A DNA stretch of 64,000 nt. It comes from Frigoribacterium sp. Leaf263. Lineage in GTDB: Bacteria; Actinomycetota; Actinomycetes; Actinomycetales; Microbacteriaceae. The stretch is from positions 468,208-532,207 of the forward strand of contig NZ_LMMO01000001.1 of the NCBI RefSeq assembly GCF_001422285.1, read 5' to 3'. The notes under the pieces are model-generated. The model had not been told where the DNA came from and did not search any database. It saw only the letters and a list, made by a program, of their open reading frames with translations. Made by a program: the position numbers and the translations under genes. Below, in pieces: positions 1 to 64,000 of the stretch (position 1 is the stretch's first letter; each line of letters opens with the position of its first letter).

Positions 1-1
1 C

Positions 2-109
2 CGCGGCCCGAAGATCGTCATCCAGAACTACAAGAACAAGACCGGGTACAAGCGCCGCATGGGCTTCCGTGCCGACCTCACCCGCGTCAAGATCACCTCG
101 ATCAAGTAA
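2..109 (+). CDS. rplU: 50S ribosomal protein L21 (C-terminal part, cut by window edge)
   Basis: Only the last 35 residues are inside the window. They end in ...[13 protein letters not shown] and include the basic GYKRRMGFR stretch typical of the L21 C-terminus. L21 is an early-assembly protein of the large ribosomal subunit that contacts 23S rRNA. The stop lies 12 bases before rpmA, the normal rplU-rpmA-obg order, so the three genes are probably co-transcribed. The identification is secure because of both wording and context. Confidence 0.95.
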
Positions 110-121
110 GGGACACGGCTC

Positions 122-475
122 ATGGCACACAAGAAGGGCGCATCGTCCACCCGTAACGGCCGCGACTCCAACGCCCAGCGCCTCGGCGTGAAGCGCTTCG
201 GCGGCCAGGTCGTCCTCGCCGGCGAGATCATGAAGGGCGCATCGTCCACCCGTAACGGCCGCGACTCCAACGCCCAGCGCCTCGGCGTGAAGCGCTTCGG
301 CGGCCAGGTCGTCCTCGCCGGCGAGATCATCGTGCGCCAGCGCGGCACCCACTTCCACCCCGGCGCCAACGTCGGCCGCGGCGGCGACGACACGCTGTTC
401 GCCCTCGCCCCCGGCTCGGTGGAGTTCGGCACCAAGGGCGGCCGCAAGGTCGTCAACATCGTCGCCGGCGCCTGA
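122..475 (+). CDS. rpmA: 50S ribosomal protein L27 with internal 33-residue tandem duplication
   Basis: L27 sits at the peptidyl transferase centre, its flexible N-terminus reaching toward the P-site tRNA. The usual length is about 84-86 residues; here it is 117. The product starts [15 protein letters not shown], runs to GEI, then restarts at [12 protein letters not shown] and repeats the same 33 residues before continuing normally with [12 protein letters not shown]. The underlying DNA is an exact 99-bp direct repeat in frame (133-231 and 232-330). Removing one copy gives a canonical 84-residue L27. The start has an AAGGGA Shine-Dalgarno sequence just upstream, overlapping the rplU stop. The duplication is either a real tandem duplication in a near-essential gene or an assembly error; the sequence alone cannot tell. 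Confidence 0.93.
133..330 (+). repeat. Perfect 99-bp in-frame tandem duplication inside rpmA
   Basis: Copy 1 is 133-231 and copy 2 is 232-330, with a period of exactly 99 bases and no difference between copies that I can find. The identity stops at the flanking bases (132 versus 231, and 232 versus 331). The absence of any silent difference means the duplication is very recent, or is an assembly or template-slippage artefact. Confidence 0.9.
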
Positions 476-511
476 GCCTCGACCAGAGGCGCGGCGTCAG
501 CTGCGACACAC

Positions 512-540
512 CGTATGGGCGAGCGTTGCTCGCCCATACG
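512..540 (+). terminator. 13-bp perfect hairpin between rpmA and obg
   Basis: CGTATGGGCGAGC (512-524) is followed by a three-base loop and its exact complement (528-540). There is no clear T-run, so it may be an attenuating hairpin or processing site rather than a full terminator. It would uncouple ribosomal protein output from the Obg GTPase downstream. Confidence 0.55.
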
Positions 541-593
541 TGTTCGACCCGGGAGTCCATCCCCGGCCCCAGAGACTGAAATGACTGCACCCC

Positions 594-2129
594 ATGGCCA
601 CATTCGTCGACCACGTCACCCTGCACCTGCGCGCCGGCAACGGCGGCAACGGCTGCGTGTCCGTCAAGCGCGAGAAGTTCAAACCCCTCGCCGGGCCTGA
701 CGGCGGCAACGGCGGGCACGGCGGAGACATCGTGCTGGTCAGCGACACCGGCGTCACGACCCTCCTCGGATTCCACCGCGCCCCGCACCGCTCGAGCGAG
801 AACGGCGGCTTCGGCATGGGCGACCACCGCAGCGGCACGAACGGCGAGCTGCTCGAGCTGACCGTCCCGGTCGGCACGGTCGTCAAGAGCGAGGACGGCA
901 CCGAGCTCATCGACATGGTCGAGCCCGGCATGCGCTTCGTCGCCGCCCAGGGCGGCATCGGCGGACTCGGCAACGCGGCTCTGTCGTCGACCAAGCGCAA
1001 GGCCCCCGGCTTCGCGCTCCTCGGCACGCCCGGCTGGCAGGGCGACGTCCTGCTCGAGCTCAAGGTCGTCGCGGACATCGCCCTGGTCGGCTACCCGTCG
1101 GCCGGCAAGTCGAGCCTGGTCGCCGCTCTGTCGGCCGCCAAGCCGAAGATCGCCGACTACCCGTTCACCACGCTGCACCCCAACCTCGGCGTCGTCGAGT
1201 CGGGCGAGACGCGCTACACGGTCGCCGACGTCCCGGGGCTCATCGAGGGGGCCAGCGAGGGCAAGGGGCTCGGGCTCGAGTTCCTCCGCCACGTCGAGCG
1301 CTGCTCGGCCCTGCTCCACGTCCTCGACTGCGCGACGCTCGACCCGGGCCGCGATCCGCTGACCGATCTCGACATCATCCTCGGCGAGCTCGAGGCCTAC
1401 CCCGTCCCCGAGGGGCAGCTGCCGCTGCTCGAGCGTCCTCAGCTGATCGCCCTGAACAAGGTCGACGTGCCCGACGGCCGCGAGCTCGCCGACTTCGTCA
1501 CCCCCGAGCTCGAGGCGCGCGGCTACAAGGTCTTCGAGATCTCCGCGGTCAGTCACGAGGGGCTGCGGAACCTCTCCTTCGCGCTGGCCGACGTCGTCGA
1601 GGCGAGCCGGGCCGAGATCGCCGCCCGACCCGCGCCTCCTCGACTCGTCATGCGTCCCCGCGCCGTCAACGAGAAGCCCTTCATCATCCGCGTCGAGGGC
1701 GGCACCTACGGCAACGTCTATCGGATCCTGGGCGAGAAGCCCGAGCGCTGGGTCGTGCAGACCGACTTCAACAACGAGGAGGCGGTGGGCTACCTCGCCG
1801 ACCGGCTCAACACCATCGGCGTCGAGGACGCCCTGTTCAAGGCCGGGGCGCAGGCCGGCTCGACGGTCGTGATCGGGCCCGAGGGCGGCATCGTCTTCGA
1901 CTGGGAGCCCACGCTGACCTCGACGGCCGAGCTGATGACCAGCGCCCGAGGCACCGACCCCCGACTCATCAAGAACGACCGGCCCACGCGCAACCAGCGT
2001 CGCGAGGAGTACTTCGAGCGCATGGACGCGAAGGCGGAGGCGCGTGCCGAGCTGCAGCGCGAGCGCGCCTCGGGCATGTGGACCGACGACGACGGGTTCC
2101 TCGTGAAAGAGGGCGACGACAAGGCATGA
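594..2129 (+). CDS. obg: GTPase Obg/CgtA
   Basis: Essential ribosome-assembly and stress-response GTPase that binds the 50S subunit. Three regions are visible: the glycine-rich Obg fold (about residues 1-160, with [15 protein letters not shown] and GGNGGHGGD), the G domain with GYPSAGKSS (about 166-174), DVPGLIEGA and NKVD (about 287-290), and the C-terminal OCT domain ending in a charged tail that is typical of actinobacteria. At 511 residues it has normal length for the phylum. The stop overlaps the proB start (ATGA at 2126-2129), implying translational coupling. The codons for PAPPR near 1630 contain an exact copy of the dispersed 13-bp word described in the findings. Confidence 0.96.
1630..1642 (+). 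repeat. Dispersed 13-bp word, coding copy in obg
   Basis: Exact CCGCGCCTCCTCG, read as the PAPPR codons in a linker between the Obg G domain and its C-terminal domain. Confidence 0.8.
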
Positions 2130-2950
2130 GCGACACGGCGTCGTCGTCGCCCCGCCGGGAGGGCGCCCGCGTGATCGACCGGGCCGGCATCGCGTCGGCT
2201 CGGCGCATCGTCGTGAAGGTCGGCTCGTCGTCGATCAGCGGCGACAACGCCGGTCAGATCGATCCGCTCGTCGACGCCCTGGCTGCGGCCTACGGACGCG
2301 GCGCCGAGATCGTCCTCGTGTCGTCGGGAGCCATCGCGACCGGCATGCCCCATCTGCGACTCGACGCGCGGCCGACCGATCTCGCGACGCAGCAGGCGGC
2401 GGCCGCCGTGGGGCAGAACGTGCTGATCTACCGGTATCAGCAGAGCCTCCGCCGGTACTCCATCGTCGCCGGGCAGGTGCTGCTCACCGCGGGCGACATC
2501 CAGAACCCGACGCACCGCAGCAACGCCCAGCGGGCGATGTCGCGACTGCTCGACCTGCGGATCCTGCCCATCGTCAACGAGAACGACACGGTCGCGACAC
2601 AGGAGATCCGCTTCGGCGACAACGACCGCCTCGCCGCCCTCGTCTCGAAGCTGATCGGCGCCGACGCCCTCGTGCTGCTGAGCGACGTCGACGCGCTGTA
2701 CACGAGGCCGCCCCACGAGGCCGGGGCCGTCAAGATCGTCGACGTCCCCTTCGGCGACGAGCTGCGCGGCGTGACGTTCGGCGACGTCGGCGCCGCAGGG
2801 GTCGGCACGGGAGGCGCGGGCACGAAGGTCGCCGCCGCGCGCTATGCGGCCGAGGCGGGCACGCCGGTGCTGGTGACCTCGACCGCGAACGTCGCCCGGG
2901 CGCTCTCGGGCGACGACGTGGGCACGTTCTTCGAGGCCGTCGGACCGTAA
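2126..2950 (+). CDS. proB: Glutamate 5-kinase
   Basis: Phosphorylates glutamate to glutamyl-5-phosphate, the first step of proline synthesis. It is an amino-acid-kinase fold with the phosphate-binding VVKVGSSS near residues 29-36, [10 protein letters not shown] and the substrate-binding [10 protein letters not shown]. The 274-residue protein lacks the C-terminal PUA domain of the E. coli enzyme, as many actinobacterial ProBs do. I chose ATG 2126, which overlaps the obg stop, over an in-frame upstream ATG that would lie inside obg. proA follows after 10 bases, completing the pathway pair. Confidence 0.94.
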
Positions 2951-2960
2951 GATCGACCCC

Positions 2961-4229
2961 ATGTCAGCCCGAGAAGCCGTCGTCCCCTCGTTCGATGACA
3001 AGCTGACCGCGGCGAAACGGGCGGCGTCGGCGCTCGCGACCTCGACCGCCGACGCGAAGAACGCGGCTCTCCGGGAGATCGCCGCCGCGATCGTCGCCGC
3101 CGAGGACCGGATCACCGCGGCCAACGAGCTCGACCTCCGGGCGGGTGCCGAGGCCGGGCTGTCGGACTCCCTGCGCGACCGACTCCGACTCGACGGCGAC
3201 CGGCTGCGCGCCCTGGCCGCGGCGACGGAGCTCGTGGCGACCCTCGTCGACCCGGTCGGCGAGACCGTCCGCGGGCGCGTGCTGCCGAACGGGCTGCGGC
3301 TCGACCAGGTCAGGGTGCCGTTCGGCGTCGTCGGAGCCATCTACGAGGCCCGGCCGAACGTGACCATCGACATCGCCGCGCTCGCCCTCAAGAGCGGCAA
3401 TGCGGCGGTGCTCCGGGGCGGCAGCGCAGCGCAGCGCACGAACGCCGTGCTGGTGGAGGTCGTGCAGGAGGCGCTGGTGCGGTCCGGTCTCCCCGCCGAC
3501 GCCGTCGTCACCGTCGACGAGTTCGGTCGTGACGGGGCGGCCCGGCTGATGACCGCGCGCGGACTCATCGACGTGCTCGTGCCTCGGGGGAGCGCGGAGC
3601 TCATCCGGACCGTGGTGGAGCAGTCCACCGTGCCGGTGATCGAGACCGGTGCGGGCGTCGTCCACGTGTTCCTCGACGCGTCGGCAGACGCCGCGATGAG
3701 CGTCGACATCGTCCTCGACGCCAAGACCAGCCGACCGAGCGTCTGCAACGCGCTCGAGACGCTGCTGGTGCACGCCGACTCGGCCGAGCGGCTGCTGCCC
3801 GTCATCGTCCCGGCCCTGCGGCGGGCCGGGGTCACGGTCCACGGCGACGCCCGCACGAGCACCCTCGTCGCCGACGTCGTGCCGGCGACGGACGACGACT
3901 GGGCTGCGGAGTACATGAGCCTCGACCTGGCGGTCGCCGTCGTCGACGACCTCGACGCGGCGATGTCGCACATCCGCCGCTGGTCCACGGGGCACACCGA
4001 GAGCATCGTGACGGCCGATCTCGTCAGCGCCGAGCGCTTCCTGGCCGAGGTCGACAGCGCCGTCGTCATGGTCAACGCCTCGACGCGCTTCACCGACGGC
4101 GGCGAGTTCGGCTTCGGAGCCGAGGTCGGGATCTCCACCCAGAAGCTCCACGCGCGCGGGCCCATGGGCCTCGGCGAGCTGACGAGCACGAAATGGGTCG
4201 TGCGCGGCAGCGGTCAGGTGCGCGGCTAG
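2961..4229 (+). CDS. proA: Gamma-glutamyl phosphate reductase
   Basis: NADPH-dependent reduction of glutamyl-5-phosphate to glutamate-5-semialdehyde in proline synthesis. The 422-residue product shows the aldehyde-dehydrogenase-like wording of Pro[29 protein letters not shown] (shown in part), the catalytic cysteine in [11 protein letters not shown], and the closing [22 protein letters not shown] hexamer (2948-2953), which includes the proB stop codon, lies 7 bases before the ATG. proA may therefore also be made from a leaderless internal promoter in addition to read-through from obg-proB. Confidence 0.95.
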
Positions 4230-4232
4230 ACT
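4227..4232 (+). promoter_or_regulatory. Putative -10 box TAGACT
   Basis: TAGACT overlaps the proA stop codon. It lies 32 bases before the ATG of the small membrane protein, which also has a GGAG Shine-Dalgarno sequence. This suggests a second promoter for the nadD-rsfS part of the cluster. Confidence 0.4.
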
Positions 4233-4264
4233 GGCCCGGATCGTCCTCTCGAAACGGAGTACCC

Positions 4265-4483
4265 ATGCTCGACGTCACCCTCCTCGCTGCGGCCCACGAA
4301 GAACTCGCGCCCCTGCTGGCGCCCCCGGTCGTGATCTCGCTGGTGTTCGGCGTCTTCTTCCTGTTCCTCGGGTACGTCGTGTGGAGCTACCGCGACGTCG
4401 CCAACCGCAGCCCCCGCAAGGCCAAGTCGCAGGAGCACAAGTCCGGCCCGGTCGACGAATTCGGCCACCCCGAATCGCACTGA
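4265..4483 (+). CDS. Small single-pass membrane protein (72 aa)
   Basis: One hydrophobic segment (about residues 17-41, [21 protein letters not shown] in essence) is followed by a basic and hydrophilic tail ending DEFGHPESH, so the tail probably faces the cytoplasm. ATG 4265 is preceded by ACGGAGT. Short proteins of this kind commonly sit between proA and nadD in Microbacteriaceae. No enzymatic motif is present and I assign no function. Confidence 0.75.
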
Positions 4484-4500
4484 CCCGAGAGACGGACACC

Positions 4501-5139
4501 ATGGTCGCGGCCAGCACCTCGGAGTCGTCGGCGCAGGCCGGCACCGGGCCGGGTCGGCGACCCCGCGTCGGCATCATGGGCGGCACCTTCGACCCCATCC
4601 ACCACGGCCACCTCGTGGCGGCCAGCGAGGTCGCCCAGTCGTTCGATCTCGACGAGGTCCTCTTCGTCCCCACGGGGCAGCCCTACATGAAGACGGGCGT
4701 CACCGACGGCGAGCACCGGTACCTCATGACGGTCATCGCCACGGCCTCGAACCCGATGTTCACGGTCAGTCGCCTCGACATCGACCGTCACGGCCCCACG
4801 TACACGATCGACACCCTGCGAGACGTCCGCGCTCAGCGGCCCGACGCCCAGCTCTTCTTCATCACCGGCGCCGACGCGGTCGCGCAGATCCTCGACTGGA
4901 AAGACGTCCAGGAGCTCTGGGACCTCGCGCACTTCGTCGCCGTGTCGCGCCCCGGTCACGACCTGACCGTGAGCGGACTGCCCGAGAGCGACGTAAGCTT
5001 GCTCGAAGTCCCCGCGCTGGCCATCTCGTCGACCGACTGCCGCGCCCGGGTCGCCCGAGACTTCCCGGTCTGGTACCTGGTCCCCGACGGGGTCGTCCAG
5101 TACATCTCCAAGCACCATCTGTATCGGAGCGTTGCATGA
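4501..5139 (+). CDS. nadD: Nicotinate-nucleotide adenylyltransferase
   Basis: Transfers AMP from ATP to nicotinate mononucleotide in NAD synthesis. The nucleotidyltransferase signature [11 protein letters not shown] spans residues 27-37, and [10 protein letters not shown] with a final IxKHHLY-type ending are typical of NadD. The length of 212 residues includes about 20 extra N-terminal residues of low complexity. The true start might be later, but no better-placed start codon is obvious. The stop overlaps the next gene by ATGA. Confidence 0.94.
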
Positions 5140-6332
5140 GTTCGTCCGACGGCCAGCCGCCCCTGACCCGACGGCAGGTTCGAGACCTCGAGCGTGCCCG
5201 CGAGGCCGGTCAGGCGGTCACCGGCGCGATCCCCGTCCCGGCGTCCGCCCCCGCATCGATGCCCACCCCGGCCTCGGTGCCCGCTCCCGCCCCGGCGCCC
5301 GCATCCGCGGCGGCGCCTGCGTCGGCCCCCGCGCCCGCCCCGGCGTCCGCGCCCGCCCCGGCGTCCGCGCCTGACCCGGCGTCCGCGCCCGCCCCCGAGG
5401 CGGCGTCTGCGTCCACGCCGACCCCGGCCTCGACGCCCGCCCCCGGGTCGACGCCCGCCCCGTCGTCGATCCCCACGTCGGCGACGGCCTCCGGATCCGA
5501 GCGCGGCCTGACCCGTCGCGAGCTGCGCGCTCTCCGTGAGGCCCAGTCGGGCAAGGCGGCCGAGCCCGTCCCGCTCCAGCCCCCCGGCCCCGAGCCCCGT
5601 CGGCCCCTGTCCGAGGCATTCAGCGCCGTCGACGAGATCATCGCCCCCACCGGGCAGATCCCCCGGGTGACGAGCGCGCCGTCGTCCGGCGAGACACCAG
5701 GGTCCGAGGCGACCAGCGCCTCCTCGGCTCCGACCCCCGCGTTGCGACCGGCGTCGTTCGACCGCCGCGAGCCGAGCGGCCCCGCCGCCGCGGCGCCTGC
5801 GGCCCCGGTGCGTCCGGTCGTGCCCACGATCCCCGCCTCGGCGCCCGAGTCGAACGGCTTCGTGCCGCCGGTCGGTCATTGGACCACCCAGAGCAGCGAG
5901 CCCGACGGCGACACCGCCCCGGGTCGCGCTCTCGGCACCCACACCGGTCAGACGAACGCGCTGATCCTGACGGACCAGCAGGTCGCCGACGTGACCGGTG
6001 CCCTGAACGCCACGGGCGAGATCATCATCACCGGCTCGATCGACTTGCCGCGCAGTCTCGGAGCGACGGGCTCGCAGGCGCGTGTCGACAGCGCCGACAT
6101 CGACCGCCTGCTCGAGCAGGGCGACGCCGAGAACGCCGAGACCGACGCCGTGCCCGTGCGGGCCAGCCGGGCCATCAGCACGCACACCTCCACCCGTGCG
6201 GTGGTGCTCGCGGCCTCGCAGCCGAAGGCGAGCCGGCTGCCGCTCTTCCTCGGGATCGGCGGCGGTATCATCGGAGCAGGTATCATCGGTGTGGTCGTCG
6301 CGGGTTTCGCGTCGGGCATCCTGGGTCAGTGA
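5136..6332 (+). CDS. Pro/Ala-rich membrane-anchored protein of unknown function
   Basis: A 398-residue protein. A short basic N-terminal motif, [14 protein letters not shown], reappears near residue 125 as [13 protein letters not shown]. Between the two lies a long Ala/Pro/Ser repeat (about residues 30-110, [12 protein letters not shown]-like). The C-terminus has one hydrophobic, glycine-rich helix ([19 protein letters not shown]) ending at the last residue, so it looks like a tail-anchored protein with a long disordered cytoplasmic part. It overlaps nadD by ATGA and is followed by rsfS after 39 bases, so it is part of that operon. The two LTRRxxR motifs may be interaction sites. I do not recognise a named family. 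Confidence 0.8.
5230..5480 (+). repeat. Ala/Pro-coding low-complexity repeat
   Basis: Imperfect units of about 12-18 bases (GCGCCCGCCCCGGCGTCC-like) encode APAPAS dipeptide runs in the gene at 5136-6332. Such repeats slip easily and may vary in length between strains. Confidence 0.75.
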
Positions 6333-6371
6333 CCCTCCTCATCCTCTGCATCACCGACATCTAAGGCATCC

Positions 6372-6752
6372 GTGACAGCCACCCCTCGCGCCATCGAGCT
6401 CCTGCAGATCGCGGCCCGCGCCGCCGACGACAAGCAGGCCGACGACCTCGTCGCGCTCGACGTCTCCGAGCCGCTGCCCCTCACCGACATCTTCCTGCTG
6501 GCCTCCGGCCGCAGCGAGCGCAACGTCGTCGCCATCGCCGGCGAGGTCGAAGACAAGATGCTCGAGGCCGGGGTCAAGACGCTCCGCCGCGAAGGCCGTG
6601 CCGAGGGGCGATGGATCCTCCTCGACTTCGGCGACCTGGTCGTCCACGTCTTCCACGATGAAGACCGTCAGTACTACTCGCTCGAGCGTCTGTGGAGCGA
6701 CTGCCCGACGATCCCGATCGAGCTGCCGCAGCCCGCGCAGAACGAGGCCTGA
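6372..6752 (+). CDS. rsfS: Ribosome silencing factor RsfS
   Basis: Binds L14 on the 50S subunit and blocks subunit joining under starvation. The 126-residue protein has the Iojap/RsfS pattern: DLVALDVSE, LTDIFLLASGRSERNV, REGRAEGRWILLDFGDLVVHVF and a C-terminal YYSLERLW. It starts with GTG at 6372. The nadD-(membrane protein)-rsfS order is a conserved actinobacterial neighbourhood. Confidence 0.94.
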   Translation: MTATPRAIELLQIAARAADDKQADDLVALDVSEPLPLTDIFLLASGRSERNVVAIAGEVEDKMLEAGVKTLRREGRAEGRWILLDFGDLVVHVFHDEDRQYYSLERLWSDCPTIPIELPQPAQNEA

Positions 6753-6923
6753 GCCTCCTCCGACAGTCGACCGCGACCGCCGACCCGCATTCCGTGCATG
6801 ATCGGCGTCGCGGTCTCGTCGTCTCGGCCGCCACCCGGCGGGGACCGGACGCCGTCCGGCGACGGGGTCCGGGTCGCGTCAGAGGGTGCGAGCCCGGCTC
6901 GTCCCGCCGCGGTCGCGGGGGTG

Positions 6924-6953
6924 TTCAACCTCGCGCGATTTGTGTAGTAAGGT
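6924..6953 (+). promoter_or_regulatory. Candidate promoter of the tRNA-Ala gene
   Basis: TTCAAC (6924-6929) and TAAGGT (6948-6953) are separated by 18 bases, and the tRNA begins 44 bases downstream. The surrounding stretch 6753-6996 contains no convincing gene and is locally AT-richer just before the tRNA. Confidence 0.45.
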
Positions 6954-6996
6954 TGACGAGTTGCTTCGAGAGACGCAGCGAAGAGAAAACGAATAC

Positions 6997-7069
6997 GGGT
7001 CTGTGGCGCAGCTGGTAGCGCACCTGCATGGCATGCAGGGGGTCAGGGGTTCGAGTCCCCTCAGATCCA
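6997..7069 (+). tRNA. tRNA-Ala, anticodon GGC
   Basis: All arms pair: acceptor GGGTCTG/CAGATCC (with one G-U), D stem GCGC/GCGC, anticodon stem CCTGC/GCAGG with loop ATGGCAT (anticodon GGC), T arm AGGGG/CCCCT with loop TTCGAGT, and discriminator A at 7069. The total is 73 nt. Only CC follows, so the full CCA end is not encoded. Confidence 0.96.
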
Positions 7070-7081
7070 CCCTCACGAGAA

Positions 7082-7106
7082 GGCATCCGCAGAGCGGGTG
7101 CCTTTT
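7082..7106 (+). terminator. Intrinsic terminator after tRNA-Ala
   Basis: GGCATCCGC (7082-7090) pairs with GCGGGTGCC (7094-7102) over an AGA loop, followed by TTTT. This is the only terminator in the window with a classical T-run. Confidence 0.8.
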
Positions 7107-7244
7107 CTCGTTCCCAGCCCTCGATCCCAGCCCTCGGTGGGCAGCTGGTCGTCCGGCGGCGCTCACGCGGCCTGCCGCCGCCTGTGTCTGGGAGCGCTCT
7201 GTGCATAAGCTCCACGCGGTCGTCCGCGACGGTAGAACTGATGC

Positions 7245-8009
7245 ATGAGCGACGATCAGTCCGGCACCGGCAGCACCCCCGACCCCCACGCGACCCCCGC
7301 CTCCTCGGGGACGACCCCGGGCGAGACCGCCTCGGGCGCTGCGGCCCCCGATCAGCGTCCGCGTCCGGCCTACGGCGAGTACGCCCCGACGCCCGTCGGT
7401 GGCGGCGAGACAGATGCGACCGGCGCTCAGGCGCCCCCCGCGGCGCCCCACGACTCTCCGGCGCCGCCGAGGGGCGGAGTCGTCCCTCCCGCGGCGACTC
7501 GCCCGAGCGCGACCGACGGGACGCCCGGCCCCCGCGGCACCGGTGCCTTCGCCGGGGGCGGTCAGCCGCAGACCCTGGCGACCTTCACCCGCTACGAGGA
7601 CGCCCAGTCGGCCGTCGATCTGCTCTCGGACGAGGGGTTCCCCGTCGAGAGCGTCTCGATCGTCGGTCATGACATCCGCACCGTCGAGAACGTGACCGGG
7701 CGACTGACCAAGGGCGGTGCGGCGGCTCGAGGCGCCGGGGGAGGAGCCTGGTTCGGCCTGTTCCTGGGGCTCCTCTTCGGTCTGTTCGCCACGAACGTCG
7801 CCTTCATCGGCATCCTCCTCATCGCCGTCGGCGGCGGTGCCCTCTGGGGTGCGCTGTGGGGCTTCGTCGGTCACGCCGCGCTCCGGGGTCGTCGAGACTT
7901 CGCGTCGACGAAGACGATGGAGGCCGGCAGCTACGAGGTGCTCGTCCGTGGCGAGCTCGCCGTCCAGGCGCACCAGGTGCTCGCGCGGGGGCGCGGCATC
8001 GCTCCGTAG
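7245..8009 (+). CDS. General-stress-protein-17M-like domain membrane protein
   Basis: A 254-residue protein. The first 110 residues are a Pro/Gly/Thr-rich disordered stretch. Then comes a GSP17M-type fold (TLATFTRYEDAQSAVDLLSDEGFPVESVSIVGHD), two adjacent hydrophobic, glycine-rich helices (about 165-210) and a second short domain half ending SYEVLVRGELAVQAHQVLA. In such proteins the helices are thought to insert in or cross the membrane between the domain halves. A TAGAAC box (7233-7238) 6 bases before the ATG suggests leaderless expression. It is probably stress-related; the exact role is unknown. Confidence 0.8.
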   Translation: MSDDQSGTGSTPDPHATPASSGTTPGETASGAAAPDQRPRPAYGEYAPTPVGGGETDATGAQAPPAAPHDSPAPPRGGVVPPAATRPSATDGTPGPRGTGAFAGGGQPQTLATFTRYEDAQSAVDLLSDEGFPVESVSIVGHDIRTVENVTGRLTKGGAAARGAGGGAWFGLFLGLLFGLFATNVAFIGILLIAVGGGALWGALWGFVGHAALRGRRDFASTKTMEAGSYEVLVRGELAVQAHQVLARGRGIAP

Positions 8010-8029
8010 GCTCCCGCGAGATCACTCGA

Positions 8030-8061
8030 ACGGCCCGCCACCCCTCGGGGAGGCGGGCCGT
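8030..8061 (+). terminator. 10-bp stem hairpin after the stress protein gene
   Basis: ACGGCCCGCC (8030-8039) pairs with GGCGGGCCGT (8052-8061), with a 12-base loop and no T-run. It separates the upstream gene from the 8115 operon promoter. Confidence 0.6.
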
Positions 8062-8082
8062 CCGTCTGCCGCCGACACTCGC

Positions 8083-8107
8083 TTGGTGTACCAATCGTTG
8101 GTACGCT
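8083..8107 (+). promoter_or_regulatory. Palindromic operator overlapping a leaderless promoter
   Basis: GTACCAA (8088-8094), TCG, TTGGTAC (8098-8104) form a perfect 7-bp inverted repeat. A third half-site, TTGGT, lies at 8083-8087. A -10-like TACGCT (8102-8107) begins inside the right arm and ends 7 bases before GTG 8115. A repressor bound here would cover the promoter. The obvious candidate is the MarR/OhrR-type protein encoded two genes down, giving autoregulation. Confidence 0.6.
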
Positions 8108-8114
8108 AATCGAT

Positions 8115-8375
8115 GTGAGCCCGAGACGAGACGACAGAGAACCCCGTACCTACGAGCACGGCAGCCGCTTCGGCGACCTCGTCGAGGGCCTGAACCGCCG
8201 CCTGCGGCCGTACATCGGCGGTGCGCAGCTCGGCCTCAAGAACGAGGCGCCGCTCGTCGAACCCGACCACGGGGGCGCCTGCCCCCTCTGCGGCCGTGCG
8301 ATGGACGAGCACGTGGTCGACCGGACGGGTCCGCGCACGATGCTGCACTGCCCGACCCCGCAGGCCGAGCGGTGA
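8115..8375 (+). CDS. Small zinc-knuckle-type protein (86 aa)
   Basis: An N-terminal basic and charged part is followed by CPLCGRAMDEHVVDR and LHCP. This gives Cys56, Cys59, His66 and His78/Cys79 as plausible zinc ligands. It starts with GTG at 8115 and has no Shine-Dalgarno sequence but a -10 box 7 bases upstream, so the transcript is probably leaderless. The stop overlaps the regulator gene by GTGA, so the two are translationally coupled. Function unknown; a redox-sensing partner of the regulator is possible but not shown. Confidence 0.75.
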   Translation: MSPRRDDREPRTYEHGSRFGDLVEGLNRRLRPYIGGAQLGLKNEAPLVEPDHGGACPLCGRAMDEHVVDRTGPRTMLHCPTPQAER

Positions 8376-8830
8376 CCTCCCCGGACGCGGCGCCGCTGGA
8401 GGCGGCCGACCCGCTGGCGCTCGAGAGCCAGATCTGCTTCGCGCTCTCGGTCGCCTCGCGGAGCGTCGTCGCGGCGTACCGTCCCGTGCTCGAGCCGCTC
8501 GGTCTGACGCATCCGCAGTACCTCGTGATGCTGGCCCTCTGGCAGGGCCCGACCCTGACCCTCCGGGCGCTGGCCGAGACGCTCCGGCTCGACCCCGGCA
8601 CGCTCTCGCCGCTCGTCAAGCGACTCGAGAGCCAGGGTCTCGTCACCAGGAGGCGCGGGTCGGCCGACGAGCGCACCCTCGCCATCGCGCTGACACCCGC
8701 GGGCGCCGCCCTCCGGGGGGAGGCCGAATCGATCCCGTCGCGCATGATGCGGCGCCTCGGCGTCGAGCGCGACGAGCTCGTGCTGCTGCACCGGACCATG
8801 TCGAAGCTGATCGCGGCGGCCGAGAGCTGA
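8372..8830 (+). CDS. MarR-family regulator, OhrR-like
   Basis: A 152-residue winged-helix repressor. The segment ESQICFALSVASRSVVAAYRP carries a cysteine (Cys22) where OhrR proteins have their peroxide-sensing cysteine, and LTHPQYLVMLALW follows as in OhrR. The recognition region is LRLDPGTLSPLVKRLESQGLV and the wing has RRGSADERTLAIALT. By family it would sense organic hydroperoxides, but no ohr gene is adjacent in this window. It is coupled to the zinc-knuckle gene and probably controls the palindrome at 8088-8104. Confidence 0.87.
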   Translation: MTSPDAAPLEAADPLALESQICFALSVASRSVVAAYRPVLEPLGLTHPQYLVMLALWQGPTLTLRALAETLRLDPGTLSPLVKRLESQGLVTRRRGSADERTLAIALTPAGAALRGEAESIPSRMMRRLGVERDELVLLHRTMSKLIAAAES

Positions 8831-8831
8831 C

Positions 8832-8844
8832 CCGCGCCTCCTCG
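8832..8844 (+). repeat. Dispersed 13-bp word, intergenic copy
   Basis: Exact CCGCGCCTCCTCG one base after the regulator stop codon, between convergent genes. Confidence 0.85.
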
Positions 8845-8859
8845 GCGGTGGCAGCGGCG

Positions 8860-9171
8860 TCAGCGGAGGGGGACGGCGGCGGTCGCGTCGCGCGACCAGC
8901 TCACGGCCAGCGAGCCGCGGAGGGTGCGGATGTCGAGCTCCGAGCGGAACGAGTCGACGAAGTGCCGCGCCGACCGCTCGTCGGCCACGACGACGTCGAG
9001 TCGGAGCGAGCCGAGCTCGTCCGTCACGAGCACCGGTCCGTCCGAGAAGCGGACCAGGTACTGATGCGGGCTGATCGGCAGGCTCTCGTAGCGACTGCGG
9101 AGGTCGCGCTCGAGGGTGCGCACCGAGTCGATGCCGGCAGTGGGCCTCACCCGGGCGCTCATCGCGATCAT
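8860..9171 (-). CDS. Hypothetical protein (103 aa)
   Basis: It reads MIAMSARVRPTAGIDSV... and contains regular polar/hydrophobic alternation (YLVRFSDGPVLVTDELGSLRLDVVVADE) that looks like a real small alpha/beta domain rather than a shadow. ATG 9171 is the most natural start; an upstream in-frame start at 9276 would add 35 low-complexity residues. No family was recognised and there are no catalytic motifs. It is convergent with the MarR gene. Confidence 0.5.
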   Translation of the reverse strand: MIAMSARVRPTAGIDSVRTLERDLRSRYESLPISPHQYLVRFSDGPVLVTDELGSLRLDVVVADERSARHFVDSFRSELDIRTLRGSLAVSWSRDATAAVPLR

Positions 9172-9322
9172 GACGGCATGCTGCCGGGTCGAGGCGTCCA
9201 CCGGATGAACGGGACGTGACGACTCCCTCGGCTCCCGAGAGGGCGCCGGAGCGCCGGGCTGGTCACCCGCTCTCACCCGCTCTCACCCGGTCCGCCTCTT
9301 GGGGGACACCGGTCCCGGGCAG

Positions 9323-9366
9323 TACTGTCACGACTGGCGGAACCCGAACCCGCCACCTGTCAGGAG
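9323..9366 (+). promoter_or_regulatory. Candidate promoter and Shine-Dalgarno of the secreted protein gene
   Basis: TACTGT (9323-9328) fits a -10 box and CAGGAG (9361-9366) is a good ribosome-binding site 9 bases before ATG 9376. Upstream, 9263-9290 holds three tandem copies of a 10-bp CTCACCCGCT-like unit, a possible activator or repressor array. Confidence 0.4.
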
Positions 9367-9375
9367 TACACCCGC

Positions 9376-10917
9376 ATGCGGAGAATCACCGGCATCGTCG
9401 CGCTCGCGACCGCCTTGACCCTGGGGGTGTCGGCTCCGGCCCTCGCCGCCTCGACCGGCTCGACCGGCGTCACCGGCTCGACGAGCAGCACGGTCGTCAG
9501 CAGCTCATCCGCCGCCCCCTCGAAGTCGGCCGCTGCGAAGAAGGCGGCTGCTGCGAAGGCGGCTGCTGCGAAGAAGGCGGCTGCTGCGAAGGCCGCCGCT
9601 GCGAAGAAGGCCGCGGCTGCGAAGGCCGCCGCCGCGAAGAAGGCGGCCGCCGCCCAGGCCGCCGCCACCGCGGCGTCCACGCCGCGTCAGCTGACGGCGA
9701 CCGCGGCCGGCCCGACCTCCGTCGTCTTCGCCTGGAAGGCGCCCGCGACGAGCGGTCGCCCGGCCCCGGCCGGCTACACGGTCACCGTCGTCTCGTCCGA
9801 CGGGCGCCCCGTCGGGCGCACGGTCTGGGTCCGCACGCCGAGCACGAGCACCCGCGTCGACGGCCTCGCCGCCGGCGCGACGTTCCGGTTCGAGGTGAGG
9901 GCCTGGACCAGGGGCGTCGCGAGTCCCGCCGCGCGTGTCGCGTACACGACGGCCGCCGCCCCGGTCGACCTCGGCACGGCGGTCTTCGCAGTCACGGACG
10001 GACGCATCGTCGCGTTCCCGACCGTCGACTCCGCGCCCGTCGACGTCGCGGCCGCCCCCGCGTCTCCCGGTGGCTACGACGTCGCCGCGAACGGCGATGC
10101 GGTCGTCCTCGACTCCGTCGCCGGGACGCTCGTCCGCCACCCCGCCACGCAGGCCGGTCCGGTCACCCTGGCGACGGACCTCGTCGGAGCCCGCGAGCTG
10201 CACGTCGCCTCGAAGGGCACGGCCTACGTGCTGACGGCCGGCGGCTCCCTCGTCGCCTTCGGCGCGGACGGCACGCGTCGCACGGTCGAGGCGGCCTTCC
10301 CCTCGACGCCGCTGCAGCTGGACGTGCGGCCGAACGGCGACGTCGTCGTGCTGTACACGAGCGTCCTCCGCACCTACCCGGCCGCCGGCGGTGCGCCGAC
10401 CGAGAGCGTCTTCACGCAGGGGACCACCCGCCTGAACGACATCATCGCCGGAGCCGGGACGACGACCTACTACGAGGCCAACAGCGGCGGCGCCGTCGGT
10501 CTGCAGTTCTGGTCCATCGACGACGGCTCGGGGGTCTCGAGCGGCATCACGAGCACGACGGACCGCACGACCTACGCCGCCGGCGGCTACGGGCTGAACG
10601 GCTCGTTCTACGCGCTGCAGGCTTCGCAGTTCTGCCTGCCGTTCCCCAGCCCGAACCGACCGCCGTGCACGGTCGACCTGGCCTCGAAGGACATCGTCGT
10701 CACCTCGGCGTCGGGCGTCCGCACCGTCGTCCCCGCCACGGGCGTCGCCCTGCAGAGCGAGTCGCGCCCCGGCAGCATCACGGCCGACGCCGACGGCGTC
10801 CTGTTCGTCGGTCTCGCCGGCGGTGCGACCCCGGGTCTGTGGAGCTTCGCCCCCGAGGGAGGCGCGGCGCAGCTGGTCGAGGCCGGCGCCTTCACCGACG
10901 TGAAGGTCGTCGACTGA
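9376..10917 (+). CDS. Secreted Lys/Ala-repeat protein with Fn3 and beta-propeller-like domains
   Basis: A 513-residue protein. It has a signal peptide (MRRITGIVALATALTLGVSAPALA, cleavage near ALAAS) and a Ser/Thr linker. A strictly periodic AAKKAAAAK helix repeat follows (about residues 52-98) resembling histone H1 tails or cell-wall/DNA-binding linkers. Next is a fibronectin-type-III domain (TPRQLTATAAGPTSVVFAWKAP...) and then about 300 residues of repeated VxxxGxxVVLDS-like strands suggesting an NHL-type propeller. The exported polycationic helix could bind teichoic or other anionic wall polymers; that is inference. It stands alone with its own promoter. Confidence 0.8.
   Translation: MRRITGIVALATALTLGVSAPALAASTGSTGVTGSTSSTVVSSSSAAPSKSAAAKKAAAAKAAAAKKAAAAKAAAAKKAAAAKAAAAKKAAAAQAAATAASTPRQLTATAAGPTSVVFAWKAPATSGRPAPAGYTVTVVSSDGRPVGRTVWVRTPSTSTRVDGLAAGATFRFEVRAWTRGVASPAARVAYTTAAAPVDLGTAVFAVTDGRIVAFPTVDSAPVDVAAAPASPGGYDVAANGDAVVLDSVAGTLVRHPATQAGPVTLATDLVGARELHVASKGTAYVLTAGGSLVAFGADGTRRTVEAAFPSTPLQLDVRPNGDVVVLYTSVLRTYPAAGGAPTESVFTQGTTRLNDIIAGAGTTTYYEANSGGAVGLQFWSIDDGSGVSSGITSTTDRTTYAAGGYGLNGSFYALQASQFCLPFPSPNRPPCTVDLASKDIVVTSASGVRTVVPATGVALQSESRPGSITADADGVLFVGLAGGATPGLWSFAPEGGAAQLVEAGAFTDVKVVD
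9526..9665 (+). repeat. GCGAAGAAGGC-type repeat coding for the Lys/Ala helix
   Basis: Units of 15-30 bases (GCTGCGAAGAAGGCGGCTGC-like) recur about seven times. They encode (A)AKKAAAAKA and would allow slippage in protein length. Confidence 0.75.
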
Positions 10918-10962
10918 CCCGTCGTGCCGTACCGCCGGACGGGGCGGGTCGGCCGGGTGCGA

Positions 10963-11694
10963 CTAGCGCCCGGCGGCCCGCCCTTCGTCGTCGAACTCGG
11001 CGACCGTGGCCGCGATGAGCGCGTAGGCGGCCTCGTGCGCCGCCTCGTCGTCGCGCGCCGTGAGGGCGTCGGCCAGGGCGTGATGCCGGGCGGCGCTGGA
11101 GGGCGTGTAGTCGGTGATCGTGAAGCGCCGCTCTTCGGTGCGGGTGCGCAGCAGGGCCTCGACCGTCCCGGCGAAGTGCCCGATGACGGAGTTGCCCGAT
11201 CCGTGCAGGATCGCCGTGTGGAAGGCGATGTCGGCCTCGAGGTACCGACGCCCGTCGCCGGCGGCCCCGGCCTCGAGCATCGTGCTCGCGGCCTGCTGCA
11301 CGAGCGCGGCCTGGAGCGGGTCCAGTCGGGTCGCGCTGAGCCGGGCGGCCACGGGTTCGAGGCCCAGTCTCAGCTCGAGGAGCTCGCGCATCTGCGTGTG
11401 GTACTCGGAGCCCCGACCGCGCCAGAGGATGATCTGCGGGTTCATGAGATCCCAGGAGGCGCGGGGCAGCACCTGCGTGCCCACCCGCTGCCGAGGCTCC
11501 ACCATGCCGAGCGACTGCAGCACGCGCAGCGACTCGCGGAGCACGGAGCGCGAGACGGAGAACCTCAGGGCCAGGTCGTCGAGGTTCAGGATGGAGGCCG
11601 GGGCGAGTCGTCCGTCGACGATGTCCTGGCCGAGGACGTCGACGACCCGGCCGTGCAGACCTCGTTCGCGGGCGGGCGGGAGTCGGAGCGTCAT
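10963..11694 (-). CDS. FadR-type GntR transcriptional regulator, probably of gluconate genes
   Basis: A 243-residue protein with an N-terminal winged helix (LDDLALRFSVSRSVLRESLRVLQSLGMVEPRQRVGTQV) and a C-terminal FCD domain. The FCD domain carries the ligand- and metal-binding pattern LELRLGLEPVAARLSA, DIAFHTAILHGSGN and ARHHALADAL. I prefer the start at 11694 (MTLRLPPARE) over 11757 because the first 21 residues of the longer form are low-complexity. It is divergent from the gluconokinase gene, the usual arrangement for a gluconate repressor. An exact variant of the dispersed word with one change lies at 11452-11464. Confidence 0.85.
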   Translation of the reverse strand: MTLRLPPARERGLHGRVVDVLGQDIVDGRLAPASILNLDDLALRFSVSRSVLRESLRVLQSLGMVEPRQRVGTQVLPRASWDLMNPQIILWRGRGSEYHTQMRELLELRLGLEPVAARLSATRLDPLQAALVQQAASTMLEAGAAGDGRRYLEADIAFHTAILHGSGNSVIGHFAGTVEALLRTRTEERRFTITDYTPSSAARHHALADALTARDDEAAHEAAYALIAATVAEFDDEGRAAGR

Positions 11695-11760
11695 CGTGGG
11701 TTCCTGGGGTCGGGGCGGGCCGTCTTGCCGGTCGGGGCGCCGTGTGGCACACTCCATAAA

Positions 11761-11782
11761 TCTGATTATTCACCTGATCAGA
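11761..11782 (+). promoter_or_regulatory. Candidate GntR operator
   Basis: TCTGAT (11761-11766) and ATCAGA (11777-11782) form an inverted repeat with a 10-base spacer. The right part also contains the palindrome CTGATCAG (11774-11781). This is the AT-richest spot of the divergent region 11695-11980, where a repressor site is expected. Confidence 0.5.
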
Positions 11783-11897
11783 TCGATCGCGTGCTCCAGA
11801 CTGCCAGACCCGTTCTCGCACCGGGTCCGCGATCGATCCCGCACCATCCACCTGACGAAGAGGTCGCATCGCCGCGTCCTCGAGAGGATGCGACAGC

Positions 11898-11981
11898 ATG
11901 CACCTGATCGCCTCGGCCACCGCCGCCCCCACGCCCTCGACGGCCCACGCCGGCGTCCTGCTCGCGAGCGCGGCCGTCTGA
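11898..11981 (+). other. 27-codon ORF ahead of gntK; possible leader peptide or permease remnant
   Basis: It encodes MHLIASATAAPTPSTAHAG then VLLASAAV, with its TGA overlapping the gntK ATG (TGATG). The wording resembles the first 25-30 residues of gluconate permeases (GntP), which begin with a short polar stretch and a hydrophobic helix. No further GntP sequence follows. It could be a deletion scar of gntP or a coupled leader peptide. I cannot confirm either. Confidence 0.4.
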
Positions 11982-12532
11982 TGGCCGTCGTCGAGAACCC
12001 GACCCGCGCCTCCTCGGGGCTGTACGCCGCCGACCCGGTGCTGGTGGTCATGGGCGTGTCGGGGTCGGGCAAGTCGACCCTCGCCGCCCTGCTGGCCGAC
12101 GAGCTCGGCTGGGATCTCGCCGAGGGCGACGATCTGCACCCCGACGAGAACGTCGCGAAGATGGCGGCGGGCACGCCCCTCGACGACGACGACCGCGCGC
12201 CCTGGCTCGACACCGTGTCGTCGTGGATCATCGAGCACGCCCTGGCGGGCGTGCCCGGCGTCATCACCTGCTCGGCGCTGAAGCGGCGGTACCGCGACGT
12301 GCTGCGCGAGCACAACGTCGTCTTCGTCTACCTGCGCGGCACGCGCGAGCTGCTCGGCGACCGGATGGCCGCACGCGAGGGGCACTTCATGCCGACGACG
12401 CTGCTCGACTCGCAGGTCGCCACGCTCGAGCCGCCGCAGGCCGACGAGCGGCATGTGGTCGTCGACGCGGGCCGCGCACCCGCCGACGAGGTCGCCGACG
12501 TGATCCGGCTGCTCGGGCTGACCCGCGCCTGA
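11981..12532 (+). CDS. gntK: Gluconokinase
   Basis: Phosphorylates gluconate to 6-phosphogluconate for the pentose phosphate pathway. The P-loop is MGVSGSGKST at residues 24-33, followed by the family residues EGDDLHPDENVAKMAAGTPLDDDDRAPWL and CSALKRRYRD. The length of 183 residues is about 20 longer than usual because of an N-terminal extension (MAVVENPTRASSGLYAADP). The TRASS part of that extension is an exact copy of the dispersed 13-bp word. Whether the extension is translated depends on start choice, but no internal start with a better site is apparent. It is divergent from the GntR regulator. Confidence 0.93.
   Translation: MAVVENPTRASSGLYAADPVLVVMGVSGSGKSTLAALLADELGWDLAEGDDLHPDENVAKMAAGTPLDDDDRAPWLDTVSSWIIEHALAGVPGVITCSALKRRYRDVLREHNVVFVYLRGTRELLGDRMAAREGHFMPTTLLDSQVATLEPPQADERHVVVDAGRAPADEVADVIRLLGLTRA
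12004..12016 (+). repeat. Dispersed 13-bp word, coding copy in the gntK extension
   Basis: Exact CCGCGCCTCCTCG, here in the frame that yields TRASS. It lies in sequence outside the conserved kinase core. Confidence 0.8.
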
Positions 12533-12557
12533 TGCGCGGTCCGTGCCCGCCGGCGAC

Positions 12558-13040
12558 TCAGGCGGGGGCGCCCGCGAGGGCGGCGACGGAGACCACGGTC
12601 GCCTCGTCGCGGTCGAGATCGACGACGGCGAGGTGGTCGAGGATCAGCACGGCGCCCACCGCGAGGGCGGCCTGACGCGTGGCCGCGACGTGGGGCCGGT
12701 AGCCGGTCCCGTTGACGTCGGCGTCGACGGGCGCCCAGCCGAGCGGCTCGAGCGCCGCGAGGAGGCTCGTGTGCAGGTCGGTCAGGAGCTCCGGCTCGAC
12801 GAGTGCGACGGGCACGTCGCGGTTCGGGCCGAATCGTGCGGTCGCCCCGATGGCCGTCGGGATGGGCTGCTTGCCCGCCGCCACCCCGGCGACGGCCTCG
12901 ACGACCGCGTGGCGGCCCGACAGGACGCCGAACGGGGGCACGACGGTGGCGTGCAGCGGGAACCTCGCGACCGCGTGACGGTCGCCGACGACCAGGGCGT
13001 CGATCGGGGCGATGATGGAGAAGTGCGGCACGAGCGCCAC
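12558..13040 (-). CDS. 2H phosphoesterase / 2'-5' RNA ligase-like protein
   Basis: A 160-residue protein with the two short HxT/HxA motifs of the 2H superfamily: LHATVV (His30-Thr32) and RPHVAA (His117-Ala119), each in the expected half of the fold. Family members hydrolyse cyclic phosphates or 2'-5' linkages in RNA-like substrates. The second motif has Ala rather than Thr/Ser, which is seen in some members but may alter activity. It starts with GTG at 13040. Substrate unknown. Confidence 0.78.
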   Translation of the reverse strand: MALVPHFSIIAPIDALVVGDRHAVARFPLHATVVPPFGVLSGRHAVVEAVAGVAAGKQPIPTAIGATARFGPNRDVPVALVEPELLTDLHTSLLAALEPLGWAPVDADVNGTGYRPHVAATRQAALAVGAVLILDHLAVVDLDRDEATVVSVAALAGAPA

Positions 13041-13097
13041 CGTACGCCGCCGCCCCTGCGCGGCGTCCCCCGGTCGGCGCTGCCGGGCATCGGGGTC

Positions 13098-13601
13098 TCA
13101 GCCGGAGGCGCGTGGCGAGGTCCGCCCGTCCGCCACCCGGTCCCGGGCCGTGTCGCTGCGGGGCCCGACGGGCACCGATCGGGTCGCCTGCGCGAGCCCC
13201 GAGACGGGAACGTCGACGTACATGCTCTCGGCGCGCTCGACCACGAACGTCTCGTGCCAGATGCCGACGGCGCCCGGCGCCGAGCGGGCGCGGCGGTTGA
13301 AGGCGCTCCAGGCCGGTCGGTGGGCCTGGTCGGGTGAGCTCGCATACGCGTAGAGCTTCTCGAGCGACGTCCAGTACTGGACGAGCACCGGGCCGCCGCG
13401 GCCGATCGTCACCCGCAGTCCCGTGATGCCGCTGTCGGGGTCGCGGAAGAGCTCGGTGAGCATCGGCCCCATCGCGCCGAAGACCGGGAGCCACTGGTCG
13501 GGTCGCCACCACCGGTTGATGCGCATCCCGATCAGGAAGACGACGAGCTCCCCGTCGTGCTCGTGGGTGGTCCGGCTCGGTCTCGGCTTGACTCGTGACA
13601 T
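13098..13601 (-). CDS. DUF4188 family protein
   Basis: A 167-residue protein with the DUF4188 wording: VVFLIGMRINRWWRPDQWLPVFGAM, MLTEL, GGPVLVQYWTSLEKLYAYA and GIWHETFVV. The family is related to heme-type dimeric alpha/beta-barrel (ABM-like) proteins and is often listed as monooxygenase-like. The conserved His in GIWHET could bind heme, but this is not shown. It is divergent from a MerR gene, and both start beside a 40-bp palindrome, so it is very likely that regulator's target. Confidence 0.85.
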   Translation of the reverse strand: MSRVKPRPSRTTHEHDGELVVFLIGMRINRWWRPDQWLPVFGAMGPMLTELFRDPDSGITGLRVTIGRGGPVLVQYWTSLEKLYAYASSPDQAHRPAWSAFNRRARSAPGAVGIWHETFVVERAESMYVDVPVSGLAQATRSVPVGPRSDTARDRVADGRTSPRASG

Positions 13602-13616
13602 GGTCTCTCCTTAGAT

Positions 13617-13656
13617 GGATAGTGCTGCTCTCCAATATTGGAGAGCAGTACTATCC
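13617..13656 (+). promoter_or_regulatory. 40-bp near-perfect palindrome, MerR-type operator with back-to-back promoters
   Basis: Each 20-base arm runs from GGATAGT outward to CTCTCCAAT at the centre, with a single mismatch between arms (G13624 against A13650-side partner). TACTAT (13649-13654) and the mirror CACTAT on the other strand can act as -10 boxes for the two divergent genes. Its size and symmetry exceed a typical MerR site. Confidence 0.75.
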
Positions 13657-13672
13657 AATGTCAAGGGGTCCC

Positions 13673-14281
13673 GTGCGCATCTCTCAGCTCGCCGAGACGA
13701 CCGGGGTCGCGGTCGCCACGATCAAGTACTACCTCCGCGAGGGGCTCGTCCCCGAGGGCGAACGCACCAGCGCGACCCAGGCGCAGTACGGCGACGAGCA
13801 CGTCCGACGGCTGCGCCTCGTCCGCGCCCTGCTCGGGGTGGGCGGTCTCAGCGTCGCCACGGCCCGCGCCGTGCTCGCCCAGCTCGACGGAGAGCACGCG
13901 TCGATCGCCGAGATGCTCGGCGTCGCCCAGACGGCGGTGACCCCGACGGCCGACGAGGGCCTCGACCTCGGTCGCGCCCGGGCGCTCGTCGAGCACTGGG
14001 GGTGGTCGATCGATCCCGACTCCGACGACGTCCTCGCGGCGCTCGAGGTCGCCGTCGCGGGTCTCGACGCGGCCGGCTTCGATCTGCCCGAGAGCACGCT
14101 CGACGGGTACGCCCGCGCGATGGCCACGGTCGCCGAGGCCGAGATCGAGGGCATCCCGGTCGACTCGGTCGACGCCGCCGTGCAGTACGTCGTGCTGGGC
14201 ACGGTGCTGGTGGAGCCGCTGCTGCTCGCGCTCCGGCGACTGGCGCAGCAGGACGCCTCCTGGCGGCGGTTCGGGGTCTGA
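13673..14281 (+). CDS. MerR-family transcriptional regulator
   Basis: A 202-residue protein beginning RISQLAETTGVAVATIKYYLREGLVPEGERTSATQAQY, the classical MerR winged helix. A dimerisation helix and a roughly 100-residue C-terminal effector domain without the metal-binding cysteines of MerR/SoxR follow, so it probably senses an organic ligand. I chose GTG 13673 because AAGGGG lies just upstream and because the alternative ATG 13658 is only four bases from the -10 box. It is divergent from the DUF4188 gene across the palindrome. Confidence 0.88.
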   Translation: MRISQLAETTGVAVATIKYYLREGLVPEGERTSATQAQYGDEHVRRLRLVRALLGVGGLSVATARAVLAQLDGEHASIAEMLGVAQTAVTPTADEGLDLGRARALVEHWGWSIDPDSDDVLAALEVAVAGLDAAGFDLPESTLDGYARAMATVAEAEIEGIPVDSVDAAVQYVVLGTVLVEPLLLALRRLAQQDASWRRFGV

Positions 14282-14317
14282 CCCCGCGCGTCCGCGCGTC
14301 CGCCTCGCCGCGGTCGA

Positions 14318-15754
14318 TCAGGAGGCGCGGTGCGCGCCCCGCAGGCCGACGGACGACACCACCGCGCTCGCCGCCAGGAGCACCGCGACCACCACGATGA
14401 CGCGATGGAACCCATCGACGGTCAACGCGCCTCCGGCGATGATGCCGAGGAATGCGACCGCGACCAGCCCGGCCACCCGCGAGATCGCGTTGTTGACGGC
14501 CGAGGCGATGCCGGACTGCGCGGCGGGCACCCGCGAGAGCACCGTCGAGGTCAGCGGTGCGACGGTCACGGCGAGACCCAGGCCGAAGAGCACGACTCCC
14601 GGCAGGATCTGCCACCGGACGTCGATGGGCTCGCGGACGAGCAGCATCCAGAGGAAACCGGCGGCGGTGATGAGCGGGCCGACGGTCATGAACGGCCGGG
14701 GCCCGTGGCGTGCCGCGAGGGTGCCGAACAGGGTCGAGAACAGCAGCGAGACGATCGTGGTGGGCAGGGTGACGAGCCCGGCGAGCGTGGCCGGCAGACC
14801 CGCGAGCTCCTGGACGACCAGGGGGATGGTGAGGGTCCCGAGGCTCAGCGCGGCGTAGACGCCGACCGTGGCGAGGTTGCCGACGGTGAACTCGCGGGTG
14901 CGGAACAGCGACAGGGGCATCATCGGAGCGGGTGCGCGGCGCTCCCACCAGACGAAGCCGCCGAGCGCCGCCAGGCCCACGATCAGCGGGGCCACGACGA
15001 ACCAGGCGCCGAACCCCACGCGCTGCCCCTCGATCAGCGCGAAGACCGGGCCCGCGAGGCCCACGGCGGCGAGTGCGGCGCCGATCACGTCGACGTGCGC
15101 GGGCGCTCCGTCCGCGCCCCGATGGGCGTCGCCGGGGAGGCGCGTCATCAGCATCAGGGTCAGCAGCACGGGCACGACGACGACGGCGAACACCCAGCGC
15201 CAGCCGATCGTGTCGACCAGGGCTCCTCCGGTCAGCGGACCGATGAGGAACGCGACCCCGGTCCAGGCGGTCCAGGCGCCGATCGCGCGGCCCTGCGCCG
15301 CACCCGTGAAGGTCGAGGTGATGAGCGCGAGACTGCTCGGGACGAGCAGCGCCGCCGCGACGCCCTGCAGCGCTCGGGCGGCGATCAGCAGACCGGGGTC
15401 GGGTGCGAGGGCGGCCAGCACGCTCGTGACCGCGAAGGCGACCAGCCCGATGCGGAGCACCCGCACCCGCCCGAAGGTGTCGCTGAGCGATCCGGCGACG
15501 AGCATCAGCGAGCCGAGGGCGAGCAGGTAGGCGTCGACCACCCACTGCTGCAGCACGAGGTCGGCCCCGGCGGCGCCCGGCCCCTGCGCCGCGCCCTGGC
15601 CCACGAGCTCGCGGGCGATGGCGGGCAGGGCGACGGTCACGATCGATCCGTCGAGGAACGCCACGGACGACGCCAGCACGGCCACGGCGAGCACCACGCG
15701 GCGGCCGCGCAGGGTCGCGGCGGAGGGGGCCGTCTCGGATCCGGGGATGGTCAT
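14318..15754 (-). CDS. MFS drug/multidrug efflux transporter (DHA2/EmrB type)
   Basis: 478 residues with about 14 predicted membrane helices. Motif A is visible as GSLMLVAGSLSDTFGRVRVL, motif C as FLIGPLTGGALVDTIGWRW and the opening as SSVAFLDGSIVTVALPAIAREL. These are the features of proton-coupled DHA2 exporters (QacA/EmrB). The last codons (HRAS-stop) coincide with a degenerate copy of the dispersed word. It is convergent with the MerR gene and has no regulator of its own nearby, so the substrate cannot be inferred. Confidence 0.9.
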   Translation of the reverse strand: MTIPGSETAPSAATLRGRRVVLAVAVLASSVAFLDGSIVTVALPAIARELVGQGAAQGPGAAGADLVLQQWVVDAYLLALGSLMLVAGSLSDTFGRVRVLRIGLVAFAVTSVLAALAPDPGLLIAARALQGVAAALLVPSSLALITSTFTGAAQGRAIGAWTAWTGVAFLIGPLTGGALVDTIGWRWVFAVVVVPVLLTLMLMTRLPGDAHRGADGAPAHVDVIGAALAAVGLAGPVFALIEGQRVGFGAWFVVAPLIVGLAALGGFVWWERRAPAPMMPLSLFRTREFTVGNLATVGVYAALSLGTLTIPLVVQELAGLPATLAGLVTLPTTIVSLLFSTLFGTLAARHGPRPFMTVGPLITAAGFLWMLLVREPIDVRWQILPGVVLFGLGLAVTVAPLTSTVLSRVPAAQSGIASAVNNAISRVAGLVAVAFLGIIAGGALTVDGFHRVIVVVAVLLAASAVVSSVGLRGAHRAS

Positions 15755-15836
15755 GCGTCGACGCTCATGCTGCAGCCAACACCCGTCGGAGCCCGGGCGA
15801 TACCCGGTCGGTCGGGTGATTCGCCGACGGGCCCGA

Positions 15837-18392
15837 TCACCCCTCGCGGACGACGTCCTCCGGCGACTTGTCCGGGCGCCAGCCGCGCCACGACGGCTGC
15901 CGGAGGCGACCGGTCGACGTCCACTCGGCGATCGACACCTCGCCGACCCGCGACGGCGTCACCCAGCGCGCCCCGCGCGCATCCACCGGCGGGACCCCGA
16001 CGAGCGGGCTCGTCTTCCGCTCGGCGGCCTCGAGCATCGGCAGCAGCTCGTCGAGCTCGCGGTCGCTGAACCCGGTGCCCACGCGCCCCACGTACTCGAG
16101 GCCCGCGTCGCCCGGCACGCCCATCAGCAGCGCTCCGACCCCGTCGGCCCGGCGACCGGCACCCGGACGCCACCCGGCGATCACGACCTCCTGCGTCCGA
16201 TGGTGCTTCATCTTGAGCCAGGCCCGCGAGCGCCGCCCCGCGCTGTAGGTCGCGTCGCGGCGCTTGGCGACCACGCCCTCGAGTCGCAGTCGTCGCGACG
16301 TCGTCATGGCGGCGTCGAGGTCGCCGTCGAACGCGGGCGGCACATCGATCGCGCCGCCGCCCTCGACGATGCGTTCGAGCACCTCCCGCCGGTCGTCGTA
16401 GTGCTCGCGGACGAGCGAGCGGCCCTCGGCCCGCATCACGTCGAACAGCAGCAGCCGGACGGGTGCCGAGGCGGCGGCCCGCGCCACGTCGCGGGGGCGG
16501 GTCAGGCCCATGCGGCTCTGCAGGAGGCCGAAGTCGGGGCGACCCTTCTCGTCGACGGCGACGATCTCGCCGTCGAGCACCGCGCCTCCCTCGCTGTCGA
16601 CCCGGTCGGCCAGCTCCTGCAGCTCGGGGTAGGCGGGGGTGAGGTCGTTGCCGTTGCGACTCGTCAGGGTGACCTCGCCGTCGTGGACCACCGCGACCGC
16701 GCGGATGCCGTCCCACTTCATCTCGAACGCCCACTCGCCCTCGGCGACGTCGTGCGCGTCGCCCGTCGTCGCGAGCATCGGCGCCACCGGCTCGGGCGCC
16801 GTCGGCTCGCGCTCCGTGCTCCGAGCCGACGAGGTGCCGCCCGAGCCGCGGCCCGTCGCGCCTCGGCCGGTCGGCTTCTCAGGAGGACGGCCGTCTCGGC
16901 GGGGTGAGCGCCGCTCGGACCCCTCGGCGTCTGAGTTCCCGACCGCGGACCCGCCGCCGTCGTCGTCCTTCATGCGGTGGATCAGCCAGTTCCGCTCGGC
17001 CTTCCCGCCGCCGTGCCCGGTGTGGATGAGGGCGACTCGCCGGGTGCCGCGCTGCTCGCCGTGCAGCACGACGATGACCTCCTTCCCGTCGCGCCACTTC
17101 TCGAGGTCGTACTCGCCCGAGTCCCAGATCGTGACCTCTCCGGCCCCGTACTCGCCCTTCGCGATGGTGCCCTCGAACGTCCCGTACTCGAGCGGGTGGT
17201 CCTCCGTCTGGACGGCGAGGTGGTTCGTGCCGGGGTCGTCGGGCTCGCCCTTCGGCAGGGCCCAGCTGACGAGCACGCCGTCGTGCTCGAGGCGGAAGTC
17301 CCAGTGCAGCCGGCTCGCGTGGTGCTCCTGGATGACGAAGCTCCGGCCGTCGGTCGAGGGCGGGGCCTCGGCGGGCACCGGCTCGCGCGTCCGAGCCGGG
17401 TCGCGCATCGAGCGGTACATCTCGAGGCGGTCCCGGCGCTTCTCGGACGGGTCGTGGTCGGGGTCGTCCGTGTTGCGGAAGTCCTCGCCGAGCTCGCCCG
17501 GCGGCACCGGGGTGCCGCTCGACACGTCGGCGAGGGGGTCGCCGCGGCGCCTCAGGCGCGACAGCACCTCGGTGTGCTCGAGCTGACGCAGCGACGGCGA
17601 GGCGAGCTCGCGCCAGGTGCGCGGCATCGCGACGGTGGGCCGTGACCGTCCGCGCAGCGAGTACGGCGCCACGGTCGTCTTGCTGCCGTTGTTCTGCGAC
17701 CAGTCGAGCAGCACCTTGCCGCGGCGATCGGCCCGGCCCATCGTGCTCAGCACGAGATCGGGGTGGTCGGCCTCCAGGGCCCGGGCCAGCTCGTGCGCCA
17801 CCGCGCTCACCTGCTCGCCGGTCTGCCGGCCGTCGAGGCGCGCGTAGAGGTGCACCCCCTTGCTGCCGCTGGTCACGGGCACGAGCTCGAGACCCATGCC
17901 CTCGACGATCGGCCTCAGCTCGCGGGCGACCGCGACGCACTCGGCGAGACCGACGCCCTCGCCCGGGTCGAGGTCGAGCACGAGGCGATCGGGGTTCCGT
18001 CGGGCGCCGCGGGGGCCGAAGCGCCACTGCGGCACGTGGACCTCGAGCGCGGCGACCTGGGCCAGCCAGGTCAGCGTGGCGAGGTCGTTGACCATCGGGT
18101 AGACGTTCGCGTGGTCCTTGTGCTCGATCTCGTGCCGGGCGACCCAGTCGGGCGCGGAGTCGGGCAGGTTCTTCTCGAAGAAGACCTGGCCCTCGACCCC
18201 GTCCACCCAGCGCTTGCGCGTGGCCGGGCGCCCTTCGACGTGCGGCAGCATCCACTCGGCGACGGCTGCGTAGTAGCCGAGCACATCGGCCTTCGTCGTC
18301 CCCGTCTCGGGGTACAGCACCTTGTCGAGATTGGTCAGCTGCAGCCGGTGCCCGCCGACCTCGACGGTCTCGCCGCGTCCTCTGCCCGCCAT
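15837..18392 (-). CDS. ligD: Multidomain ATP-dependent DNA ligase LigD (POL-PE-LIG)
   Basis: Works with Ku to repair double-strand breaks by non-homologous end joining. Domain order, as in mycobacteria: primase-polymerase (about residues 1-290, LVLDLDPGEGVGLAECV and SGSKGVHLYARLD), 3'-phosphoesterase (about 325-470, FVIQEHHASRLHWDFRLEHDGVL) and ATP ligase (about 540-851, catalytic lysine in KWDGIR near 558, DGEIVAVDE). The 851 residues give a complete enzyme. A Gly/Ser/Arg linker (about 490-535) separates PE from LIG. The start has GAGGAGG upstream, contributed by a one-mismatch copy of the dispersed word. The SDR and ku genes lie just upstream. Confidence 0.95.
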   Translation of the reverse strand: MAGRGRGETVEVGGHRLQLTNLDKVLYPETGTTKADVLGYYAAVAEWMLPHVEGRPATRKRWVDGVEGQVFFEKNLPDSAPDWVARHEIEHKDHANVYPMVNDLATLTWLAQVAALEVHVPQWRFGPRGARRNPDRLVLDLDPGEGVGLAECVAVARELRPIVEGMGLELVPVTSGSKGVHLYARLDGRQTGEQVSAVAHELARALEADHPDLVLSTMGRADRRGKVLLDWSQNNGSKTTVAPYSLRGRSRPTVAMPRTWRELASPSLRQLEHTEVLSRLRRRGDPLADVSSGTPVPPGELGEDFRNTDDPDHDPSEKRRDRLEMYRSMRDPARTREPVPAEAPPSTDGRSFVIQEHHASRLHWDFRLEHDGVLVSWALPKGEPDDPGTNHLAVQTEDHPLEYGTFEGTIAKGEYGAGEVTIWDSGEYDLEKWRDGKEVIVVLHGEQRGTRRVALIHTGHGGGKAERNWLIHRMKDDDGGGSAVGNSDAEGSERRSPRRDGRPPEKPTGRGATGRGSGGTSSARSTEREPTAPEPVAPMLATTGDAHDVAEGEWAFEMKWDGIRAVAVVHDGEVTLTSRNGNDLTPAYPELQELADRVDSEGGAVLDGEIVAVDEKGRPDFGLLQSRMGLTRPRDVARAAASAPVRLLLFDVMRAEGRSLVREHYDDRREVLERIVEGGGAIDVPPAFDGDLDAAMTTSRRLRLEGVVAKRRDATYSAGRRSRAWLKMKHHRTQEVVIAGWRPGAGRRADGVGALLMGVPGDAGLEYVGRVGTGFSDRELDELLPMLEAAERKTSPLVGVPPVDARGARWVTPSRVGEVSIAEWTSTGRLRQPSWRGWRPDKSPEDVVREG

Positions 18393-18393
18393 C

Positions 18394-18496
18394 GCGCGCC
18401 TCCTCGGTCCGTGTCGCCTCCTGTTCTACCCGGCACGACGGCGGCCCGTCGCCCGCAGGGAGGGGGCGACGGGCCGCAGGAGCCGAGGAGGCGCGG
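18394..18496 (-). terminator. Hairpin bracketed by inverted copies of the dispersed word
   Basis: The core stem is GCGGCCCGTCGCCC (18441-18454) with its exact complement (18464-18477), a 9-base loop and no T-run. Outside it lie a one-mismatch copy (18394-18406) and an exact copy (18484-18496) of the 13-bp word in opposite orientation. The exact copy is two bases past the SDR stop codon and the other serves as ribosome-binding region of ligD. Confidence 0.7.
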
Positions 18497-18498
18497 TG

Positions 18499-19386
18499 TC
18501 AGACGGCGGGCGTGCCGCCGGCGATCGTGATGGTGGCGCCGCTCGTGTAGCTCGACTCGGGGCTGACCAGGTGCACGTACGCGGCACCCAGCTCGGCGGG
18601 CTGGCCCGGGCGACCGTAGGGCGCCTGCGCGCCGAACTCGGCGACCTTCTCGGCGTCCTGCGAGCCGGGCTGCAGCGGCGTCCAGATCGGGCCGGGCGAG
18701 ACCTGGTTGACGCGGATGCCCTTCGGCGCCAGCTGCTGCGCGAGGCCGGCGGTGAAGACGCCGATCGCGCCCTTCGTCAGCGCGTAGTCGAGCTTGTCGG
18801 GCGAGGGCTGCGTTCCCTGGATCGAGCCCGTCGTCACGATCGACGAGCCGGGCTCGAGGTGCGGCAGGGCGGCCCGCGTCAGCCAGAACAGCGAGTACAC
18901 GTTGGTCTTGATGGTCTCGTCGATGCCCTCGGTGGTCATCTCGAGGATGTCGTCGTGGCTCTCCTGGTGACCGGCGACCATGACGAGGGTGTCGAGCCCG
19001 CCGAGCTCGTCGACGGCCTTCTGGACGAGGTCTCGGCAGTACTGCTCGTCCGAGATGTCGCCGGGCACGAGGACGGCCTTCCGGCCCTCGCCCTCGAGCA
19101 GGTCGCGCACCTCCTCGGCGTCGGCCTGCTCGGCGGGCAGGTAGCTGAGCACGAGGTCGGCGCCCTCGCGGCTGAGCGCGATGGCGGCGGCGCGGCCGAT
19201 GCCGGAGTCGGCGCCGGTGACGACGCCGCGGAAGCCGGTCAGGCGCTCCCTGCCGACGTAGCTGGTCTCGCCGTGGTCGGGCTTCGGGTCCATCGCGCGG
19301 GCCTCGCCGGGCATCGACTGCTCCTGCTCGGGGAACGGCGGCACCGGGTAGAGGTCGACGGGGTTCTTCTTGTCGTATTGGCTCAT
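18499..19386 (-). CDS. SDR-family oxidoreductase (YghA/GSP39-like)
   Basis: 295 residues. The N-terminal extension (DLYPVPPFPEQEQSMPGEARAMDPKPDHGE, given in part) is the hallmark of the stress-type SDR subgroup. The cofactor motif TGADSGIG is at 57-64, NVYSLFWLTRAALPHL follows, and the catalytic Tyr-Lys are in YALTK after TTGSIQG. The end GATITIAGGTPAV is typical. These enzymes are NAD(P)-dependent with unknown substrates and are often induced by general stress. It lies between ligD and ku, divergent from ku, so it may share stress control with the repair genes. Confidence 0.9.
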   Translation of the reverse strand: MSQYDKKNPVDLYPVPPFPEQEQSMPGEARAMDPKPDHGETSYVGRERLTGFRGVVTGADSGIGRAAAIALSREGADLVLSYLPAEQADAEEVRDLLEGEGRKAVLVPGDISDEQYCRDLVQKAVDELGGLDTLVMVAGHQESHDDILEMTTEGIDETIKTNVYSLFWLTRAALPHLEPGSSIVTTGSIQGTQPSPDKLDYALTKGAIGVFTAGLAQQLAPKGIRVNQVSPGPIWTPLQPGSQDAEKVAEFGAQAPYGRPGQPAELGAAYVHLVSPESSYTSGATITIAGGTPAV

Positions 19387-19470
19387 GCCGCATACCGTGG
19401 CCCCGCCGCGCCCGCTCCGCCCGGCCTCCTGTACCCCGAGAGCGGTCATTCGGAGCGAGCCCGGAGAAAG

Positions 19471-20640
19471 ATGGCGGGCATGCGATCGATCTGGAAGGGC
19501 GCGATCACGTTCGGGCTCGTCAACGTGCCCGTCAAGCTGTACAGCGCCACGGAAGACCACGACGTCTCGCTGCACCAGGTCCACGACGCCGACGGCGGGC
19601 GGATCCGGTACCAGCGCCGGTGCGAGATCTGCGGCCGCGTCGTCGACTACGAGCACATCGACAAGGCATACGACGACGGCGATCGCACGGTGGTCATCAC
19701 CGGCGACGACCTCAAGGCGCTGCCGGAGGAGAAGTCGCGCGAGATCGACGTGCTCGAGTTCGTGCCGAGCGACCAGCTCGACCCGATCATGTTCGACCGC
19801 AGCTACTTCCTCGAACCGGACGGCTCGTCGCCGAAGGCCTACGTGCTGCTGCGGCGCACCCTCGAGGAGACGGACCGCACCGCGATCGTGCACTTCTCGC
19901 TGCGGCAGAAGACCCGTCTCGCCGCGCTGCGCGTGCGCGGCGACGTGCTCATGCTGCAGACGCTCCTCTGGGACGACGAGGTGCGCGAGGCCCGGTTCCC
20001 GGCGCTCGAGAAGCAGACCCGCATCACCGACAAGGAGCTCGACATGTCGTCCTCGCTCGTCGACTCGCTGAGCGACGACTTCGAGCCGGCCGACTTCAGC
20101 GACGACTACCAGGCGGAGCTCCGCCAGCTGATCGACGCCAAGCTCGAGGAGGGCGAGTCGCTCGACACCGACGCGACCTTCGGCGAGTCGTCGGACGACG
20201 CTGACGAGGGAGAGGGCGGTGAGGTGATCGACCTGATGGAGGCGCTGCGACAGTCGGTCGAGAAGAACCGGTCGGGCGGGCGGCGCAAGCCCGCGAAGAG
20301 GGCGGCTGCTCGCGCGGGGTCGTCAGACGACGCGGATGACGCCGACGACGGCGACGACACCGACGACGGCGAGTCGGCGCCGAAGAAGCAGGCGGCGAAG
20401 AGTCCGGCCGCGAGGAAGCCGGCGGCGAAGGCGTCCGCGAAGAGGCCGGCGGCGAAGGCCTCGGCGAGGAAGCCCGCAGCGAAGAGCGAACCGGTCGACG
20501 AGAAGCCGGCCGACGGGAAGTCAGGCCCGGCGAAGTCGGTCTCGGCGAAGTCGGGCGCGAAGAAGGCGAGCGCGAAGAAGCCGACTGCGAAGAAGGCTCC
20601 CGCCCGGAAGTCCGCTGAGGGCGAGCGGAAGGCCGGCTGA
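19471..20640 (+). CDS. ku: Non-homologous end-joining protein Ku with long Lys/Ala-rich tail
   Basis: Homodimeric ring protein that binds broken DNA ends and recruits LigD. The core (residues 1-260, WKGAITFGLVNVPVKLYSATEDHDVSLHQVH, RRCEICGRVVDYEHIDKAY) is standard. The last 110 residues are acidic (SSDDADEGEGGE) and then KKPAAK/ASAKKPTAKK repeats, as in the extended tails of mycobacterial Ku that bind DNA non-specifically. I chose ATG 19471, with GGAGAAAG upstream; a second ATG is at 19480. It is divergent from the SDR gene, with ligD beyond it. Confidence 0.95.
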   Translation: MAGMRSIWKGAITFGLVNVPVKLYSATEDHDVSLHQVHDADGGRIRYQRRCEICGRVVDYEHIDKAYDDGDRTVVITGDDLKALPEEKSREIDVLEFVPSDQLDPIMFDRSYFLEPDGSSPKAYVLLRRTLEETDRTAIVHFSLRQKTRLAALRVRGDVLMLQTLLWDDEVREARFPALEKQTRITDKELDMSSSLVDSLSDDFEPADFSDDYQAELRQLIDAKLEEGESLDTDATFGESSDDADEGEGGEVIDLMEALRQSVEKNRSGGRRKPAKRAAARAGSSDDADDADDGDDTDDGESAPKKQAAKSPAARKPAAKASAKRPAAKASARKPAAKSEPVDEKPADGKSGPAKSVSAKSGAKKASAKKPTAKKAPARKSAEGERKAG

Positions 20641-20667
20641 CCGTTCGGACAGGCCGCCGCGGCGCGC

Positions 20668-20946
20668 TCAGTGGTCGCGCAGCGCCTCGATGAGGTCGGC
20701 CTTCTTCAGATCGGAGTAGCCGGTGAGGCCGAGCTCCGCGGCCCGCCCCTTCAGCTCGTCGACCGTCCAGTCGTCGTACGAACCCGAGCGGCCGCCCTTC
20801 GCGGCCACCTCCTTCTCGCTGCGACCCTTCTGGGCGGCGGCGTTCGAGATGCGGGCCGATTTCTCCCTCGAATTCCCCTCCTCGCGGAGCGCCTCGTACA
20901 TCTCGGGGTTCTTCAGCTGCGGGGGAGTGTCGTCCTTCGGCGTCAT
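20668..20946 (-). CDS. Rho-N/SAP-like small protein (DUF7218-type)
   Basis: 92 residues. The N-terminal half, LKNPEMYEALREEGNSREKSARISNAAAQKG, is the charged pattern seen in plasmid-stabilisation-like DUF7218 proteins. The C-terminal half, YDDWTVDELKGRAAELGLTGYSDLKKADLIEALRDH, is a Rho-termination N-terminal / SAP helix-extension-helix that binds nucleic acid. It is convergent with ku and may act in DNA or RNA metabolism. No direct evidence links it to end joining. Confidence 0.83.
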   Translation of the reverse strand: MTPKDDTPPQLKNPEMYEALREEGNSREKSARISNAAAQKGRSEKEVAAKGGRSGSYDDWTVDELKGRAAELGLTGYSDLKKADLIEALRDH

Positions 20947-20990
20947 GCGCCCGACCGTACGCCGTCGCGCGAACGCTGTCGCACCTCGCC

Positions 20991-21056
20991 GAGACCGACC
21001 CCGAGACCGAGCCCGAGACCGAGACCGAGCCCGAGCCCGAGACCGACCCCGAGACC
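20991..21056 (+). repeat. Eleven tandem hexamers (GAGACC/GAGCCC/GACCCC)
   Basis: Eleven consecutive 6-base units fill 20991-21056 in the 179-base gap between the Rho-N/SAP gene start and the phosphoketolase stop. If translated in one frame they would give Glu-Thr/Glu-Pro dipeptides, but I see no start codon for such a frame. Confidence 0.85.
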
Positions 21057-21125
21057 CCGGCGATCCGCCGGGACCCTGCCGCGCGCGCAGGGGGCCGAGC
21101 GGATTCCCGGGGTGCGAACCGCGTA

Positions 21126-23525
21126 TCAGGCCCCGAACTGCCAGCCGACGACGTCGGGGTGGTCCTCGCCGTGCTCGTACGCGTAGGCGCGGGCGGCCTC
21201 GCGACGCGACTCGAAGTCGGCGACGAGGTCGGGGTGCTCGTCGGCCAGTCCGGGGACGCGGTGCAGCACGTCGAGCACGAGCCGGTACCGGTCGATGTCG
21301 TTCAGCATGGCCATGTCGAAGGGCGTGGTCGTGGTGCCCTTCTCCTGGAAGCCCCGCACGTGCAGGTTGTCGTGGTTCGTGCGCCGGTAGGTCAGCTGGT
21401 GCACGAGCGACGGGTAGCCGTGGAAGTCGAAGACGACGGGCTTGGACGTCGTGAACAGCTCGTCGAAGTCGTCGCTCGTGAGCCCGTGCGAGTGCTCCCG
21501 GACGTCCTGCAGGCGCATGAGGTCGACGACGTTCACCACGCGGGTGCGGAGCGACGGCAGCACCTGGCGCAGCAGATCGGCCGCCGCCACCGTCTCGAGC
21601 GTCGGCACGTCGCCCGCGCAGGCGAGGACGACGTCGGGGTCGACGCCGGCGACGGGCGCTCCCTCGGTGCCGGCCCACTCCCAGACGCCCACGCCGCGGC
21701 GCACGTGCTCCTCCGCCTCGGCGAGCGACAGCCAGGCGGGCGACTCCTGCTTCCCCGCCACGATGACGTTGACGGTGTCCGTGGTGCGGAACGCGTGGTC
21801 GGCGACGGCGAGCAGGGTGTTCGCATCGGGTGCCAGGTAGATGCGCACGAGATGCGCCTGCTTGTTGACGACGACGTCGAGGAACCCCGGGTCCTGATGC
21901 GAGAAGCCGTTGTGGTCCTGCCGCCAGACGTGCGACGAGAGCAGGTAGGTGAACGATGAGATGGGGGCGCGCCACTCGATGCCGTCGGCGCTCTCGAGCC
22001 ACTTGGCGTGCTGGTTGAACATCGAGTCGACGATGTGCACGAAGGCCTCGTAGGTGTTGAGCAGGCCGTGACGACCGGTCAGCAGGTAGCCCTCCATGAG
22101 CCCCTGCAGCAGATGCTCGCTGAGCACCTCCATGACCCGGCCGCTCGGTGCGACGTGCTCGTCGTCGGGCCAGATGTCGGCCGACCAGACCCGGTCGGTG
22201 ACGTCGAAGACCGGGTCGAGGCGGTTCGACACCGTCTCGTCGGGTCCGAACAGCCGGAAGGTCGACGGGTTGTCGCGCACGATCTCGGTCAGCCATCGGC
22301 CGAGCACTCTCGTCGCCTCGGCCTGCGTGCGGCGGTCGTCGGAGGTCTCGACGGCGTGACGACGGTGGTCGGTGAGCTCGAGGTCGCGGCGGACGATCCC
22401 CCCGTTCGAGGCGGGGATCGCACTCATCCGCTTCGCGCCGTGCGGGCGGAGCCCGTCGAGGCGCGCGGCCGGGCGTCCGTCCTCGTCGAACAGCTCGTCG
22501 GGTCGGTACGAGCGCATCCACGCGTCGAGCTGCTCCCGGTGCTCGTCGTTCTCGCGCACGCCGCTGAGCGGGACCTGGTGCGCCCGCCAGGTGCCCTCGA
22601 TGCGCTCGCCGTCGACGGTCTTCGGTCCCGTCCAGCCCTTCGGGGTGCGCAGCACGATCATGGGCCAGCGCGGGCGCTCGCCGCCATCGCCCGTGCGGGC
22701 CCCGCGCTGCAGCTCGTCGATGCGGGCGAAGGCCGTGTCGAGGGCCGCGGCCATCCGCTCGTGGACGAGCATCGGGTCCTCACCGTCGAACCCGCCCGAG
22801 ACGACGATCGGCTCGTGGCCGTACCCGCGCATCAGCTCGAGCAGCTCGCTCTCGGGGATGCGCGAGAGCACGGTCGGGTTGGCGATCTTGTAGCCGTTCA
22901 GGTTGAGGATCGGCAGCACCGCGCCGTCATGCCGTGCGTCGAGCAGCTTGTTCGCGTGCCAGCTCGCCGCCAGCGGCCCCGTCTCGGCCTCGCCGTCTCC
23001 GATGACGCAGACCGCCACGAGACCCGGGTCGTCGAGCACGGCGCCGTAGGCGTGGCTCAGCGAGTACCCGAGCTCGCCGCCCTCGTTGATCGAGCCGGGC
23101 GTCTCGGGCGCCGCGTGCGAGGGGATGCCCCCGGGGAACGAGAACTGCTTGAAGAGCTTCTGCAGCCCGTGCGCATCGGGGGTGACGTCGGGGAACAGCT
23201 CCGAGTACGTGCCCTCGAGATACGTGTTGGCGACCATGGCGGGTCCGCCGTGACCGGGCCCGCAGACGTAGAGCAGATCGCGGTCGTCCCGGCGGATGAC
23301 GCGGTTCAGATGCGCGTAGACGAAGCTCAGCGCCGGAGACGTGCCCCAGTGGCCGAGGAGGCGCGGCTTGATGTCGTCGCGCGCGATCGGCCGCGTGAGC
23401 AGCGCGTTCTCCATCAGGTAGATCTGCCCCACCGTGAGGTAGTTGGCGGCCCGCCACCACGCGTCGACGAGGGCGAGCTCGTCTCCGGTCGCTGCGGGGA
23501 CGGGGGCGGGTGCGGGTGTGCTCAT
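21126..23525 (-). CDS. xfp: Xylulose-5-phosphate/fructose-6-phosphate phosphoketolase
   Basis: Thiamine-diphosphate enzyme that cleaves xylulose-5-P or fructose-6-P with phosphate to acetyl-phosphate plus an aldose phosphate. 799 residues, full length. Family wording includes WWRAANYLTVGQIYL, KPRLLGHWGTSP, the TPP motif GDGEAETGP (about 175) with NLNGYKIANP, and RTPKGWTGP. Its start overlaps the GH15 stop by ATGA, so it is the second gene of a two-gene operon. No acetate kinase gene is visible nearby. Codons for PRLLG contain an exact 13-bp word. Confidence 0.96.
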   Translation of the reverse strand: MSTPAPAPVPAATGDELALVDAWWRAANYLTVGQIYLMENALLTRPIARDDIKPRLLGHWGTSPALSFVYAHLNRVIRRDDRDLLYVCGPGHGGPAMVANTYLEGTYSELFPDVTPDAHGLQKLFKQFSFPGGIPSHAAPETPGSINEGGELGYSLSHAYGAVLDDPGLVAVCVIGDGEAETGPLAASWHANKLLDARHDGAVLPILNLNGYKIANPTVLSRIPESELLELMRGYGHEPIVVSGGFDGEDPMLVHERMAAALDTAFARIDELQRGARTGDGGERPRWPMIVLRTPKGWTGPKTVDGERIEGTWRAHQVPLSGVRENDEHREQLDAWMRSYRPDELFDEDGRPAARLDGLRPHGAKRMSAIPASNGGIVRRDLELTDHRRHAVETSDDRRTQAEATRVLGRWLTEIVRDNPSTFRLFGPDETVSNRLDPVFDVTDRVWSADIWPDDEHVAPSGRVMEVLSEHLLQGLMEGYLLTGRHGLLNTYEAFVHIVDSMFNQHAKWLESADGIEWRAPISSFTYLLSSHVWRQDHNGFSHQDPGFLDVVVNKQAHLVRIYLAPDANTLLAVADHAFRTTDTVNVIVAGKQESPAWLSLAEAEEHVRRGVGVWEWAGTEGAPVAGVDPDVVLACAGDVPTLETVAAADLLRQVLPSLRTRVVNVVDLMRLQDVREHSHGLTSDDFDELFTTSKPVVFDFHGYPSLVHQLTYRRTNHDNLHVRGFQEKGTTTTPFDMAMLNDIDRYRLVLDVLHRVPGLADEHPDLVADFESRREAARAYAYEHGEDHPDVVGWQFGA
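23354..23366 (-). repeat. Dispersed 13-bp word, coding copy in xfp
   Basis: Exact CGAGGAGGCGCGG on the + strand. In the gene it is read as PRLLG, a third reading frame compared with the obg and gntK copies. Confidence 0.8.
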
Positions 23526-25450
23526 GGGGCCTCCTTCTGGCCGTCGGTGTCGTCGCTGCTCAGCTCGTGGATGGTGATGGCCGCGTTGACCAGCGCGAGG
23601 TGACTGAGCCCCTGCGGCATGTTGCCGAGGAACTCGCCGCCGTCGGCGCTGATCATCTCGGTCAGGAGGCCGAGGTCGTTGGTCTGGTCGACGAGCTCGT
23701 CCATCAGGGCCACCGCCTCGTCCAACCGACCGACGCAGGCGAGGGCGCTCGCCATCCAGAAGGCGCAGGCCACGAAGGTGCCCTCCTCCTGGTCGACGTC
23801 GCTGTAGCGGAACACCAGCGGCCCCGCCCCGAGCTCGCGGCGGATGGCGTCGATCGTGCTCGACATGCGCTCCCCGCGGTCGAAGCCGCTCGGCGCGTGC
23901 AGCAGCACCGAGGCGTCGAGCTTCTCGCTGCCCGGGTACATGACGTACGCCCCGAGCTCCTCCGACCAGCCGTGCTCGTCGATCCATTCGACGATCAGGT
24001 CGCGGTTCTTCTTCCAGTGCTCGACGTCGTCCGGGTCGGGGTGCATCTGACCGATCTCGGTCAGCCGCAGCGCCGAGTCGATCGCCTGCCAGCAGCCCAT
24101 CTTGCTGCTGACGTAGTGCTGCACGTCGGGGAGCTCCCACATGCCGGAGTCCTTCTCCTGCCAGCGACGGCACGCGTCGTCGGCGAAGCTCGCGAGGAGG
24201 TCGCCGGTCGAGACGTCGAGGATGTTGCCGTCGGCGGCGTACTGGCTCATGATCGAGAGGATGTCGGCGAACGTGCCGAGCTGCAGCTGCTCACCGGCCG
24301 GGTTGCCCTTGTAGACCGGTCCGATGCCCCGCCAGCCCTCCGATCCGGTCTCGTGGGTGCCGTAGGGCACGGTGCCGTCGAGGTTGAGGAAGATGTGCAT
24401 CGTGCGCCCGTTGGCCTTGAGGGCCGAGAGCATCCACGACACGGCCGCCTGGGTCTCCTCGCGGAGGCCGAAGCGGACGAGGGCGTTGACCGTGTAGGCG
24501 AGGTCGCGCACCCACGCGAACCGGTAGTCCCAGTTCTTGTCGCCGGTGAAGTTCTCGGGCAGCGCGGCGGTCGCCGCGGCGGCGATGGCGCCGGAGGGGC
24601 TGTAGATCAGCAGCTTGAGGGCGAGGGCGCTGCGCTGGACGTGCTCGGCCCAGGGGCCGTCCCAGTTGAACTCGTCGGACCAGGTCTGCCAGTTGCGGAT
24701 GGTGCGGTCGATGCCCTGGTCGACGACGCGCGGATCGGGCAGGTGCAGAGGTTCGTCCTCGACGCCGCAGAGGCACAGGAGCGAGCGCGATCCCGGCTCC
24801 GTCGTGAACTCGCCCCAGAAGCGGTGCGGACCCCCGTGGGTCTCGCCGTCGCCGGGCTCGGTCGAGTCGATGCGGCCGTGGCCGAAGCCGACCAGGGCGA
24901 TGTTGATGTCGGCCGCCCGGAGGACGGGCCCGTGCAGCGTGTCGAACCGTCGGATCGGGTGGGTTCCGAACGTGTTGCCGGGCACGACGGCCCAGCGCAT
25001 GTCGACCGAGCCCTCGACCCCGTCGATCCGTCGGGCGAGCTCGGCCCAGGGAAGTCGACCGGCGATTCCGGTGACCAGGGCGTCGGTCACCTCGACGACG
25101 CCCGTCGAGGTGCGGAACCGGGTCACCAGGACGTTCGTGTTCGCGACGTACTCGCGTTGCACCTCGAAGTCGTCGTCGACCGGGCGCAGCTCGATGCGAC
25201 CGCCCTTGCCGGCGTCGACGATGCCCGAGAACACGGGGTCCGTGTCGAGCTCGGGCATCGGGAGCCAGTCGATCTGCCCGTCGCGGGCGATGAGGGCGAC
25301 GGTCCGGCCGTCGCCGATCGCCCCGTACGAGCGCAGCGCGATGTAGCCGTCCTCTCGGGGTTCGGGCCGGTGCCACTCGCCGGCGGCACGCGCGGCTCCG
25401 GGGTCGGCGGGGGCGGCGGTGTCGTCGGGTCTGTCGAGGAGATCGGTCAC
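23522..25450 (-). CDS. Glycoside hydrolase family 15 protein (trehalase/glucoamylase-like)
   Basis: 642 residues. The opening DGYIALRSYGAIGDGRTVALIARDGQIDWLPMPELD and the (alpha/alpha)6-barrel signature KNWDYRFAWVRDLAYTVNALVRFG (about residues 305-325) are typical of actinobacterial GH15 enzymes, several of which are trehalases. GNMPQGLSHLALVNAAI near the end is also typical. Start GTG 25450 is chosen because the coding pattern begins there. It overlaps xfp and so probably feeds glucose into the phosphoketolase route. Trehalase versus glucoamylase activity cannot be decided here. Confidence 0.87.
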   Translation of the reverse strand: MTDLLDRPDDTAAPADPGAARAAGEWHRPEPREDGYIALRSYGAIGDGRTVALIARDGQIDWLPMPELDTDPVFSGIVDAGKGGRIELRPVDDDFEVQREYVANTNVLVTRFRTSTGVVEVTDALVTGIAGRLPWAELARRIDGVEGSVDMRWAVVPGNTFGTHPIRRFDTLHGPVLRAADINIALVGFGHGRIDSTEPGDGETHGGPHRFWGEFTTEPGSRSLLCLCGVEDEPLHLPDPRVVDQGIDRTIRNWQTWSDEFNWDGPWAEHVQRSALALKLLIYSPSGAIAAAATAALPENFTGDKNWDYRFAWVRDLAYTVNALVRFGLREETQAAVSWMLSALKANGRTMHIFLNLDGTVPYGTHETGSEGWRGIGPVYKGNPAGEQLQLGTFADILSIMSQYAADGNILDVSTGDLLASFADDACRRWQEKDSGMWELPDVQHYVSSKMGCWQAIDSALRLTEIGQMHPDPDDVEHWKKNRDLIVEWIDEHGWSEELGAYVMYPGSEKLDASVLLHAPSGFDRGERMSSTIDAIRRELGAGPLVFRYSDVDQEEGTFVACAFWMASALACVGRLDEAVALMDELVDQTNDLGLLTEMISADGGEFLGNMPQGLSHLALVNAAITIHELSSDDTDGQKEAP

Positions 25451-25568
25451 CCGGTCTACGGTGGCCCGGTGCGCCTCCTCGTGCCCGCCCCTCGCAGGGT
25501 TCTGTGATGATGCTGCGAGGCCGTACCCCTGTGGAGGGGCGACCGTGCGGCGCACCGCACCCGACTGG

Positions 25569-25574
25569 TAGACC
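25569..25574 (+). promoter_or_regulatory. -10-like TAGACC of the SMP-30 gene
   Basis: TAGACC ends 6 bases before ATG 25581. The same TAGACCGG octamer, on the other strand, lies just ahead of the divergent GH15 start (25453-25458 region), hinting at paired promoters in the 130-base gap. Confidence 0.4.
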
Positions 25575-25580
25575 GGACCG

Positions 25581-26456
25581 ATGCCGCTGCCCACCGGAAC
25601 ACTGACCGAGCCCCGCCTCCTCCTCGACGCGAAGGCGGTGCTCGTCGAGAGCCCCGTCTGGGACGTCGACGCCCAGGAGTGGATCTGGTGCGACATCACG
25701 CCGGGCGTGCTGCACCGGACGAGCGTCGACGGTCGGAACGACCGCGCCGCGCAGCTGCCCGCGCCGCTCGCGAGCTTCCAGCGTCGTCGCGGGGGAGGCC
25801 TCATCATGGCCCTCGGCGACCGGATCGTCTCGACCGACGACGAGGGGGGCGGGCTCCGCGAGATCGCGCACCTGCCCCACCGACACGACGGCATCCGCTT
25901 CAACGAGGGCAAATGCGACCCGTTCGGCGCCTTCGTCGTCGGAGCGATGGACGTCACCGACGAGGCCCCCGACGGCCTGATGTACCGGGTCGGCCCCGAC
26001 GAGGTCGTGACGCGCCTCCGGGGCGGGTTCACGACCTTCAACGGGCTCGAATGGAACGATGACGGCCGCACCATGTGGTTCACGGACACCGGGGTGAAGA
26101 CGATCTTCCAGGCTCAGTGGGGCCCCGAGGGCGACCTGGCCGAGGTCGTGCCGTTCACCAGCGGCGGCATGCACGACGGTCTCGTGCGCGACGAGCGGGG
26201 CGAGTTCTGGGGGGCGATCTACGGCGAGGGCGTCGTGGTCCACCTCGACCAGGACGGCGATCTCATCGACCGCATCGAGTTCCCGGCGCCGCAGCTGACC
26301 GGCATCGCGATCGGCGGCCCCGACATGTCGACGCTGCTCGTCGGTTCGGCGCGCGAGAACATGAGCGACGACGAGCTGGCCCGTGCTCCGCTGAGCGGCG
26401 GCCTCTTCACCGTCGAGCTGGACCGCCGGGGTCGCGAGAGCTCCCTGTTCGGCTGA
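25581..26456 (+). CDS. SMP-30/gluconolactonase family protein
   Basis: A 291-residue six-bladed propeller lactonase. Expected metal ligands are visible: Glu in VESPVWD, FNEGKCDPFGAFVVGAMD, FNGLEWNDDGRTMWFTDTG. These enzymes open sugar lactones such as glucono-1,5-lactone in a calcium- or zinc-dependent way. A gluconate kinase exists elsewhere in the window (11981), so oxidised sugars could be channelled to 6-phosphogluconate. It is divergent from the GH15-xfp operon and probably leaderless. Confidence 0.9.
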   Translation: MPLPTGTLTEPRLLLDAKAVLVESPVWDVDAQEWIWCDITPGVLHRTSVDGRNDRAAQLPAPLASFQRRRGGGLIMALGDRIVSTDDEGGGLREIAHLPHRHDGIRFNEGKCDPFGAFVVGAMDVTDEAPDGLMYRVGPDEVVTRLRGGFTTFNGLEWNDDGRTMWFTDTGVKTIFQAQWGPEGDLAEVVPFTSGGMHDGLVRDERGEFWGAIYGEGVVVHLDQDGDLIDRIEFPAPQLTGIAIGGPDMSTLLVGSARENMSDDELARAPLSGGLFTVELDRRGRESSLFG

Positions 26457-26500
26457 GCGGACCGTCCGCCCGCCCGAGCGGGGGGCCGGTCCGGCGGAGC

Positions 26501-26521
26501 GGCCCGCCCGCCCGGCGGGCC
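26501..26521 (+). terminator. Bidirectional hairpin between convergent genes
   Basis: GGCCCGCC (26501-26508) pairs with GGCGGGCC (26514-26521) over a 5-base loop. It lies in an extremely GC-rich spacer between the SMP-30 stop and the flavoprotein stop. Confidence 0.6.
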
Positions 26522-26566
26522 GGCGGCCCGCGTCGACCGGGCCGTCCGCCTCCGGAGCGGGGTCCG

Positions 26567-27745
26567 TCAGATGCGGCCCGCGAGCTCGATGTCGCCGGGC
26601 GTGCAGTCGCGGACGACCTCGCGGGCCGCGTCGCGGGCGCCCTCGACATTCCAGAGCAGCACGCCCTCGACACCCTCGTCGCCGAGGTAGTAGGCCACGG
26701 CGCGCCCCTCGCCCTTGTCGTCGAGCACCGTCTCGAGCGACGTGTCGAGCGTGCCGACCGCCTCGTACAAGATGTCGAAGACCTTGGAGTAGTAGTAGGG
26801 CGTGTGGTCGTAGACCTCGTCGGAGCCCGCCATGATCCGGCCGACCGTGGCGCCCTGCGACTTCGCGTTGTCGACGTGCTCGACCCGTCGACGCCCGAGG
26901 ATGGCGTCGGGGTAGCTCGCGACGTCGCCCGCGGCGAACACGAGCGGGTCGGAGGTGCGGAGCGTCTCGTCGACGACGATCCCGTCGTCGACGTCGAGAC
27001 CCGCGTCGGAGGCGAGTCCGTCGTCGGGCGAGATGCCCAGCCCGACCACCACGGCGTCCGCGTCGAGGGCCGACCCGTCGTCGAGCACGAGATGCAGGCC
27101 CGAGTCGTCGGCCGTGCCGCTCTCGACGCGGCGTCCCCGGGCCAGCTCGACCCGCGCCTCCTCGAAGGTCCTGTCGAGCACGGAGGCGATCGGCGCCGGC
27201 AGCAGGGAGGCGCCGAGCACGTCGTCGGGGAACACCAGGGTCACGCGGGTGTCGTTCTGGGCGAGCGCGGCCGCGATCTCGGTCCCGATGTAGCTGCCGC
27301 CCACGACGGCGACGTGCCGCCCGGACCCGGCCAACTCGCGCAGCCGCCGGTAGTCGGCCGCCGTGCGGAAGTACAGCACGCGGTCGTCGTCGGGCAGGTC
27401 GAGGGCCGTGGGGCTGCCGCCCGTGGCGAGGAGCAGCCGCCCGTAGCCGACGGTGACGCCGTCGCTCGTGGTGACCGTCCGCGCGTCGCGGTCGATGGAC
27501 TCGACGAGGGTGCGCAGCCTCAGGTCGGCGCCCGACTCCGCGACCGTGCCGAGGTCGTTGTCGCTCTCGGTGTAGTCGGGGTCGATCCAGAGCTTCTTCG
27601 ACAGGGCCGGACGGGTGTAGGGGGCGTCGACGTCGGCGCTGATGATCAGGATCGTCGCGTCGGGGGTCGTCTCGTGGATCGCCTTGGCGGCGGCGTCGCC
27701 GGTCATGCCCCCGCCGACGATGACGTGGTCGTAGCTCGTGCTCAT
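26567..27745 (-). CDS. FAD-dependent pyridine nucleotide-disulfide-type oxidoreductase
   Basis: 392 residues. FAD site HVIVGGGMTGDAA (7-19), NAD(P)H site VAVVGGSYIGTEIAAAL in the middle, and the second FAD contact VFAAGDVASYPD. The size and the C-terminal YYYSKVFDILYEAVGTLD match ferredoxin/rubredoxin reductase-like enzymes. There is no CxxC disulfide motif, so it is not a thioredoxin reductase. It follows dps on the same strand, but a large hairpin separates them. The electron acceptor is unknown. Codons for FEEARVE contain an exact 13-bp word. Confidence 0.87.
   Translation of the reverse strand: MSTSYDHVIVGGGMTGDAAAKAIHETTPDATILIISADVDAPYTRPALSKKLWIDPDYTESDNDLGTVAESGADLRLRTLVESIDRDARTVTTSDGVTVGYGRLLLATGGSPTALDLPDDDRVLYFRTAADYRRLRELAGSGRHVAVVGGSYIGTEIAAALAQNDTRVTLVFPDDVLGASLLPAPIASVLDRTFEEARVELARGRRVESGTADDSGLHLVLDDGSALDADAVVVGLGISPDDGLASDAGLDVDDGIVVDETLRTSDPLVFAAGDVASYPDAILGRRRVEHVDNAKSQGATVGRIMAGSDEVYDHTPYYYSKVFDILYEAVGTLDTSLETVLDDKGEGRAVAYYLGDEGVEGVLLWNVEGARDAAREVVRDCTPGDIELAGRI
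27152..27164 (+). repeat. Dispersed 13-bp word, coding copy in the flavoprotein gene
   Basis: Exact CCGCGCCTCCTCG on the + strand, so the gene's sense strand carries the GAGGAGG side (EEAR codons). Confidence 0.8.
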
Positions 27746-27770
27746 GATGCTGTCGGTCCTCTCGACGACG

Positions 27771-27820
27771 GACGGCACCGCCCCGGAGGCGCGGGTCGCG
27801 CGCTCCGGGACGGTGCCGTC
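27771..27820 (-). terminator. Very long hairpin after dps
   Basis: A 50-base inverted repeat. GACGGCACCG pairs with CGGTGCCGTC at the ends, then one mismatch, CCCGGAG with CTCCGGG, a bulge, and GCGCG-type pairing at the tip. The tip contains a degenerate form of the dispersed word (GGAGGCGCGG). It should stop transcription between dps and the flavoprotein gene. Confidence 0.75.
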
Positions 27821-27834
27821 ATGGGGTGGTGGAG

Positions 27835-28374
27835 CTAGTTGGCGACGGCGCCGACGCGATCGAGGCCCTCGGCCGCGGCCGACTCGTCGCGCTCGCGGGT
27901 GTCGGCCGAACCGGCGTCCTTCGCGGGGTGGCGGTTCTCGGCGCCCGTCATCCAGGCGAGCTGCTCGAGGCGCTCGAGGATCCCGTGCAGCACGTCGGCC
28001 GTCGTCGGGTCCTCGTCGTCGACCTCGTCGTGCACGGCGCGCATCGTCTCGGTGACGGCGTACATGCGGTCGACGATCAGGTCGACCACGGCCGTCGTCT
28101 CGACCGGCCCTTCGGGGAACTGCACGAGGCTGGTGTTCGCCGTGACGACCGACGAGCGGCCGTCGGGGATGAGGTACACGGCGCGCATGCGCTCGGCCAC
28201 CTCGTCGGAGAACTCGCGGGCGGCGTCGACGATCTCGTCGAGCTGCAGGTGCAGGTCGCGGAAGTTCGAGCCGAGGAGGTTCCAGTGGGCCTGCTTGCCC
28301 TGGAGGTGCAGCTCGATGAGGTCGACGAGGACCTTCTGCATGTTGGTGCGGAGTGTGTCGGATCCCTGGAACAT
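27835..28374 (-). CDS. dps: Dps-family DNA-protecting ferritin-like protein
   Basis: 179 residues. Ferroxidase-type residues are in KQAHWNLLGSNFRDLHLQLDEIVD (His30, His42, Asp46 and neighbours). The protein should form a 12-subunit shell that oxidises and stores iron and shields DNA during oxidative or stationary stress. The C-terminus is an unusually long acidic, polar tail (ENRHPAKDAGSADTRERDESAAAE). Upstream are a GGGAGAC ribosome site and a TACCGT box (about 28438-28443 on this strand). Confidence 0.93.
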   Translation of the reverse strand: MFQGSDTLRTNMQKVLVDLIELHLQGKQAHWNLLGSNFRDLHLQLDEIVDAAREFSDEVAERMRAVYLIPDGRSSVVTANTSLVQFPEGPVETTAVVDLIVDRMYAVTETMRAVHDEVDDEDPTTADVLHGILERLEQLAWMTGAENRHPAKDAGSADTRERDESAAAEGLDRVGAVAN

Positions 28375-28483
28375 GATGTCTCCCGTTCGTCGTGGGTTCG
28401 TTGCCGAGTCTGTGCACCGGTGCGGTGCGATCTGGACGGTAGACCCTCCGCCGTGAGTGCTCTCAGCATTCGGGGGACGGCCG

Positions 28484-28505
28484 GGGAGGGAACCGGTTCC
28501 CTCCC
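28484..28505 (+). promoter_or_regulatory. 22-bp perfect palindrome between dps and a divergent gene
   Basis: GGGAGGGAACC and its exact complement abut at 28494/28495. It lies about 106-110 bases from both start codons in the 236-base divergent gap, so it could be a shared operator. Confidence 0.5.
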
Positions 28506-28610
28506 GCTCGCCCGGGTGATATCTTCTGGGTGTCGACCGAGTTGATACCCGTCGGCATCGGTCGGCGGCGCCACCCCGATGGCGGGGTGGGCAGGTCCTG
28601 AGGGGGGCGC

Positions 28611-28952
28611 ATGATCACGAGGACGACGGCGACGTCGGCCGAGGCGACGGAGATCGTCCGGCTCCGACGCGAGATCGAGAGCGCCTGGGGCGCGTTCGAC
28701 GACATCGAGCAGATGGAGTGGAGCCACCGGGTCCTCGTCGTCCGGAGCATCGTGGGCTCGCTGCCCGACGCCGCCAGCGCCGCCTCCCGCGCGGGCCATG
28801 GCGAGTTCGCCCGTCAGCTGCTGCACGACGCTGCGGAGTTCCCGCCGCCGTGGGCGAGCATCTGCAGCAAGTGGGACGCCGCCCTGGCGATGTCCCTCGA
28901 GGCCGTCGAGGCCGCGGCCTGGTCCGAGAGCGAGCCCCTCGGCCTAGCCTGA
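28611..28952 (+). CDS. Hypothetical protein (113 aa)
   Basis: All-helical looking: IVRLRREIESAWGAFDDIEQMEWSHRVLVVRSIVGSL, then HGEFARQLLHDAAEFPPPW and an acidic C-terminus. GAGGGGGG just before ATG 28611 is a good ribosome site and TATCTT (28520-28525) may be the -10 box. There is no signal peptide or membrane helix and no recognised family. It is divergent from dps and may share the palindrome at 28484. Confidence 0.65.
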   Translation: MITRTTATSAEATEIVRLRREIESAWGAFDDIEQMEWSHRVLVVRSIVGSLPDAASAASRAGHGEFARQLLHDAAEFPPPWASICSKWDAALAMSLEAVEAAAWSESEPLGLA

Positions 28953-28956
28953 GGTC

Positions 28957-29670
28957 ATGACGAACGCCCCCTCCCGCGATCGACCCGGGCGGCGGCGGGT
29001 CGGCATGGCGCGCTTCGTCCGGTGCCTGGTGCTCGACTACGTCTTCGTCTGGCGGGTCCACCTCGATCCGCCCTCGCGACGATCGGTTCCCCGGGTCTAC
29101 CGCGAGGGCGCCCGGGCGCCCGTGCTCCTGCTGCCGGGCGTGTACGAGACGTGGCGGTTCCTCCGGCCCCTGGCCGATCGTCTCAGCGCCCTCGGCCACC
29201 CCGTCGTCGTGGTGCCGGGTCTCCGCCACAACCGTCGACCGATCAAGGCGACCGCCGAGCTGGCCCAGGCCGTGCTCGACGCGCACGACCTCCGCGACGT
29301 GATCGTGCTCGGGCACAGCAAGGGCGGCCTGATCGGGAAGACGATGATGGTGTCGACCGACGTCGAGGGCCGCATCGCGCGCATGGTGACGGTCAACAGC
29401 CCGTTCTCCGGCACCCGATGGTCGCGGGTGCTGCCGAACCCGGCGCTCCGGGCGTTCTCGCCGCGAGATGCGGATCTGCTCCTGCTGGCCGAGCAGCTCG
29501 AGGCCAACTCCCGGGTCACGTCGATGGCGTCGCGCTTCGACGCCCACGTCACCGAGGGCAGCGTGCTGCCGGGGGCCGTCAACCGCACCTTCCCCGTCGA
29601 CGGGCACTTCCGTCCCCTCGGCCATCCGCGCTGCATGGCGATGATCATCGCCGAGGTCGAACGGGGCTGA
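28957..29670 (+). CDS. Alpha/beta-hydrolase, lipase-like
   Basis: 237 residues. The nucleophile elbow GHSKGG (about residues 113-118) and a late histidine (GHFRPLGHPR) fit the hydrolase triad, and VLLLPGVYETWRFLRPLADRL is the oxyanion region. KGG after the serine is typical of PGAP1/lipase-class-2-like proteins acting on lipid or acyl esters. TAGCCT (28945-28950) lies exactly 6 bases before ATG and there is no Shine-Dalgarno sequence, so expression is probably leaderless. Confidence 0.85.
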   Translation: MTNAPSRDRPGRRRVGMARFVRCLVLDYVFVWRVHLDPPSRRSVPRVYREGARAPVLLLPGVYETWRFLRPLADRLSALGHPVVVVPGLRHNRRPIKATAELAQAVLDAHDLRDVIVLGHSKGGLIGKTMMVSTDVEGRIARMVTVNSPFSGTRWSRVLPNPALRAFSPRDADLLLLAEQLEANSRVTSMASRFDAHVTEGSVLPGAVNRTFPVDGHFRPLGHPRCMAMIIAEVERG

Positions 29671-29676
29671 AGGCCG

Positions 29677-30786
29677 TCAGCCGATGATCTCCTCGCGCAC
29701 CCGGCGGAGATCCTCCAGCAGCGACCCCACGAGCACCCAGTTGTCGGGATCGGGCAGCATGACCTGCACGGGCGCCGTGAGCGCGGGGGAGTCCTCGGGC
29801 GACGACGCCCAGGAGGCGGGCCGGCCCCCGGTGCCGGGCCGCGCCTCCTCGGTGGTCCTGGCGAGCAGTCTCACGTCGTGAGCCGCGCGACGGAGGTCTT
29901 CGGCGATGCTCTGCACGACCGGGTCGTCGGCCAGGGCGGGGTCGTAGTTGTCGTGCACGGAGCGGACCATGCCCACCACGCGGTTGACGAGCACCGTCAG
30001 CCGGTCGAGCAGATCCCCGTCGGCCTCGAGCACCGACCGGTTGCGACTCGCGCGCGGATTGAGCTGGAGGCTCTCGACGCCGGCGGTCACGGCCGAGGAG
30101 GCGCGGGCCTGGGTAGCGCGCAGGGCCCTCGCGTTCTCGAGACCCGCCGCGAGACGGTCCGCGTCGACCGGCTCGGCGAGCACGGCGGCGGTCTCGTCGA
30201 GCACGGCGGCGATGTCGCGGGCGAGCCGCCCGACGGCCAGATGGGCGGGCGCGAGCAGCACGGGCGGGACGATCAGGGCGTTGACCGCCAGTGCGATCGC
30301 CGCCCCGATGATCGTCTCGAGCACCCGGTCGAGGGCGTAGTCGGGGGTCTGGGCGCCGATGGCGAGCACCAGCATGGCCGAGATGGGCACCTGGTTCGCC
30401 GAGCTCGGCGTCAGCCGGAACGCCCAGGCCACCAGCAGGCTGACGACGACGATGACGAGCACGATCCACGTCGAGTCGCCGAACAGCACGCCGGCGGCGT
30501 AGGCGATGAGCACGCCGGCCATGACGCCGACGCTCCGTTCGAGCCCGCGGACGAACGACTGGTTGACGCTCGGCAGCACCACGAGCAGCGCCGCGATCGC
30601 GGCGAAGATCGGCAGCGGCTGCTGCAGCAGCGCGATCGAGGCGAACCAGGCGGCGATCACCGCCACCGAGGTCTTGACGACCTGCAGCAGCGGCGTCCGC
30701 TTCGACTGCCGGATGCGCGAGACGACGGCTCCGCCCGGCAGACGCGGGGGACGCGGAGGGAGGGGTCTCACGCGCGACGGTCTCAC
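29677..30786 (-). CDS. FUSC-family aromatic-acid-exporter-like membrane protein
   Basis: 369 residues with about six hydrophobic helices in the first 190 (VVKTSVAVIAAWFASIALL, LVVLPSVNQSFVRGLERSVGVMAGVLIAY), then a cytoplasmic helical domain. This is the FUSC/ArAE layout of half-size exporters thought to move aromatic carboxylates. The GTG start at 30786 is supported by TAGTCT (30798-30793 on this strand) exactly 6 bases upstream. Two exact copies of the dispersed word fall in its cytoplasmic domain. Confidence 0.85.
   Translation of the reverse strand: MRPSRVRPLPPRPPRLPGGAVVSRIRQSKRTPLLQVVKTSVAVIAAWFASIALLQQPLPIFAAIAALLVVLPSVNQSFVRGLERSVGVMAGVLIAYAAGVLFGDSTWIVLVIVVVSLLVAWAFRLTPSSANQVPISAMLVLAIGAQTPDYALDRVLETIIGAAIALAVNALIVPPVLLAPAHLAVGRLARDIAAVLDETAAVLAEPVDADRLAAGLENARALRATQARASSAVTAGVESLQLNPRASRNRSVLEADGDLLDRLTVLVNRVVGMVRSVHDNYDPALADDPVVQSIAEDLRRAAHDVRLLARTTEEARPGTGGRPASWASSPEDSPALTAPVQVMLPDPDNWVLVGSLLEDLRRVREEIIG
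29839..29851 (+). repeat. Dispersed 13-bp word, coding copy 1 in the FUSC gene
   Basis: Exact CCGCGCCTCCTCG on +; the gene reads the complement as EEARP. Confidence 0.8.
30094..30106 (-). repeat. Dispersed 13-bp word, coding copy 2 in the FUSC gene
   Basis: Exact copy in the opposite orientation, 243 bases from copy 1. The gene reads it as RASSA. Confidence 0.8.
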
Positions 30787-30884
30787 CCGCTCAGACTAAC
30801 GACCGGCCCGGACCGACGATCACGATTCGGTCTCCCCGCCGCCGTGCGCACGGCGGCTCGCGCGCCGGCTGGTTCACTGGTGGG

Positions 30885-32111
30885 GTGTGGCCTGATTCGG
30901 CGGAGATCCTCCCTGCAGCGTTCGCGAACTCCGGCGTGACCGTCGTGTCGTTCCGACCGCACTCCGTCGAGCCCTCGGGTGCCGGATTCCTCTACGGCTA
31001 CGAGGTCGACACGGTCGACGCGCACGGCACCACCGCCACCGTCCTGACCTTCATCGACACGGACGCCCGCGCGGTCGACGGGTCGTCGGTCCTCACGACC
31101 GACCCCGCCACCGGTCGGCCCCTCGCGGTCTGGGCCTACCCGGCCGACCCCCTCCTGCCGGCGCTCGCCGGGGTGACGTTCCCCGACCGCGTCGTCGAGT
31201 CGCTCGCCGCGCTCGGCATCGTCGTGACCTCGCCGACCCTCACCGTGGCGGCGTACCGGCCGGGCAAGCGCGCGGTGATCCGTCTGGATTCGGCGGAGGC
31301 GACGCTGTTCCTCAAGGTGATCCGACCCGACCGGGTGGCGCCCATCGTCGAGCTCCACGCCGCGTTCCGCGGCCGGGGCGTCCCGGTCCCGGCCGTGCTG
31401 GCGTCGCGCGCCGACGGGCTGCTCGTGCTCGAACGGGTGGCCGGCGAGCCGGCGGGGCGGCACGTGCTCGCCCTCGCCGACGACCCGCGGTTCATCGATC
31501 AGCTCGTCGAGATCGGCCGGCGGACGGCCACGGTGCCCGTCGTCTCGCAGGCCCAGTCCGACGCCCTCGATCACGGCGACTGGCACCGGGCGACGCTGCT
31601 CGGGCAGCTGCCGTCGAACGCGGCCGAGATCGACGCCCTCTACGCCGAGATCGAGCGCCGTCGGGCGAGCTGGGTCGGCGACCCCCTCGCGGTCATCCAC
31701 GGCGACCTGCATCTCGAGCAGCTCTTCGTCGACCCGGCGGAGCCCTGGCGGGTCACCGGCGTGCTCGACATCGACACGGCGGGCGTCGGGCATCCGGCCC
31801 GCGACGCCGCGGCGCTGATCGCCCACCTCGTCGTGACCGGCCAGTGGCACCGCGGCAACGGCGACGAGGCCCAGGCCCGTGCCTGCGAGCGCCTCGCCGA
31901 CGAGGTCACCGGCGTCTGGAGCGAGCGCGCGCCCGAGTGGGCCGAGCGTCTCGCGCCGGCCGTCGCGTCGCAGCTGCTCGCCCACGCGGGCGGGCAGGCG
32001 ACGCTCGGCACCGAGACCGGGCGCCGGAAGGCCGTCCAGCTGATCGGCGCCGCGACGGGCGCCCTGCGGTCGTCGGCTGCCGACCCCGTCGACCGCCCCG
32101 AGTCGGTCTGA
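30885..32111 (+). CDS. Phosphotransferase-enzyme-family (APH-like) protein
   Basis: A 408-residue kinase-like protein. The catalytic loop HGDLHLEQLFVD and metal site LDIDTAGVGHPARDAAAL are those of the aminoglycoside/choline-kinase superfamily. YRPGKRAVIRL and TLFLKVIRPD provide the ATP-binding lysine. Start is GTG at 30885 with a weak TTCACT box 6 bases before it. Members act on sugars, amino alcohols or antibiotics; nothing here identifies the substrate. The roughly 130-residue N-terminal part is not standard and may be a substrate-recognition domain. Confidence 0.85.
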   Translation: MWPDSAEILPAAFANSGVTVVSFRPHSVEPSGAGFLYGYEVDTVDAHGTTATVLTFIDTDARAVDGSSVLTTDPATGRPLAVWAYPADPLLPALAGVTFPDRVVESLAALGIVVTSPTLTVAAYRPGKRAVIRLDSAEATLFLKVIRPDRVAPIVELHAAFRGRGVPVPAVLASRADGLLVLERVAGEPAGRHVLALADDPRFIDQLVEIGRRTATVPVVSQAQSDALDHGDWHRATLLGQLPSNAAEIDALYAEIERRRASWVGDPLAVIHGDLHLEQLFVDPAEPWRVTGVLDIDTAGVGHPARDAAALIAHLVVTGQWHRGNGDEAQARACERLADEVTGVWSERAPEWAERLAPAVASQLLAHAGGQATLGTETGRRKAVQLIGAATGALRSSAADPVDRPESV

Positions 32112-32441
32112 CCCGCTGCGGCCCTGGTGGGCCGGCATCCGCGACACACGAGGAGGCGCGGGTGGCGTCGGTCCCTCCCGTGCGCGTAAACTGACCCCAG
32201 CATCAACGCCCGCGTCGTCGACCGACCCGGCCCGCCACGAGACACCGCTCTCGTCCGGTCCGCTCGTGCCCGTCGGTCCCGCCGGGGCGGGGTGGCCCGT
32301 CTCTCCGCGGACACCACAGCTGCACCCCGTCCAGCCCCACCCGCGGGCACGGCCGCGCGCATCGGGCGCGACCGGCTCGCACCGTCGCCGTCACGGCGGC
32401 GCATGCACCGTCGACGTCCACGTCGACCACGAGGAGGAGCC
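32112..32441 (+). promoter_or_regulatory. 330-base gene-free region with promoter of the helicase gene
   Basis: It contains an exact 13-bp word (32149-32161) and a -10-like TAAACT (32187-32192), which would give a roughly 240-nt 5' leader. GAGGAGG (32431-32437) is the ribosome site for the TTG start. No other gene or structured RNA was recognised, although the leader is long enough to hold a control element. Confidence 0.5.
32149..32161 (-). repeat. Dispersed 13-bp word, intergenic copy upstream of the helicase
   Basis: Exact CGAGGAGGCGCGG on +, 26 bases before the TAAACT box, in the place where a -35 element or activator would bind. Confidence 0.85.
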
Positions 32442-34574
32442 TTGGCTCGACCAGGCCAACGTCAATCGGGCGGCACCCGTACCGCCGCACGCTCGCACCG
32501 TCGACGCGAGGTCGACAACGACGGGCTGATCCCCGTGCTGGCCCGCGCCGTGCGCGAGGTCGAGGCGGCGGCTCAGCGGGGGCAGGTGAAGCCCTCGTCC
32601 CGCACCAAGTTCCAGGTCATCGCCCTGCTGATGCGCGAGGAGCGCGCCCGCGTCAAGGTCGACAAGACCATCTCGGACTCCGAGCGGGCCGAGCAGATGA
32701 AGCGCCTCGACGGCGTGGCGCAGATCCTCGCGAAGACGGCCGCCCGCGACACGTCGCTCATCGCGCTGCTCGCGGAGGACGCCGTCGTGTCCGAGACCGC
32801 CAAGGCGCTCAAGCGCGACCTGCAGATGTCGGCCGGTCTCGAGCTCGCGCCCGAGGAGCTCGTCATCGTCACCGAGAAGGCCCCGGCCCCGGTGGCCTCC
32901 GAGCGTCAGGTCGTCCCGCAGTCGGTCGTGTCGCGGCAGCTCGCGAACCCGTTCCTGCCGCCGGACTTCTCGCTCGCCGAGGTCGCCCGCGAGGTGCACC
33001 CCGTGCGCCTGGCGAACTGGGAGCTCTTCGGCCCCCTCTTCAAGTCGTTCGAGTACGGCGCCGGCGGCGGGCCCGCCTGCATGCCGCTGCCCGAGCCGAC
33101 CACCGTCGACGCGCCGGCCGGCGCGACGCTCATGCACCACCAGGCGCAGCTCGTCGAGTCGGCCCGGCAGGGTCACCGCACGTACCTGCTCGCCGACGAG
33201 CCGGGTCTCGGCAAGACGGCCCAGTCCCTCCTGGCGGCCCAGGCCGCCGACGCCTACCCGCTGCTCGTCGTCGTGCCGAACGTCGTCAAGACCAACTGGG
33301 CCCGCGAGGTCCAGCTCTGGACCCCGACCCGCAGCGCGACCGTCATCCACGGCGACGGCGAGAACCTCGACGCCTTCGCCGACGTCGTGATCGTCAACTA
33401 CGAGGTGCTCGACCGGCACGTCGGCTGGCTCGGCGAGCTCGGGTTCAAGGGCATGATCGTCGACGAGGCGCACTTCATCAAGAACAAGGAGTCGCAGCGT
33501 TCACGGCATGTCATGCAGCTGTCGCAGCGCATCCGTCAGCGGACCGCGCACCCGCTGCTCATGGCTCTGACCGGCACCCCGCTGATCAACGACATCGAGG
33601 ACTTCCGGGCCATCTGGGAGTTCCTCGGCTGGATCGGCGAGAAGAAGCCGAACGCCGAGCTGCTCGAGCAGCTCGAGGACGCGGGGCTGACCCCGGCCGA
33701 CCCCGGCTTCTTCTCGTCGGCCCGCGAGATCGTCATCGACATGGGCATCGTCCGGCGCCGGAAGGTCGACGTCGCCGCCGACATCCCCGCCCGGCGCGTG
33801 GCGGACCTGCCGGTCGAGCTCGACGACGAGGTGGGTCGCTCGATCCGCGAGGCCGAGCGCGAACTGGCCCGCCGTCTCGTCGAGCGCTACCGGTCCGCTC
33901 TGGCGACCCGCACCTCCGGCGTCCGCGTCGACGGGGTCGACCACGATCTGGTGCGCCAGGTCGCCAAGTGGGAGCTGGAGGACAGCCGCTCGGCGTCGTC
34001 CGGCGAGAACGTGTTCAGCATGGTCCGTCGCATCGGCCAGGCGAAGGCCGGCCTCGCGGCCGACTACACCGCTCAGCTGGCCCGCAACGTCGGCAAGGTC
34101 GTGTTCTTCGCGAAGCACATCGACGTGATGGACACCGCCGAGGCGACCTTCGCCAAGCGCGGCCTCAAGTACGCGTCGATCCGCGGTGATCAGACGCCCG
34201 CCGTGCGCCAGCGTCAGATCGACGCGTTCGTGAACGACCCCGAGGTCGCCGTCGTGGTCTGCTCGCTGACGGCCGCCGGCGTCGGCCTCAACCTGCAGGT
34301 CGCATCGAACGTCGTGCTCGCCGAGCTCTCGTGGACGGACGCCGAGCAGACGCAGGCCATCGACCGCGTGCACCGCATCGGACAGGAGGAGCCGGTCACC
34401 GCGTGGCGCGTCATCGCCGCCCAGACCATCGACACGAAGATCGCCGAGCTGATCGACAGCAAGGCCGGGCTCGCGGCCCGTGCCCTCGACGGCGACGACA
34501 GCGAGATCGCGGCATCGACGGACGTGCAGCTCGATGCGCTCGTCGCCCTGCTCACCGAGGCCCTCGGGGGCTGA
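32442..34574 (+). CDS. SNF2/DEAD-like helicase
   Basis: 710 residues. Walker A is LADEPGLGKT (about 249-258), Walker B box DEAH (about 340), MALTGTPLIND is motif III and TQAIDRVHRIGQ (about 638) is motif VI, as in Swi2/Snf2-type DNA translocases. The N-terminus (VDNDGLIPVLARAVREVEAAAQRG) is characteristic of a Microbacteriaceae-wide family. I prefer TTG 32442, with GAGGAGG 5-11 bases upstream, over an in-frame ATG at 32292 that would add 50 Arg/Pro-rich residues. It acts in cytoplasm on nucleoprotein; the target is unknown. Confidence 0.88.
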   Translation: MARPGQRQSGGTRTAARSHRRREVDNDGLIPVLARAVREVEAAAQRGQVKPSSRTKFQVIALLMREERARVKVDKTISDSERAEQMKRLDGVAQILAKTAARDTSLIALLAEDAVVSETAKALKRDLQMSAGLELAPEELVIVTEKAPAPVASERQVVPQSVVSRQLANPFLPPDFSLAEVAREVHPVRLANWELFGPLFKSFEYGAGGGPACMPLPEPTTVDAPAGATLMHHQAQLVESARQGHRTYLLADEPGLGKTAQSLLAAQAADAYPLLVVVPNVVKTNWAREVQLWTPTRSATVIHGDGENLDAFADVVIVNYEVLDRHVGWLGELGFKGMIVDEAHFIKNKESQRSRHVMQLSQRIRQRTAHPLLMALTGTPLINDIEDFRAIWEFLGWIGEKKPNAELLEQLEDAGLTPADPGFFSSAREIVIDMGIVRRRKVDVAADIPARRVADLPVELDDEVGRSIREAERELARRLVERYRSALATRTSGVRVDGVDHDLVRQVAKWELEDSRSASSGENVFSMVRRIGQAKAGLAADYTAQLARNVGKVVFFAKHIDVMDTAEATFAKRGLKYASIRGDQTPAVRQRQIDAFVNDPEVAVVVCSLTAAGVGLNLQVASNVVLAELSWTDAEQTQAIDRVHRIGQEEPVTAWRVIAAQTIDTKIAELIDSKAGLAARALDGDDSEIAASTDVQLDALVALLTEALGG

Positions 34575-34580
34575 CCGCTC

Positions 34581-34610
34581 GCCGGCCGACCCGTCGACGG
34601 GTCGGCCGGC
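34581..34610 (+). terminator. 30-bp perfect palindrome after the helicase gene
   Basis: GCCGGCCGACCCGTC (34581-34595) is followed directly by its complement (34596-34610). It begins 7 bases after the stop. There is no T-run, in line with other terminators here. Confidence 0.7.
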
Positions 34611-34709
34611 CCTCCGACGCCCTGGCCGCAGAGCGCGGGGGAGGGGCGCCTCCCAGCGAGGGCGAGTTCTGTGGTGGTCGATCCGTCATCCGACCCCGAG
34701 GAGCACCCC

Positions 34710-35105
34710 ATGCCCGAGATCCAGGGCTACGCCCACGTCGCCATCACCGTGTCCGACCTCGACGCGAGCCTCGCGTTCTACGAGCGGCTGCTCGGCACGG
34801 CGCCGGTCGGCCGCATCCAGCTCGAGGGTCTCGACCGTCGCCTGTTCCCCGTCGGCGGTGGGCAGATCCTCGGTGTGACGGCCTACACGCACGGCTCGGC
34901 CGACGTGTCCGATCCGACGAAGCCCGGTCTCGACCACATCGGGTTCGCCGTCGCCGACCGCGAAGGCGTCGTGGCGTGGCAGACCCAGGCGACCGAGGCG
35001 GGCATCGACTCCGATCTGCAGGACGCCGACTTCGGTCACGCCCTGATGGTCAAGGACCCGGACGGCAACCAGATCGAGTTCTTCGCACCCGCCGCCGAGG
35101 CCTGA
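34710..35105 (+). CDS. VOC-family (glyoxalase/dioxygenase-like) protein
   Basis: 131 residues with two beta-alpha-beta-beta-beta units: GYAHVAITVSDLDASLAFYERLLG, then PGLDHIGFAVADREGVVAW and MVKDPDGNQIEFFAP. His in HVAI, His in DHIGF and Glu in IEFF are the usual metal ligands. ATG 34710 is preceded by GAGGAGC. The substrate is not inferable; family members include glyoxalase I, extradiol dioxygenases and fosfomycin-type resistance proteins. Confidence 0.88.
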   Translation: MPEIQGYAHVAITVSDLDASLAFYERLLGTAPVGRIQLEGLDRRLFPVGGGQILGVTAYTHGSADVSDPTKPGLDHIGFAVADREGVVAWQTQATEAGIDSDLQDADFGHALMVKDPDGNQIEFFAPAAEA

Positions 35106-35123
35106 GACCAGGCCCGGGCCCCG

Positions 35124-35184
35124 GCCCGGACGCACGGAACGGCCGCCCCGCATCCCTGCAGGGCGGCCGTCGAGGCGTCCGGGC
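35124..35184 (+). terminator. Two-stage bidirectional hairpin
   Basis: Outer arms GCCCGGACGC (35124-35133) and GCGTCCGGGC (35175-35184) are exact complements. Inner arms ACGGCCGCCC (35139-35148) and GGGCGGCCGT (35161-35170) are exact too. It lies between convergent VOC and mycoredoxin genes and can serve both. Confidence 0.8.
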
Positions 35185-35191
35185 CGTCGGG

Positions 35192-35464
35192 CTAGAGGCC
35201 GAGCTTGGCCTGCACGTCGGCGAGCGACGGGTTGGTCGCGGTCGAGCCGTCGGGGTAGATGATCGTCGGCACGGTCTGGTTGCCGTCGTTGACGCTCTGG
35301 ACGATCTCGGCGGTGCCGGGCACCTCCTCGATGTTCACCTCGGTGTAGGCGATCCCCTGCTTGCCGAGCTGCTGCTTCAGGCGTGCGCAGTACCCGCACC
35401 ACGACGTGCTGAACATCGTGATGGAGCCGGCGGCGGGGACATAGGCGGTGGCGGTGTCACTCAT
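35192..35464 (-). CDS. Mycoredoxin-like glutaredoxin-family protein
   Basis: 90 residues: FSTSWCGYCARLKQQL with the redox pair Cys23-Cys26, TVPTIIYPDGS with the cis-proline, and a C-terminal helix. Actinobacterial mycoredoxins of this size reduce mycothiol-mixed disulfides. On this strand TAGCCT (35476-35471) is exactly 6 bases before ATG 35464, so the mRNA is probably leaderless. Confidence 0.9.
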   Translation of the reverse strand: MSDTATAYVPAAGSITMFSTSWCGYCARLKQQLGKQGIAYTEVNIEEVPGTAEIVQSVNDGNQTVPTIIYPDGSTATNPSLADVQAKLGL

Positions 35465-35547
35465 GACCCCAGGCTAGGCCCGGTCGGCGGTGAGCGAGGG
35501 GGGAGTTGGCTGGGAGGCGCACCCGGCACCCGAACGAGAGGATCACC

Positions 35548-37305
35548 ATGGCCGACACGGTCGCCGATCAGATCATCGCCCAGCTCGTCGCGGCGGGGGT
35601 CCGTCGCATCTACGGCATCGTGGGCGACAGCCTCAACCCGATCGTCGACGCCGTGCGGCGGACGGGAGGGTCGTCGGCGGGCGGCATCGACTGGATCCAC
35701 GTGCGCAACGAGGAGGCCGCCGCGTTCATGGCCTCGGGCGACGCCCAGATGAGCGGTGAGCTCGCCGTCTGCGCGGGGTCGTGCGGCCCGGGCAACCTGC
35801 ACCTGATCAACGGTCTCTACGACGCGCACCGCAGCCGCGCGAAGGTCCTCGCCATCGCCAGTCACATCCCGAGCGAGATGATCGGGTCGGGGTACTTCCA
35901 GGAGACCCACCCCGACCGCCTCTTCGTCGAGTGCTCGGGCTACAGCGAGATGATCTCCACCGCGGCGCAGTCCCCGTCGGTCGTCGCCTCGGCCATCCGT
36001 CACACGCTCGCGGGCGAGGGGGTGAGCGTCATCACGCTCCCCGGCGACATCGCCGAGCTCGACGCCGCCGGGCGCGTGCCGACCCCGGTGACCGTCGGGG
36101 CGGCGGAGCTCGTCCCCGCCGCCGCCGACGTCGAGGCCCTGGCCGCCGCCATCGACGCCGCCGGCACCGTCGCGCTCTTCGTCGGCGAGGGCGGCCGCGG
36201 GTCGCACGACGAGATCATCGCGCTGGCCGATCTCATCGGCGCTCCCATCGGGCACAGTCTCCGCGGCAAGGACGTCATCCAGTACGACAACCCGTTCGAC
36301 GTCGGCATGACCGGGCTGCTGGGCTACGGGGCCGCGCACGCGGGAATCCACGACGCCGATCTGCTCGTGCTGCTCGGCACGGACTTCCCGTATCCGCAGT
36401 TCCTGCCCGACGGCGAGAAGGTGACGATCGCGCAGGTGGATGTGAACGCCGCGGTGATCGGTCGCCGCGCCGACGTGCACGTGCCCGTCCACGGATCGGT
36501 CGCAGCGACGCTGCGGGCCCTGACGCCGCTCGTGCGACGGAAGCGCAGCCGGAGGTTCCTCGATCGCACCCTGAAGAAGCACCGGAAGCTCATGACGGGT
36601 GCCGTGGGCGCCTACACGAAGAACGTCGAGAAGCTGCGGCCCATCCACCCCGAGTACGCGGCCTCGCTGGTCGATGAGATCGCCGCCGACGACGCCGTCT
36701 TCACGGCCGACACCGGCATGGGCAACGTCTGGGCCGCGCGCTACGTGACGCCGACGGCCGAGCGGCGGATCTTCGGGTCGTACCTGCACGGGTCTATGGC
36801 GAACGCGCTGCCGCACGCCCTCGGCGCGCAGCTGGCGTTCCCGGGGCGGCAGGTCGTGTCGATCTCGGGCGACGGCGGTCTGTCGATGCTCCTGGGCGAG
36901 CTCGTCACGGCGAAGATGTACGAGCTGCCGGTCAAGATCGTGGTCTTCAACAACAGCACCCTGGGGCTCGTCAAGCTCGAGATGCTCGTCGACGGGCTGC
37001 CCGACTTCGGCGTCGACGTGCCGTACACGGACTACGCCGCCGTTGCGCGGGCCATCGGCATCCACGCCGTCCACGTCGAGGATCCCCGCGACCTGAGGAC
37101 CGCCCTCGAGGCGGCCTTCGAGCACGACGGCCCGGCCCTCGTCGACATCGCCACCGATCCGAAGGCGCTCTCGCTGCCGCCCATGATCACGGGGGCCCAG
37201 GTCAAGGGGTTCTCCCTCGCGATGTCGAAGATCGTCATGAACGGCGGCGCCGGCGAGGCCGTGGCGATGGCGCGCTCGAACCTGCGGAACGTCCCCCGGC
37301 CGTAG
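35548..37305 (+). CDS. poxB: Thiamine-diphosphate-dependent pyruvate oxidase/dehydrogenase (PoxB-like)
   Basis: 585 residues with the acetolactate-synthase fold: GVRRIYGIVGDSLNPIVDAVRR, WIHVRNEEAAAFMA with the TPP-activating Glu, GSCGPGNLHLINGLYDAHR, and the TPP/Mg motif GDGGLSMLLGELVTAK (about 441) with FNNSTLG. The wording fits quinone-linked pyruvate dehydrogenases giving acetate and CO2. ATG 35548 has GAGAGGA upstream. With phosphoketolase in the same region, this offers a second route to C2 units. Another TPP oxidase activity cannot be excluded. Confidence 0.88.
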   Translation: MADTVADQIIAQLVAAGVRRIYGIVGDSLNPIVDAVRRTGGSSAGGIDWIHVRNEEAAAFMASGDAQMSGELAVCAGSCGPGNLHLINGLYDAHRSRAKVLAIASHIPSEMIGSGYFQETHPDRLFVECSGYSEMISTAAQSPSVVASAIRHTLAGEGVSVITLPGDIAELDAAGRVPTPVTVGAAELVPAAADVEALAAAIDAAGTVALFVGEGGRGSHDEIIALADLIGAPIGHSLRGKDVIQYDNPFDVGMTGLLGYGAAHAGIHDADLLVLLGTDFPYPQFLPDGEKVTIAQVDVNAAVIGRRADVHVPVHGSVAATLRALTPLVRRKRSRRFLDRTLKKHRKLMTGAVGAYTKNVEKLRPIHPEYAASLVDEIAADDAVFTADTGMGNVWAARYVTPTAERRIFGSYLHGSMANALPHALGAQLAFPGRQVVSISGDGGLSMLLGELVTAKMYELPVKIVVFNNSTLGLVKLEMLVDGLPDFGVDVPYTDYAAVARAIGIHAVHVEDPRDLRTALEAAFEHDGPALVDIATDPKALSLPPMITGAQVKGFSLAMSKIVMNGGAGEAVAMARSNLRNVPRP

Positions 37306-37312
37306 TCGCCGT

Positions 37313-37359
37313 CGAGGAGGCGCGGCGGGGGTCGATCGCACCCGCACTGCGCCTCCTCG
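37313..37359 (+). terminator. Hairpin made of an inverted pair of the 13-bp word
   Basis: The exact copy CGAGGAGGCGCGG (37313-37325) can pair with CTGCGCCTCCTCG (37347-37359) over 13 positions with one G-U wobble and a 21-base loop. It starts 7 bases after the poxB stop and lies between convergent genes. Two further GGAGGCGC fragments follow at 37378-37402. Confidence 0.75.
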
Positions 37360-37429
37360 GCTCGGCTTCGGCGCCGCCCAGGAGGCGCCGCCCAGGAGGC
37401 GCGTCCGAGGCCGCGATGCCCCGCCCGCG

Positions 37430-38785
37430 TCAGCCGGCGGCGGGGGTGCTCCGTGCCGCGAGCCGTGCGACGGCCGCGAGCGGGATGCCGATCCAGTCGG
37501 GTCGGTTGCGGCTCTCGTAGATGGCCTCGTAGACGGCCTTGTCGATCTCGAACGCGTCGAGCAGGGCGCGCTCGGCACGGACGTCGACGCCGGACGACGC
37601 GATGTACCCGTCGACGAACGCCCGGCGGGCGTCGTGCGCCCAGCCGCTCGCGTCGATCGGGGTCGATTCGTGGGCCAGGGAGCCGGCCACGTAGTCGAAC
37701 GACCGCAGCATGCCCGCGATGTCGCGGAGGGGCAGGTCGGGGCGCGAGCGCTCGGGCATCGGCCGGAGGGGCTCGCCCTCGAAGTCGATGAGCATCCAGC
37801 CGCGCTCCGGCGAGAGCAGCGCCTGACCGAGGTGCAGGTCGCCGTGGATCCGCTGCAGCTCGGGCCAGGCGAGGTGCTCGGCCGCGTCGTAGACGGCGCT
37901 GATCGCCGCCTCGTGCTCAGCGATCTCGGGGACCTCTCGGGCGGCGGTCGTGATCCGACGACGCATGCTGACGAGAGCGCCGCCGACCTCGTCCGGCCCG
38001 GCCGCGACCGTGCCGAGCTCGGCGGCGAGCGTCGCGTGCATCTCGGCGACGGCGACGCCGAGGTCACGGGCCTCCGCGGTGAAGTCGGTGCCGGCTGCGG
38101 CCGCGGCCAGGGCGACGCGCCAGGCGTCGTCGAGCCCGGGCAGGAACTCCTGCGAGAACGCGAGGTGACCGGTCGCCGTGCCCCCGTCGCGCCCCGGGTC
38201 GGTCCAGGTCGCGCGCAACGACCCGAACGACGACGGGACATGGGTCGACCCTCCGCGCGTCAGCGAGGCCTGGGTCGTCACGTCGGGGTTGTCGCCGTGG
38301 TGCAGCACGCGGAAGACCTTCGCGATGACGTGCTCGACGGGCCCGCCCTCGACGTCGTAGATGATCGACGTGTTGGACTGCTCGCCCGAGAGCACGCGCG
38401 AGCGGCGCACCCGACCGGGGTCGACGATGCGGCTCCCCTCGACGACCACGTCGGGCCCCTCGACGCGGGATTCGTCGGTCATGACGCGCAGGAGCTCGGC
38501 CGCGTAGGCCGGGTCGTGCGGCCCGTCGTACAGGTAGCGGCCGTCGGCGGACCCGATGAAGGCCCTGTCTCCGCCGGGGAGCGGTGCGTCGCGGGCCACG
38601 AGGGGCACCTGGTACAGCACCGGGGTGTCTCCGGCCTCGTCGATGACGAGGAGGGTGAGCGCCAGCGCATCGCCGAGGTCGGACTCGAACGACCCGATGA
38701 CCCGCAACGCGGGGGTCCGCCCCTTCGTCGCATACCAGCGCTGTCGCGCCATCCAGCCGGCCAGACTCGGTGCCACGTCGCTCAT
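37430..38785 (-). CDS. mak: Maltokinase
   Basis: Phosphorylates maltose to maltose-1-phosphate, the substrate of GlgE for alpha-glucan synthesis in actinobacteria. 451 residues: WMARQRWYATKGR at the N-terminus, SRVLSGEQSNTSIIYD, the catalytic HGDLHLGQ (about 311) and LIDFEGEPLRP. TreS is often fused or adjacent in related genomes, but no treS, glgE or glgB is in this window. TAGGGT (38797-38792 on this strand) is 6 bases before the ATG, indicating leaderless expression. Confidence 0.92.
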   Translation of the reverse strand: MSDVAPSLAGWMARQRWYATKGRTPALRVIGSFESDLGDALALTLLVIDEAGDTPVLYQVPLVARDAPLPGGDRAFIGSADGRYLYDGPHDPAYAAELLRVMTDESRVEGPDVVVEGSRIVDPGRVRRSRVLSGEQSNTSIIYDVEGGPVEHVIAKVFRVLHHGDNPDVTTQASLTRGGSTHVPSSFGSLRATWTDPGRDGGTATGHLAFSQEFLPGLDDAWRVALAAAAAGTDFTAEARDLGVAVAEMHATLAAELGTVAAGPDEVGGALVSMRRRITTAAREVPEIAEHEAAISAVYDAAEHLAWPELQRIHGDLHLGQALLSPERGWMLIDFEGEPLRPMPERSRPDLPLRDIAGMLRSFDYVAGSLAHESTPIDASGWAHDARRAFVDGYIASSGVDVRAERALLDAFEIDKAVYEAIYESRNRPDWIGIPLAAVARLAARSTPAAG

Positions 38786-38870
38786 GCGACGACCCTACGC
38801 CCGGGCGATGCGGCCCGCCCGGGACGACCTCGTCACCGGACGACGGGGAGGACCGGCTACAACTGGAGTC

Positions 38871-39509
38871 ATGAGCCGCAGCGAGCAGACCGAGATCGAG
38901 CGCAAGTACGACGTCGACGGGACGGCGGCCGTGCCCGACCCCGTCGGAGTCGCCGGCGGCGGGCTCGTCGTCGCGCACGTCGAGAGCCCCGTCGTCGTCG
39001 AGCTCGCGGCGACCTACTGGGACACCGACGACCACGCGCTCGTCGCCGCGCGGACGACCCTGAGGAGGCGCGAGGGCGGCGGCGACGCGGGTTGGCACCT
39101 CAAGCTCCCGCCGGAGGCCGGTTCGACGGGTCGCCGCGAGGTGCACCGGCCCCTCGGCGCGGCCGACGAGCCGGTGCCGGACGAGCTGCTCGGACTCGTC
39201 TCCGACGTCGTCGACGATCGGAGCCTCGGGCCGGTGCTGAGGCTCGAGACGACCCGAACGGTGCGCGCGCTCGTCGGGGGCGACGGCTCGTCCCTGGCCG
39301 AGATCGTCGACGACGACGTCGTCGCGACCCGGCTCGGGTCGGGCGTCGAGCGCCGGTGGCGCGAGTGGGAGGTCGAGCTCGCGCCGGGGGTCGACGGCCC
39401 GTCCGGAGAGGGTCTCCTCGACGCCGTCGAGGAGGTCGTCCGAGCCGCCGGGGCCGTCCCGTCGACATCGCGGTCGAAGCTGGCCAGAGGTCTCGGCGCC
39501 GAGGGCTGA
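38871..39509 (+). CDS. CYTH-domain protein
   Basis: 212 residues. The defining EIERKYDV is at the N-terminus, followed by alternating charged strands (TTLRRREGG, WHLKLPPE, RWREWEVELAPG) and SRSKLARGL at the end, as in CYTH tunnel-fold proteins that bind triphosphates such as inorganic triphosphate, thiamine triphosphate or ATP. There is no CHAD domain attached. A TACAAC box (38858-38863) is 7 bases before ATG. It is divergent from maltokinase. Confidence 0.88.
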   Translation: MSRSEQTEIERKYDVDGTAAVPDPVGVAGGGLVVAHVESPVVVELAATYWDTDDHALVAARTTLRRREGGGDAGWHLKLPPEAGSTGRREVHRPLGAADEPVPDELLGLVSDVVDDRSLGPVLRLETTRTVRALVGGDGSSLAEIVDDDVVATRLGSGVERRWREWEVELAPGVDGPSGEGLLDAVEEVVRAAGAVPSTSRSKLARGLGAEG

Positions 39510-39551
39510 TGCGTCAGCGGCGTCGCGGCTCGACGACCCGCCCGATGCGCT

Positions 39552-39587
<36 letters not shown>

Positions 39588-39615
39588 CGACGGTCGATCC
39601 GGTCCGCACCGTCGC

Positions 39616-41724
39616 TCAGGCGCGGCCGAGCACGTCGAGGATCCAGGCGATCTCGAAGGCCCGCTCGCGCCACGACTCGTAGCGTCCGCTGACGCCGCCG
39701 TGCCCGGCCGACATCTCGGTCTTCAACAGCACCGGCGCACCGACGTCGCGGAGCCGAGCGACCCACTTCGCGGGCTCCACGTAGAGCACCCGCGTGTCGT
39801 TGAGCGAGGTGACGGCGAGGATGCGCGGGTACGAGACCCCGTCGCGCACGTTCTCGTAGGGACTGTAACCGCGCATGTACTCGTAGACCTCGGCATCGTG
39901 CAGGGGGTCCCCCCACTCGTCCCACTCGATGACCGTCAGCGGCAGGTCGGGGTCGAGGATGCTCGTCAGGGCGTCGACGAAGGGCACGGCCGCCACGATG
40001 CCGGCGAAGCGGTCGGGCGCCAGGTTGGCCACGGCGCCCATCAGGAGTCCGCCGGCGCTCCCGCCCTCGGCGACGAGCAGCTCGGGGCTGGTGCGCCCTT
40101 CGGCGATCAGATGATCGGCGACCGCGACGAAGTCCGTGAACGTGTTCTTCTTGGTCAGGGTCTTGCCGTCCTCGTACCAGGCGCGGCCCATCTCGCCGCC
40201 GCCCCGCACGTGCGCGACGGCGAACACGACGCCGCGGTCGAGCAGCGAGAGCCGGGCGACGCTGAAGCCGGGGTCGATGCTGTGCTCGTACGATCCGTAG
40301 CCGTAGAGGTGCACGGGCGCGGGGCCCGACGCGGGGGCTGCGTCACGACGCCAGACGAGCGAGACGGGGATGCGCGTGCCGTCGGCCGCCGTCGCCCAGT
40401 CCCGAGCCTGCTCGTAGTGCTCGGGATCGTATCCGCCGAGCACGTTCTGCCGTTTCAGCAGACGGCGCTCGCCCGTGCGGACGTCGAGGTCGTACACGGT
40501 CGACGGCGTCACGAACGACGAGTAGCCGAAGCGGACCGTCGGCTGGGCGAACTCGGGGTTGCCGCCGGCGCCGGCGGCGAAGAGCGGCTCGTCGAACTCG
40601 ACCTCGGTCACATCGCCGTAACCGTCGGTGCCGAGGGGCACGACGGCGAAGCGGGGGAGCGCGTCGCGGCGGTACTCGACCACGAGGTGTCCGGCGAACG
40701 CGTCGACCGATTCGAGACGGACGGAGGTGCGGTGCTCGACGATCACCCGTCGGTCCGTCCTCGAGGTGGGGTCGTCGGCCGGCACGTCGACCAGCTCGAA
40801 GTTCTCGGCGCCGTCGTTGTGCACCACGAGCAGTCGGTCGCTGCCCGCGACGATCGCGTGCTCGACCTCGTACTCGACGCCCTCGCGGCGGGGCCAGACG
40901 ACCCGGAACTCGCCGGTGGGGTCGCTCGAGTCGAGCAGCCAGGTCTCGCTGGTGATCTTCGAGCCGATGTCGACGACGAGGTACTGGCGGCTGCGGGTGA
41001 GACCCACGCCGATCCAGTAGCGGTCGTCCGTCTCGGTGAACACGACGACGTCGTCACCCGCCTGACCGACCTCGTGACGCCAGATCGTGTCGGGTCGCCA
41101 GGACTCGTCGACGGTGGGGTAGAAGACGTAGCGGCCGGTGGCGTCGAAGACGGCCCCGGGAGCGGTGCCGGCGACCTCGTCGGCGAGGTCCTCGCCGGTG
41201 GCGAGGTCTCGCACACGGAGCGTGTACCGCTCGTCGCCCTCGGTGTCGACGGCGTAGGCGAGGAGGCGGCCGTCGGGTGAGACGTCGAAGCTGCCGAGGG
41301 AGAAGAAGTCGTGGCCGTCCGCCTCGACGTTGCCGTCGAGCAGGACCTGCTCGCCCTCGGCGGCCCGCGCGGCGTCGATCGTGGGAGGGGTCCAGTCGTC
41401 GGAGCCCGAGATCGGGGCACGGCAGTGGATGCCGTACTGGGCGCCCTCGGCGGTGCGCGAGTAGTACCACCAGTCGCCTTCGCGGACGGGCACCCCGAGA
41501 TCGGTCTCCTGCACGCGACTCTTGATCTCGTCGAAGACGGTCTGACGCAGATCGGCGAGGTGCTCGGTCTCCGCGGCCGTGTGGGCGTTCTCGGCCTCGA
41601 GATGCGCCACGACCTCGGGGTCCTCCTTCGCTCGGAGCCACTCGAAGTCGTCGACGAAGTCGTGACCGTGGTGGCTGCGGGTGACGGGTTTCTTCGGAGC
41701 GCGTGGTGCGGGGACGGAGGCCAT
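39616..41724 (-). CDS. ptrB: Oligopeptidase B (S9 prolyl oligopeptidase family)
   Basis: A 702-residue cytoplasmic serine peptidase that cuts short peptides after basic residues. The N-terminus HHGHDFVDDFEWLRAKEDPEVVAHLEAENAH is the family opening, a propeller domain follows, and the C-terminal hydrolase has the catalytic serine in GGSAGGLLMGA (about 555-565), EWDEWGDP and the late histidine in MSAGHGG. TAGGCT (41736-41731 on this strand) is exactly 6 bases before ATG 41724, fixing the start as leaderless. Confidence 0.93.
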   Translation of the reverse strand: MASVPAPRAPKKPVTRSHHGHDFVDDFEWLRAKEDPEVVAHLEAENAHTAAETEHLADLRQTVFDEIKSRVQETDLGVPVREGDWWYYSRTAEGAQYGIHCRAPISGSDDWTPPTIDAARAAEGEQVLLDGNVEADGHDFFSLGSFDVSPDGRLLAYAVDTEGDERYTLRVRDLATGEDLADEVAGTAPGAVFDATGRYVFYPTVDESWRPDTIWRHEVGQAGDDVVVFTETDDRYWIGVGLTRSRQYLVVDIGSKITSETWLLDSSDPTGEFRVVWPRREGVEYEVEHAIVAGSDRLLVVHNDGAENFELVDVPADDPTSRTDRRVIVEHRTSVRLESVDAFAGHLVVEYRRDALPRFAVVPLGTDGYGDVTEVEFDEPLFAAGAGGNPEFAQPTVRFGYSSFVTPSTVYDLDVRTGERRLLKRQNVLGGYDPEHYEQARDWATAADGTRIPVSLVWRRDAAPASGPAPVHLYGYGSYEHSIDPGFSVARLSLLDRGVVFAVAHVRGGGEMGRAWYEDGKTLTKKNTFTDFVAVADHLIAEGRTSPELLVAEGGSAGGLLMGAVANLAPDRFAGIVAAVPFVDALTSILDPDLPLTVIEWDEWGDPLHDAEVYEYMRGYSPYENVRDGVSYPRILAVTSLNDTRVLYVEPAKWVARLRDVGAPVLLKTEMSAGHGGVSGRYESWRERAFEIAWILDVLGRA

Positions 41725-41733
41725 CCCGTCAGC

Positions 41734-42531
41734 CTACTGAGACGACCTCCGGTCGTCGGTGACACCCCGTTCGCGCGGCGGGACGGCGGGGTACTCGTCG
41801 GATGCCGCGTGCGCGTCGGCGGGGTCGGGGGCCTCCGCCTCGCGGCGTTCGTCGGCGGCCTGCTCGGGCGTGCCGGCCTTCTCGGGGCCGGCGCCGGCGC
41901 GGACGCCGGGCAGCGTGACCAGGCCGTCCATGTCGTCGTCGGGCAGGCGGGTGGCGTCGTCGGGTGTCGTCATGCCCGCGAGGCTACGCGCGGCGGACGC
42001 CGCGGGGGCCGCTCCCGTCAGGGCGGCCGGCGGTCGGAGCCCGGCGACGGTCGGGCCGAGGTGCGCCTCGCCGGGCTCGAGGTCGGCGATGGCCCGGCGA
42101 TCGCTGGCGAGCCGCCGCACCCCCGCGTTCAGGCGGGCGTGCAGCTGCATGAGGTGCAGACGGTAGGCGTCGGGCTCGGTCTCGCTGTCGTCGAGGAATG
42201 CGTTGCAGGCAAGCGTCATCTCGTTGAGGACGGGCAGTGCGGGCGACCGCGGCGTCGTCCCCCGCCGCGCCGTCCGGATGACGCCCCGCAGCCCGGACAC
42301 CGAGCGCCTCGCCGCCCCGTAGTCGGGGTCGCTCGCGGCGGCGTCGGGGCTCGACGTGGGATCGATCCGGTGCAGCACGCGCCGGAAGTGGATCTCGGTC
42401 ACGAGCTCGTTCAGGGCCGAGGCCTCGGCCCGACGGGACTCGAGACGACGCACGAGCAGATTGGTCGCGAAGGCCGCCCCGGCGCCGAGGAAGGCGCCGA
42501 GCGTGACCGTGAACACGTCGCTCCAGAACAT
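41734..42531 (-). CDS. Hypothetical membrane-anchored protein (265 aa)
   Basis: One N-terminal hydrophobic segment (VFTVTLGAFLGAGAAFATNLLV) is followed by a helical, Arg-rich cytoplasmic-type region and a long acidic, disordered tail (EKAGTPEQAADERREAEAPDPADAHA). TAGTCT (42543-42538 on this strand) is 6 bases before the ATG. It resembles small phage-shock or stator-like anchored helical proteins only in outline; no family assigned. Confidence 0.7.
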   Translation of the reverse strand: MFWSDVFTVTLGAFLGAGAAFATNLLVRRLESRRAEASALNELVTEIHFRRVLHRIDPTSSPDAAASDPDYGAARRSVSGLRGVIRTARRGTTPRSPALPVLNEMTLACNAFLDDSETEPDAYRLHLMQLHARLNAGVRRLASDRRAIADLEPGEAHLGPTVAGLRPPAALTGAAPAASAARSLAGMTTPDDATRLPDDDMDGLVTLPGVRAGAGPEKAGTPEQAADERREAEAPDPADAHAASDEYPAVPPRERGVTDDRRSSQ

Positions 42532-42567
42532 GCCGCCAGACTACGGACGACCACCGTCAGCCGAGGG

Positions 42568-42918
42568 TCAGCGCGACGCCGCGTCGATCCGCCCCATGAG
42601 CGACCAGACGGCCCTCGAGAGCTCGGGATGCCAGAGAGCGACGGTCCGGAGGAAGCGCAGCTCGTCCGGCGTGCCGAGGCCGCCGGCCACGGGCACGCCG
42701 TCGACGCCCCGGGCCGCGGCCCGGATCGAGATGACGACCTGCTCGTCGACCGTCGGGAGCCCGGGGATGACGTCCCACGGGTCCTCCCCGTTGCGGCACC
42801 GCAGCTCGATGAGGGCCGAGAGCTCGTCGTGCGCCTCGGCCCGGAGCACCTCGAGGCTCCGTCCGGCGCCGCGGAAGCCCGGAACGCCTCCCTGAGGCGC
42901 GGGGGGTGTCTCGGACAT
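42568..42918 (-). CDS. Hypothetical protein (116 aa)
   Basis: MSETPPAPQGGVPGFRGAG is followed by helices (SLEVLRAEAHDELSALIELRCRNGEDPWDVIPGLPT, LRFLRTVALWHPELSRAVWSLM). The start at 42918 is chosen because TAGGCT (42931-42926 on this strand) lies 7 bases before it; an upstream ATG at 42948 would place the -10 box inside the gene. It is divergent from the NUDIX gene. No family recognised. Confidence 0.7.
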   Translation of the reverse strand: MSETPPAPQGGVPGFRGAGRSLEVLRAEAHDELSALIELRCRNGEDPWDVIPGLPTVDEQVVISIRAAARGVDGVPVAGGLGTPDELRFLRTVALWHPELSRAVWSLMGRIDAASR

Positions 42919-42925
42919 GCCGACG

Positions 42926-42968
42926 AGCCTACGCGCGAGCGCCTCCACGACGCCCCGGCCGCTACCCT
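42926..42968. promoter_or_regulatory. Back-to-back leaderless -10 boxes
   Basis: On the minus strand TAGGCT (42931-42926) precedes ATG 42918 by 7 bases. On the plus strand TACCCT (42963-42968) precedes ATG 42975 by 6 bases. The two promoters share a 31-base gap. Confidence 0.6.
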
Positions 42969-42974
42969 CGGCGC

Positions 42975-43469
42975 ATGGTCTACCGAGTCTGCGTCGCGTA
43001 CCTGCTGAGAGAGACCGACGGCCGGTCGGAGGTCCTGCTCGGCCGCAAGAAGCGGGGTCTCGGGACGGGGCGCTACGTCGGGCTGGGCGGCAAGCTCGAA
43101 GCGGGGGAGTCCGCGCTCGCCGCGGTCGTCCGCGAGATCGAGGAGGAGGCCGGGGTGACGGTCGCGCCCGACGACCTCGAGCATCGCGGCGACCTGATGT
43201 ACCTGTTCCCGCATCGGGAGTCGTGGAGCCAGAGCTCGGCGGTCTTCGTCACGACGCGGTGGACGGGCGAGCCGGCCGAGAGCGCCGAGCTCGCCCCCGT
43301 CTGGTTCGACGTGGACGATCTCCCTCTCGACGAGATGTGGAGCGACGCCCGTGCCTGGCTGCCCGGCGTGCTGGCCGGGGCGCGCGTGTCGCACGAGTTC
43401 ACCTTCGGCGAGGATCTCGCCAGCGTCGTCGCCGACCGGGCGCTCGACGCGCGGCCGCCGGTCCGCTGA
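42975..43469 (+). CDS. NUDIX hydrolase (MutT/MTH1-like)
   Basis: 164 residues. The NUDIX box G-K-L-E-A-G-E...REIEEEAGV fits Gx5Ex7REUxEExGU (about residues 38-60). The opening VCVAYLLRE and GTGRYVGLGGKLEAGE resemble MTH1-type 8-oxo-dGTP diphosphatases more than bacterial MutT. A longer upstream in-frame start was rejected because the TACCCT box sits 6 bases before ATG 42975. It is likely a nucleotide-pool sanitiser; substrate not proven. Confidence 0.9.
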   Translation: MVYRVCVAYLLRETDGRSEVLLGRKKRGLGTGRYVGLGGKLEAGESALAAVVREIEEEAGVTVAPDDLEHRGDLMYLFPHRESWSQSSAVFVTTRWTGEPAESAELAPVWFDVDDLPLDEMWSDARAWLPGVLAGARVSHEFTFGEDLASVVADRALDARPPVR

Positions 43470-43475
43470 ACCGCG

Positions 43476-43697
43476 TCAGCGCCCGTCGCGCCGCGATCCG
43501 CTCGACCGCACGAAGAAGTCGACGACCCCCGCGACGACGGCCAGTGCGAGCGCCGTCCAGGCGTAGCCCACGAACAGCCCGGCGACGTCGCGCCCGCCCG
43601 GGGCGAGCACGATGCTGAGCGCGTAGAGGCCGGCGGCCGCGAGGAGGAGGGCGATGACGATCGCGACGAGCAGGCGGTGCGAGGAGCGGCGGTTCAC
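43476..43697 (-). CDS. Small two-helix membrane protein (73 aa)
   Basis: Two hydrophobic helices (LLVAIVIALLLAAAGLYAL and LFVGYAWTALALAVVAGVVDFFV) with basic ends on both sides, so both termini are probably cytoplasmic. GTG start at 43697. A TAGGCT box lies 8 bases before it. Convergent with the NUDIX gene. No function assigned. Confidence 0.65.
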   Translation of the reverse strand: MNRRSSHRLLVAIVIALLLAAAGLYALSIVLAPGGRDVAGLFVGYAWTALALAVVAGVVDFFVRSSGSRRDGR

Positions 43698-43708
43698 GAC
43701 CGGTCAGC

Positions 43709-45040
43709 CTACCCGCGAGGGCGGGTCGGGATCGGCCGGGTGTCGAGGGCGTCGTCCTCCAGGCCGCCCGGCGAGCCCAGCAGGGGATCGCCCGACGTGC
43801 CGTCGTCGAGCTCCCCGCGCTCGTCGACGGCGACGGTCCTGATCGTGCCGGTGTCGCTCGACGCGAGTCCGTGGCGCCGCAGGACGTCGTCGCGCTCCGC
43901 GGCCAGGAAGTCCCGGTTCGCGTTCTGCGCGTCGAGGAACATCGTCGTGCGACCCGTCACGATCCGGCGGACCCGCCGACGCTCCCACCACGCCTTGCCG
44001 GTGATCATCAGGACGACGCCCACCCCGGCGTAGACGAGCATCATCGTCAGACCCCGGCCGTAGCCCGGCCCCACGTCGTAGAGCGCCCTCTTGAGCATCT
44101 CGGTGATGCCGCTGCCCACCACGACGTTGTTGAGCCACGCGAAGGGCTGGGGCATGAACCAGGCCGGATACGCGCCTCCCGAGGCGGGCATCGACAGGAA
44201 GACGAACACGATCATCGCGGGCAGCGCGACGAAGCGGCCCACGAAGTAGCTGATGCCGTTGACCGTCAGGCCGATCGCGATGATCCAGCCCCAGCCGAGC
44301 AGCACCAGCTCGACGAAGTGCCCCTGCACCGCGCCGACCACGGGCCCGGCCAGCGTGCTGGTGATCAGCGAGATCACGGCCGCTCCCACGACGATCACGG
44401 TCGTCCGGGTGCGATGCCGCAGGGGGGCTCCCATCAGCCCGATGAACATGGCGACCATGTAGCCGCCGATGCACCAGGCGAGCATCAGGTACAGCGAGAC
44501 GGTGCCGTACTCGTCGTACGGAGGCAGCGGCGCCAGATCGGTGACGGCGGGCGCCGGGGCGCCGGACGCCTCGATCACGGGGGTGAGCATCGCCGGGATG
44601 AGCGCCGCGACCTGGTACTGGTGGGCGCTCGCGGTGTAGAGCAGGTCGTCGCCGGGGTCATAGGCCACGGCCGCCCGCCCGCTCGTGACGGCCGCGCGGG
44701 CCTCGGCTGCGTCGTCGTAGGCCCGCAGATCGATGACGCCCGGCAGACGCTCGTCGAGGGTCGTCTGCAGCTGGGCGGACGACCCCACGACGGCGACGGG
44801 CACGTCGTGGGGGTGCGGCGCGTGGAACGCGGCGATGTAGCAGAGGCAGAAGCCGACGATGAAGAACAGCGGCAGCCAGAGCTGGAGCCCGATCAGCTGG
44901 AGCGACGGGTGCAGCGTCGAGTACCACCGACGGAAGCGGCCGGGTTCGGGATGACCCGCCACGACCTCGCCGTCGGACGTCGGATCGCCGTCGGAGCCCC
45001 CGGTCGAGCCGCCCGTGATCGATGCCCCGGTCGCGTCCAT
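43709..45040 (-). CDS. YhgE/Pip- or DUF3533-like membrane protein
   Basis: 443 residues. A cytoplasmic N-terminus of about 65 residues, one helix (LIGLQLWLPLFFIVGFCLCYIAAF), an external domain of about 130 residues (VAVVGSSAQLQTTLDERLPG...), then five helices as in ABC-2-type permeases, then an acidic cytoplasmic tail. This is the layout of YhgE/Pip/DUF3533 proteins linked to export or phage reception. No ATPase is adjacent. The start is taken at ATG 45040. Function is inferred from topology only. Confidence 0.75.
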   Translation of the reverse strand: MDATGASITGGSTGGSDGDPTSDGEVVAGHPEPGRFRRWYSTLHPSLQLIGLQLWLPLFFIVGFCLCYIAAFHAPHPHDVPVAVVGSSAQLQTTLDERLPGVIDLRAYDDAAEARAAVTSGRAAVAYDPGDDLLYTASAHQYQVAALIPAMLTPVIEASGAPAPAVTDLAPLPPYDEYGTVSLYLMLAWCIGGYMVAMFIGLMGAPLRHRTRTTVIVVGAAVISLITSTLAGPVVGAVQGHFVELVLLGWGWIIAIGLTVNGISYFVGRFVALPAMIVFVFLSMPASGGAYPAWFMPQPFAWLNNVVVGSGITEMLKRALYDVGPGYGRGLTMMLVYAGVGVVLMITGKAWWERRRVRRIVTGRTTMFLDAQNANRDFLAAERDDVLRRHGLASSDTGTIRTVAVDERGELDDGTSGDPLLGSPGGLEDDALDTRPIPTRPRG

Positions 45041-45090
45041 CGCCGCCGTCCTCTCGCTTCGTCGTGCCCCGCCCACGGTACGCCCGCGGA

Positions 45091-46854
45091 TCACGAGCGC
45101 CTGCTGGCGAGCGCCGAGGTGTCCATGGCGAGCTCCTCGGCGTCGAGCCCGAGCAGCACCCGGCGCATGACCTCCTCGTCGAGGTTGCCGGCGTCGCGCT
45201 CGCGCAGCACGACCTCGCGCCGCTTGGCCAGCAGCTCGCGACGGATGACGCCGATCGCGTGCGGGGCCTCGCGGCTGCTCGCGACCCGGGCGCCGGGCTC
45301 GCCGTCGGCGTCCCGTCCGTCCGAGCCGCGCTCGTCGGCGTCGTCGACGGCGGTGCGCTCCAGGGCCTCGTTCTGACGCAGCAGACGGGAGGTGGTCGAC
45401 CGGACGGCCCGGTCGGTGAGCTCCGCGCCCCAGCGCTCCTCCCAGACGGGACGGCGCCGTTCGACGTAGGCCATGGTCTCGTCGGTGCTGGTGCCGAAGA
45501 TCTCGAGCTCGGCGGCCAGGTCCCGGTCGCGCTGGGTGTCGTCGCGGACCCCGAGCGCCCTGATCACGACCGGCAGGGTCAGCCCCTGGATCAGGAGCGT
45601 GCCGACCGTCACGATGAACGCGATGAGGAACATCGTGTCGCGCGCGGGGACCGCGATGCTCGACTCGGTCACAGCGGGGATCGACACCGCCGCGGCGAGC
45701 GTGACCACCCCGCGCATGCCCGTCCACGAGATCACGGTCAGCTGACGCCAGTCCATGCGCGGCTGTGGCCGGTAGCGGACGGTCCGGAGCCCCCGGGTGG
45801 CCCGGACGCGCCGGAGCGTCGGCACCCGCCGGAGCCGTCGCAGCAGCGGCGACAGGAACACGTAGCGCGAGGCGCGGGCGGCGTAGTGGCTGCCGAACAC
45901 GAAGAGCGGGCGGACGAGGATGACGACGGCGAGCACGGCCAGCGCGACCCCGACGCTCTGTCCGAGGCCCCGCTCGCTCTCGGCCACGTCGAGCACGACC
46001 GCCTGCAGCTGCAGTCCGATCAGGGCGAAGACGAACCCCTCGAGCACGACGTCGGCGGCGGACCAGAAGGGGCGCTCCTGGAGGCGCGTGGCGTAGCCGG
46101 TGCGGGGCGAGTTGAAGCCGACGTAGAGACCGGCGGCGACGACGCCGAGCACGCCCGAGCCGCTGAGCTCCTCGGCGGTGATGTAGGCGACGAACGGCAG
46201 GAGCAGGCCGATGACGTTCTCGATGACGGGGTCGTCGATGCGCATGCGCACCCGGTGCGCGACGAAGCCGAGCACGAGCCCGACGGCGACGCCGACGCCG
46301 ATGGCGAGCCCGAAGATGCCGAGGTCGTCCCACAGGGTGAGGCTCGCGCCGCCGACGATGGCGAGGAACACCTTGACGAGCGTGAGCGACGCCGCATCGT
46401 TGATGAGGCTCTCGCCCGACAGCACGGTCATGACCTTGCGGGGCAGGCCGAGCCTCCGGCCGATGGCGGCGGCGGAGACGGCGTCGGGAGGCGCGACCAC
46501 GGCCCCGACGAGCAGCGCGGCGGGAAGCGACATGTCGGGGATCATCACGTACGCGACGCCGCCGACCGCGAAGGCGGTCACGACCACCGCGCCGACGCCG
46601 AGACGGGCGATCTGCGCGCGGCTCTCGCGGAAGTTCAGCAGCGACACGTCGAGGGCCGCCGAGTAGAGCAGCGGCGGGAGCACGACGGTGAGGATCACCT
46701 CGGAGTCGATCTCGATGTCGGGGACGCCGGGGATGAGCGACACCAGCAGGGCGACGCCGACCGTCAGAAGCGGGGCCGGCAGACCCCGCCACCGGGCGAA
46801 GGCCGTGACGATCAGCGACCCGGTGAGGATGATGAGGAGCTCGGCGAGTTCCAT
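45091..46854 (-). CDS. Cation:proton antiporter, CPA1/NhaP type
   Basis: 587 residues with about 12 helices. The ion-binding region is VVAPPDAVSAAAIGRRLGLPRKVMTVLSGESLINDAASLTLVKVF, in which the ND pair and the SGESLIND motif are diagnostic of Na+/H+ exchangers. TGMRGVVTLAAAVSIP is the second signature. A roughly 170-residue charged cytoplasmic tail follows. I use ATG 46854; an in-frame ATG at 46923 would add 23 Arg/Cys-rich residues. Confidence 0.9.
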   Translation of the reverse strand: MELAELLIILTGSLIVTAFARWRGLPAPLLTVGVALLVSLIPGVPDIEIDSEVILTVVLPPLLYSAALDVSLLNFRESRAQIARLGVGAVVVTAFAVGGVAYVMIPDMSLPAALLVGAVVAPPDAVSAAAIGRRLGLPRKVMTVLSGESLINDAASLTLVKVFLAIVGGASLTLWDDLGIFGLAIGVGVAVGLVLGFVAHRVRMRIDDPVIENVIGLLLPFVAYITAEELSGSGVLGVVAAGLYVGFNSPRTGYATRLQERPFWSAADVVLEGFVFALIGLQLQAVVLDVAESERGLGQSVGVALAVLAVVILVRPLFVFGSHYAARASRYVFLSPLLRRLRRVPTLRRVRATRGLRTVRYRPQPRMDWRQLTVISWTGMRGVVTLAAAVSIPAVTESSIAVPARDTMFLIAFIVTVGTLLIQGLTLPVVIRALGVRDDTQRDRDLAAELEIFGTSTDETMAYVERRRPVWEERWGAELTDRAVRSTTSRLLRQNEALERTAVDDADERGSDGRDADGEPGARVASSREAPHAIGVIRRELLAKRREVVLRERDAGNLDEEVMRRVLLGLDAEELAMDTSALASRRS

Positions 46855-46998
46855 GCGGCGTGTGGCGTCCCGTCGTGTCGGGCAGTCGCGCCGGGTGCAG
46901 CGACTGCAAGATGTCGCCTCCATCTTCGCAGCGCGGCGCTAGGAGAACGTCGGGTGAACGCGGCGGACCGTCAGGCGTGACGCTCGTAGCATCATCGG

Positions 46999-48540
46999 GT
47001 GAGCGCACCCGCCGACGACCTCGTCCGAACCATCCCGCAGGGGCGGGTCCGCGGCCTGCGCGAGCGCGGTGTGGTCGCGTGGCGCGGGATCCCCTTCGCC
47101 GCGCCTCCGGTGGGTCCCCTCCGGTTCCGAGCGCCGCAGCCCGCCGCCGGCTGGTCGGGCGTCCGCGACGCGACGCGGTTCGGCCCGGCGGCCCCGCAGG
47201 ATCGCGTGCAGTTCGTGGGGGTCGACGCCACGACGCCGCTCAGCGAGGACTGCCTGACGATCAACGTCGTCGCGCCCGAGGGCAGCGGGCCGGGCGACGA
47301 CCTCCCCGTGCTCGTCTTCGTGCACGGCGGGGCGTACAGCGTCGGATCGTCTCGCGAGCACCCGCGTCAGGGTGAGACGCTCGTCCGCGAGGGCGGTGTG
47401 GTCTACGTGAGCTTCAACTACCGGCTGGGGGCGTTCGGCTACCTCGACTTCACGCACTGGGCCACCGACGAGCACCCGCTCGAGTCGAACCTCGGGCTCC
47501 GTGATCAGGTCGCCGCGCTCGAGTGGGTGCGCGACTGCGTGAGGTCGTTCGGCGGCGATGCGGGTCGGGTGACCCTGTCGGGCGAGAGCTCCGGCGGCAA
47601 CGCCGTCACCACGCTCATGACCGTGCCCCGGGCGCGGGGGCTGTTCTCGGGGGCCATCGCCCAGAGCGCTCCGCCGAACGCGATCTACGCACCCGACGTC
47701 ACCGAGCGGTGGGCGGGGGAGTTCCTCGAGATCCTGACGCACGCGCTGCACGACGACGACCTCGAATCGACCTCGGTCGACGACGCGGCGGAGCTGCTCG
47801 TCCGGGCTCCCACGTCGGCCATCGTCCGGGCCGCGAGCCGGCTGCAGCTCCGGATCCCCGACGAGGATCCGGGGACGATCTGCTTCAGCCCGGTGATCGA
47901 CGGCGATTTCCTGCCCGAGCGGCCGCTCGACGCGTTCAAGGCCGGGCGCGCGCACCCCGTGCCGCTGATCATCGGGACGAACGACCGCGAGGGCTCCGTG
48001 TTCACCGGTCGCCGGGACATCCTCGCGACGACGAAGCCGCGCATCCGGGCCATCTTCGCCGCGACGAGGAAGAAGGCCCGACGCGAGATCAAGAAGCACT
48101 ACCCCGGCCTGCCCGCCCGACCGGCCGCGCTCGACTTCGGCGGCGACTTCGCGTTCTGGTACCCGAGCGTCAAGGTGGCCGAGCGTCACGCCGTCCATCA
48201 GCCGGTCCGGTTCTACCGGTTCGACGCGGCCACGCGCATCCTGCGGGTGGCCGGCATCGACGCCTTCCACGGGCTGGAGCTCTGGGGCATCTACGACCGG
48301 ATGCGGACCCCCTTCGGCTGGGCGCTCAGCCTGCTGGGCGGGAGGCGCGCCTTCGTCCGGGCATCGGCCCGCACCCGGGCTCGGTGGCTCGAGTTCGTCC
48401 GGACGGGCTCGGTCGAGGGCTGGCCGACCTACGACCCGTTCCGCCGCCGGACCCTCATCATCGACGCGAAGGACCGCGTCGAGCATGATCCGCGCGGCGA
48501 GCGCCGCCGCGCCTGGCAGGACTTCGTGCCCCACGTCTGA
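46999..48540 (+). CDS. Type-B carboxylesterase
   Basis: 513 residues. The oxyanion region is VFVHGGAYSVGSS, the nucleophile elbow GESSGGNAV (serine about 196) and LSEDCLTINVVAP the type-B signature. EDPG and DAFHGLELWGIYD supply the acid and histidine. No signal peptide, so it is cytoplasmic, related to para-nitrobenzyl esterases. GTG start with TAGCAT (46987-46992) exactly 6 bases upstream indicates leaderless translation. Natural substrate unknown. Confidence 0.92.
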   Translation: MSAPADDLVRTIPQGRVRGLRERGVVAWRGIPFAAPPVGPLRFRAPQPAAGWSGVRDATRFGPAAPQDRVQFVGVDATTPLSEDCLTINVVAPEGSGPGDDLPVLVFVHGGAYSVGSSREHPRQGETLVREGGVVYVSFNYRLGAFGYLDFTHWATDEHPLESNLGLRDQVAALEWVRDCVRSFGGDAGRVTLSGESSGGNAVTTLMTVPRARGLFSGAIAQSAPPNAIYAPDVTERWAGEFLEILTHALHDDDLESTSVDDAAELLVRAPTSAIVRAASRLQLRIPDEDPGTICFSPVIDGDFLPERPLDAFKAGRAHPVPLIIGTNDREGSVFTGRRDILATTKPRIRAIFAATRKKARREIKKHYPGLPARPAALDFGGDFAFWYPSVKVAERHAVHQPVRFYRFDAATRILRVAGIDAFHGLELWGIYDRMRTPFGWALSLLGGRRAFVRASARTRARWLEFVRTGSVEGWPTYDPFRRRTLIIDAKDRVEHDPRGERRRAWQDFVPHV

Positions 48541-48592
48541 CGCGGGGCGACCCCGGGGCGACGCCGGCGGGACACCCGCCGTCCCCCTCCGA

Positions 48593-48622
48593 GTTGACCG
48601 CCGTTCACCTACCTGTGACACT
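48593..48622 (+). promoter_or_regulatory. Candidate promoter with GTTGACC/GTTCACC/TGTGACA repeats
   Basis: TTGACC (48594-48599) and GACACT (48617-48622) are 17 bases apart and the latter ends 7 bases before GTG 48630. The heptamers GTTGACC, GTTCACC and TGTGACA at 10-11-base steps resemble actinobacterial PHO-box direct repeats, fitting a phosphate gene. The match is partial. Confidence 0.35.
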
Positions 48623-48629
48623 CAGGCCG

Positions 48630-49910
48630 GTGGATATCACGCTCATCGTCGTCCTGGTCATCGCGGTGGCCCTCTTCTTCGACTTCACCAACGGCTTCCA
48701 CGACACCGCGAACGCGATGGCGACCCCGATCGCGACCGGGGCGATGAAGCCCAAGGTCGCCGTCACCGTCGCCGCCGTGCTGAACCTCGTGGGGGCGTTC
48801 CTCAGCACCGAGGTGGCCAGGACCGTCTCCGGCGGCATCATCCGCGAGGGCGACGGCGGCGTGCTGATCACCCCCGAGATGATCTTCGCCGGGCTCATCG
48901 GCGCCGTCGTGTGGAACATGTTCACGTGGCTCCGCGGTCTGCCGTCCAGCTCGTCGCACGCGCTGTTCGGGGGGCTGATCGGCGCCGCGCTGGTCGGGGC
49001 GGGCCTCGGCTCGGTCGACTTCGGGGTCGTCCTGTCGAAGGTCGTGCTGCCCGCCCTCCTCGCACCGCTGATCGCCGGGGTCGTCGGCTACACCGCGACG
49101 CGGCTGGCCTACACGATCACCCGCCGCCGCGACGACAAGAGCGAGCGCGGGGGGTTCCGGTACGGGCAGATCTTCACGTCGTCGCTCGTCGCGCTCGCCC
49201 ACGGCACGAACGACGCGCAGAAGACCATGGGCGTCATCACGCTCACGCTCATCGCGGGCGGACTCCTGACCCCCGACTCCGGTCCGCCGTTCTGGGTCGT
49301 GGTCGTGTGCGCCTTCGCGATCGCGCTCGGCACCTACACCGGCGGCTGGCGCATCATCCAGACCATGGGCGGCGGTCTGACCGAGGTCAAGCCCACCCAG
49401 GGGTTCTCGGCCGAGGCGTCGACGACGGCCACGGTGCTCGCGTCCAGCCACCTCGGCTTCGCGCTCTCGACGACCCAGGTCGCCAGCGGGTCCATCATCG
49501 GCGCCGGGCTCGGGCGCCGCGGCTCGAAGATCCAGTGGGGCACGGCCGGCAAGATCGTCGTCGCCTGGTTCATCACCCTGCCGGCCTCGGCCGCGGTCGG
49601 CGCCCTGGCGGCGCTCATCGCCTCGGTCGGCGTCGTCGGTCTCGTGATCGACGCGGTCGTCGGCGTCGCGGTCATCGGGGGCATCTTCCTGATCTCGCGC
49701 CGTCGTCCTCACGACCAGGGCGCGGCCATCGAGGTCGACCTCGCCGCGACGTCCGTCCTCTCGCGTCGTCGCGCCCGTCGTGCCGAGCGCCGAGGCCGGG
49801 TCGACACGCCGGCGGCCGGCGTCGAGGCCCCCTTCGTGCGGATGGACGATCCGCCGGCCCCCGCCCCGACCCGCGGCGGCTCCACCCCCGACGACGAGGT
49901 GCGCTCATGA
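48630..49910 (+). CDS. pit: PiT-family inorganic phosphate transporter
   Basis: 426 residues. The duplicated family motif is visible as FFDFTNGFHDTANAMATPIATGAM and SSLVALAHGTNDAQKTMGVITL, with GLPSSSSHALFGGLIGAAL between. It is a proton- or sodium-coupled low-affinity phosphate importer with about ten helices. GTG 48630 is chosen over TTG 48594, which lies inside the -35 box. The C-terminal 60 residues are charged and disordered. It overlaps the next small gene by ATGA. Confidence 0.92.
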   Translation: MDITLIVVLVIAVALFFDFTNGFHDTANAMATPIATGAMKPKVAVTVAAVLNLVGAFLSTEVARTVSGGIIREGDGGVLITPEMIFAGLIGAVVWNMFTWLRGLPSSSSHALFGGLIGAALVGAGLGSVDFGVVLSKVVLPALLAPLIAGVVGYTATRLAYTITRRRDDKSERGGFRYGQIFTSSLVALAHGTNDAQKTMGVITLTLIAGGLLTPDSGPPFWVVVVCAFAIALGTYTGGWRIIQTMGGGLTEVKPTQGFSAEASTTATVLASSHLGFALSTTQVASGSIIGAGLGRRGSKIQWGTAGKIVVAWFITLPASAAVGALAALIASVGVVGLVIDAVVGVAVIGGIFLISRRRPHDQGAAIEVDLAATSVLSRRRARRAERRGRVDTPAAGVEAPFVRMDDPPAPAPTRGGSTPDDEVRS

Positions 49911-50116
49911 TCGACTGGTCCGCCTTCCTCGTCGTGGCGCTGGTGTCGCTGTGCTCCGCCGCCGCGCTCGTCTCGCTCTACTCGCTCGGCCTCCGCCTGC
50001 TGACCGTCGACGACCGCACGACGGGCCGGACGGCAGCCGGCTGGGCCTGCTTCGTCCTCTGCGCCGTCGGCGTCCTCTTCGGCATCTACCTGATCGTCCC
50101 CGCCCTCCACAGCTGA
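49907..50116 (+). CDS. Small two-helix membrane protein coupled to pit (69 aa)
   Basis: Two hydrophobic helices (FLVVALVSLCSAAALVSLYSLGL and AGWACFVLCAVGVLFGIYLIVPAL) flank a charged loop (TVDDRTTGRT). It overlaps the transporter stop by ATGA, so it is translated with it. Small membrane partners of this sort often follow PiT genes in actinobacteria. Its role is unknown. Confidence 0.78.
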   Translation: MIDWSAFLVVALVSLCSAAALVSLYSLGLRLLTVDDRTTGRTAAGWACFVLCAVGVLFGIYLIVPALHS

Positions 50117-50136
50117 GGCGGCCTGCGGGCGTCGCT

Positions 50137-50149
50137 CCGCGCCTCCTCG
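50137..50149 (+). repeat. Dispersed 13-bp word, intergenic copy after the pit operon
   Basis: Exact CCGCGCCTCCTCG 20 bases past the stop. Its CGCCTC part can pair with GAGGCG at 50115-50120, which includes the stop codon region, to make a weak hairpin. Confidence 0.85.
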
Positions 50150-50178
50150 GCGGACCGGCCCGCGCCCGCTCACGCCGG

Positions 50179-50235
50179 TAGGGTCGAGGGCATCGCCCGG
50201 CCGACGACGACCGGGCCCGACTGACGACCGGAGGC
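50179..50235 (+). promoter_or_regulatory. Promoter and leader of the aspartase gene
   Basis: TAGGGT (50179-50184) is a -10 candidate. A short GCCCGG...CCGGGC hairpin follows, and GGAGG near 50230 is the ribosome site for GTG 50245. Unlike many neighbours, this gene has a true leader. Confidence 0.45.
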
Positions 50236-50244
50236 GCACCACCC

Positions 50245-51759
50245 GTGACGACCGACACAGCAGCCACCCGCACCGAGACCGATTCGCTGGGCAGCCGGGA
50301 GGTGCCGGCCGACGCCTACTGGGGCATCCACACCTCCCGGGCCCTCGAGAACTTCCCGATCTCGCAGCGGCCCATCTCGGTGTACCCCGACCTCGTGATC
50401 GGCCTCGCCCTCGTGAAGCAGGCGGCCGCTCGGGCGAACGTCGAGATCGGCGTGCTCGATCCGGTCAAGGCCGACGCGATCGAGCGCGCCTGCGTCGAGA
50501 TCCGCGGCGGGGCCCTGCACGACCAGTTCGCCGTGGGGGTCATCCAGGGCGGCGCCGGCACGTCGACGAACATGAACAGCAACGAGGTCATCGCCAACCG
50601 GGCCCTCGAGCTGCTCGGCCACGACAAGGGCGACTACGCCCGGCTGCACCCGATCGACGACGTCAACCGCAGCCAGAGCACCAACGACACCTACCCGACG
50701 TCGGTCAAGATCGCCATGGTGCTCACGCTCCGTCGGCTGCTCGACGAGCTCGACCTCCTGGCGACGGCGTTCGCGACGAAGGGCGCCGAGTTCCACGACG
50801 TGCTGAAGGTCGGTCGCACGCAGCTGCAGGACGCCGTGCCGATGACCCTCGGCCAGGAGTTCGTCGGCTTCGCCCACACCCTCGGCGAAGACGTGCAGCG
50901 ACTCCGCGACGTCATCCCCCTGCTCGGCGAGATCAACCTCGGCGCGACCGCCATCGGCACCGGCATCACCGCCGACCCGCAGTACGCCGAGGCCGTCCGT
51001 CGTCACCTGGGCGAGCTGTCGGGCATGGAGCTCGTCACGGCACCCGACCTGATCGAGGCGACCAGCGACACGGGCGTCTTCATGACGCTCAGCGGGGCGC
51101 TCAAGCGGAGCGCCATCAAGCTCTCCAAGATCTGCAACGACCTGCGGCTGCTGTCGTCGGGTCCGCAGGCGGGGCTCGGCGAGATCACGCTCCCGCCGCG
51201 GCAGGCCGGCTCGTCGATCATGCCCGGCAAGGTCAACCCCGTGATCCCCGAGGTCGTCAACCAGGTCGCGTTCTCGGTGGCCGGCGCCGACCTCACCGTC
51301 ACGATGGCGGCCGAGGCCGGGCAGCTGCAGCTCAACGCGTTCGAGCCCGTCATCACGCACTCGGTCATGCAGAGCCTGCAGTGGATGACCTACGCCTGCC
51401 GCACCCTCCGGGTCAACTGCGTCGACGGGATCGAGGCGAACCGGGCGCGACTCAGTCAGCAGGTCGACACCAACGTCGGCAGCGTCACCGCCCTGACGCC
51501 CTACATCGGCTACGCGGCCGCGGCCGCGATCGCCCACACGGCGCTGACGACCAACGGCTCGATCTCGGCGCTCGTCGTCGCGGCGGGGCTCATGAGCGAG
51601 TCGCAGGTGCAGAAGGTCCTCTCGCCCGCCCGTCTCTCCGGGCTCGAGGCGGTCACGAGCTCGATCCCCGTCATCGACGTCGACGACCCCGCCGCCGCCG
51701 TCGCCCGGGCGGCCAACTCGGCCGGGGCGCGGAACCCCGCCGACGAGACCGCCGGCTGA
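50245..51759 (+). CDS. aspA: Aspartate ammonia-lyase
   Basis: Reversible deamination of aspartate to fumarate and ammonia. 504 residues: REVPADAYWGIHTSRALENFPIS is the aspartase opening, GGAGTSTNMNSNEVIANRALELLG and NRSQSTNDTYPTSVKIA bind substrate, and GSSIMPGKVNPVIPEVVNQV (about 321) is the lyase superfamily signature loop. Aspartase is favoured over fumarase C because of the NFPIS and RALELLGHDKGDY wording. It is monocistronic, ending at a hairpin made of the 13-bp word. Confidence 0.92.
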   Translation: MTTDTAATRTETDSLGSREVPADAYWGIHTSRALENFPISQRPISVYPDLVIGLALVKQAAARANVEIGVLDPVKADAIERACVEIRGGALHDQFAVGVIQGGAGTSTNMNSNEVIANRALELLGHDKGDYARLHPIDDVNRSQSTNDTYPTSVKIAMVLTLRRLLDELDLLATAFATKGAEFHDVLKVGRTQLQDAVPMTLGQEFVGFAHTLGEDVQRLRDVIPLLGEINLGATAIGTGITADPQYAEAVRRHLGELSGMELVTAPDLIEATSDTGVFMTLSGALKRSAIKLSKICNDLRLLSSGPQAGLGEITLPPRQAGSSIMPGKVNPVIPEVVNQVAFSVAGADLTVTMAAEAGQLQLNAFEPVITHSVMQSLQWMTYACRTLRVNCVDGIEANRARLSQQVDTNVGSVTALTPYIGYAAAAAIAHTALTTNGSISALVVAAGLMSESQVQKVLSPARLSGLEAVTSSIPVIDVDDPAAAVARAANSAGARNPADETAG

Positions 51760-51776
51760 CACGCGAGCCCGACCGT

Positions 51777-51820
51777 CGAGGAGGCGCGGCGCCGCTGCGA
51801 CCGGCACCGCGCCTCCTTCG
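51777..51820 (+). terminator. Hairpin made of an inverted pair of the 13-bp word
   Basis: CGAGGAGGCGCGG (51777-51789) can pair with CCGCGCCTCCTTCG (51807-51820): ten perfect pairs, a one-base bulge, then three more, with a 17-base loop. It lies between convergent aspA and yihY-type genes and can stop both. Confidence 0.78.
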
Positions 51821-51846
51821 CCGTCAGCCCTCGGCGCCGGCGGCCG

Positions 51847-52983
51847 TCAGGGGGCCGAGGGCGCGTGGCTGGTGGGGTCGACCTGCTCGGAGCGCTCGGC
51901 CGCGCGCTCGCGTTCGTCGCCCGTCCGGTCGCTGATGGTGCGGACGTGCAGCCGCCGCAACTCGTCCGGGTCGAGCACTCCGCCGTTCTCGCGCAGCGAC
52001 CGCTCGCGGATCGCACGGCCGACCCGGACGTCCCAGGCGGTGTTCCGGGCGAGGATGTGATTGCGGGCCGTGTCGCGCATCGGCAGCGGGATGACCTCCT
52101 CGGCCTGGACCCCCCGCCGGAGCTGACGCATGCGGAGGATCTCGCTGTCGAGCTCCCCGCCGATCACGAGCACGAAGTTGCTGATGTAGGCGTACAGCAG
52201 CACGACCACGACCCCGCCGACCCAGCCGTAGAACCGGTCGTAGTTCGACACCGTCAGCACGTACGTCGCGAACCCGGCGGTGGCGAGGGCCCAGCCGCCG
52301 AGGGCGACCATGGCGCCGTACGACACCCACCGCAGGCGCGGCGGGCGCACGTTCGGGGTGAAGAAGTACAGCACCGCGACCGACAGCACGGCGAGTGCGA
52401 CGAGCACCGGCCACTTCAGCACGTTGTAGAGATCGGTCCACGGCCGGCCGATGCCGACCCGGCCCGCGATGGCCTCGACGAGGGTCGGGGTGACGAGCAG
52501 GATGACGGCGATGAGAGCCAGCGACACCATCAGCACGACGGTAACGATCATCATGTGCCCGCGGAACTTCCAGATGCGCCGCCCCTCCTCGACCTCGTAG
52601 GCGGTGTTCATCGCGCGGCCGAACGCCGTCGCGTACGCCGACAGCGACCACAGCGTCAGCCACAGGCCGATGCCGAACGCGACGCCGGGGTTCGAGAGGC
52701 TGAGCATCTGCTCGAGCGGCCCCCGCAGCGACTCGACCGCGTTCGCCGTCAGGACGTACCGGGCGACCCCCAGGATGTCGGTCACCGCGTCGCCGCCGTC
52801 GCCGACGAACAGGGCGACGCCCGAGACCAGGGCGAGCGCGGTGGGCACGAGCGCCAGCAGCGAGAAGAAGGTCAGCGACGCGGCGGCGTCGATGGTGCGA
52901 TGCCGCAGGAAGTCGTGCCAGACGCGCATCACCACGTAGCGGACCATCGTCGGGTCCTCGGGCAGGGACCGGGTCGAGGGCAT
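51847..52983 (-). CDS. YihY/BrkB-family membrane protein
   Basis: 378 residues with six hydrophobic helices. The family opening TIDAAASLTFFSLLALVPTALAL, LWSLSAYATAFGRAMNTAYEVEEGRRIWKFR and YISNFVLVIGGELDSEI are diagnostic. Often misnamed ribonuclease BN; it is an inner-membrane protein of uncertain function. The C-terminal 90 residues are charged and cytoplasmic. On this strand TACCCT (52995-52990) is exactly 6 bases before ATG 52983, so it is leaderless. Confidence 0.9.
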   Translation of the reverse strand: MPSTRSLPEDPTMVRYVVMRVWHDFLRHRTIDAAASLTFFSLLALVPTALALVSGVALFVGDGGDAVTDILGVARYVLTANAVESLRGPLEQMLSLSNPGVAFGIGLWLTLWSLSAYATAFGRAMNTAYEVEEGRRIWKFRGHMMIVTVVLMVSLALIAVILLVTPTLVEAIAGRVGIGRPWTDLYNVLKWPVLVALAVLSVAVLYFFTPNVRPPRLRWVSYGAMVALGGWALATAGFATYVLTVSNYDRFYGWVGGVVVVLLYAYISNFVLVIGGELDSEILRMRQLRRGVQAEEVIPLPMRDTARNHILARNTAWDVRVGRAIRERSLRENGGVLDPDELRRLHVRTISDRTGDERERAAERSEQVDPTSHAPSAP

Positions 52984-52989
52984 CTGCCG

Positions 52990-53050
52990 AGGGTACCGCC
53001 GAGGAGGCGCGGCTCCCGCCCGGTCGGCCGCCGACGGCTGGCTCTAGGGT
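52990..53050. promoter_or_regulatory. Divergent leaderless promoters flanking a 13-bp word
   Basis: The -10 boxes TACCCT (minus strand, 52995-52990) and TAGGGT (53045-53050) each lie 6 bases before their ATG. An exact CGAGGAGGCGCGG (53000-53012) fills most of the expected -35 to -10 spacer of the minus-strand promoter. Confidence 0.6.
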
Positions 53051-53056
53051 CATGAC

Positions 53057-54436
53057 ATGACCTGGAACGAGCCCCGCGGCCACGATCCCCGCCGATCGTC
53101 GACCGTCACTCCGAACCCGCAGCCGGTGTGGTACCCGGTGCAGCCGGTGTTCAGCCGACCCGCGCCTCCTCGGCCCCGCGTCGCCAGCACCGTCGCGCTC
53201 GCGGTCGGCTTCACCGTCATCGGGGTGTTCGCGCTCGCCGTGGTCGTGTACTTCCTGATCTTCCTGCGGCCCTCGCTCATCGCCGCCGGGGCCCTCCTCG
53301 CCTTCGTGCCGCTCGTGATCGTGCTCGTCGGCATCTGGCTCGTCGACCGCTGGGAGCCCGAGCCGAGGGTCGCGCTGCTCTTCGCGTTCCTCTGGGGCGC
53401 CGCGGTCGCGGTCGGGACGGCGCTCGTCGTCGACGTGGTGGTCGGCAACATCCGCGCCGTCGTCGGTCTCGCCGACGGCGACTCGGCCGATCTCTTCGGC
53501 GCCGTGGTGCAGGCCCCGCTCGTCGAGGAGGGCGCCAAGGGCTTCGGGGTGCTGCTCGTCCTCTGGATCTTCCGACGGCACTTCGACGGACCGGTCGACG
53601 GAATCGTCTACGCCGCGACCGTGGCGGCCGGGTTCGCCTTCGTCGAGAACATCCAGTACTTCGCCGTGCAGGTCGCCGACGACCTCGCCACGGGCAGCCA
53701 GGGGCTCGTCTTCACGTTCCTGGTGCGGGCGCTGATGTCGCCCTTCGCGCATGTCATGTACACCGCCTGCACGGGTGTCGCGCTCGGTTACGCCGCGCGG
53801 CGCACGGGGCCGTTCGGCGCCATCGGCTTCTTCTTCGTCGGGCTCGTTCCCGCCATCGCCCTGCACGCGCTCTGGAACGGCGCGCTCATCGTGGTCGGCG
53901 GGGCGTTCTTCGCCTACTACCTGCTCGTGCAGGTGCCGATCTTCGCCGCGATGGTCGGTCTCGTGGTGTTCCTGCGACGCAGCGAGAGGCGGACGACCCA
54001 TGCGCGACTCGCCGAGTACGCGGCGGTCGGCTGGTTCAGCGCCGACGAGGTCGCCATGCTGTCGACGTCGGCGGGTCGCCGCCGAGCACGTCGGTGGGCC
54101 GCCGCGAACGGGCTCGGCCCGGCCATGAGGCGGTTCGTGTCGGACGCCACGCGACTCGCGGCGACGCGGCAGCGGATGCTCAAGGGGCGGCGCGAGATGG
54201 ACGCCGTCGCCGGTCGCGACGAGGCCCTCCTGCTGCAGGCGCTCGGCGCGAGTCGCGCCGCATTGCAGGCTCCGCCCACCGCGTTCGTCGGGCATGCGCC
54301 GAGGCCCGACGGCGCCCCCCGGGTCGACGGCTCGGGCCGGCCGACGGGCGGCGGGTACGACGGGGACGCCCCGGAGGCGGTCGGACGCCCGGTCATGTAC
54401 GACCAGTGGGGGCGGGCGCTGCCGCCCCAGTGGTGA
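53057..54436 (+). CDS. PrsW-family intramembrane protease
   Basis: 459 residues with about eight helices. The conserved catalytic glutamates and histidine appear as EEGAKG (about 157-162), FAFVENIQYF and LHALWNG, as in PrsW/RsiW-cleaving proteases. In Bacillus PrsW starts regulated proteolysis of an anti-sigma factor; no sigma/anti-sigma pair is visible here. The 50-residue N-terminal and 150-residue C-terminal parts are cytoplasmic and disordered. A TAGGGT box 6 bases before the ATG indicates leaderless expression. An exact 13-bp word lies in PAPPR codons (53160-53172). Confidence 0.9.
   Translation: MTWNEPRGHDPRRSSTVTPNPQPVWYPVQPVFSRPAPPRPRVASTVALAVGFTVIGVFALAVVVYFLIFLRPSLIAAGALLAFVPLVIVLVGIWLVDRWEPEPRVALLFAFLWGAAVAVGTALVVDVVVGNIRAVVGLADGDSADLFGAVVQAPLVEEGAKGFGVLLVLWIFRRHFDGPVDGIVYAATVAAGFAFVENIQYFAVQVADDLATGSQGLVFTFLVRALMSPFAHVMYTACTGVALGYAARRTGPFGAIGFFFVGLVPAIALHALWNGALIVVGGAFFAYYLLVQVPIFAAMVGLVVFLRRSERRTTHARLAEYAAVGWFSADEVAMLSTSAGRRRARRWAAANGLGPAMRRFVSDATRLAATRQRMLKGRREMDAVAGRDEALLLQALGASRAALQAPPTAFVGHAPRPDGAPRVDGSGRPTGGGYDGDAPEAVGRPVMYDQWGRALPPQW
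53160..53172 (+). repeat. Dispersed 13-bp word, coding copy in the prsW-like gene
   Basis: Exact CCGCGCCTCCTCG, read as PAPPR in the disordered N-terminal region, 148 bases from the intergenic copy at 53000 and in opposite orientation. Confidence 0.8.
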
Positions 54437-54475
54437 GGCCGGGCGCCGGACGCCGGGCGCCGGCCGCCGGGCGGC

Positions 54476-55843
54476 TCAGGGAGTCGGCGCCTCCGCGTCG
54501 TAGCGGCGGAACGACGGGGTGAGCCGGGCGACCACGCCGACCAGCACGACGACGAGCGCCCCGCCGAGCAGCGGCGGCCAGAAGACCCCGACGGCCGCGA
54601 CGAGGCCGACGAACAGATCGCCGAGGCGCGGTCCGCCGGTCACGACGACGATGAAGATCCCCTGGAGGCGCCCCCTCATCGAGTCCGGAGCCGCGGCCTG
54701 CAGGATGGTCGACCGGAAGATCGAGCTGACGTTGTCGGCCGCACCCGCGCCGGCGAGGGCGACGGCCGCAGCGACGAGTGCGACGGGCTGGGCCGCGGCG
54801 AGCCCGTCGTCGAGACCGCCTCCCGGTCGCAGGGGGGTGAGCGCCAGCACGAGCCCGAACGCCGCGACGAACGCGCCGTAGACCGCGACGGACCGGTTGA
54901 CGGCGCGGCCCTGCAGTCGCACCTGCCCGAGTCGGCCGGAGAACACGCTGCTGAGCAGCGATCCGACGGCGAAGGAGGCGGTGAGGGCTCCGACCGTCAC
55001 CGCGCCTCCTCCGATCACCAGCGTCCCGACCACGGGGTAGAGCACCCGCGGCTGCCCGAAGGTCATGGCGATCAGGTCGACGACGAACGTCGTGCGGATG
55101 TTGGGGGAGCGCCGGAGGAACCGCATCCCCTCGGCGAGCGACGACAATCCGGGCCGGCTGGTCGCACCCTCGGGTCGGATCGGCGGCAGCGTGAGGATCC
55201 CGACGAAGGCGAAGGAGAAGAGCACGACGTCGACGCTGTAGGTGAGGGGGAACCCGACGCCGGCGACGAGGATGCCGGCGAGGGCCGGGCCGACGGTCAG
55301 CATGAGCCCCGTGCCGATGCCGCCGAGGGCCGCTGCGGCGGGCAGGAGGCGCGGGGGCAGCAGGCGGGGCACGATGGCCGCCCGGGAGGTCGAGATCATC
55401 GTCCCCGCGACGGCGTTCACGCAGGCGAGCACGTACAGCAGCGCGACCTCCCGGATCCCCAGCCAGGCGTGCAGCGCGATGGCGGCGGTCGAGAGCCAGG
55501 CGAAGACGGCGGCGATCAGGGCGACCTTCCGGCGGTCGAAGGCGTCGGCCAGCATGCCGCCGTAGAGCCCGGCGATGATCATCGGGACGAGCGAGAAGGC
55601 GCCGACGAGGGCGACGGCGAAGGTCGACCGGGTGATGTCGTAGACCTCGAGTCCCACGGCCACGACGGTGAGCTGCGTGCCGATCCCGCTGACCGTGTTG
55701 CCGACGAACAGACGGGCGAAGGCCGGGCTGGCGCGGAGCGGCGAGAGATCGACGACGAGCGGTCGCCGAGCGGAGCCGGGAGGAGTGGACAAGCCTCCAT
55801 CATCGCCGATTTTGCACGACCCGGCACCGGAGGTATCGTCCAT
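54476..55843 (-). CDS. MFS exporter, EntS/enterobactin-exporter-like
   Basis: 455 residues with 12 helices: ARLFVGNTVSGIGTQLTVVAVGLEVYDITRSTFAVALVG, GGMLADAFDRRKVAL (motif A) and GRLQGIFIVVVTGGPRLGDL. This is the MFS subfamily that contains siderophore exporters and macrolide pumps. No siderophore synthesis genes are nearby, so substrate is open. The start is uncertain: ATG 55843 gives a Cys/Gly-rich start, while a later TTG in GGAGGCTTG near 55790 would begin just before STPPGS. Confidence 0.85.
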   Translation of the reverse strand: MDDTSGAGSCKIGDDGGLSTPPGSARRPLVVDLSPLRASPAFARLFVGNTVSGIGTQLTVVAVGLEVYDITRSTFAVALVGAFSLVPMIIAGLYGGMLADAFDRRKVALIAAVFAWLSTAAIALHAWLGIREVALLYVLACVNAVAGTMISTSRAAIVPRLLPPRLLPAAAALGGIGTGLMLTVGPALAGILVAGVGFPLTYSVDVVLFSFAFVGILTLPPIRPEGATSRPGLSSLAEGMRFLRRSPNIRTTFVVDLIAMTFGQPRVLYPVVGTLVIGGGAVTVGALTASFAVGSLLSSVFSGRLGQVRLQGRAVNRSVAVYGAFVAAFGLVLALTPLRPGGGLDDGLAAAQPVALVAAAVALAGAGAADNVSSIFRSTILQAAAPDSMRGRLQGIFIVVVTGGPRLGDLFVGLVAAVGVFWPPLLGGALVVVLVGVVARLTPSFRRYDAEAPTP

Positions 55844-56001
55844 TCGTTCGCATCGATGAGTGGATCTCGGTGCGGATGGACGGTGGGTCGACCACTCGGG
55901 CCTCGCAGGGAGGACGCGAGCGGTCGACCCGCCTTCTTCGGCGGGGGCCGCGGGGTGCTCGACCGGTCGACCCGCACGCGACGGGTGGTTGGATGGTCGA
56001 C

Positions 56002-56376
56002 ATGACTCACGATTCCAGCACCAAGCCCGAGATCGACGCTCCCGAGGGCCCCGCGCCCAGCGAGCTGCAGATCACCGACATCACCGTCGGAGACGGCGAC
56101 GAGGCGCAGGCCGGCTCGACCGTCAACGTCCACTACCTCGGCGTCGAGTACGACTCCGGCGAGGAGTTCGACTCGTCGTGGAACCGCGGCGAGCCCATCA
56201 ACTTCCCCCTGGCCGCCCTCGTGCGCGGCTGGCAGGAGGGGATCCCCGGCATGAAGGTCGGCGGTCGCCGCAAGCTCGTCCTGCCTCCGCACCTCGCCTA
56301 CGGCCCCGCCGGCGGAGGGCACTCGCTCTCGGGCAAGACCCTCATCTTCGTCATCGACCTGCTCGGCGTCAGCTGA
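56002..56376 (+). CDS. FKBP-type peptidyl-prolyl cis-trans isomerase
   Basis: 124 residues. The FKBP pocket is visible: VNVHYLGVEYDSGEEFDSSWNRGEPINFPL, LVRGWQEGIPGMKVGGRRKLVLPPHLAYG and LIFVIDLLGV. It has no signal peptide, so it is cytoplasmic, acting as a folding helper. I use ATG 56002 (MTHDSSTKPEID); an in-frame ATG at 55993 is possible. The stop overlaps the next gene by TGATG, so the isomerase and the reductase are co-translated. Confidence 0.93.
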   Translation: MTHDSSTKPEIDAPEGPAPSELQITDITVGDGDEAQAGSTVNVHYLGVEYDSGEEFDSSWNRGEPINFPLAALVRGWQEGIPGMKVGGRRKLVLPPHLAYGPAGGGHSLSGKTLIFVIDLLGVS

Positions 56377-57206
56377 TGCCGGTTCCGTCGATCGGACTGA
56401 ACGACGGTCACCTGCTCCCGGCTCTCGGACTCGGCACCTACGGGATGAACGGCTCCGAGGGGGCCGGGCAGATCGCGACCGCCATCGAGTCGGGCTACCG
56501 CCTCATCGACACGGCGCTGAACTACGGCAACGAGGGCGCCGTGGGCGAGGCGATCCGCCGGGTCGACGTCCCCCGCGACGAGCTCGTCGTCACGACCAAG
56601 CTGCCCGGGCGTCATCACGGGTACGACGAGACCCTCGCCAGCTTCCGCGAGAGTCTCGGGAACCTGGGGCTCGAGCGGGTCGACCTCTACCTCATCCACT
56701 GGCCCCTGCCGCGCGTCGACAAGTACGTCGACGCCTTCCGGGCGTTCGTCGCGCTGCAGGAGGAGGGCCTCGTGTCGTCCATCGGCGTCTCGAACTTCAC
56801 CGAGGCGCACCTCCAGCGTCTGGCGGACGAGACCGGGGTCGTGCCGGCGGTGAACCAGGTCGAGCTGCACCCGTACTTCCCGCAGGCGGCGCTCCGGGCC
56901 GTCCACGAGCGCATGGGCATCGTGACCGAGAGCTGGAGCCCGCTGGCGAAGCAGAGCGAGCTGCTCACCGAGGGCGTCGTCACCGACATCGCGGCGGCTC
57001 ACGGCAGGACACCGACGCAGATCGTCCTCCGGTGGCACGTCGAGCTGGGCGCCGTGCCGGTGCCGAAGTCGGCGGACGCCGGGCGGCAGCGCGAGAACCT
57101 CGACGTCTTCGACTTCGAGCTGACGACGGCCGAGGTCGAGGCCATCAGCGGTCTCGAACGCGGACGACTGTGGGACGGCGACCCCGAGACCCACGAGGAG
57201 TTCTGA
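56376..57206 (+). CDS. Aldo/keto reductase
   Basis: 276 residues, full length for AKR5-type enzymes. The catalytic Asp and Tyr are in LIDTALNYGNE, Lys in VVTTKLPG, and His in LIHWPLP; IGVSNFTEAHL is a signature. The NADPH site is VPVPKSADAGRQRENLDVFDFEL. It reduces aldehydes or 2,5-diketo-gluconate-like sugars in this subfamily. It overlaps the FKBP gene and probably shares its promoter. Confidence 0.92.
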   Translation: MPVPSIGLNDGHLLPALGLGTYGMNGSEGAGQIATAIESGYRLIDTALNYGNEGAVGEAIRRVDVPRDELVVTTKLPGRHHGYDETLASFRESLGNLGLERVDLYLIHWPLPRVDKYVDAFRAFVALQEEGLVSSIGVSNFTEAHLQRLADETGVVPAVNQVELHPYFPQAALRAVHERMGIVTESWSPLAKQSELLTEGVVTDIAAAHGRTPTQIVLRWHVELGAVPVPKSADAGRQRENLDVFDFELTTAEVEAISGLERGRLWDGDPETHEEF

Positions 57207-57229
57207 GCGACCCTCGCCGGATCCCCCGG

Positions 57230-57257
57230 ACGCCCCTCGCCTCACGGCGGGGGGCGT
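57230..57257 (+). terminator. Hairpin after the aldo/keto reductase gene
   Basis: ACGCCCC (57230-57236) pairs with GGGGCGT (57251-57257). CGCC/GGCG pairing inside extends the stem. There is no T-run. Confidence 0.6.
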
Positions 57258-57276
57258 TCGGTCGGTCGGCGACGGG

Positions 57277-57305
57277 TAGACTGACACGCCGACTTTCCCG
57301 AAGGG
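57277..57305 (+). promoter_or_regulatory. Promoter and ribosome site of the helD-like gene
   Basis: TAGACT (57277-57282) is a -10 candidate. GAAGGG (57300-57305) lies 11 bases before the TTG start at 57317. Confidence 0.45.
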
Positions 57306-57316
57306 TTGAGTGACTG

Positions 57317-59605
57317 TTGTCTTCTGAGCTGGACCGCGAACGCGCCTACGTGGGCACGCTCTACTCGCGACTCGACGAGTTGAAAGCCGACGCTCGACGG
57401 CGTCTCGAGACCGTGCGACGCGAGACCGTCGGCGGCAACCACCAGAGCCGGAGCGAGCGGGACGCCTACGCGCGGCTGTACGAGGACACCATCGCGCAGC
57501 TCGGCGCCGTCGACGAGCGACTCGCCTTCGGCCGTCTCGAGCTCGAGCACCCCGACGAGCTCGGGCAGAGCGGCGACCCCGACGCCCCCGCGGGCGACGG
57601 GGGCGGGGGCCGGTACCGGTACATCGGCCGCATCGGGCTCCGCGACCGGGTGCACCACCCGATCCTGCTCGACTGGCGGGTCCCGGGGGCTGCGGCGTTC
57701 TACCAGGCGACGGCCGCGACTCCGCAGGGCGTGCGTGCGCGCCGTCACCTGACGCTCGACGGGCGCACCGTGACGCGACTCGAGGACGAGGTCTTCGATC
57801 CCGACCTCCTCGACCGCGACGACGTCCAGCTGCAGGGCGAGGGCGCGCTGATGGCGGCGCTCACCGCGCAGCGGACCGGCCGCATGACCGACATCGTCGC
57901 GACCATCCAGGCCGAGCAGGACCGCATCATCCGCGCCGGTCTCGACGGGGTCCTCGTCGTCCAGGGCGGACCCGGCACGGGCAAGACCGCGGTCGCCCTG
58001 CACCGGGCCGCGTACCTCCTCTACTCGCACCGTGAGCGCCTCCGGGGGTCCGGCGTGCTCGTCGTCGGGCCGTCGCGGTCGTTCCTGCGGTACATCGAGC
58101 AGGTCCTGCCGTCGCTCGGCGAGAGCGGAGTCGTCCTCTCGAGTCTGGGCGGCCTCTACCCGGGGCTCGAGACGCAGCTCGACGACGCACCCGCGACGGC
58201 GGCCGTCAAGGGCCGGGCCGAGATGGCCGATCTCATCCGCCGCGCCGTGCGCTCGCGTCAGATCCGCCCGACCGAGGCCACGACCATCGACATCAACGGC
58301 GAGCGGCTCGTCGTGCACCCCGACCTGATCGGCGACGCGATGCGCCGGGCGCAGGAGCGCAGCAAGCCGCACAACGAGGGCCGTGTGACCTTCAACAAGG
58401 CCGCGCTGTCGGCGCTCACGCGACTGCTCGTCGCGCAGATGCGCGAGCACGGCACCACCGTCGACGAGTCCGACGAGGCGGTCCTCCGCGAGGACATCCG
58501 GCAGTCGTACGACGTCCGGGTGCTGCTCAACACGGCGTGGATGCCCCTCTCGGCCGAGAAGCTCGTCGAAGACCTCTTCGCGCGCCCGAACTGGCTCGCC
58601 TCGCTGACCCCGCGGTGGAGCCCGGCCGAGCGCGCGCTGCTGCAGCGACCCCGCGGGTCGGAGTTCACCATCTCGGACGTCCCGCTCCTCGACGAGGCGG
58701 CCGAGCTGCTCGGCGAGTTCCAGGCCGGGGTCGACCCCGACAAGCTGGCGCGCAAGCAGCAGCGCAAGCGCGACATCGAGAACGCGGAGCGCGCGATCGA
58801 GAACATGGGGGTCGAGGGCATGGTGTCCGCCGAGCAGATCGCAGGCGGCTTCGCCGAGCGGGCCGCCTCGATGACCACGGCGGAGCGAGCGGCGGGCGAT
58901 CGCACCTGGGCCTTCGGGCACGTGGTCGTCGACGAGGCGCAGGAGCTCTCGCCGATGCAGTGGCGTCTGCTGTCGCGGCGCTGCCCCCTGCGGTCGTTCA
59001 CGGTCGTCGGCGACATCGCCCAGGCGTCCAGCCCCGGTTCGGCCACCTCATGGGACCGCGCCCTGCAGAGCCTCCTCGGGCGGCGCCGCCGGGGGACGGA
59101 GGCGCCGACGAGCGCACCCTGGACCCTCGAGGAGCTGACGGTCAACTACCGCACTCCCACGCAGATCGTCGAGTACGCCGAGCGCATCGCCGTGGCCTCC
59201 GGGCTCCACGTGACTCCCAGTCGTTCGGTGCGGTCGAGCGAATGGCCCGTGCGCGAGGTGACGGGCGCCTCCTCGCGGGACGACTTCGTCCGCGCGACGG
59301 TCGAGGCCGTCCGGGCGGACCGTGCGATCGACTCCGACGGGACCCTCGCCGTGATCGCGCCCGCGCAGGCGGTCGGCGCGCTCGTCGACGCGCTGGCCGA
59401 GGCCTTCCCCGGTCTGGTGGCCGCCGGCACGTCGTCCCTGACCAGGCCCGTCTCCGTGCTGAGCCCCGCGACGTCGAAGGGTCTCGAGTTCGACTCGGTC
59501 GTCGTGGTCGACCCCGAGCGCATCCGCACCGGGTCGGAGCGCGGCAACGCGAGTCTCTACGTCGCGATGACGCGCCCCACCCAGCGGCTCACGCTGGTCG
59601 GCTGA
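57317..59605 (+). CDS. HelD/HelR-type RNA polymerase recycling ATPase
   Basis: 762 residues. An N-terminal coiled coil (DRERAYVGTLYSRLDELKADARRRLETVRRET) that in HelD inserts into the RNA polymerase secondary channel precedes a UvrD-like ATPase core: LVVQGGPGTGKTAVALHRAAYLLY (about 213-235), VVVDEAQELSPMQW, VNYRTPTQIVEYAE and SKGLEFDSVVVVD, ending YVAMTRPTQRLTLVG. HelD strips stalled RNA polymerase from DNA or RNA; actinobacterial HelR members also give rifamycin tolerance by displacing the drug. It starts with TTG at 57317. It is not a UvrD DNA helicase, as shown by its N-terminal arm and size. Confidence 0.88.
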   Translation: MSSELDRERAYVGTLYSRLDELKADARRRLETVRRETVGGNHQSRSERDAYARLYEDTIAQLGAVDERLAFGRLELEHPDELGQSGDPDAPAGDGGGGRYRYIGRIGLRDRVHHPILLDWRVPGAAAFYQATAATPQGVRARRHLTLDGRTVTRLEDEVFDPDLLDRDDVQLQGEGALMAALTAQRTGRMTDIVATIQAEQDRIIRAGLDGVLVVQGGPGTGKTAVALHRAAYLLYSHRERLRGSGVLVVGPSRSFLRYIEQVLPSLGESGVVLSSLGGLYPGLETQLDDAPATAAVKGRAEMADLIRRAVRSRQIRPTEATTIDINGERLVVHPDLIGDAMRRAQERSKPHNEGRVTFNKAALSALTRLLVAQMREHGTTVDESDEAVLREDIRQSYDVRVLLNTAWMPLSAEKLVEDLFARPNWLASLTPRWSPAERALLQRPRGSEFTISDVPLLDEAAELLGEFQAGVDPDKLARKQQRKRDIENAERAIENMGVEGMVSAEQIAGGFAERAASMTTAERAAGDRTWAFGHVVVDEAQELSPMQWRLLSRRCPLRSFTVVGDIAQASSPGSATSWDRALQSLLGRRRRGTEAPTSAPWTLEELTVNYRTPTQIVEYAERIAVASGLHVTPSRSVRSSEWPVREVTGASSRDDFVRATVEAVRADRAIDSDGTLAVIAPAQAVGALVDALAEAFPGLVAAGTSSLTRPVSVLSPATSKGLEFDSVVVVDPERIRTGSERGNASLYVAMTRPTQRLTLVG

Positions 59606-59613
59606 CCCGCGGC

Positions 59614-60750
59614 TCAGGAGCGGGTCAGCCCGAACTCCGCGTCGAGCGCGGCGATCTCGGACTCGAACCGACCCCGCAGCTCCGCCTTCTCGGCGGGGGG
59701 CAGCCAGCTCGCGTCGACCCCGGCCAGGGCCATCGAGCGGACCTGCTCCGCGGTCGCGCCGATCCGCTCGTGGACGATGCGGTACTCGGCGGCGAGCGTC
59801 GTCGGGAACATGCCCGGGTCGTCCGACGCCGGGATGACGCGGAGCCCGGCGTCGAGCATCGCCTCGATGGAGGCGCGACGCCAGGGCCGCCAGGAGCGCC
59901 GCGACGTCGTCGACACGACCGTGAACGCGACCTGCTCATCGCGCATCCGGGCCACGACCTCGTCGTCCTCGAGCACGTAATAGCCGTGGTCGATGCGATC
60001 GCAGCCGAGCAGATCGAGGCAGGTGACGGTGTTCACGGCCGTCGGCGCGTGCTCCGACGAGTGCGCGGTGCGGCCCAGCCCGGCCTCGCCCGCGAGGCGG
60101 TAGGCGTCCGCGAAGCGCTCGGGCGGGCCCGAGGTCTCGAGGTTGTCGAGGCCGATCCCCGCGACGTACTCGTGCGGGTGGTCGACGACCTGCCGCACGA
60201 GACCGAGGGCGTGCTCGCCGCTCCGGCTGCGGTCGATTCCCTGGATCATCCGACCCGTCATGCCGAAGTCCCGCTCGGCCATCCGGATGCCCTCCGCGTA
60301 CGCCTCGACGGAGCCGACGTAGCCGAGCGACTCGAGGTGCGGGGGCACGCCGTCGAAGAACAGCTCGAGGTGGCGGGTGCTGCTGCTCCTGTGGGCGTCC
60401 TCGAACGCCTCGTAGACGATCCGGGTCAGATCGTCGGCGTCGCGGAGCACGTCGACCACCCAGTTCGACGCCTGGAACAGCGAGTACGACACCGCGGGCT
60501 CGTCGGCGCTGCGCCCCTGCGGCACGGGGATGCGCGTGTCGCGGTAGAGCGCCGGGTCGGGCGGCAGCGAGTTGATGTCCGCGAAGATCCGCTCGGGCTC
60601 GTCGGGCAGTGCGAGCCCCTCGCGACGGGCCAGCTCGGCGAAGGTGGCGGCCCGCACCGTGCCGATGAGGTGGCAGTGCAGATCGGCCTTCGGCAGCCGG
60701 TCGAGGTACGCCCCGGGCAGGGCGGAACCGGTCGTGGTCTCGTCGCCCAT
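59614..60750 (-). CDS. Adenosine-deaminase-family protein, divergent active-site wording
   Basis: 378 residues. Zinc histidines His25/His27 are in LHCHLIG (usual adenosine deaminases have HLEG), the general acid Glu in TAHSSEHAP (about 229-235, usual HAGE), then DHGYYVLED and the zinc aspartate in SDDPGMFPTT (about 308). All catalytic residues are present but surrounding residues differ, so the substrate may not be adenosine. Its ATG overlaps the stop of the ABC binding protein gene by ATGA, making it the last gene of that operon. Confidence 0.85.
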   Translation of the reverse strand: MGDETTTGSALPGAYLDRLPKADLHCHLIGTVRAATFAELARREGLALPDEPERIFADINSLPPDPALYRDTRIPVPQGRSADEPAVSYSLFQASNWVVDVLRDADDLTRIVYEAFEDAHRSSSTRHLELFFDGVPPHLESLGYVGSVEAYAEGIRMAERDFGMTGRMIQGIDRSRSGEHALGLVRQVVDHPHEYVAGIGLDNLETSGPPERFADAYRLAGEAGLGRTAHSSEHAPTAVNTVTCLDLLGCDRIDHGYYVLEDDEVVARMRDEQVAFTVVSTTSRRSWRPWRRASIEAMLDAGLRVIPASDDPGMFPTTLAAEYRIVHERIGATAEQVRSMALAGVDASWLPPAEKAELRGRFESEIAALDAEFGLTRS

Positions 60751-61817
60751 CAGCGCGACGTCACCTCGCGGGCGAAGCGGTCGACCCACTCCGAGCGCGT
60801 GGGGACGAGCTCGGTCGGGTCGAGCGTGGAGTAGCCGGCGGCGACCGGGTCGGCCGCGATGTCGCCCACGACCGCCTCGATGGTGTCGGGCACGGTGGCC
60901 GCCGGGTTGACGGGCAGATCGCCCACGATCTCGGCCGACGCGGTCTGGGCCTCGGCCGAGAGCAGGTAGTCGATGAACCTCTCGGCGCCGTCGACGTTCG
61001 CGGCGCCGGTCGGGATCATGGCGCGGTTGGTCGCCATGTAGCGGCCGGTCTCGGGAGCGGTCCACGCGACGGGCTCGCCGGAGGCGACGAGGTCGGTGGC
61101 GAAGCCGCTCAGCGAGTCCGCGGCGACGATCTCGCCCTGGGTCAGCAGGTTCGTGACCTCGGTCGACGAGCTGTAGAACTGCAGCACGCCGGGGGCCCAC
61201 TCGCCCAGCTGGTCGAGGGCCGCGTCGATGTCGTACGGGCCGTCGCCGTACTCGTCGGCCACGCCCGAGACCATGAGCTGGCCCGCGGTGACCGAGATGT
61301 CGGGCAACGCGACACGGCCCGCGAGGGCGTCGTCGCCGTAGAGGCTCCACGAGGCGGCCTCGTCGGCGCTGAGCTCGTCGGTCGAGTAGAGGGTGCCGTT
61401 CAGCTGGTAGCTGTAGGCGGGTCCGACGTACTCCTCCTCGGTCGCGAAGTCCGCGATCTCGTCGAGCGACGGGACGTCCGAGGCGTCGACCTGCTGGAAG
61501 AGCTCGTCCTCCTGGCCCAGGGCGGCGTAGTAGTCCGAGATGAGCATCACGTCGACCTCGGGCTCGCCGCCTGCGAGCTGCAGCTGCGAGAGGCGGTCCG
61601 AGTTCGAGCCCGTGTCGACGACGACCTCGATGCCGGTCTCCTCCGTGAACGGGTCGATGACCGCCTCCTGGAACTCCTCGACCCCGAAGGGGAAGGTGCT
61701 CACGGTGATCGTGTCGGCGTCGGCCTCTCCGCTGCTCGACGAGCAGCCGGCGAGCACCAGGGTGGTGACGGCGACGCCGGCGACGAGCGCGAGGCGGGTG
61801 CGGATGGTCGTGGTCAT
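60750..61817 (-). CDS. ABC importer substrate-binding lipoprotein
   Basis: 355 residues. Signal peptide with lipobox LAGC (Cys25), then ADTITVSTFPFGVEEFQEAVIDPFTEETGIEVVVD, as in the spermidine/putrescine/iron(III) type II binding proteins. LPVNPAATVPD and an acidic surface fit that class. AAGGA before the ATG is the ribosome site. It belongs to a permease-permease-ATPase-binding protein-deaminase operon. The ligand is unknown; the coupled deaminase suggests an amino-purine or other amine. Confidence 0.88.
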   Translation of the reverse strand: MTTTIRTRLALVAGVAVTTLVLAGCSSSSGEADADTITVSTFPFGVEEFQEAVIDPFTEETGIEVVVDTGSNSDRLSQLQLAGGEPEVDVMLISDYYAALGQEDELFQQVDASDVPSLDEIADFATEEEYVGPAYSYQLNGTLYSTDELSADEAASWSLYGDDALAGRVALPDISVTAGQLMVSGVADEYGDGPYDIDAALDQLGEWAPGVLQFYSSSTEVTNLLTQGEIVAADSLSGFATDLVASGEPVAWTAPETGRYMATNRAMIPTGAANVDGAERFIDYLLSAEAQTASAEIVGDLPVNPAATVPDTIEAVVGDIAADPVAAGYSTLDPTELVPTRSEWVDRFAREVTSR

Positions 61818-61890
61818 GATGGTGTCCTTTCGGGGCGGTCTCGGCGAGACCGGTCGGGAGGGTGATGCTGCTGAGGCGAGGGGGAGCGGC

Positions 61891-61903
61891 CGAGGAGGCG
61901 CGG
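61891..61903 (-). repeat. Dispersed 13-bp word, intergenic copy inside the ABC operon
   Basis: Exact CGAGGAGGCGCGG on +, between the ATPase stop and the binding protein start. GGCCGA (61888-61893) and TCGGCC (61905-61910) allow a small local hairpin around it, a possible mRNA processing or stability point in the operon. Confidence 0.85.
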
Positions 61904-61924
61904 GTCGGCCTCGTCGGGCCGCGG

Positions 61925-62935
61925 TCAGTCGGCGACGGTGACGAGCCGTGCGGCCGGAGCCTCCACGGTCACCGCGTCGCCGATCGCGATCGACTCGACC
62001 CCGGTGCTGCGGACGTCCGAGACGAGGCGCACCTCGGCACCGGCCGCGTCGACGGCCTGCACGGTCACCAGGAGGTCGACCCCGCGGTAGGCGACGTCGG
62101 TGACGCGGGCCGCGAGCTGCAGGCCGTCGTGCGCCGCGCCTCCTGACGGGGCGCCCGGTGCGACCGTGAGGTGCTCGGGGCGGACGGCCAGCGCCGTGCC
62201 GTCGGCGGTCGTGACGAAGTTCTCGTAGCCGAGGAACTCCGCGACGAACCGGTTGGCGGGGTTCGGGAACACGTGCTGCGGGGCGCCCTGCTGCATGATG
62301 CGTCCGGCGCGCATGAGGACCATGTCGTCGCTCATCTCGAGCGCCTCGTCCTGGTCGTGGGTCACGAGCACGACGGTCAGGCCGGTCTCGCCCTGGATGC
62401 GCCGGATCTCGGCCCGCATCTGCACGCGGAGGCGCGCGTCGAGGTTCGACAGCGGCTCGTCGAGCAGCAGGAGCTTCGGGCGGATCGCGATGGCGCGGGC
62501 GAGCGCCACGCGCTGCTGCTGGCCCCCCGAGAGCTTCTTCGGTCGGCTGGACGCGAGGTGGGCGAGACCGACCAGGTCGAGCGTCTCCATCACGCGGCGC
62601 CGGCGCTCGGCCGTGTCGACGCCGCGCAGCTTCAGGCCGTATCCGACGTTGTCGGCGACCGAGAGGTGCGGGAACAGCGCGTACGACTGGAACACCATGC
62701 CGAGGTCGCGCTTCTCGGGCGGGGTGCGGGTGCTGTCCACGCCGTCGATGCGGATCGTGCCCGACGTCGGAGCGGCGTACCCGGCGAGCATGCGGAGACT
62801 CGTCGTCTTGCCGCAGCCGCTCGGCCCGAGCAGGGTGGTGAGCTTGCCCTCGGCGATCGCGAGGTCGATCGAGTCGACGGCGGTGAAGTCGCCGAAGACC
62901 TGGCTCACGGCGACGAATTCTGCTGCGGTGCTCAT
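61925..62935 (-). CDS. ABC importer ATP-binding protein (PotA/FbpC type)
   Basis: 336 residues. Walker A GPSGCGKTT (37-45), Q-loop MVFQSYALFPH, signature LSGGQQQR (135-142), Walker B LLLLDEP (155-161) and H-loop VTHDQDEA. A C-terminal TOBE domain (LAVRPEHLTVAP) is typical of polyamine/iron/molybdate importers. It overlaps the permease stop by four bases. The TOBE region contains a degenerate 13-bp word near 62134. Confidence 0.94.
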   Translation of the reverse strand: MSTAAEFVAVSQVFGDFTAVDSIDLAIAEGKLTTLLGPSGCGKTTSLRMLAGYAAPTSGTIRIDGVDSTRTPPEKRDLGMVFQSYALFPHLSVADNVGYGLKLRGVDTAERRRRVMETLDLVGLAHLASSRPKKLSGGQQQRVALARAIAIRPKLLLLDEPLSNLDARLRVQMRAEIRRIQGETGLTVVLVTHDQDEALEMSDDMVLMRAGRIMQQGAPQHVFPNPANRFVAEFLGYENFVTTADGTALAVRPEHLTVAPGAPSGGAAHDGLQLAARVTDVAYRGVDLLVTVQAVDAAGAEVRLVSDVRSTGVESIAIGDAVTVEAPAARLVTVAD

Positions 62936-63729
62936 CTGTTGATGCCTCCGAAGATCTTGGCGAAGCCGACGGTGCGTTCGGCGATGACGGCGATGACGAC
63001 GGTCCCCGCGAGGATGAGCGTGGCCATCGCCGCGACCATGGGGTCGTAGCTCTGCTGCACGTAGTCGAGCATCGTGACGGGCAGGGTGCGGAAGTCGCGG
63101 CTCTGAAGGAGCAGCGACAGGGGCACGTTGTTGAACGAGGTGACGAAGCTGAGCAGCGCGGCCGAGAAGATGCCGGGGCGCAGCAGCGGCAGCGTCACGG
63201 TGAAGAAGGCGCGCAGCGGCGAGGCGCCGAGTCCGCGGGCGGCCTCCTCGAGCGCGGGGTCGGCCAGAGCGAGGGAGGCGCCGGTCACCCGGACTGCGTA
63301 GGGCAGCATCAGCACGGTGTGCCCGATCAGCAGCACCGGGAAGTTGTCGAGCCGGAACCCGATGACGAGCTGCTGGTACAGGGCGAGACCGACGACGAGC
63401 TCGGGCACGATGAGGGGCGAGAGGAACAGCCCCTCGACGAGGCCCTTGCCGGGCAGCCGTCCGCGGTGGATGGCCAGGGTCGCCGGCACCCCGACGGCCA
63501 GGGCGAGCACCGTCGCGACGAGGGCCAGCTGCAGGCTCGACAGCAGGGCCGACACGAAGGGGTCGTAGCCGAGCGCGGCCTCGAACCAGCGGAGCGAGAA
63601 GCCCTGCGGCGGGAACCGCAGGGTGCTGCCCGAGGTGAACGCGGTGGCGACGACGAACAGGATCGGGACGATCATGACGACGTAGCCGGCGACGGCGAGG
63701 GAGCCGGCGACGGGGCGGCGGGTTCTCAC
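62932..63729 (-). CDS. ABC importer permease (PotC type)
   Basis: 265 residues with six helices. The EAA loop EEAARGLGASPLRAFFTVTLPLLRPG couples to the ATPase. The opening LAVAGYVVMIVPILFVVATAFTS is common to PotC/FbpB permeases. It overlaps both neighbours by four bases (62932-62935 and 63726-63729), so the operon is translationally coupled. Confidence 0.93.
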   Translation of the reverse strand: MRTRRPVAGSLAVAGYVVMIVPILFVVATAFTSGSTLRFPPQGFSLRWFEAALGYDPFVSALLSSLQLALVATVLALAVGVPATLAIHRGRLPGKGLVEGLFLSPLIVPELVVGLALYQQLVIGFRLDNFPVLLIGHTVLMLPYAVRVTGASLALADPALEEAARGLGASPLRAFFTVTLPLLRPGIFSAALLSFVTSFNNVPLSLLLQSRDFRTLPVTMLDYVQQSYDPMVAAMATLILAGTVVIAVIAERTVGFAKIFGGINR

Positions 63730-64000
63730 GAGGTGGCTCCCTTCCGGGCGACGAGGCTCGAGAGACCCGAGACGGCGAACACGAGCACGGTCATGACGAG
63801 AGCGGTCGCGGAGGCGCCGGCCCAGTCGATCGTGACGCTCGAGTACGAGAACAGCTGCGTGGCGAGCATCCGCTGACCGGAGCCCCCGAGCAGGTACGGC
63901 GTCGTGTACGCCGTGACCGATCCGGCGAACACGAGGGTCGCGGCGACGACGACGCCGGGCAGCGAGAGCGGGACGACGATGCTCCAGAAGGTGCGGGTCC
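63726..64000 (-). CDS. ABC importer permease (PotB type), cut by window edge
   Basis: Only the C-terminal 91 or so residues are present: RTFWSIVVPLSLPGVVVAATLVFAGSVTAYTTPYLLGGSG, which starts in the EAA loop, then LATQLFSYSSVTIDWAGASATALVMTVLVFAVSGLSSLV, the last helix. This is the second permease of the importer. The N-terminal part and the operon promoter lie beyond 64000. Confidence 0.92.
   Translation of the reverse strand, partial: TRTFWSIVVPLSLPGVVVAATLVFAGSVTAYTTPYLLGGSGQRMLATQLFSYSSVTIDWAGASATALVMTVLVFAVSGLSSLVARKGATS

What the first reader, a model, noticed from the sequence alone, without database searches (positions are those of the whole stretch)
1630..61903. A 13-bp word repeated 15 times exactly: a possible actinobacterial REP-like element
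CCGCGCCTCCTCG or its complement occurs exactly at 1630, 8832, 12004, 18484, 23354, 27152, 29839, 30094, 32149, 37313, 50137, 51777, 53000, 53160 and 61891. I counted about ten more copies with one change or one inserted base (for example 5714, 7295, 11452, 18394, 37347, 51807, 55000). From my base-composition estimate (72% GC) about 0.03 exact copies are expected in 64 kb. Eight of fifteen exact copies are intergenic although intergenic DNA is roughly a tenth of the window. The seven coding copies are read in different frames (PAPPR, RASS, PRLLG, EEAR), so the DNA word, not a peptide, is kept. The preferred context is ACCCGCGCCTCCTCGGCGG. One strand carries GAGGAGG, a perfect Shine-Dalgarno sequence. 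It could be a REP/BIME-like repeat, a nucleoid-protein site or an uptake/recombination signal.
Basis: partly seen in the sequence, partly recalled or inferred. Interest (0 to 1): 0.78.

Follow-up and report, generated by a model that had tools for sequence, protein, structure and literature searches.

The report
Genus-specific DNA words resembling uptake signals
A 13-letter DNA word is scattered hundreds of times through the chromosome of Frigoribacterium bacteria, and related lineages carry different words of their own; the pattern looks like the tags by which a few Gram-negative bacteria recognise their own kind of DNA when they take it up, but no laboratory test of that has been made here.

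Summary
In detail: CCGCGCCTCCTCG occurs exactly 15 times in the window and 596 times in its 3.24 Mb genome (reversed control 3). The genus is Frigoribacterium: 16 of 16 genomes have 213-648 copies, 44 of 44 other relatives searched have at most 12. It is not a REP element: not palindromic, 40 of 83 sampled copies in genes, changes at aligned sites mostly ungapped substitutions, varied spacers in paired copies, no Y1 transposase in 36 of 36 genomes. Codon use does not explain it (42 coding copies, 1.6 expected). Copies show no strand polarity, favour the stretch after stop codons, form hairpin pairs 16-17 bp apart, and are depleted on a plasmid-like contig. Other lineages have their own words (GCGGCATCCG, CGGATCCTKC, GCGGCATACS). 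This profile matches the DNA uptake sequences of Neisseriaceae and Pasteurellaceae with their dialects. Best explanation: an independently evolved uptake-word system in Micrococcales, perhaps served by ComEA/ComEC and a Tad/Flp pilus. Words and dialects are shown; uptake is inferred. Against it: pilM of type IVa pili is missing in the three genomes with most words, machinery genes do not separate genomes with and without words, and no recombination signal was found around words.

The parts
1630..1642 (+). exact word, coding, in obg; wordless Frigoribacterium relatives G003 and G006 differ by one ungapped substitution
8832..8844 (+). exact word, intergenic, 1 nt after a called stop codon
12004..12016 (+). 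exact word, coding
18484..18496 (-). exact word, intergenic
23354..23366 (-). exact word, coding, in a phosphoketolase gene; ungapped substitutions in G014 and G003
27152..27164 (+). exact word, coding, antisense to the gene
29839..29851 (+). exact word, coding, antisense to the gene
30094..30106 (-). exact word, coding, same gene as 29839; ungapped differences in G014 and G003
32149..32161 (-). exact word, intergenic, 37 nt after a called stop codon
37313..37325 (-). exact word, intergenic, left arm of an inverted pair 7 nt after a called stop codon
37347..37359 (+). one-mismatch copy, right arm of the same pair (gap 21)
50137..50149 (+). exact word, intergenic, 20 nt after a called stop codon
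51777..51789 (-). exact word, intergenic, left arm of an inverted pair 17 nt after a called stop codon
51807..51820 (+). copy with one inserted base, right arm of the same pair (gap 17)
53000..53012 (-). exact word, intergenic, between divergent genes
53160..53172 (+). exact word, coding
61891..61903 (-). exact word, intergenic
5714..5726 (+). one-mismatch copy; G002 has the exact word here, ungapped
7295..7307 (+). one-mismatch copy
8646..8658 (-). one-mismatch copy; G002 has the exact word here, ungapped
10854..10867 (-). copy with one inserted base
11452..11464 (-). one-mismatch copy
16580..16593 (+). copy with one inserted base
18394..18406 (+). one-mismatch copy
39816..39828 (-). one-mismatch copy in the core
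52579..52591 (+). one-mismatch copy
55000..55012 (+). one-mismatch copy

Best explanation
CCGCGCCTCCTCG (inner core CGCGCCTCC) is the Frigoribacterium form of a DNA-uptake-type word. Shown here: it is spread over the chromosome in hundreds of copies, non-polar, largely gained and changed by substitution, shared by the genus, matched by other words in related lineages, favoured after stop codons and in hairpin-forming inverted pairs, and scarce on a plasmid-like contig. Inferred: during natural transformation a receptor, perhaps a part of the Tad/Flp pilus or ComEA, prefers fragments that carry the word; imported fragments overwrite the homologous locus, so alleles that gained the word by mutation spread, and words build up where they do little harm. 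Paired copies after genes would serve secondarily as terminator-like hairpins. A change of receptor specificity on the way to Frigoribacterium would have replaced the word that many other Microbacteriaceae carry (GCGGCATCCG).
For: 596 copies against 3 for the reversed word; 42 coding copies against 1.6 after synonymous shuffling; 16 of 16 Frigoribacterium genomes rich, 44 of 44 other relatives at most 12; an exact inverted pair found in one genome per species of 84,980 species lies in Frigoribacterium in 75 of 75 stretches. Core kept: 2 of 69 one-mismatch copies differ at positions 6-10. No polarity in 12 of 12 genome sets. Intergenic copies: 74% within 60 nt of a gene 3' end against 22% of random positions. 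Inverted pairs: gap 16-17 in 67 of 77, 57 of 77 within 60 nt of a gene 3' end. Word sites kept exactly 9 of 13 in G002 against 24% of controls, 5 of 9 in G014 against 13%. Plasmid-like contig: 1 word where 19 are expected, about 7 after correction for composition. Other words, each in its own clade. Own ComEA-ComEC operon and Tad cluster. The published profile of DUS/USS is the same in copy number, dialects, inner core and inverted repeats used as terminators (PMC12616744, PMC5031613, PMC3630211, passages).
Against: No uptake experiment; competence is not known for this genus from the searches made (one search found no paper with both terms). pilM of type IVa pili is missing in G000, G002 and G005, the three genomes with most words, and in word-rich G018, G022, G034 and G053. 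ComEC (58 of 60) and Tad-type ATPases (37 of 37) occur with and without words, so machinery does not predict them. No gradient of divergence around shared words in 58 kb (a weak test). Word sites are not conserved in the more distant G003 (0 of 7) and G006 (0 of 3). Some aligned differences are gaps, 6 of 18 in one direction and 5 of 13 in the other, one of them lacking 12 of the 13 bases. The words of other genera lie mostly in genes, unlike here, and common descent of the different words is not shown.
Confidence: 0.58

Rival explanations
1. Binding site of a chromosome-organising or nucleoid protein whose specificity changed between lineages; each copy is kept by selection because it helps to fold, segregate or repair the chromosome.
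For: Chromosome-wide spread, conservation of sites in close relatives, scarcity on a plasmid-like contig, lineage-specific words.
Against: No polarity, which ends directional versions such as Chi and KOPS; preference for gene 3' ends and inverted hairpin pairs and a full 13-bp word inside genes in tolerated frames are not expected of such sites.
Confidence: 0.18
2. An RNA-level element: the word is half of a terminator or RNA-stability hairpin, and single copies are remnants.
For: Pairs lie just after stop codons (57 of 77), inner spacer bases pair more than shuffled halves (p 0.006 and 0.015), and the four pairs folded are stable.
Against: 7 of 83 exact copies sit in inward pairs with a gap of 14-22; 40 of 83 are in genes, on either strand; no T-run follows any of the 77 pairs; a hairpin needs complementarity, not one fixed 13-mer.
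Confidence: 0.09
3. A mobile REP/REPIN-like repeat spread by a transposase.
For: Inverted doublets with a fixed gap; some intergenic sites align with gaps, one lacking 12 of the 13 bases in the window.
Against: No Y1 transposase in 36 of 36 genomes; half of the copies in genes, whereas 14 of 1,067 REP words overlap genes in P. fluorescens SBW25 (PMC3116915, passages); 44 distinct spacers among 77 pairs; most aligned changes ungapped; nearly none on the plasmid-like contig.
Confidence: 0.03
4. A directional site such as Chi or KOPS.
For: High copy number and lineage-specific words.
Against: Both strands mixed within 20-kb stretches in 12 of 12 sets (own genome and 11 relatives; all p above 0.05).
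Confidence: 0.03
5. A by-product of GC content, codon use or frequent peptides.
For: GC-rich word; coding copies prefer the frames RASS and EEAR.
Against: 1.6 against 42 after synonymous shuffling; 3 against 596 for the reversed word; half of the copies intergenic.
Confidence: 0.01

Closest known systems
DNA uptake sequence (DUS) of Neisseriaceae, with dialects
   Same: Short non-palindromic word in hundreds to thousands of copies, clade dialects, a small inner core, inverted repeats that act as terminators, copies in genes, few in the accessory genome (PMC3630211, PMC12616744, PMC5031613, passages). Ratio of exact to one-mismatch copies is of the same order: 1:0.83 here, 1:1.15 to 1:1.45 in the two genomes quoted there.
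   Different: Another phylum and another word; no uptake or transformation data; no known receptor; type IVa pilus gene pilM absent in the most word-rich genomes.
Uptake signal sequence (USS) of Pasteurellaceae
   Same: As above; two dialects with a shared core GCGG (PMC12616744, passages).
   Different: As above; the Frigoribacterium word is longer than the 9-mer USS.
REP / REPIN elements
   Same: Short, abundant, inverted doublets with a fixed gap forming hairpins (PMC3116915, passages).
   Different: Word not palindromic, about half in genes, no Y1 transposase, varied spacers, mostly ungapped changes.
Flp/Tad-dependent natural transformation of Micrococcus luteus
   Same: Same order; comEA/comEC and tad genes, which the own genome also has (PMC4322843, passages).
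   Different: The terms 'uptake sequence' and 'sequence specific' do not occur in that paper; transformation of Frigoribacterium is not shown.

Membership tests
DUS/USS-type uptake words | hundreds or more copies, far above Markov and codon expectation | tested here: met
DUS/USS-type uptake words | clade-specific dialects | tested here: met
   that the words share one origin is not shown
DUS/USS-type uptake words | gain and loss by substitution, also inside genes | tested here: met
   12 of 18 and 8 of 13 non-identical aligned sites ungapped (recounted by hand); the rest have gaps
DUS/USS-type uptake words | inverted pairs near gene ends | tested here: met
DUS/USS-type uptake words | few in foreign or accessory DNA | tested here: met
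   one plasmid-like contig only
DUS/USS-type uptake words | DNA uptake machinery present | tested here: inconclusive
   ComEA, ComEC and Tad present but also in wordless genomes; pilM absent in G000, G002, G005
DUS/USS-type uptake words | word-bearing DNA is taken up preferentially | not testable with these tools
   needs an experiment
DUS/USS-type uptake words | a receptor that binds the word | not tested
   no candidate was modelled
REP/REPIN | extragenic location | tested here: not met
   40 of 83 in genes
REP/REPIN | Y1/RAYT transposase in the genome | tested here: not met
   0 of 36 genomes
REP/REPIN | palindromic unit with conserved spacer in doublets | tested here: not met
   word not palindromic by inspection; 44 distinct spacers among 77 pairs
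Chi / KOPS | strand polarity along a replichore | tested here: not met
   12 of 12 sets without polarity at the scale of 20-kb stretches
Intrinsic terminator | hairpin after a stop codon | tested here: met
   pairs only
Intrinsic terminator | T-run after the hairpin | tested here: not met
   0 of 77 pairs with TTTT within 20 nt

The most novel reading that the evidence does not exclude
Microbacteriaceae and a second family of the order run an independently evolved, sequence-specific DNA-uptake system with lineage dialects, in Gram-positive bacteria, using a Tad/Flp pilus with ComEA/ComEC instead of a type IVa pilus; Frigoribacterium switched its word and with it its partners for genetic exchange.
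Probability: 0.48. Interest if true: 0.93.

Novelty: new variant of a known kind. Interest (0 to 1): 0.82.

Why it matters
In the papers seen, uptake words are described from two Gram-negative families. An independent case in Gram-positive bacteria, with dialects visible in many genomes, would make the origin of such specificity, its receptor and its role as a barrier to gene exchange testable in a new group, and would predict natural transformation in many Microbacteriaceae. Even if uptake is not the cause, lineage-specific words in such numbers need an explanation.

Tried and rejected
REP/RAYT element: disfavoured. Codon or composition artefact: rejected. Chi or KOPS: rejected for lack of polarity. 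Shine-Dalgarno role: rejected, both orientations and 3' rather than 5' bias. Classical intrinsic terminator as the whole story: rejected. Type IVa pilus as the uptake machine: pilM does not follow the words. ComEC and Tad ATPase as predictors: uninformative, nearly universal. Divergence gradient around shared words: no signal. Literature: ten searches of the open-licence PMC library listed no title or abstract opening that reports uptake words in Actinobacteria; searches found no paper at all; of the seven papers only passages of one (PMC6370729) were seen.

Limits. Genes were called by a codon-usage script of my own. The own-genome sample was 424 kb of 3,243.6 kb (window plus 18 stretches; 2 of 20 asked for did not exist). 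Relatives were scanned for new words in 40-100 kb samples of 25 genomes, then four words were counted over whole genomes; other words can have been missed. Tallies and the gap counts were made by eye from the tables. The 77 inverted pairs include the same site in different species (44 distinct spacers), so they are not independent. For CGGATCCTKC the reversed word is rare in every genome, so the fair comparison is between genomes. Genera other than Frigoribacterium are unnamed in the tool; that family f1 is Microbacteriaceae follows.
Full report
Observation. The 13-mer CCGCGCCTCCTCG is present exactly 15 times at the stated places. Shuffles expect 0.06, Markov models of order 1-4 at most 0.12, order 6 1.7. 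In the whole genome it occurs 596 times, 294 forward and 302 reverse, against 3 for the reversed word. Nine one-mismatch and three further one-insertion copies lie in the window.

Taxon. An inverted pair of the word was searched in a collection of one genome for each of 84,980 species; 75 of 75 stretches found belong to Frigoribacterium, family Microbacteriaceae, order Micrococcales. Of 60 genomes drawn as relatives (own included), 16 of 16 of the genus carry 213-648 copies and 44 of 44 others at most 12.

Motif. In 424 kb of the own genome there are 83 exact copies with flanks conserved to G-[A/C]-N-word-G-C. There are 69 one-mismatch copies where 60 permuted words give 4 on average (largest 19); 48 of the 69 differ at positions 1, 2, 5 or 12 and 2 at positions 6-10. 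A decaying repeat would spread its mismatches evenly, so the core is maintained. The core CGCGCCTCC occurs 281 times in the 424 kb. In G003 and G006 the core is still enriched but the T after it is weaker (0.38 against 0.60-0.74 in G000, G002 and G014), which may be a sub-dialect.

Placement. By my gene of 83 copies are intergenic, with about 16% of the DNA non-coding; a second version of the caller gives 41 and 42. Of the intergenic copies 74% lie within 60 nt of a gene 3' end, against 22% of random intergenic positions; 28% lie within 60 nt of a 5' end, as random positions do. Of 21 coding copies on the gene's strand 13 read RASS, of 19 on the other strand 18 read EEAR. Synonymous shuffling gives 1.6 coding copies where 42 are seen.

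Inverted pairs. 77 exact pairs were read in the 75 stretches; the gap is 16 or 17 nt in 67 of 77, within the 14-22 searched. 57 of 77 lie within 60 nt of a gene 3' end, 5 farther from one, 9 overlap a called gene, 4 are at stretch ends and 2 lie between divergent genes. Spacers fall into 44 distinct sequences; their six outer positions pair more than shuffled halves (11 spacers of 16 nt, p 0.006; 26 of 17 nt, p 0.015); 0 of 77 are followed by TTTT within 20 nt. The four pairs folded, two of them in the window, are strong hairpins (z -3.9 to -7.2). In the 424 kb sample only 7 of 83 exact copies sit in such a pair, a partner with up to two mismatches being allowed.

Origin. Aligned with Frigoribacterium relatives, word sites in genes differ mostly by ungapped substitutions, for example in obg (1630), in the phosphoketolase gene (23354) and at 30094. 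Over G002, G014, G003 and G006, 18 comparisons of window words with a changed site include 6 with gaps; in the other direction 5 of 13 relatives' words that align to wordless window sequence have gaps, one lacking 12 of 13 bases. Alignments with other genera are often gapped at the word. Exact conservation is 9 of 13 aligned sites in G002 against 24% of neighbouring 13-mers in the same register, 5 of 9 in G014 against 13%, 0 of 7 in G003 against 9% and 0 of 3 in G006 against 12%. A Y1 transposase was found in 0 of 36 genomes, 16 of them Frigoribacterium.

Other lineages. Samples of 40-100 kb showed other over-represented words, several also against the synonymous-codon null. Whole-genome counts, both strands, against the reversed word: GCGGCATCCG is at least 3-fold enriched with 80 or more copies in 10 of 21 non-Frigoribacterium genomes of the family (1179 against 20 in G016), in 0 of 16 Frigoribacterium (24-44 against 35-66) and in 0 of 23 genomes of other families. 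In a draw of 248 genomes of the order GCGGCATMCS is at least 3-fold enriched in 18 of 20 other members of the family (2615 against 100 in G089; not G103 and G265), not in the own genome, in 10 of 20 members of a second family, f18, and in 1 of 207 genomes of the remaining families, with 37 copies. CGGATCCTKC occurs 582 times in G019 and at most 109 times in the other 59. GCGGCATACS occurs 157-1053 times in 11 of 20 genomes of f18 and at most 29 times in 21 of the Microbacteriaceae; one further f18 genome (G252) has the ATCC form instead, and 8 of 20 show neither. In five sampled genomes these words lie mostly in genes (G016 23 of 24, G021 17 of 19, G023 21 of 25, G053 15 of 16, G024 16 of 19; G019 3 of 5), unlike in Frigoribacterium. 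Whether all these words descend from one ancestor is open.

Polarity and plasmid. In 12 sets (own genome and 11 relatives, with words of 8-10 bases) both strands are mixed within stretches. Contig C6 of the own genome (93.5 kb) carries ParA and a helix-turn-helix gene similar to plasmid genes of Clavibacter, Curtobacterium, Frondihabitans and others. It has 1 exact and 6 core words where the density of the other sampled contigs predicts 19 and 65, or 7 and 24 after scaling by permuted words for its lower GC (P 0.006 and 9e-6).

Machinery. The own genome has a ComEA (SLBB and helix-hairpin-helix) and ComEC operon and, upstream of topA, a cluster of TadA, a T2SSF protein, DUF4244 and TadE. ComEC is found in 58 of 60 relatives, a T2SSE ATPase in 60 of 60, and a TadA-family match in 37 of 37 genomes with and without words, 31 over the curated cut-off. 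pilM is present in 13 of 16 Frigoribacterium but missing in G000, G002 and G005, which have the most words, and in word-rich G018, G022, G034 and G053. G053 has a Flp/Tad operon. In Micrococcus luteus transformation depends on tad genes (PMC4322843 and PMC6370729, passages), so a Tad route is plausible; it is not shown here.

Interpretation. High copy number, a core-and-flank motif, change mostly by substitution, placement in tolerated frames and after genes, inverted hairpin pairs, lack of polarity, scarcity on a plasmid-like contig and lineage dialects are together the published profile of DUS and USS (PMC12616744, PMC5031613 and PMC3630211, passages). A chromosome-organising protein with shifting specificity is not excluded. 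The word and its dialects are shown; that uptake bias drives them is inferred. A recombination signal around shared words was looked for in 58 kb against G002 and not found; third positions there differ by about 25%, so the test is weak.

Noticed in passing
Genomes G000, G002, G005: pilM (PF11104) of type IVa pili is missing in these three close Frigoribacterium genomes but present in the other 13: a recent loss of the pilus in one clade.
   Followed up: partly
Own genome contig C6 (L297, L047, L298, L299, L300): A 93.5 kb plasmid-like contig with ParA, a DNA methylase with a ResIII-type restriction gene, and a VanY-like carboxypeptidase gene.
   Followed up: partly
window 37313-37404; L038 16993-17050; L040 10597-10713: Clusters of exact and degenerate copies of the word side by side, partly as direct repeats.
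   Followed up: no
G103 (genus g45) and G252/G282 (genus g100): G103 lacks the word that the other sampled genomes of its genus have; G252 has the ATCC form while G282 of the same genus has neither form. Candidates for a recent change of word.
   Followed up: no
L161 4424, 6900, 10183, 13636, 14524; L160 611: CGATCCCCTA occurs six times, dispersed, in 60 kb of G006 where 0.03 is expected: possibly another word.
   Followed up: no
L198, L199, L170: GTCTCGAAACC is repeated 13 times in the G023 samples, partly in clusters.
   Followed up: no
L042 18572-19924: ACTGACGTGA occurs 19 times within 1.35 kb inside called coding sequence: a repetitive gene stretch.
   Followed up: no
L176 6770-6905: CTGAAGAGGC repeats eight times at 18-bp spacing in G018, a tandem repeat.
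   Followed up: no
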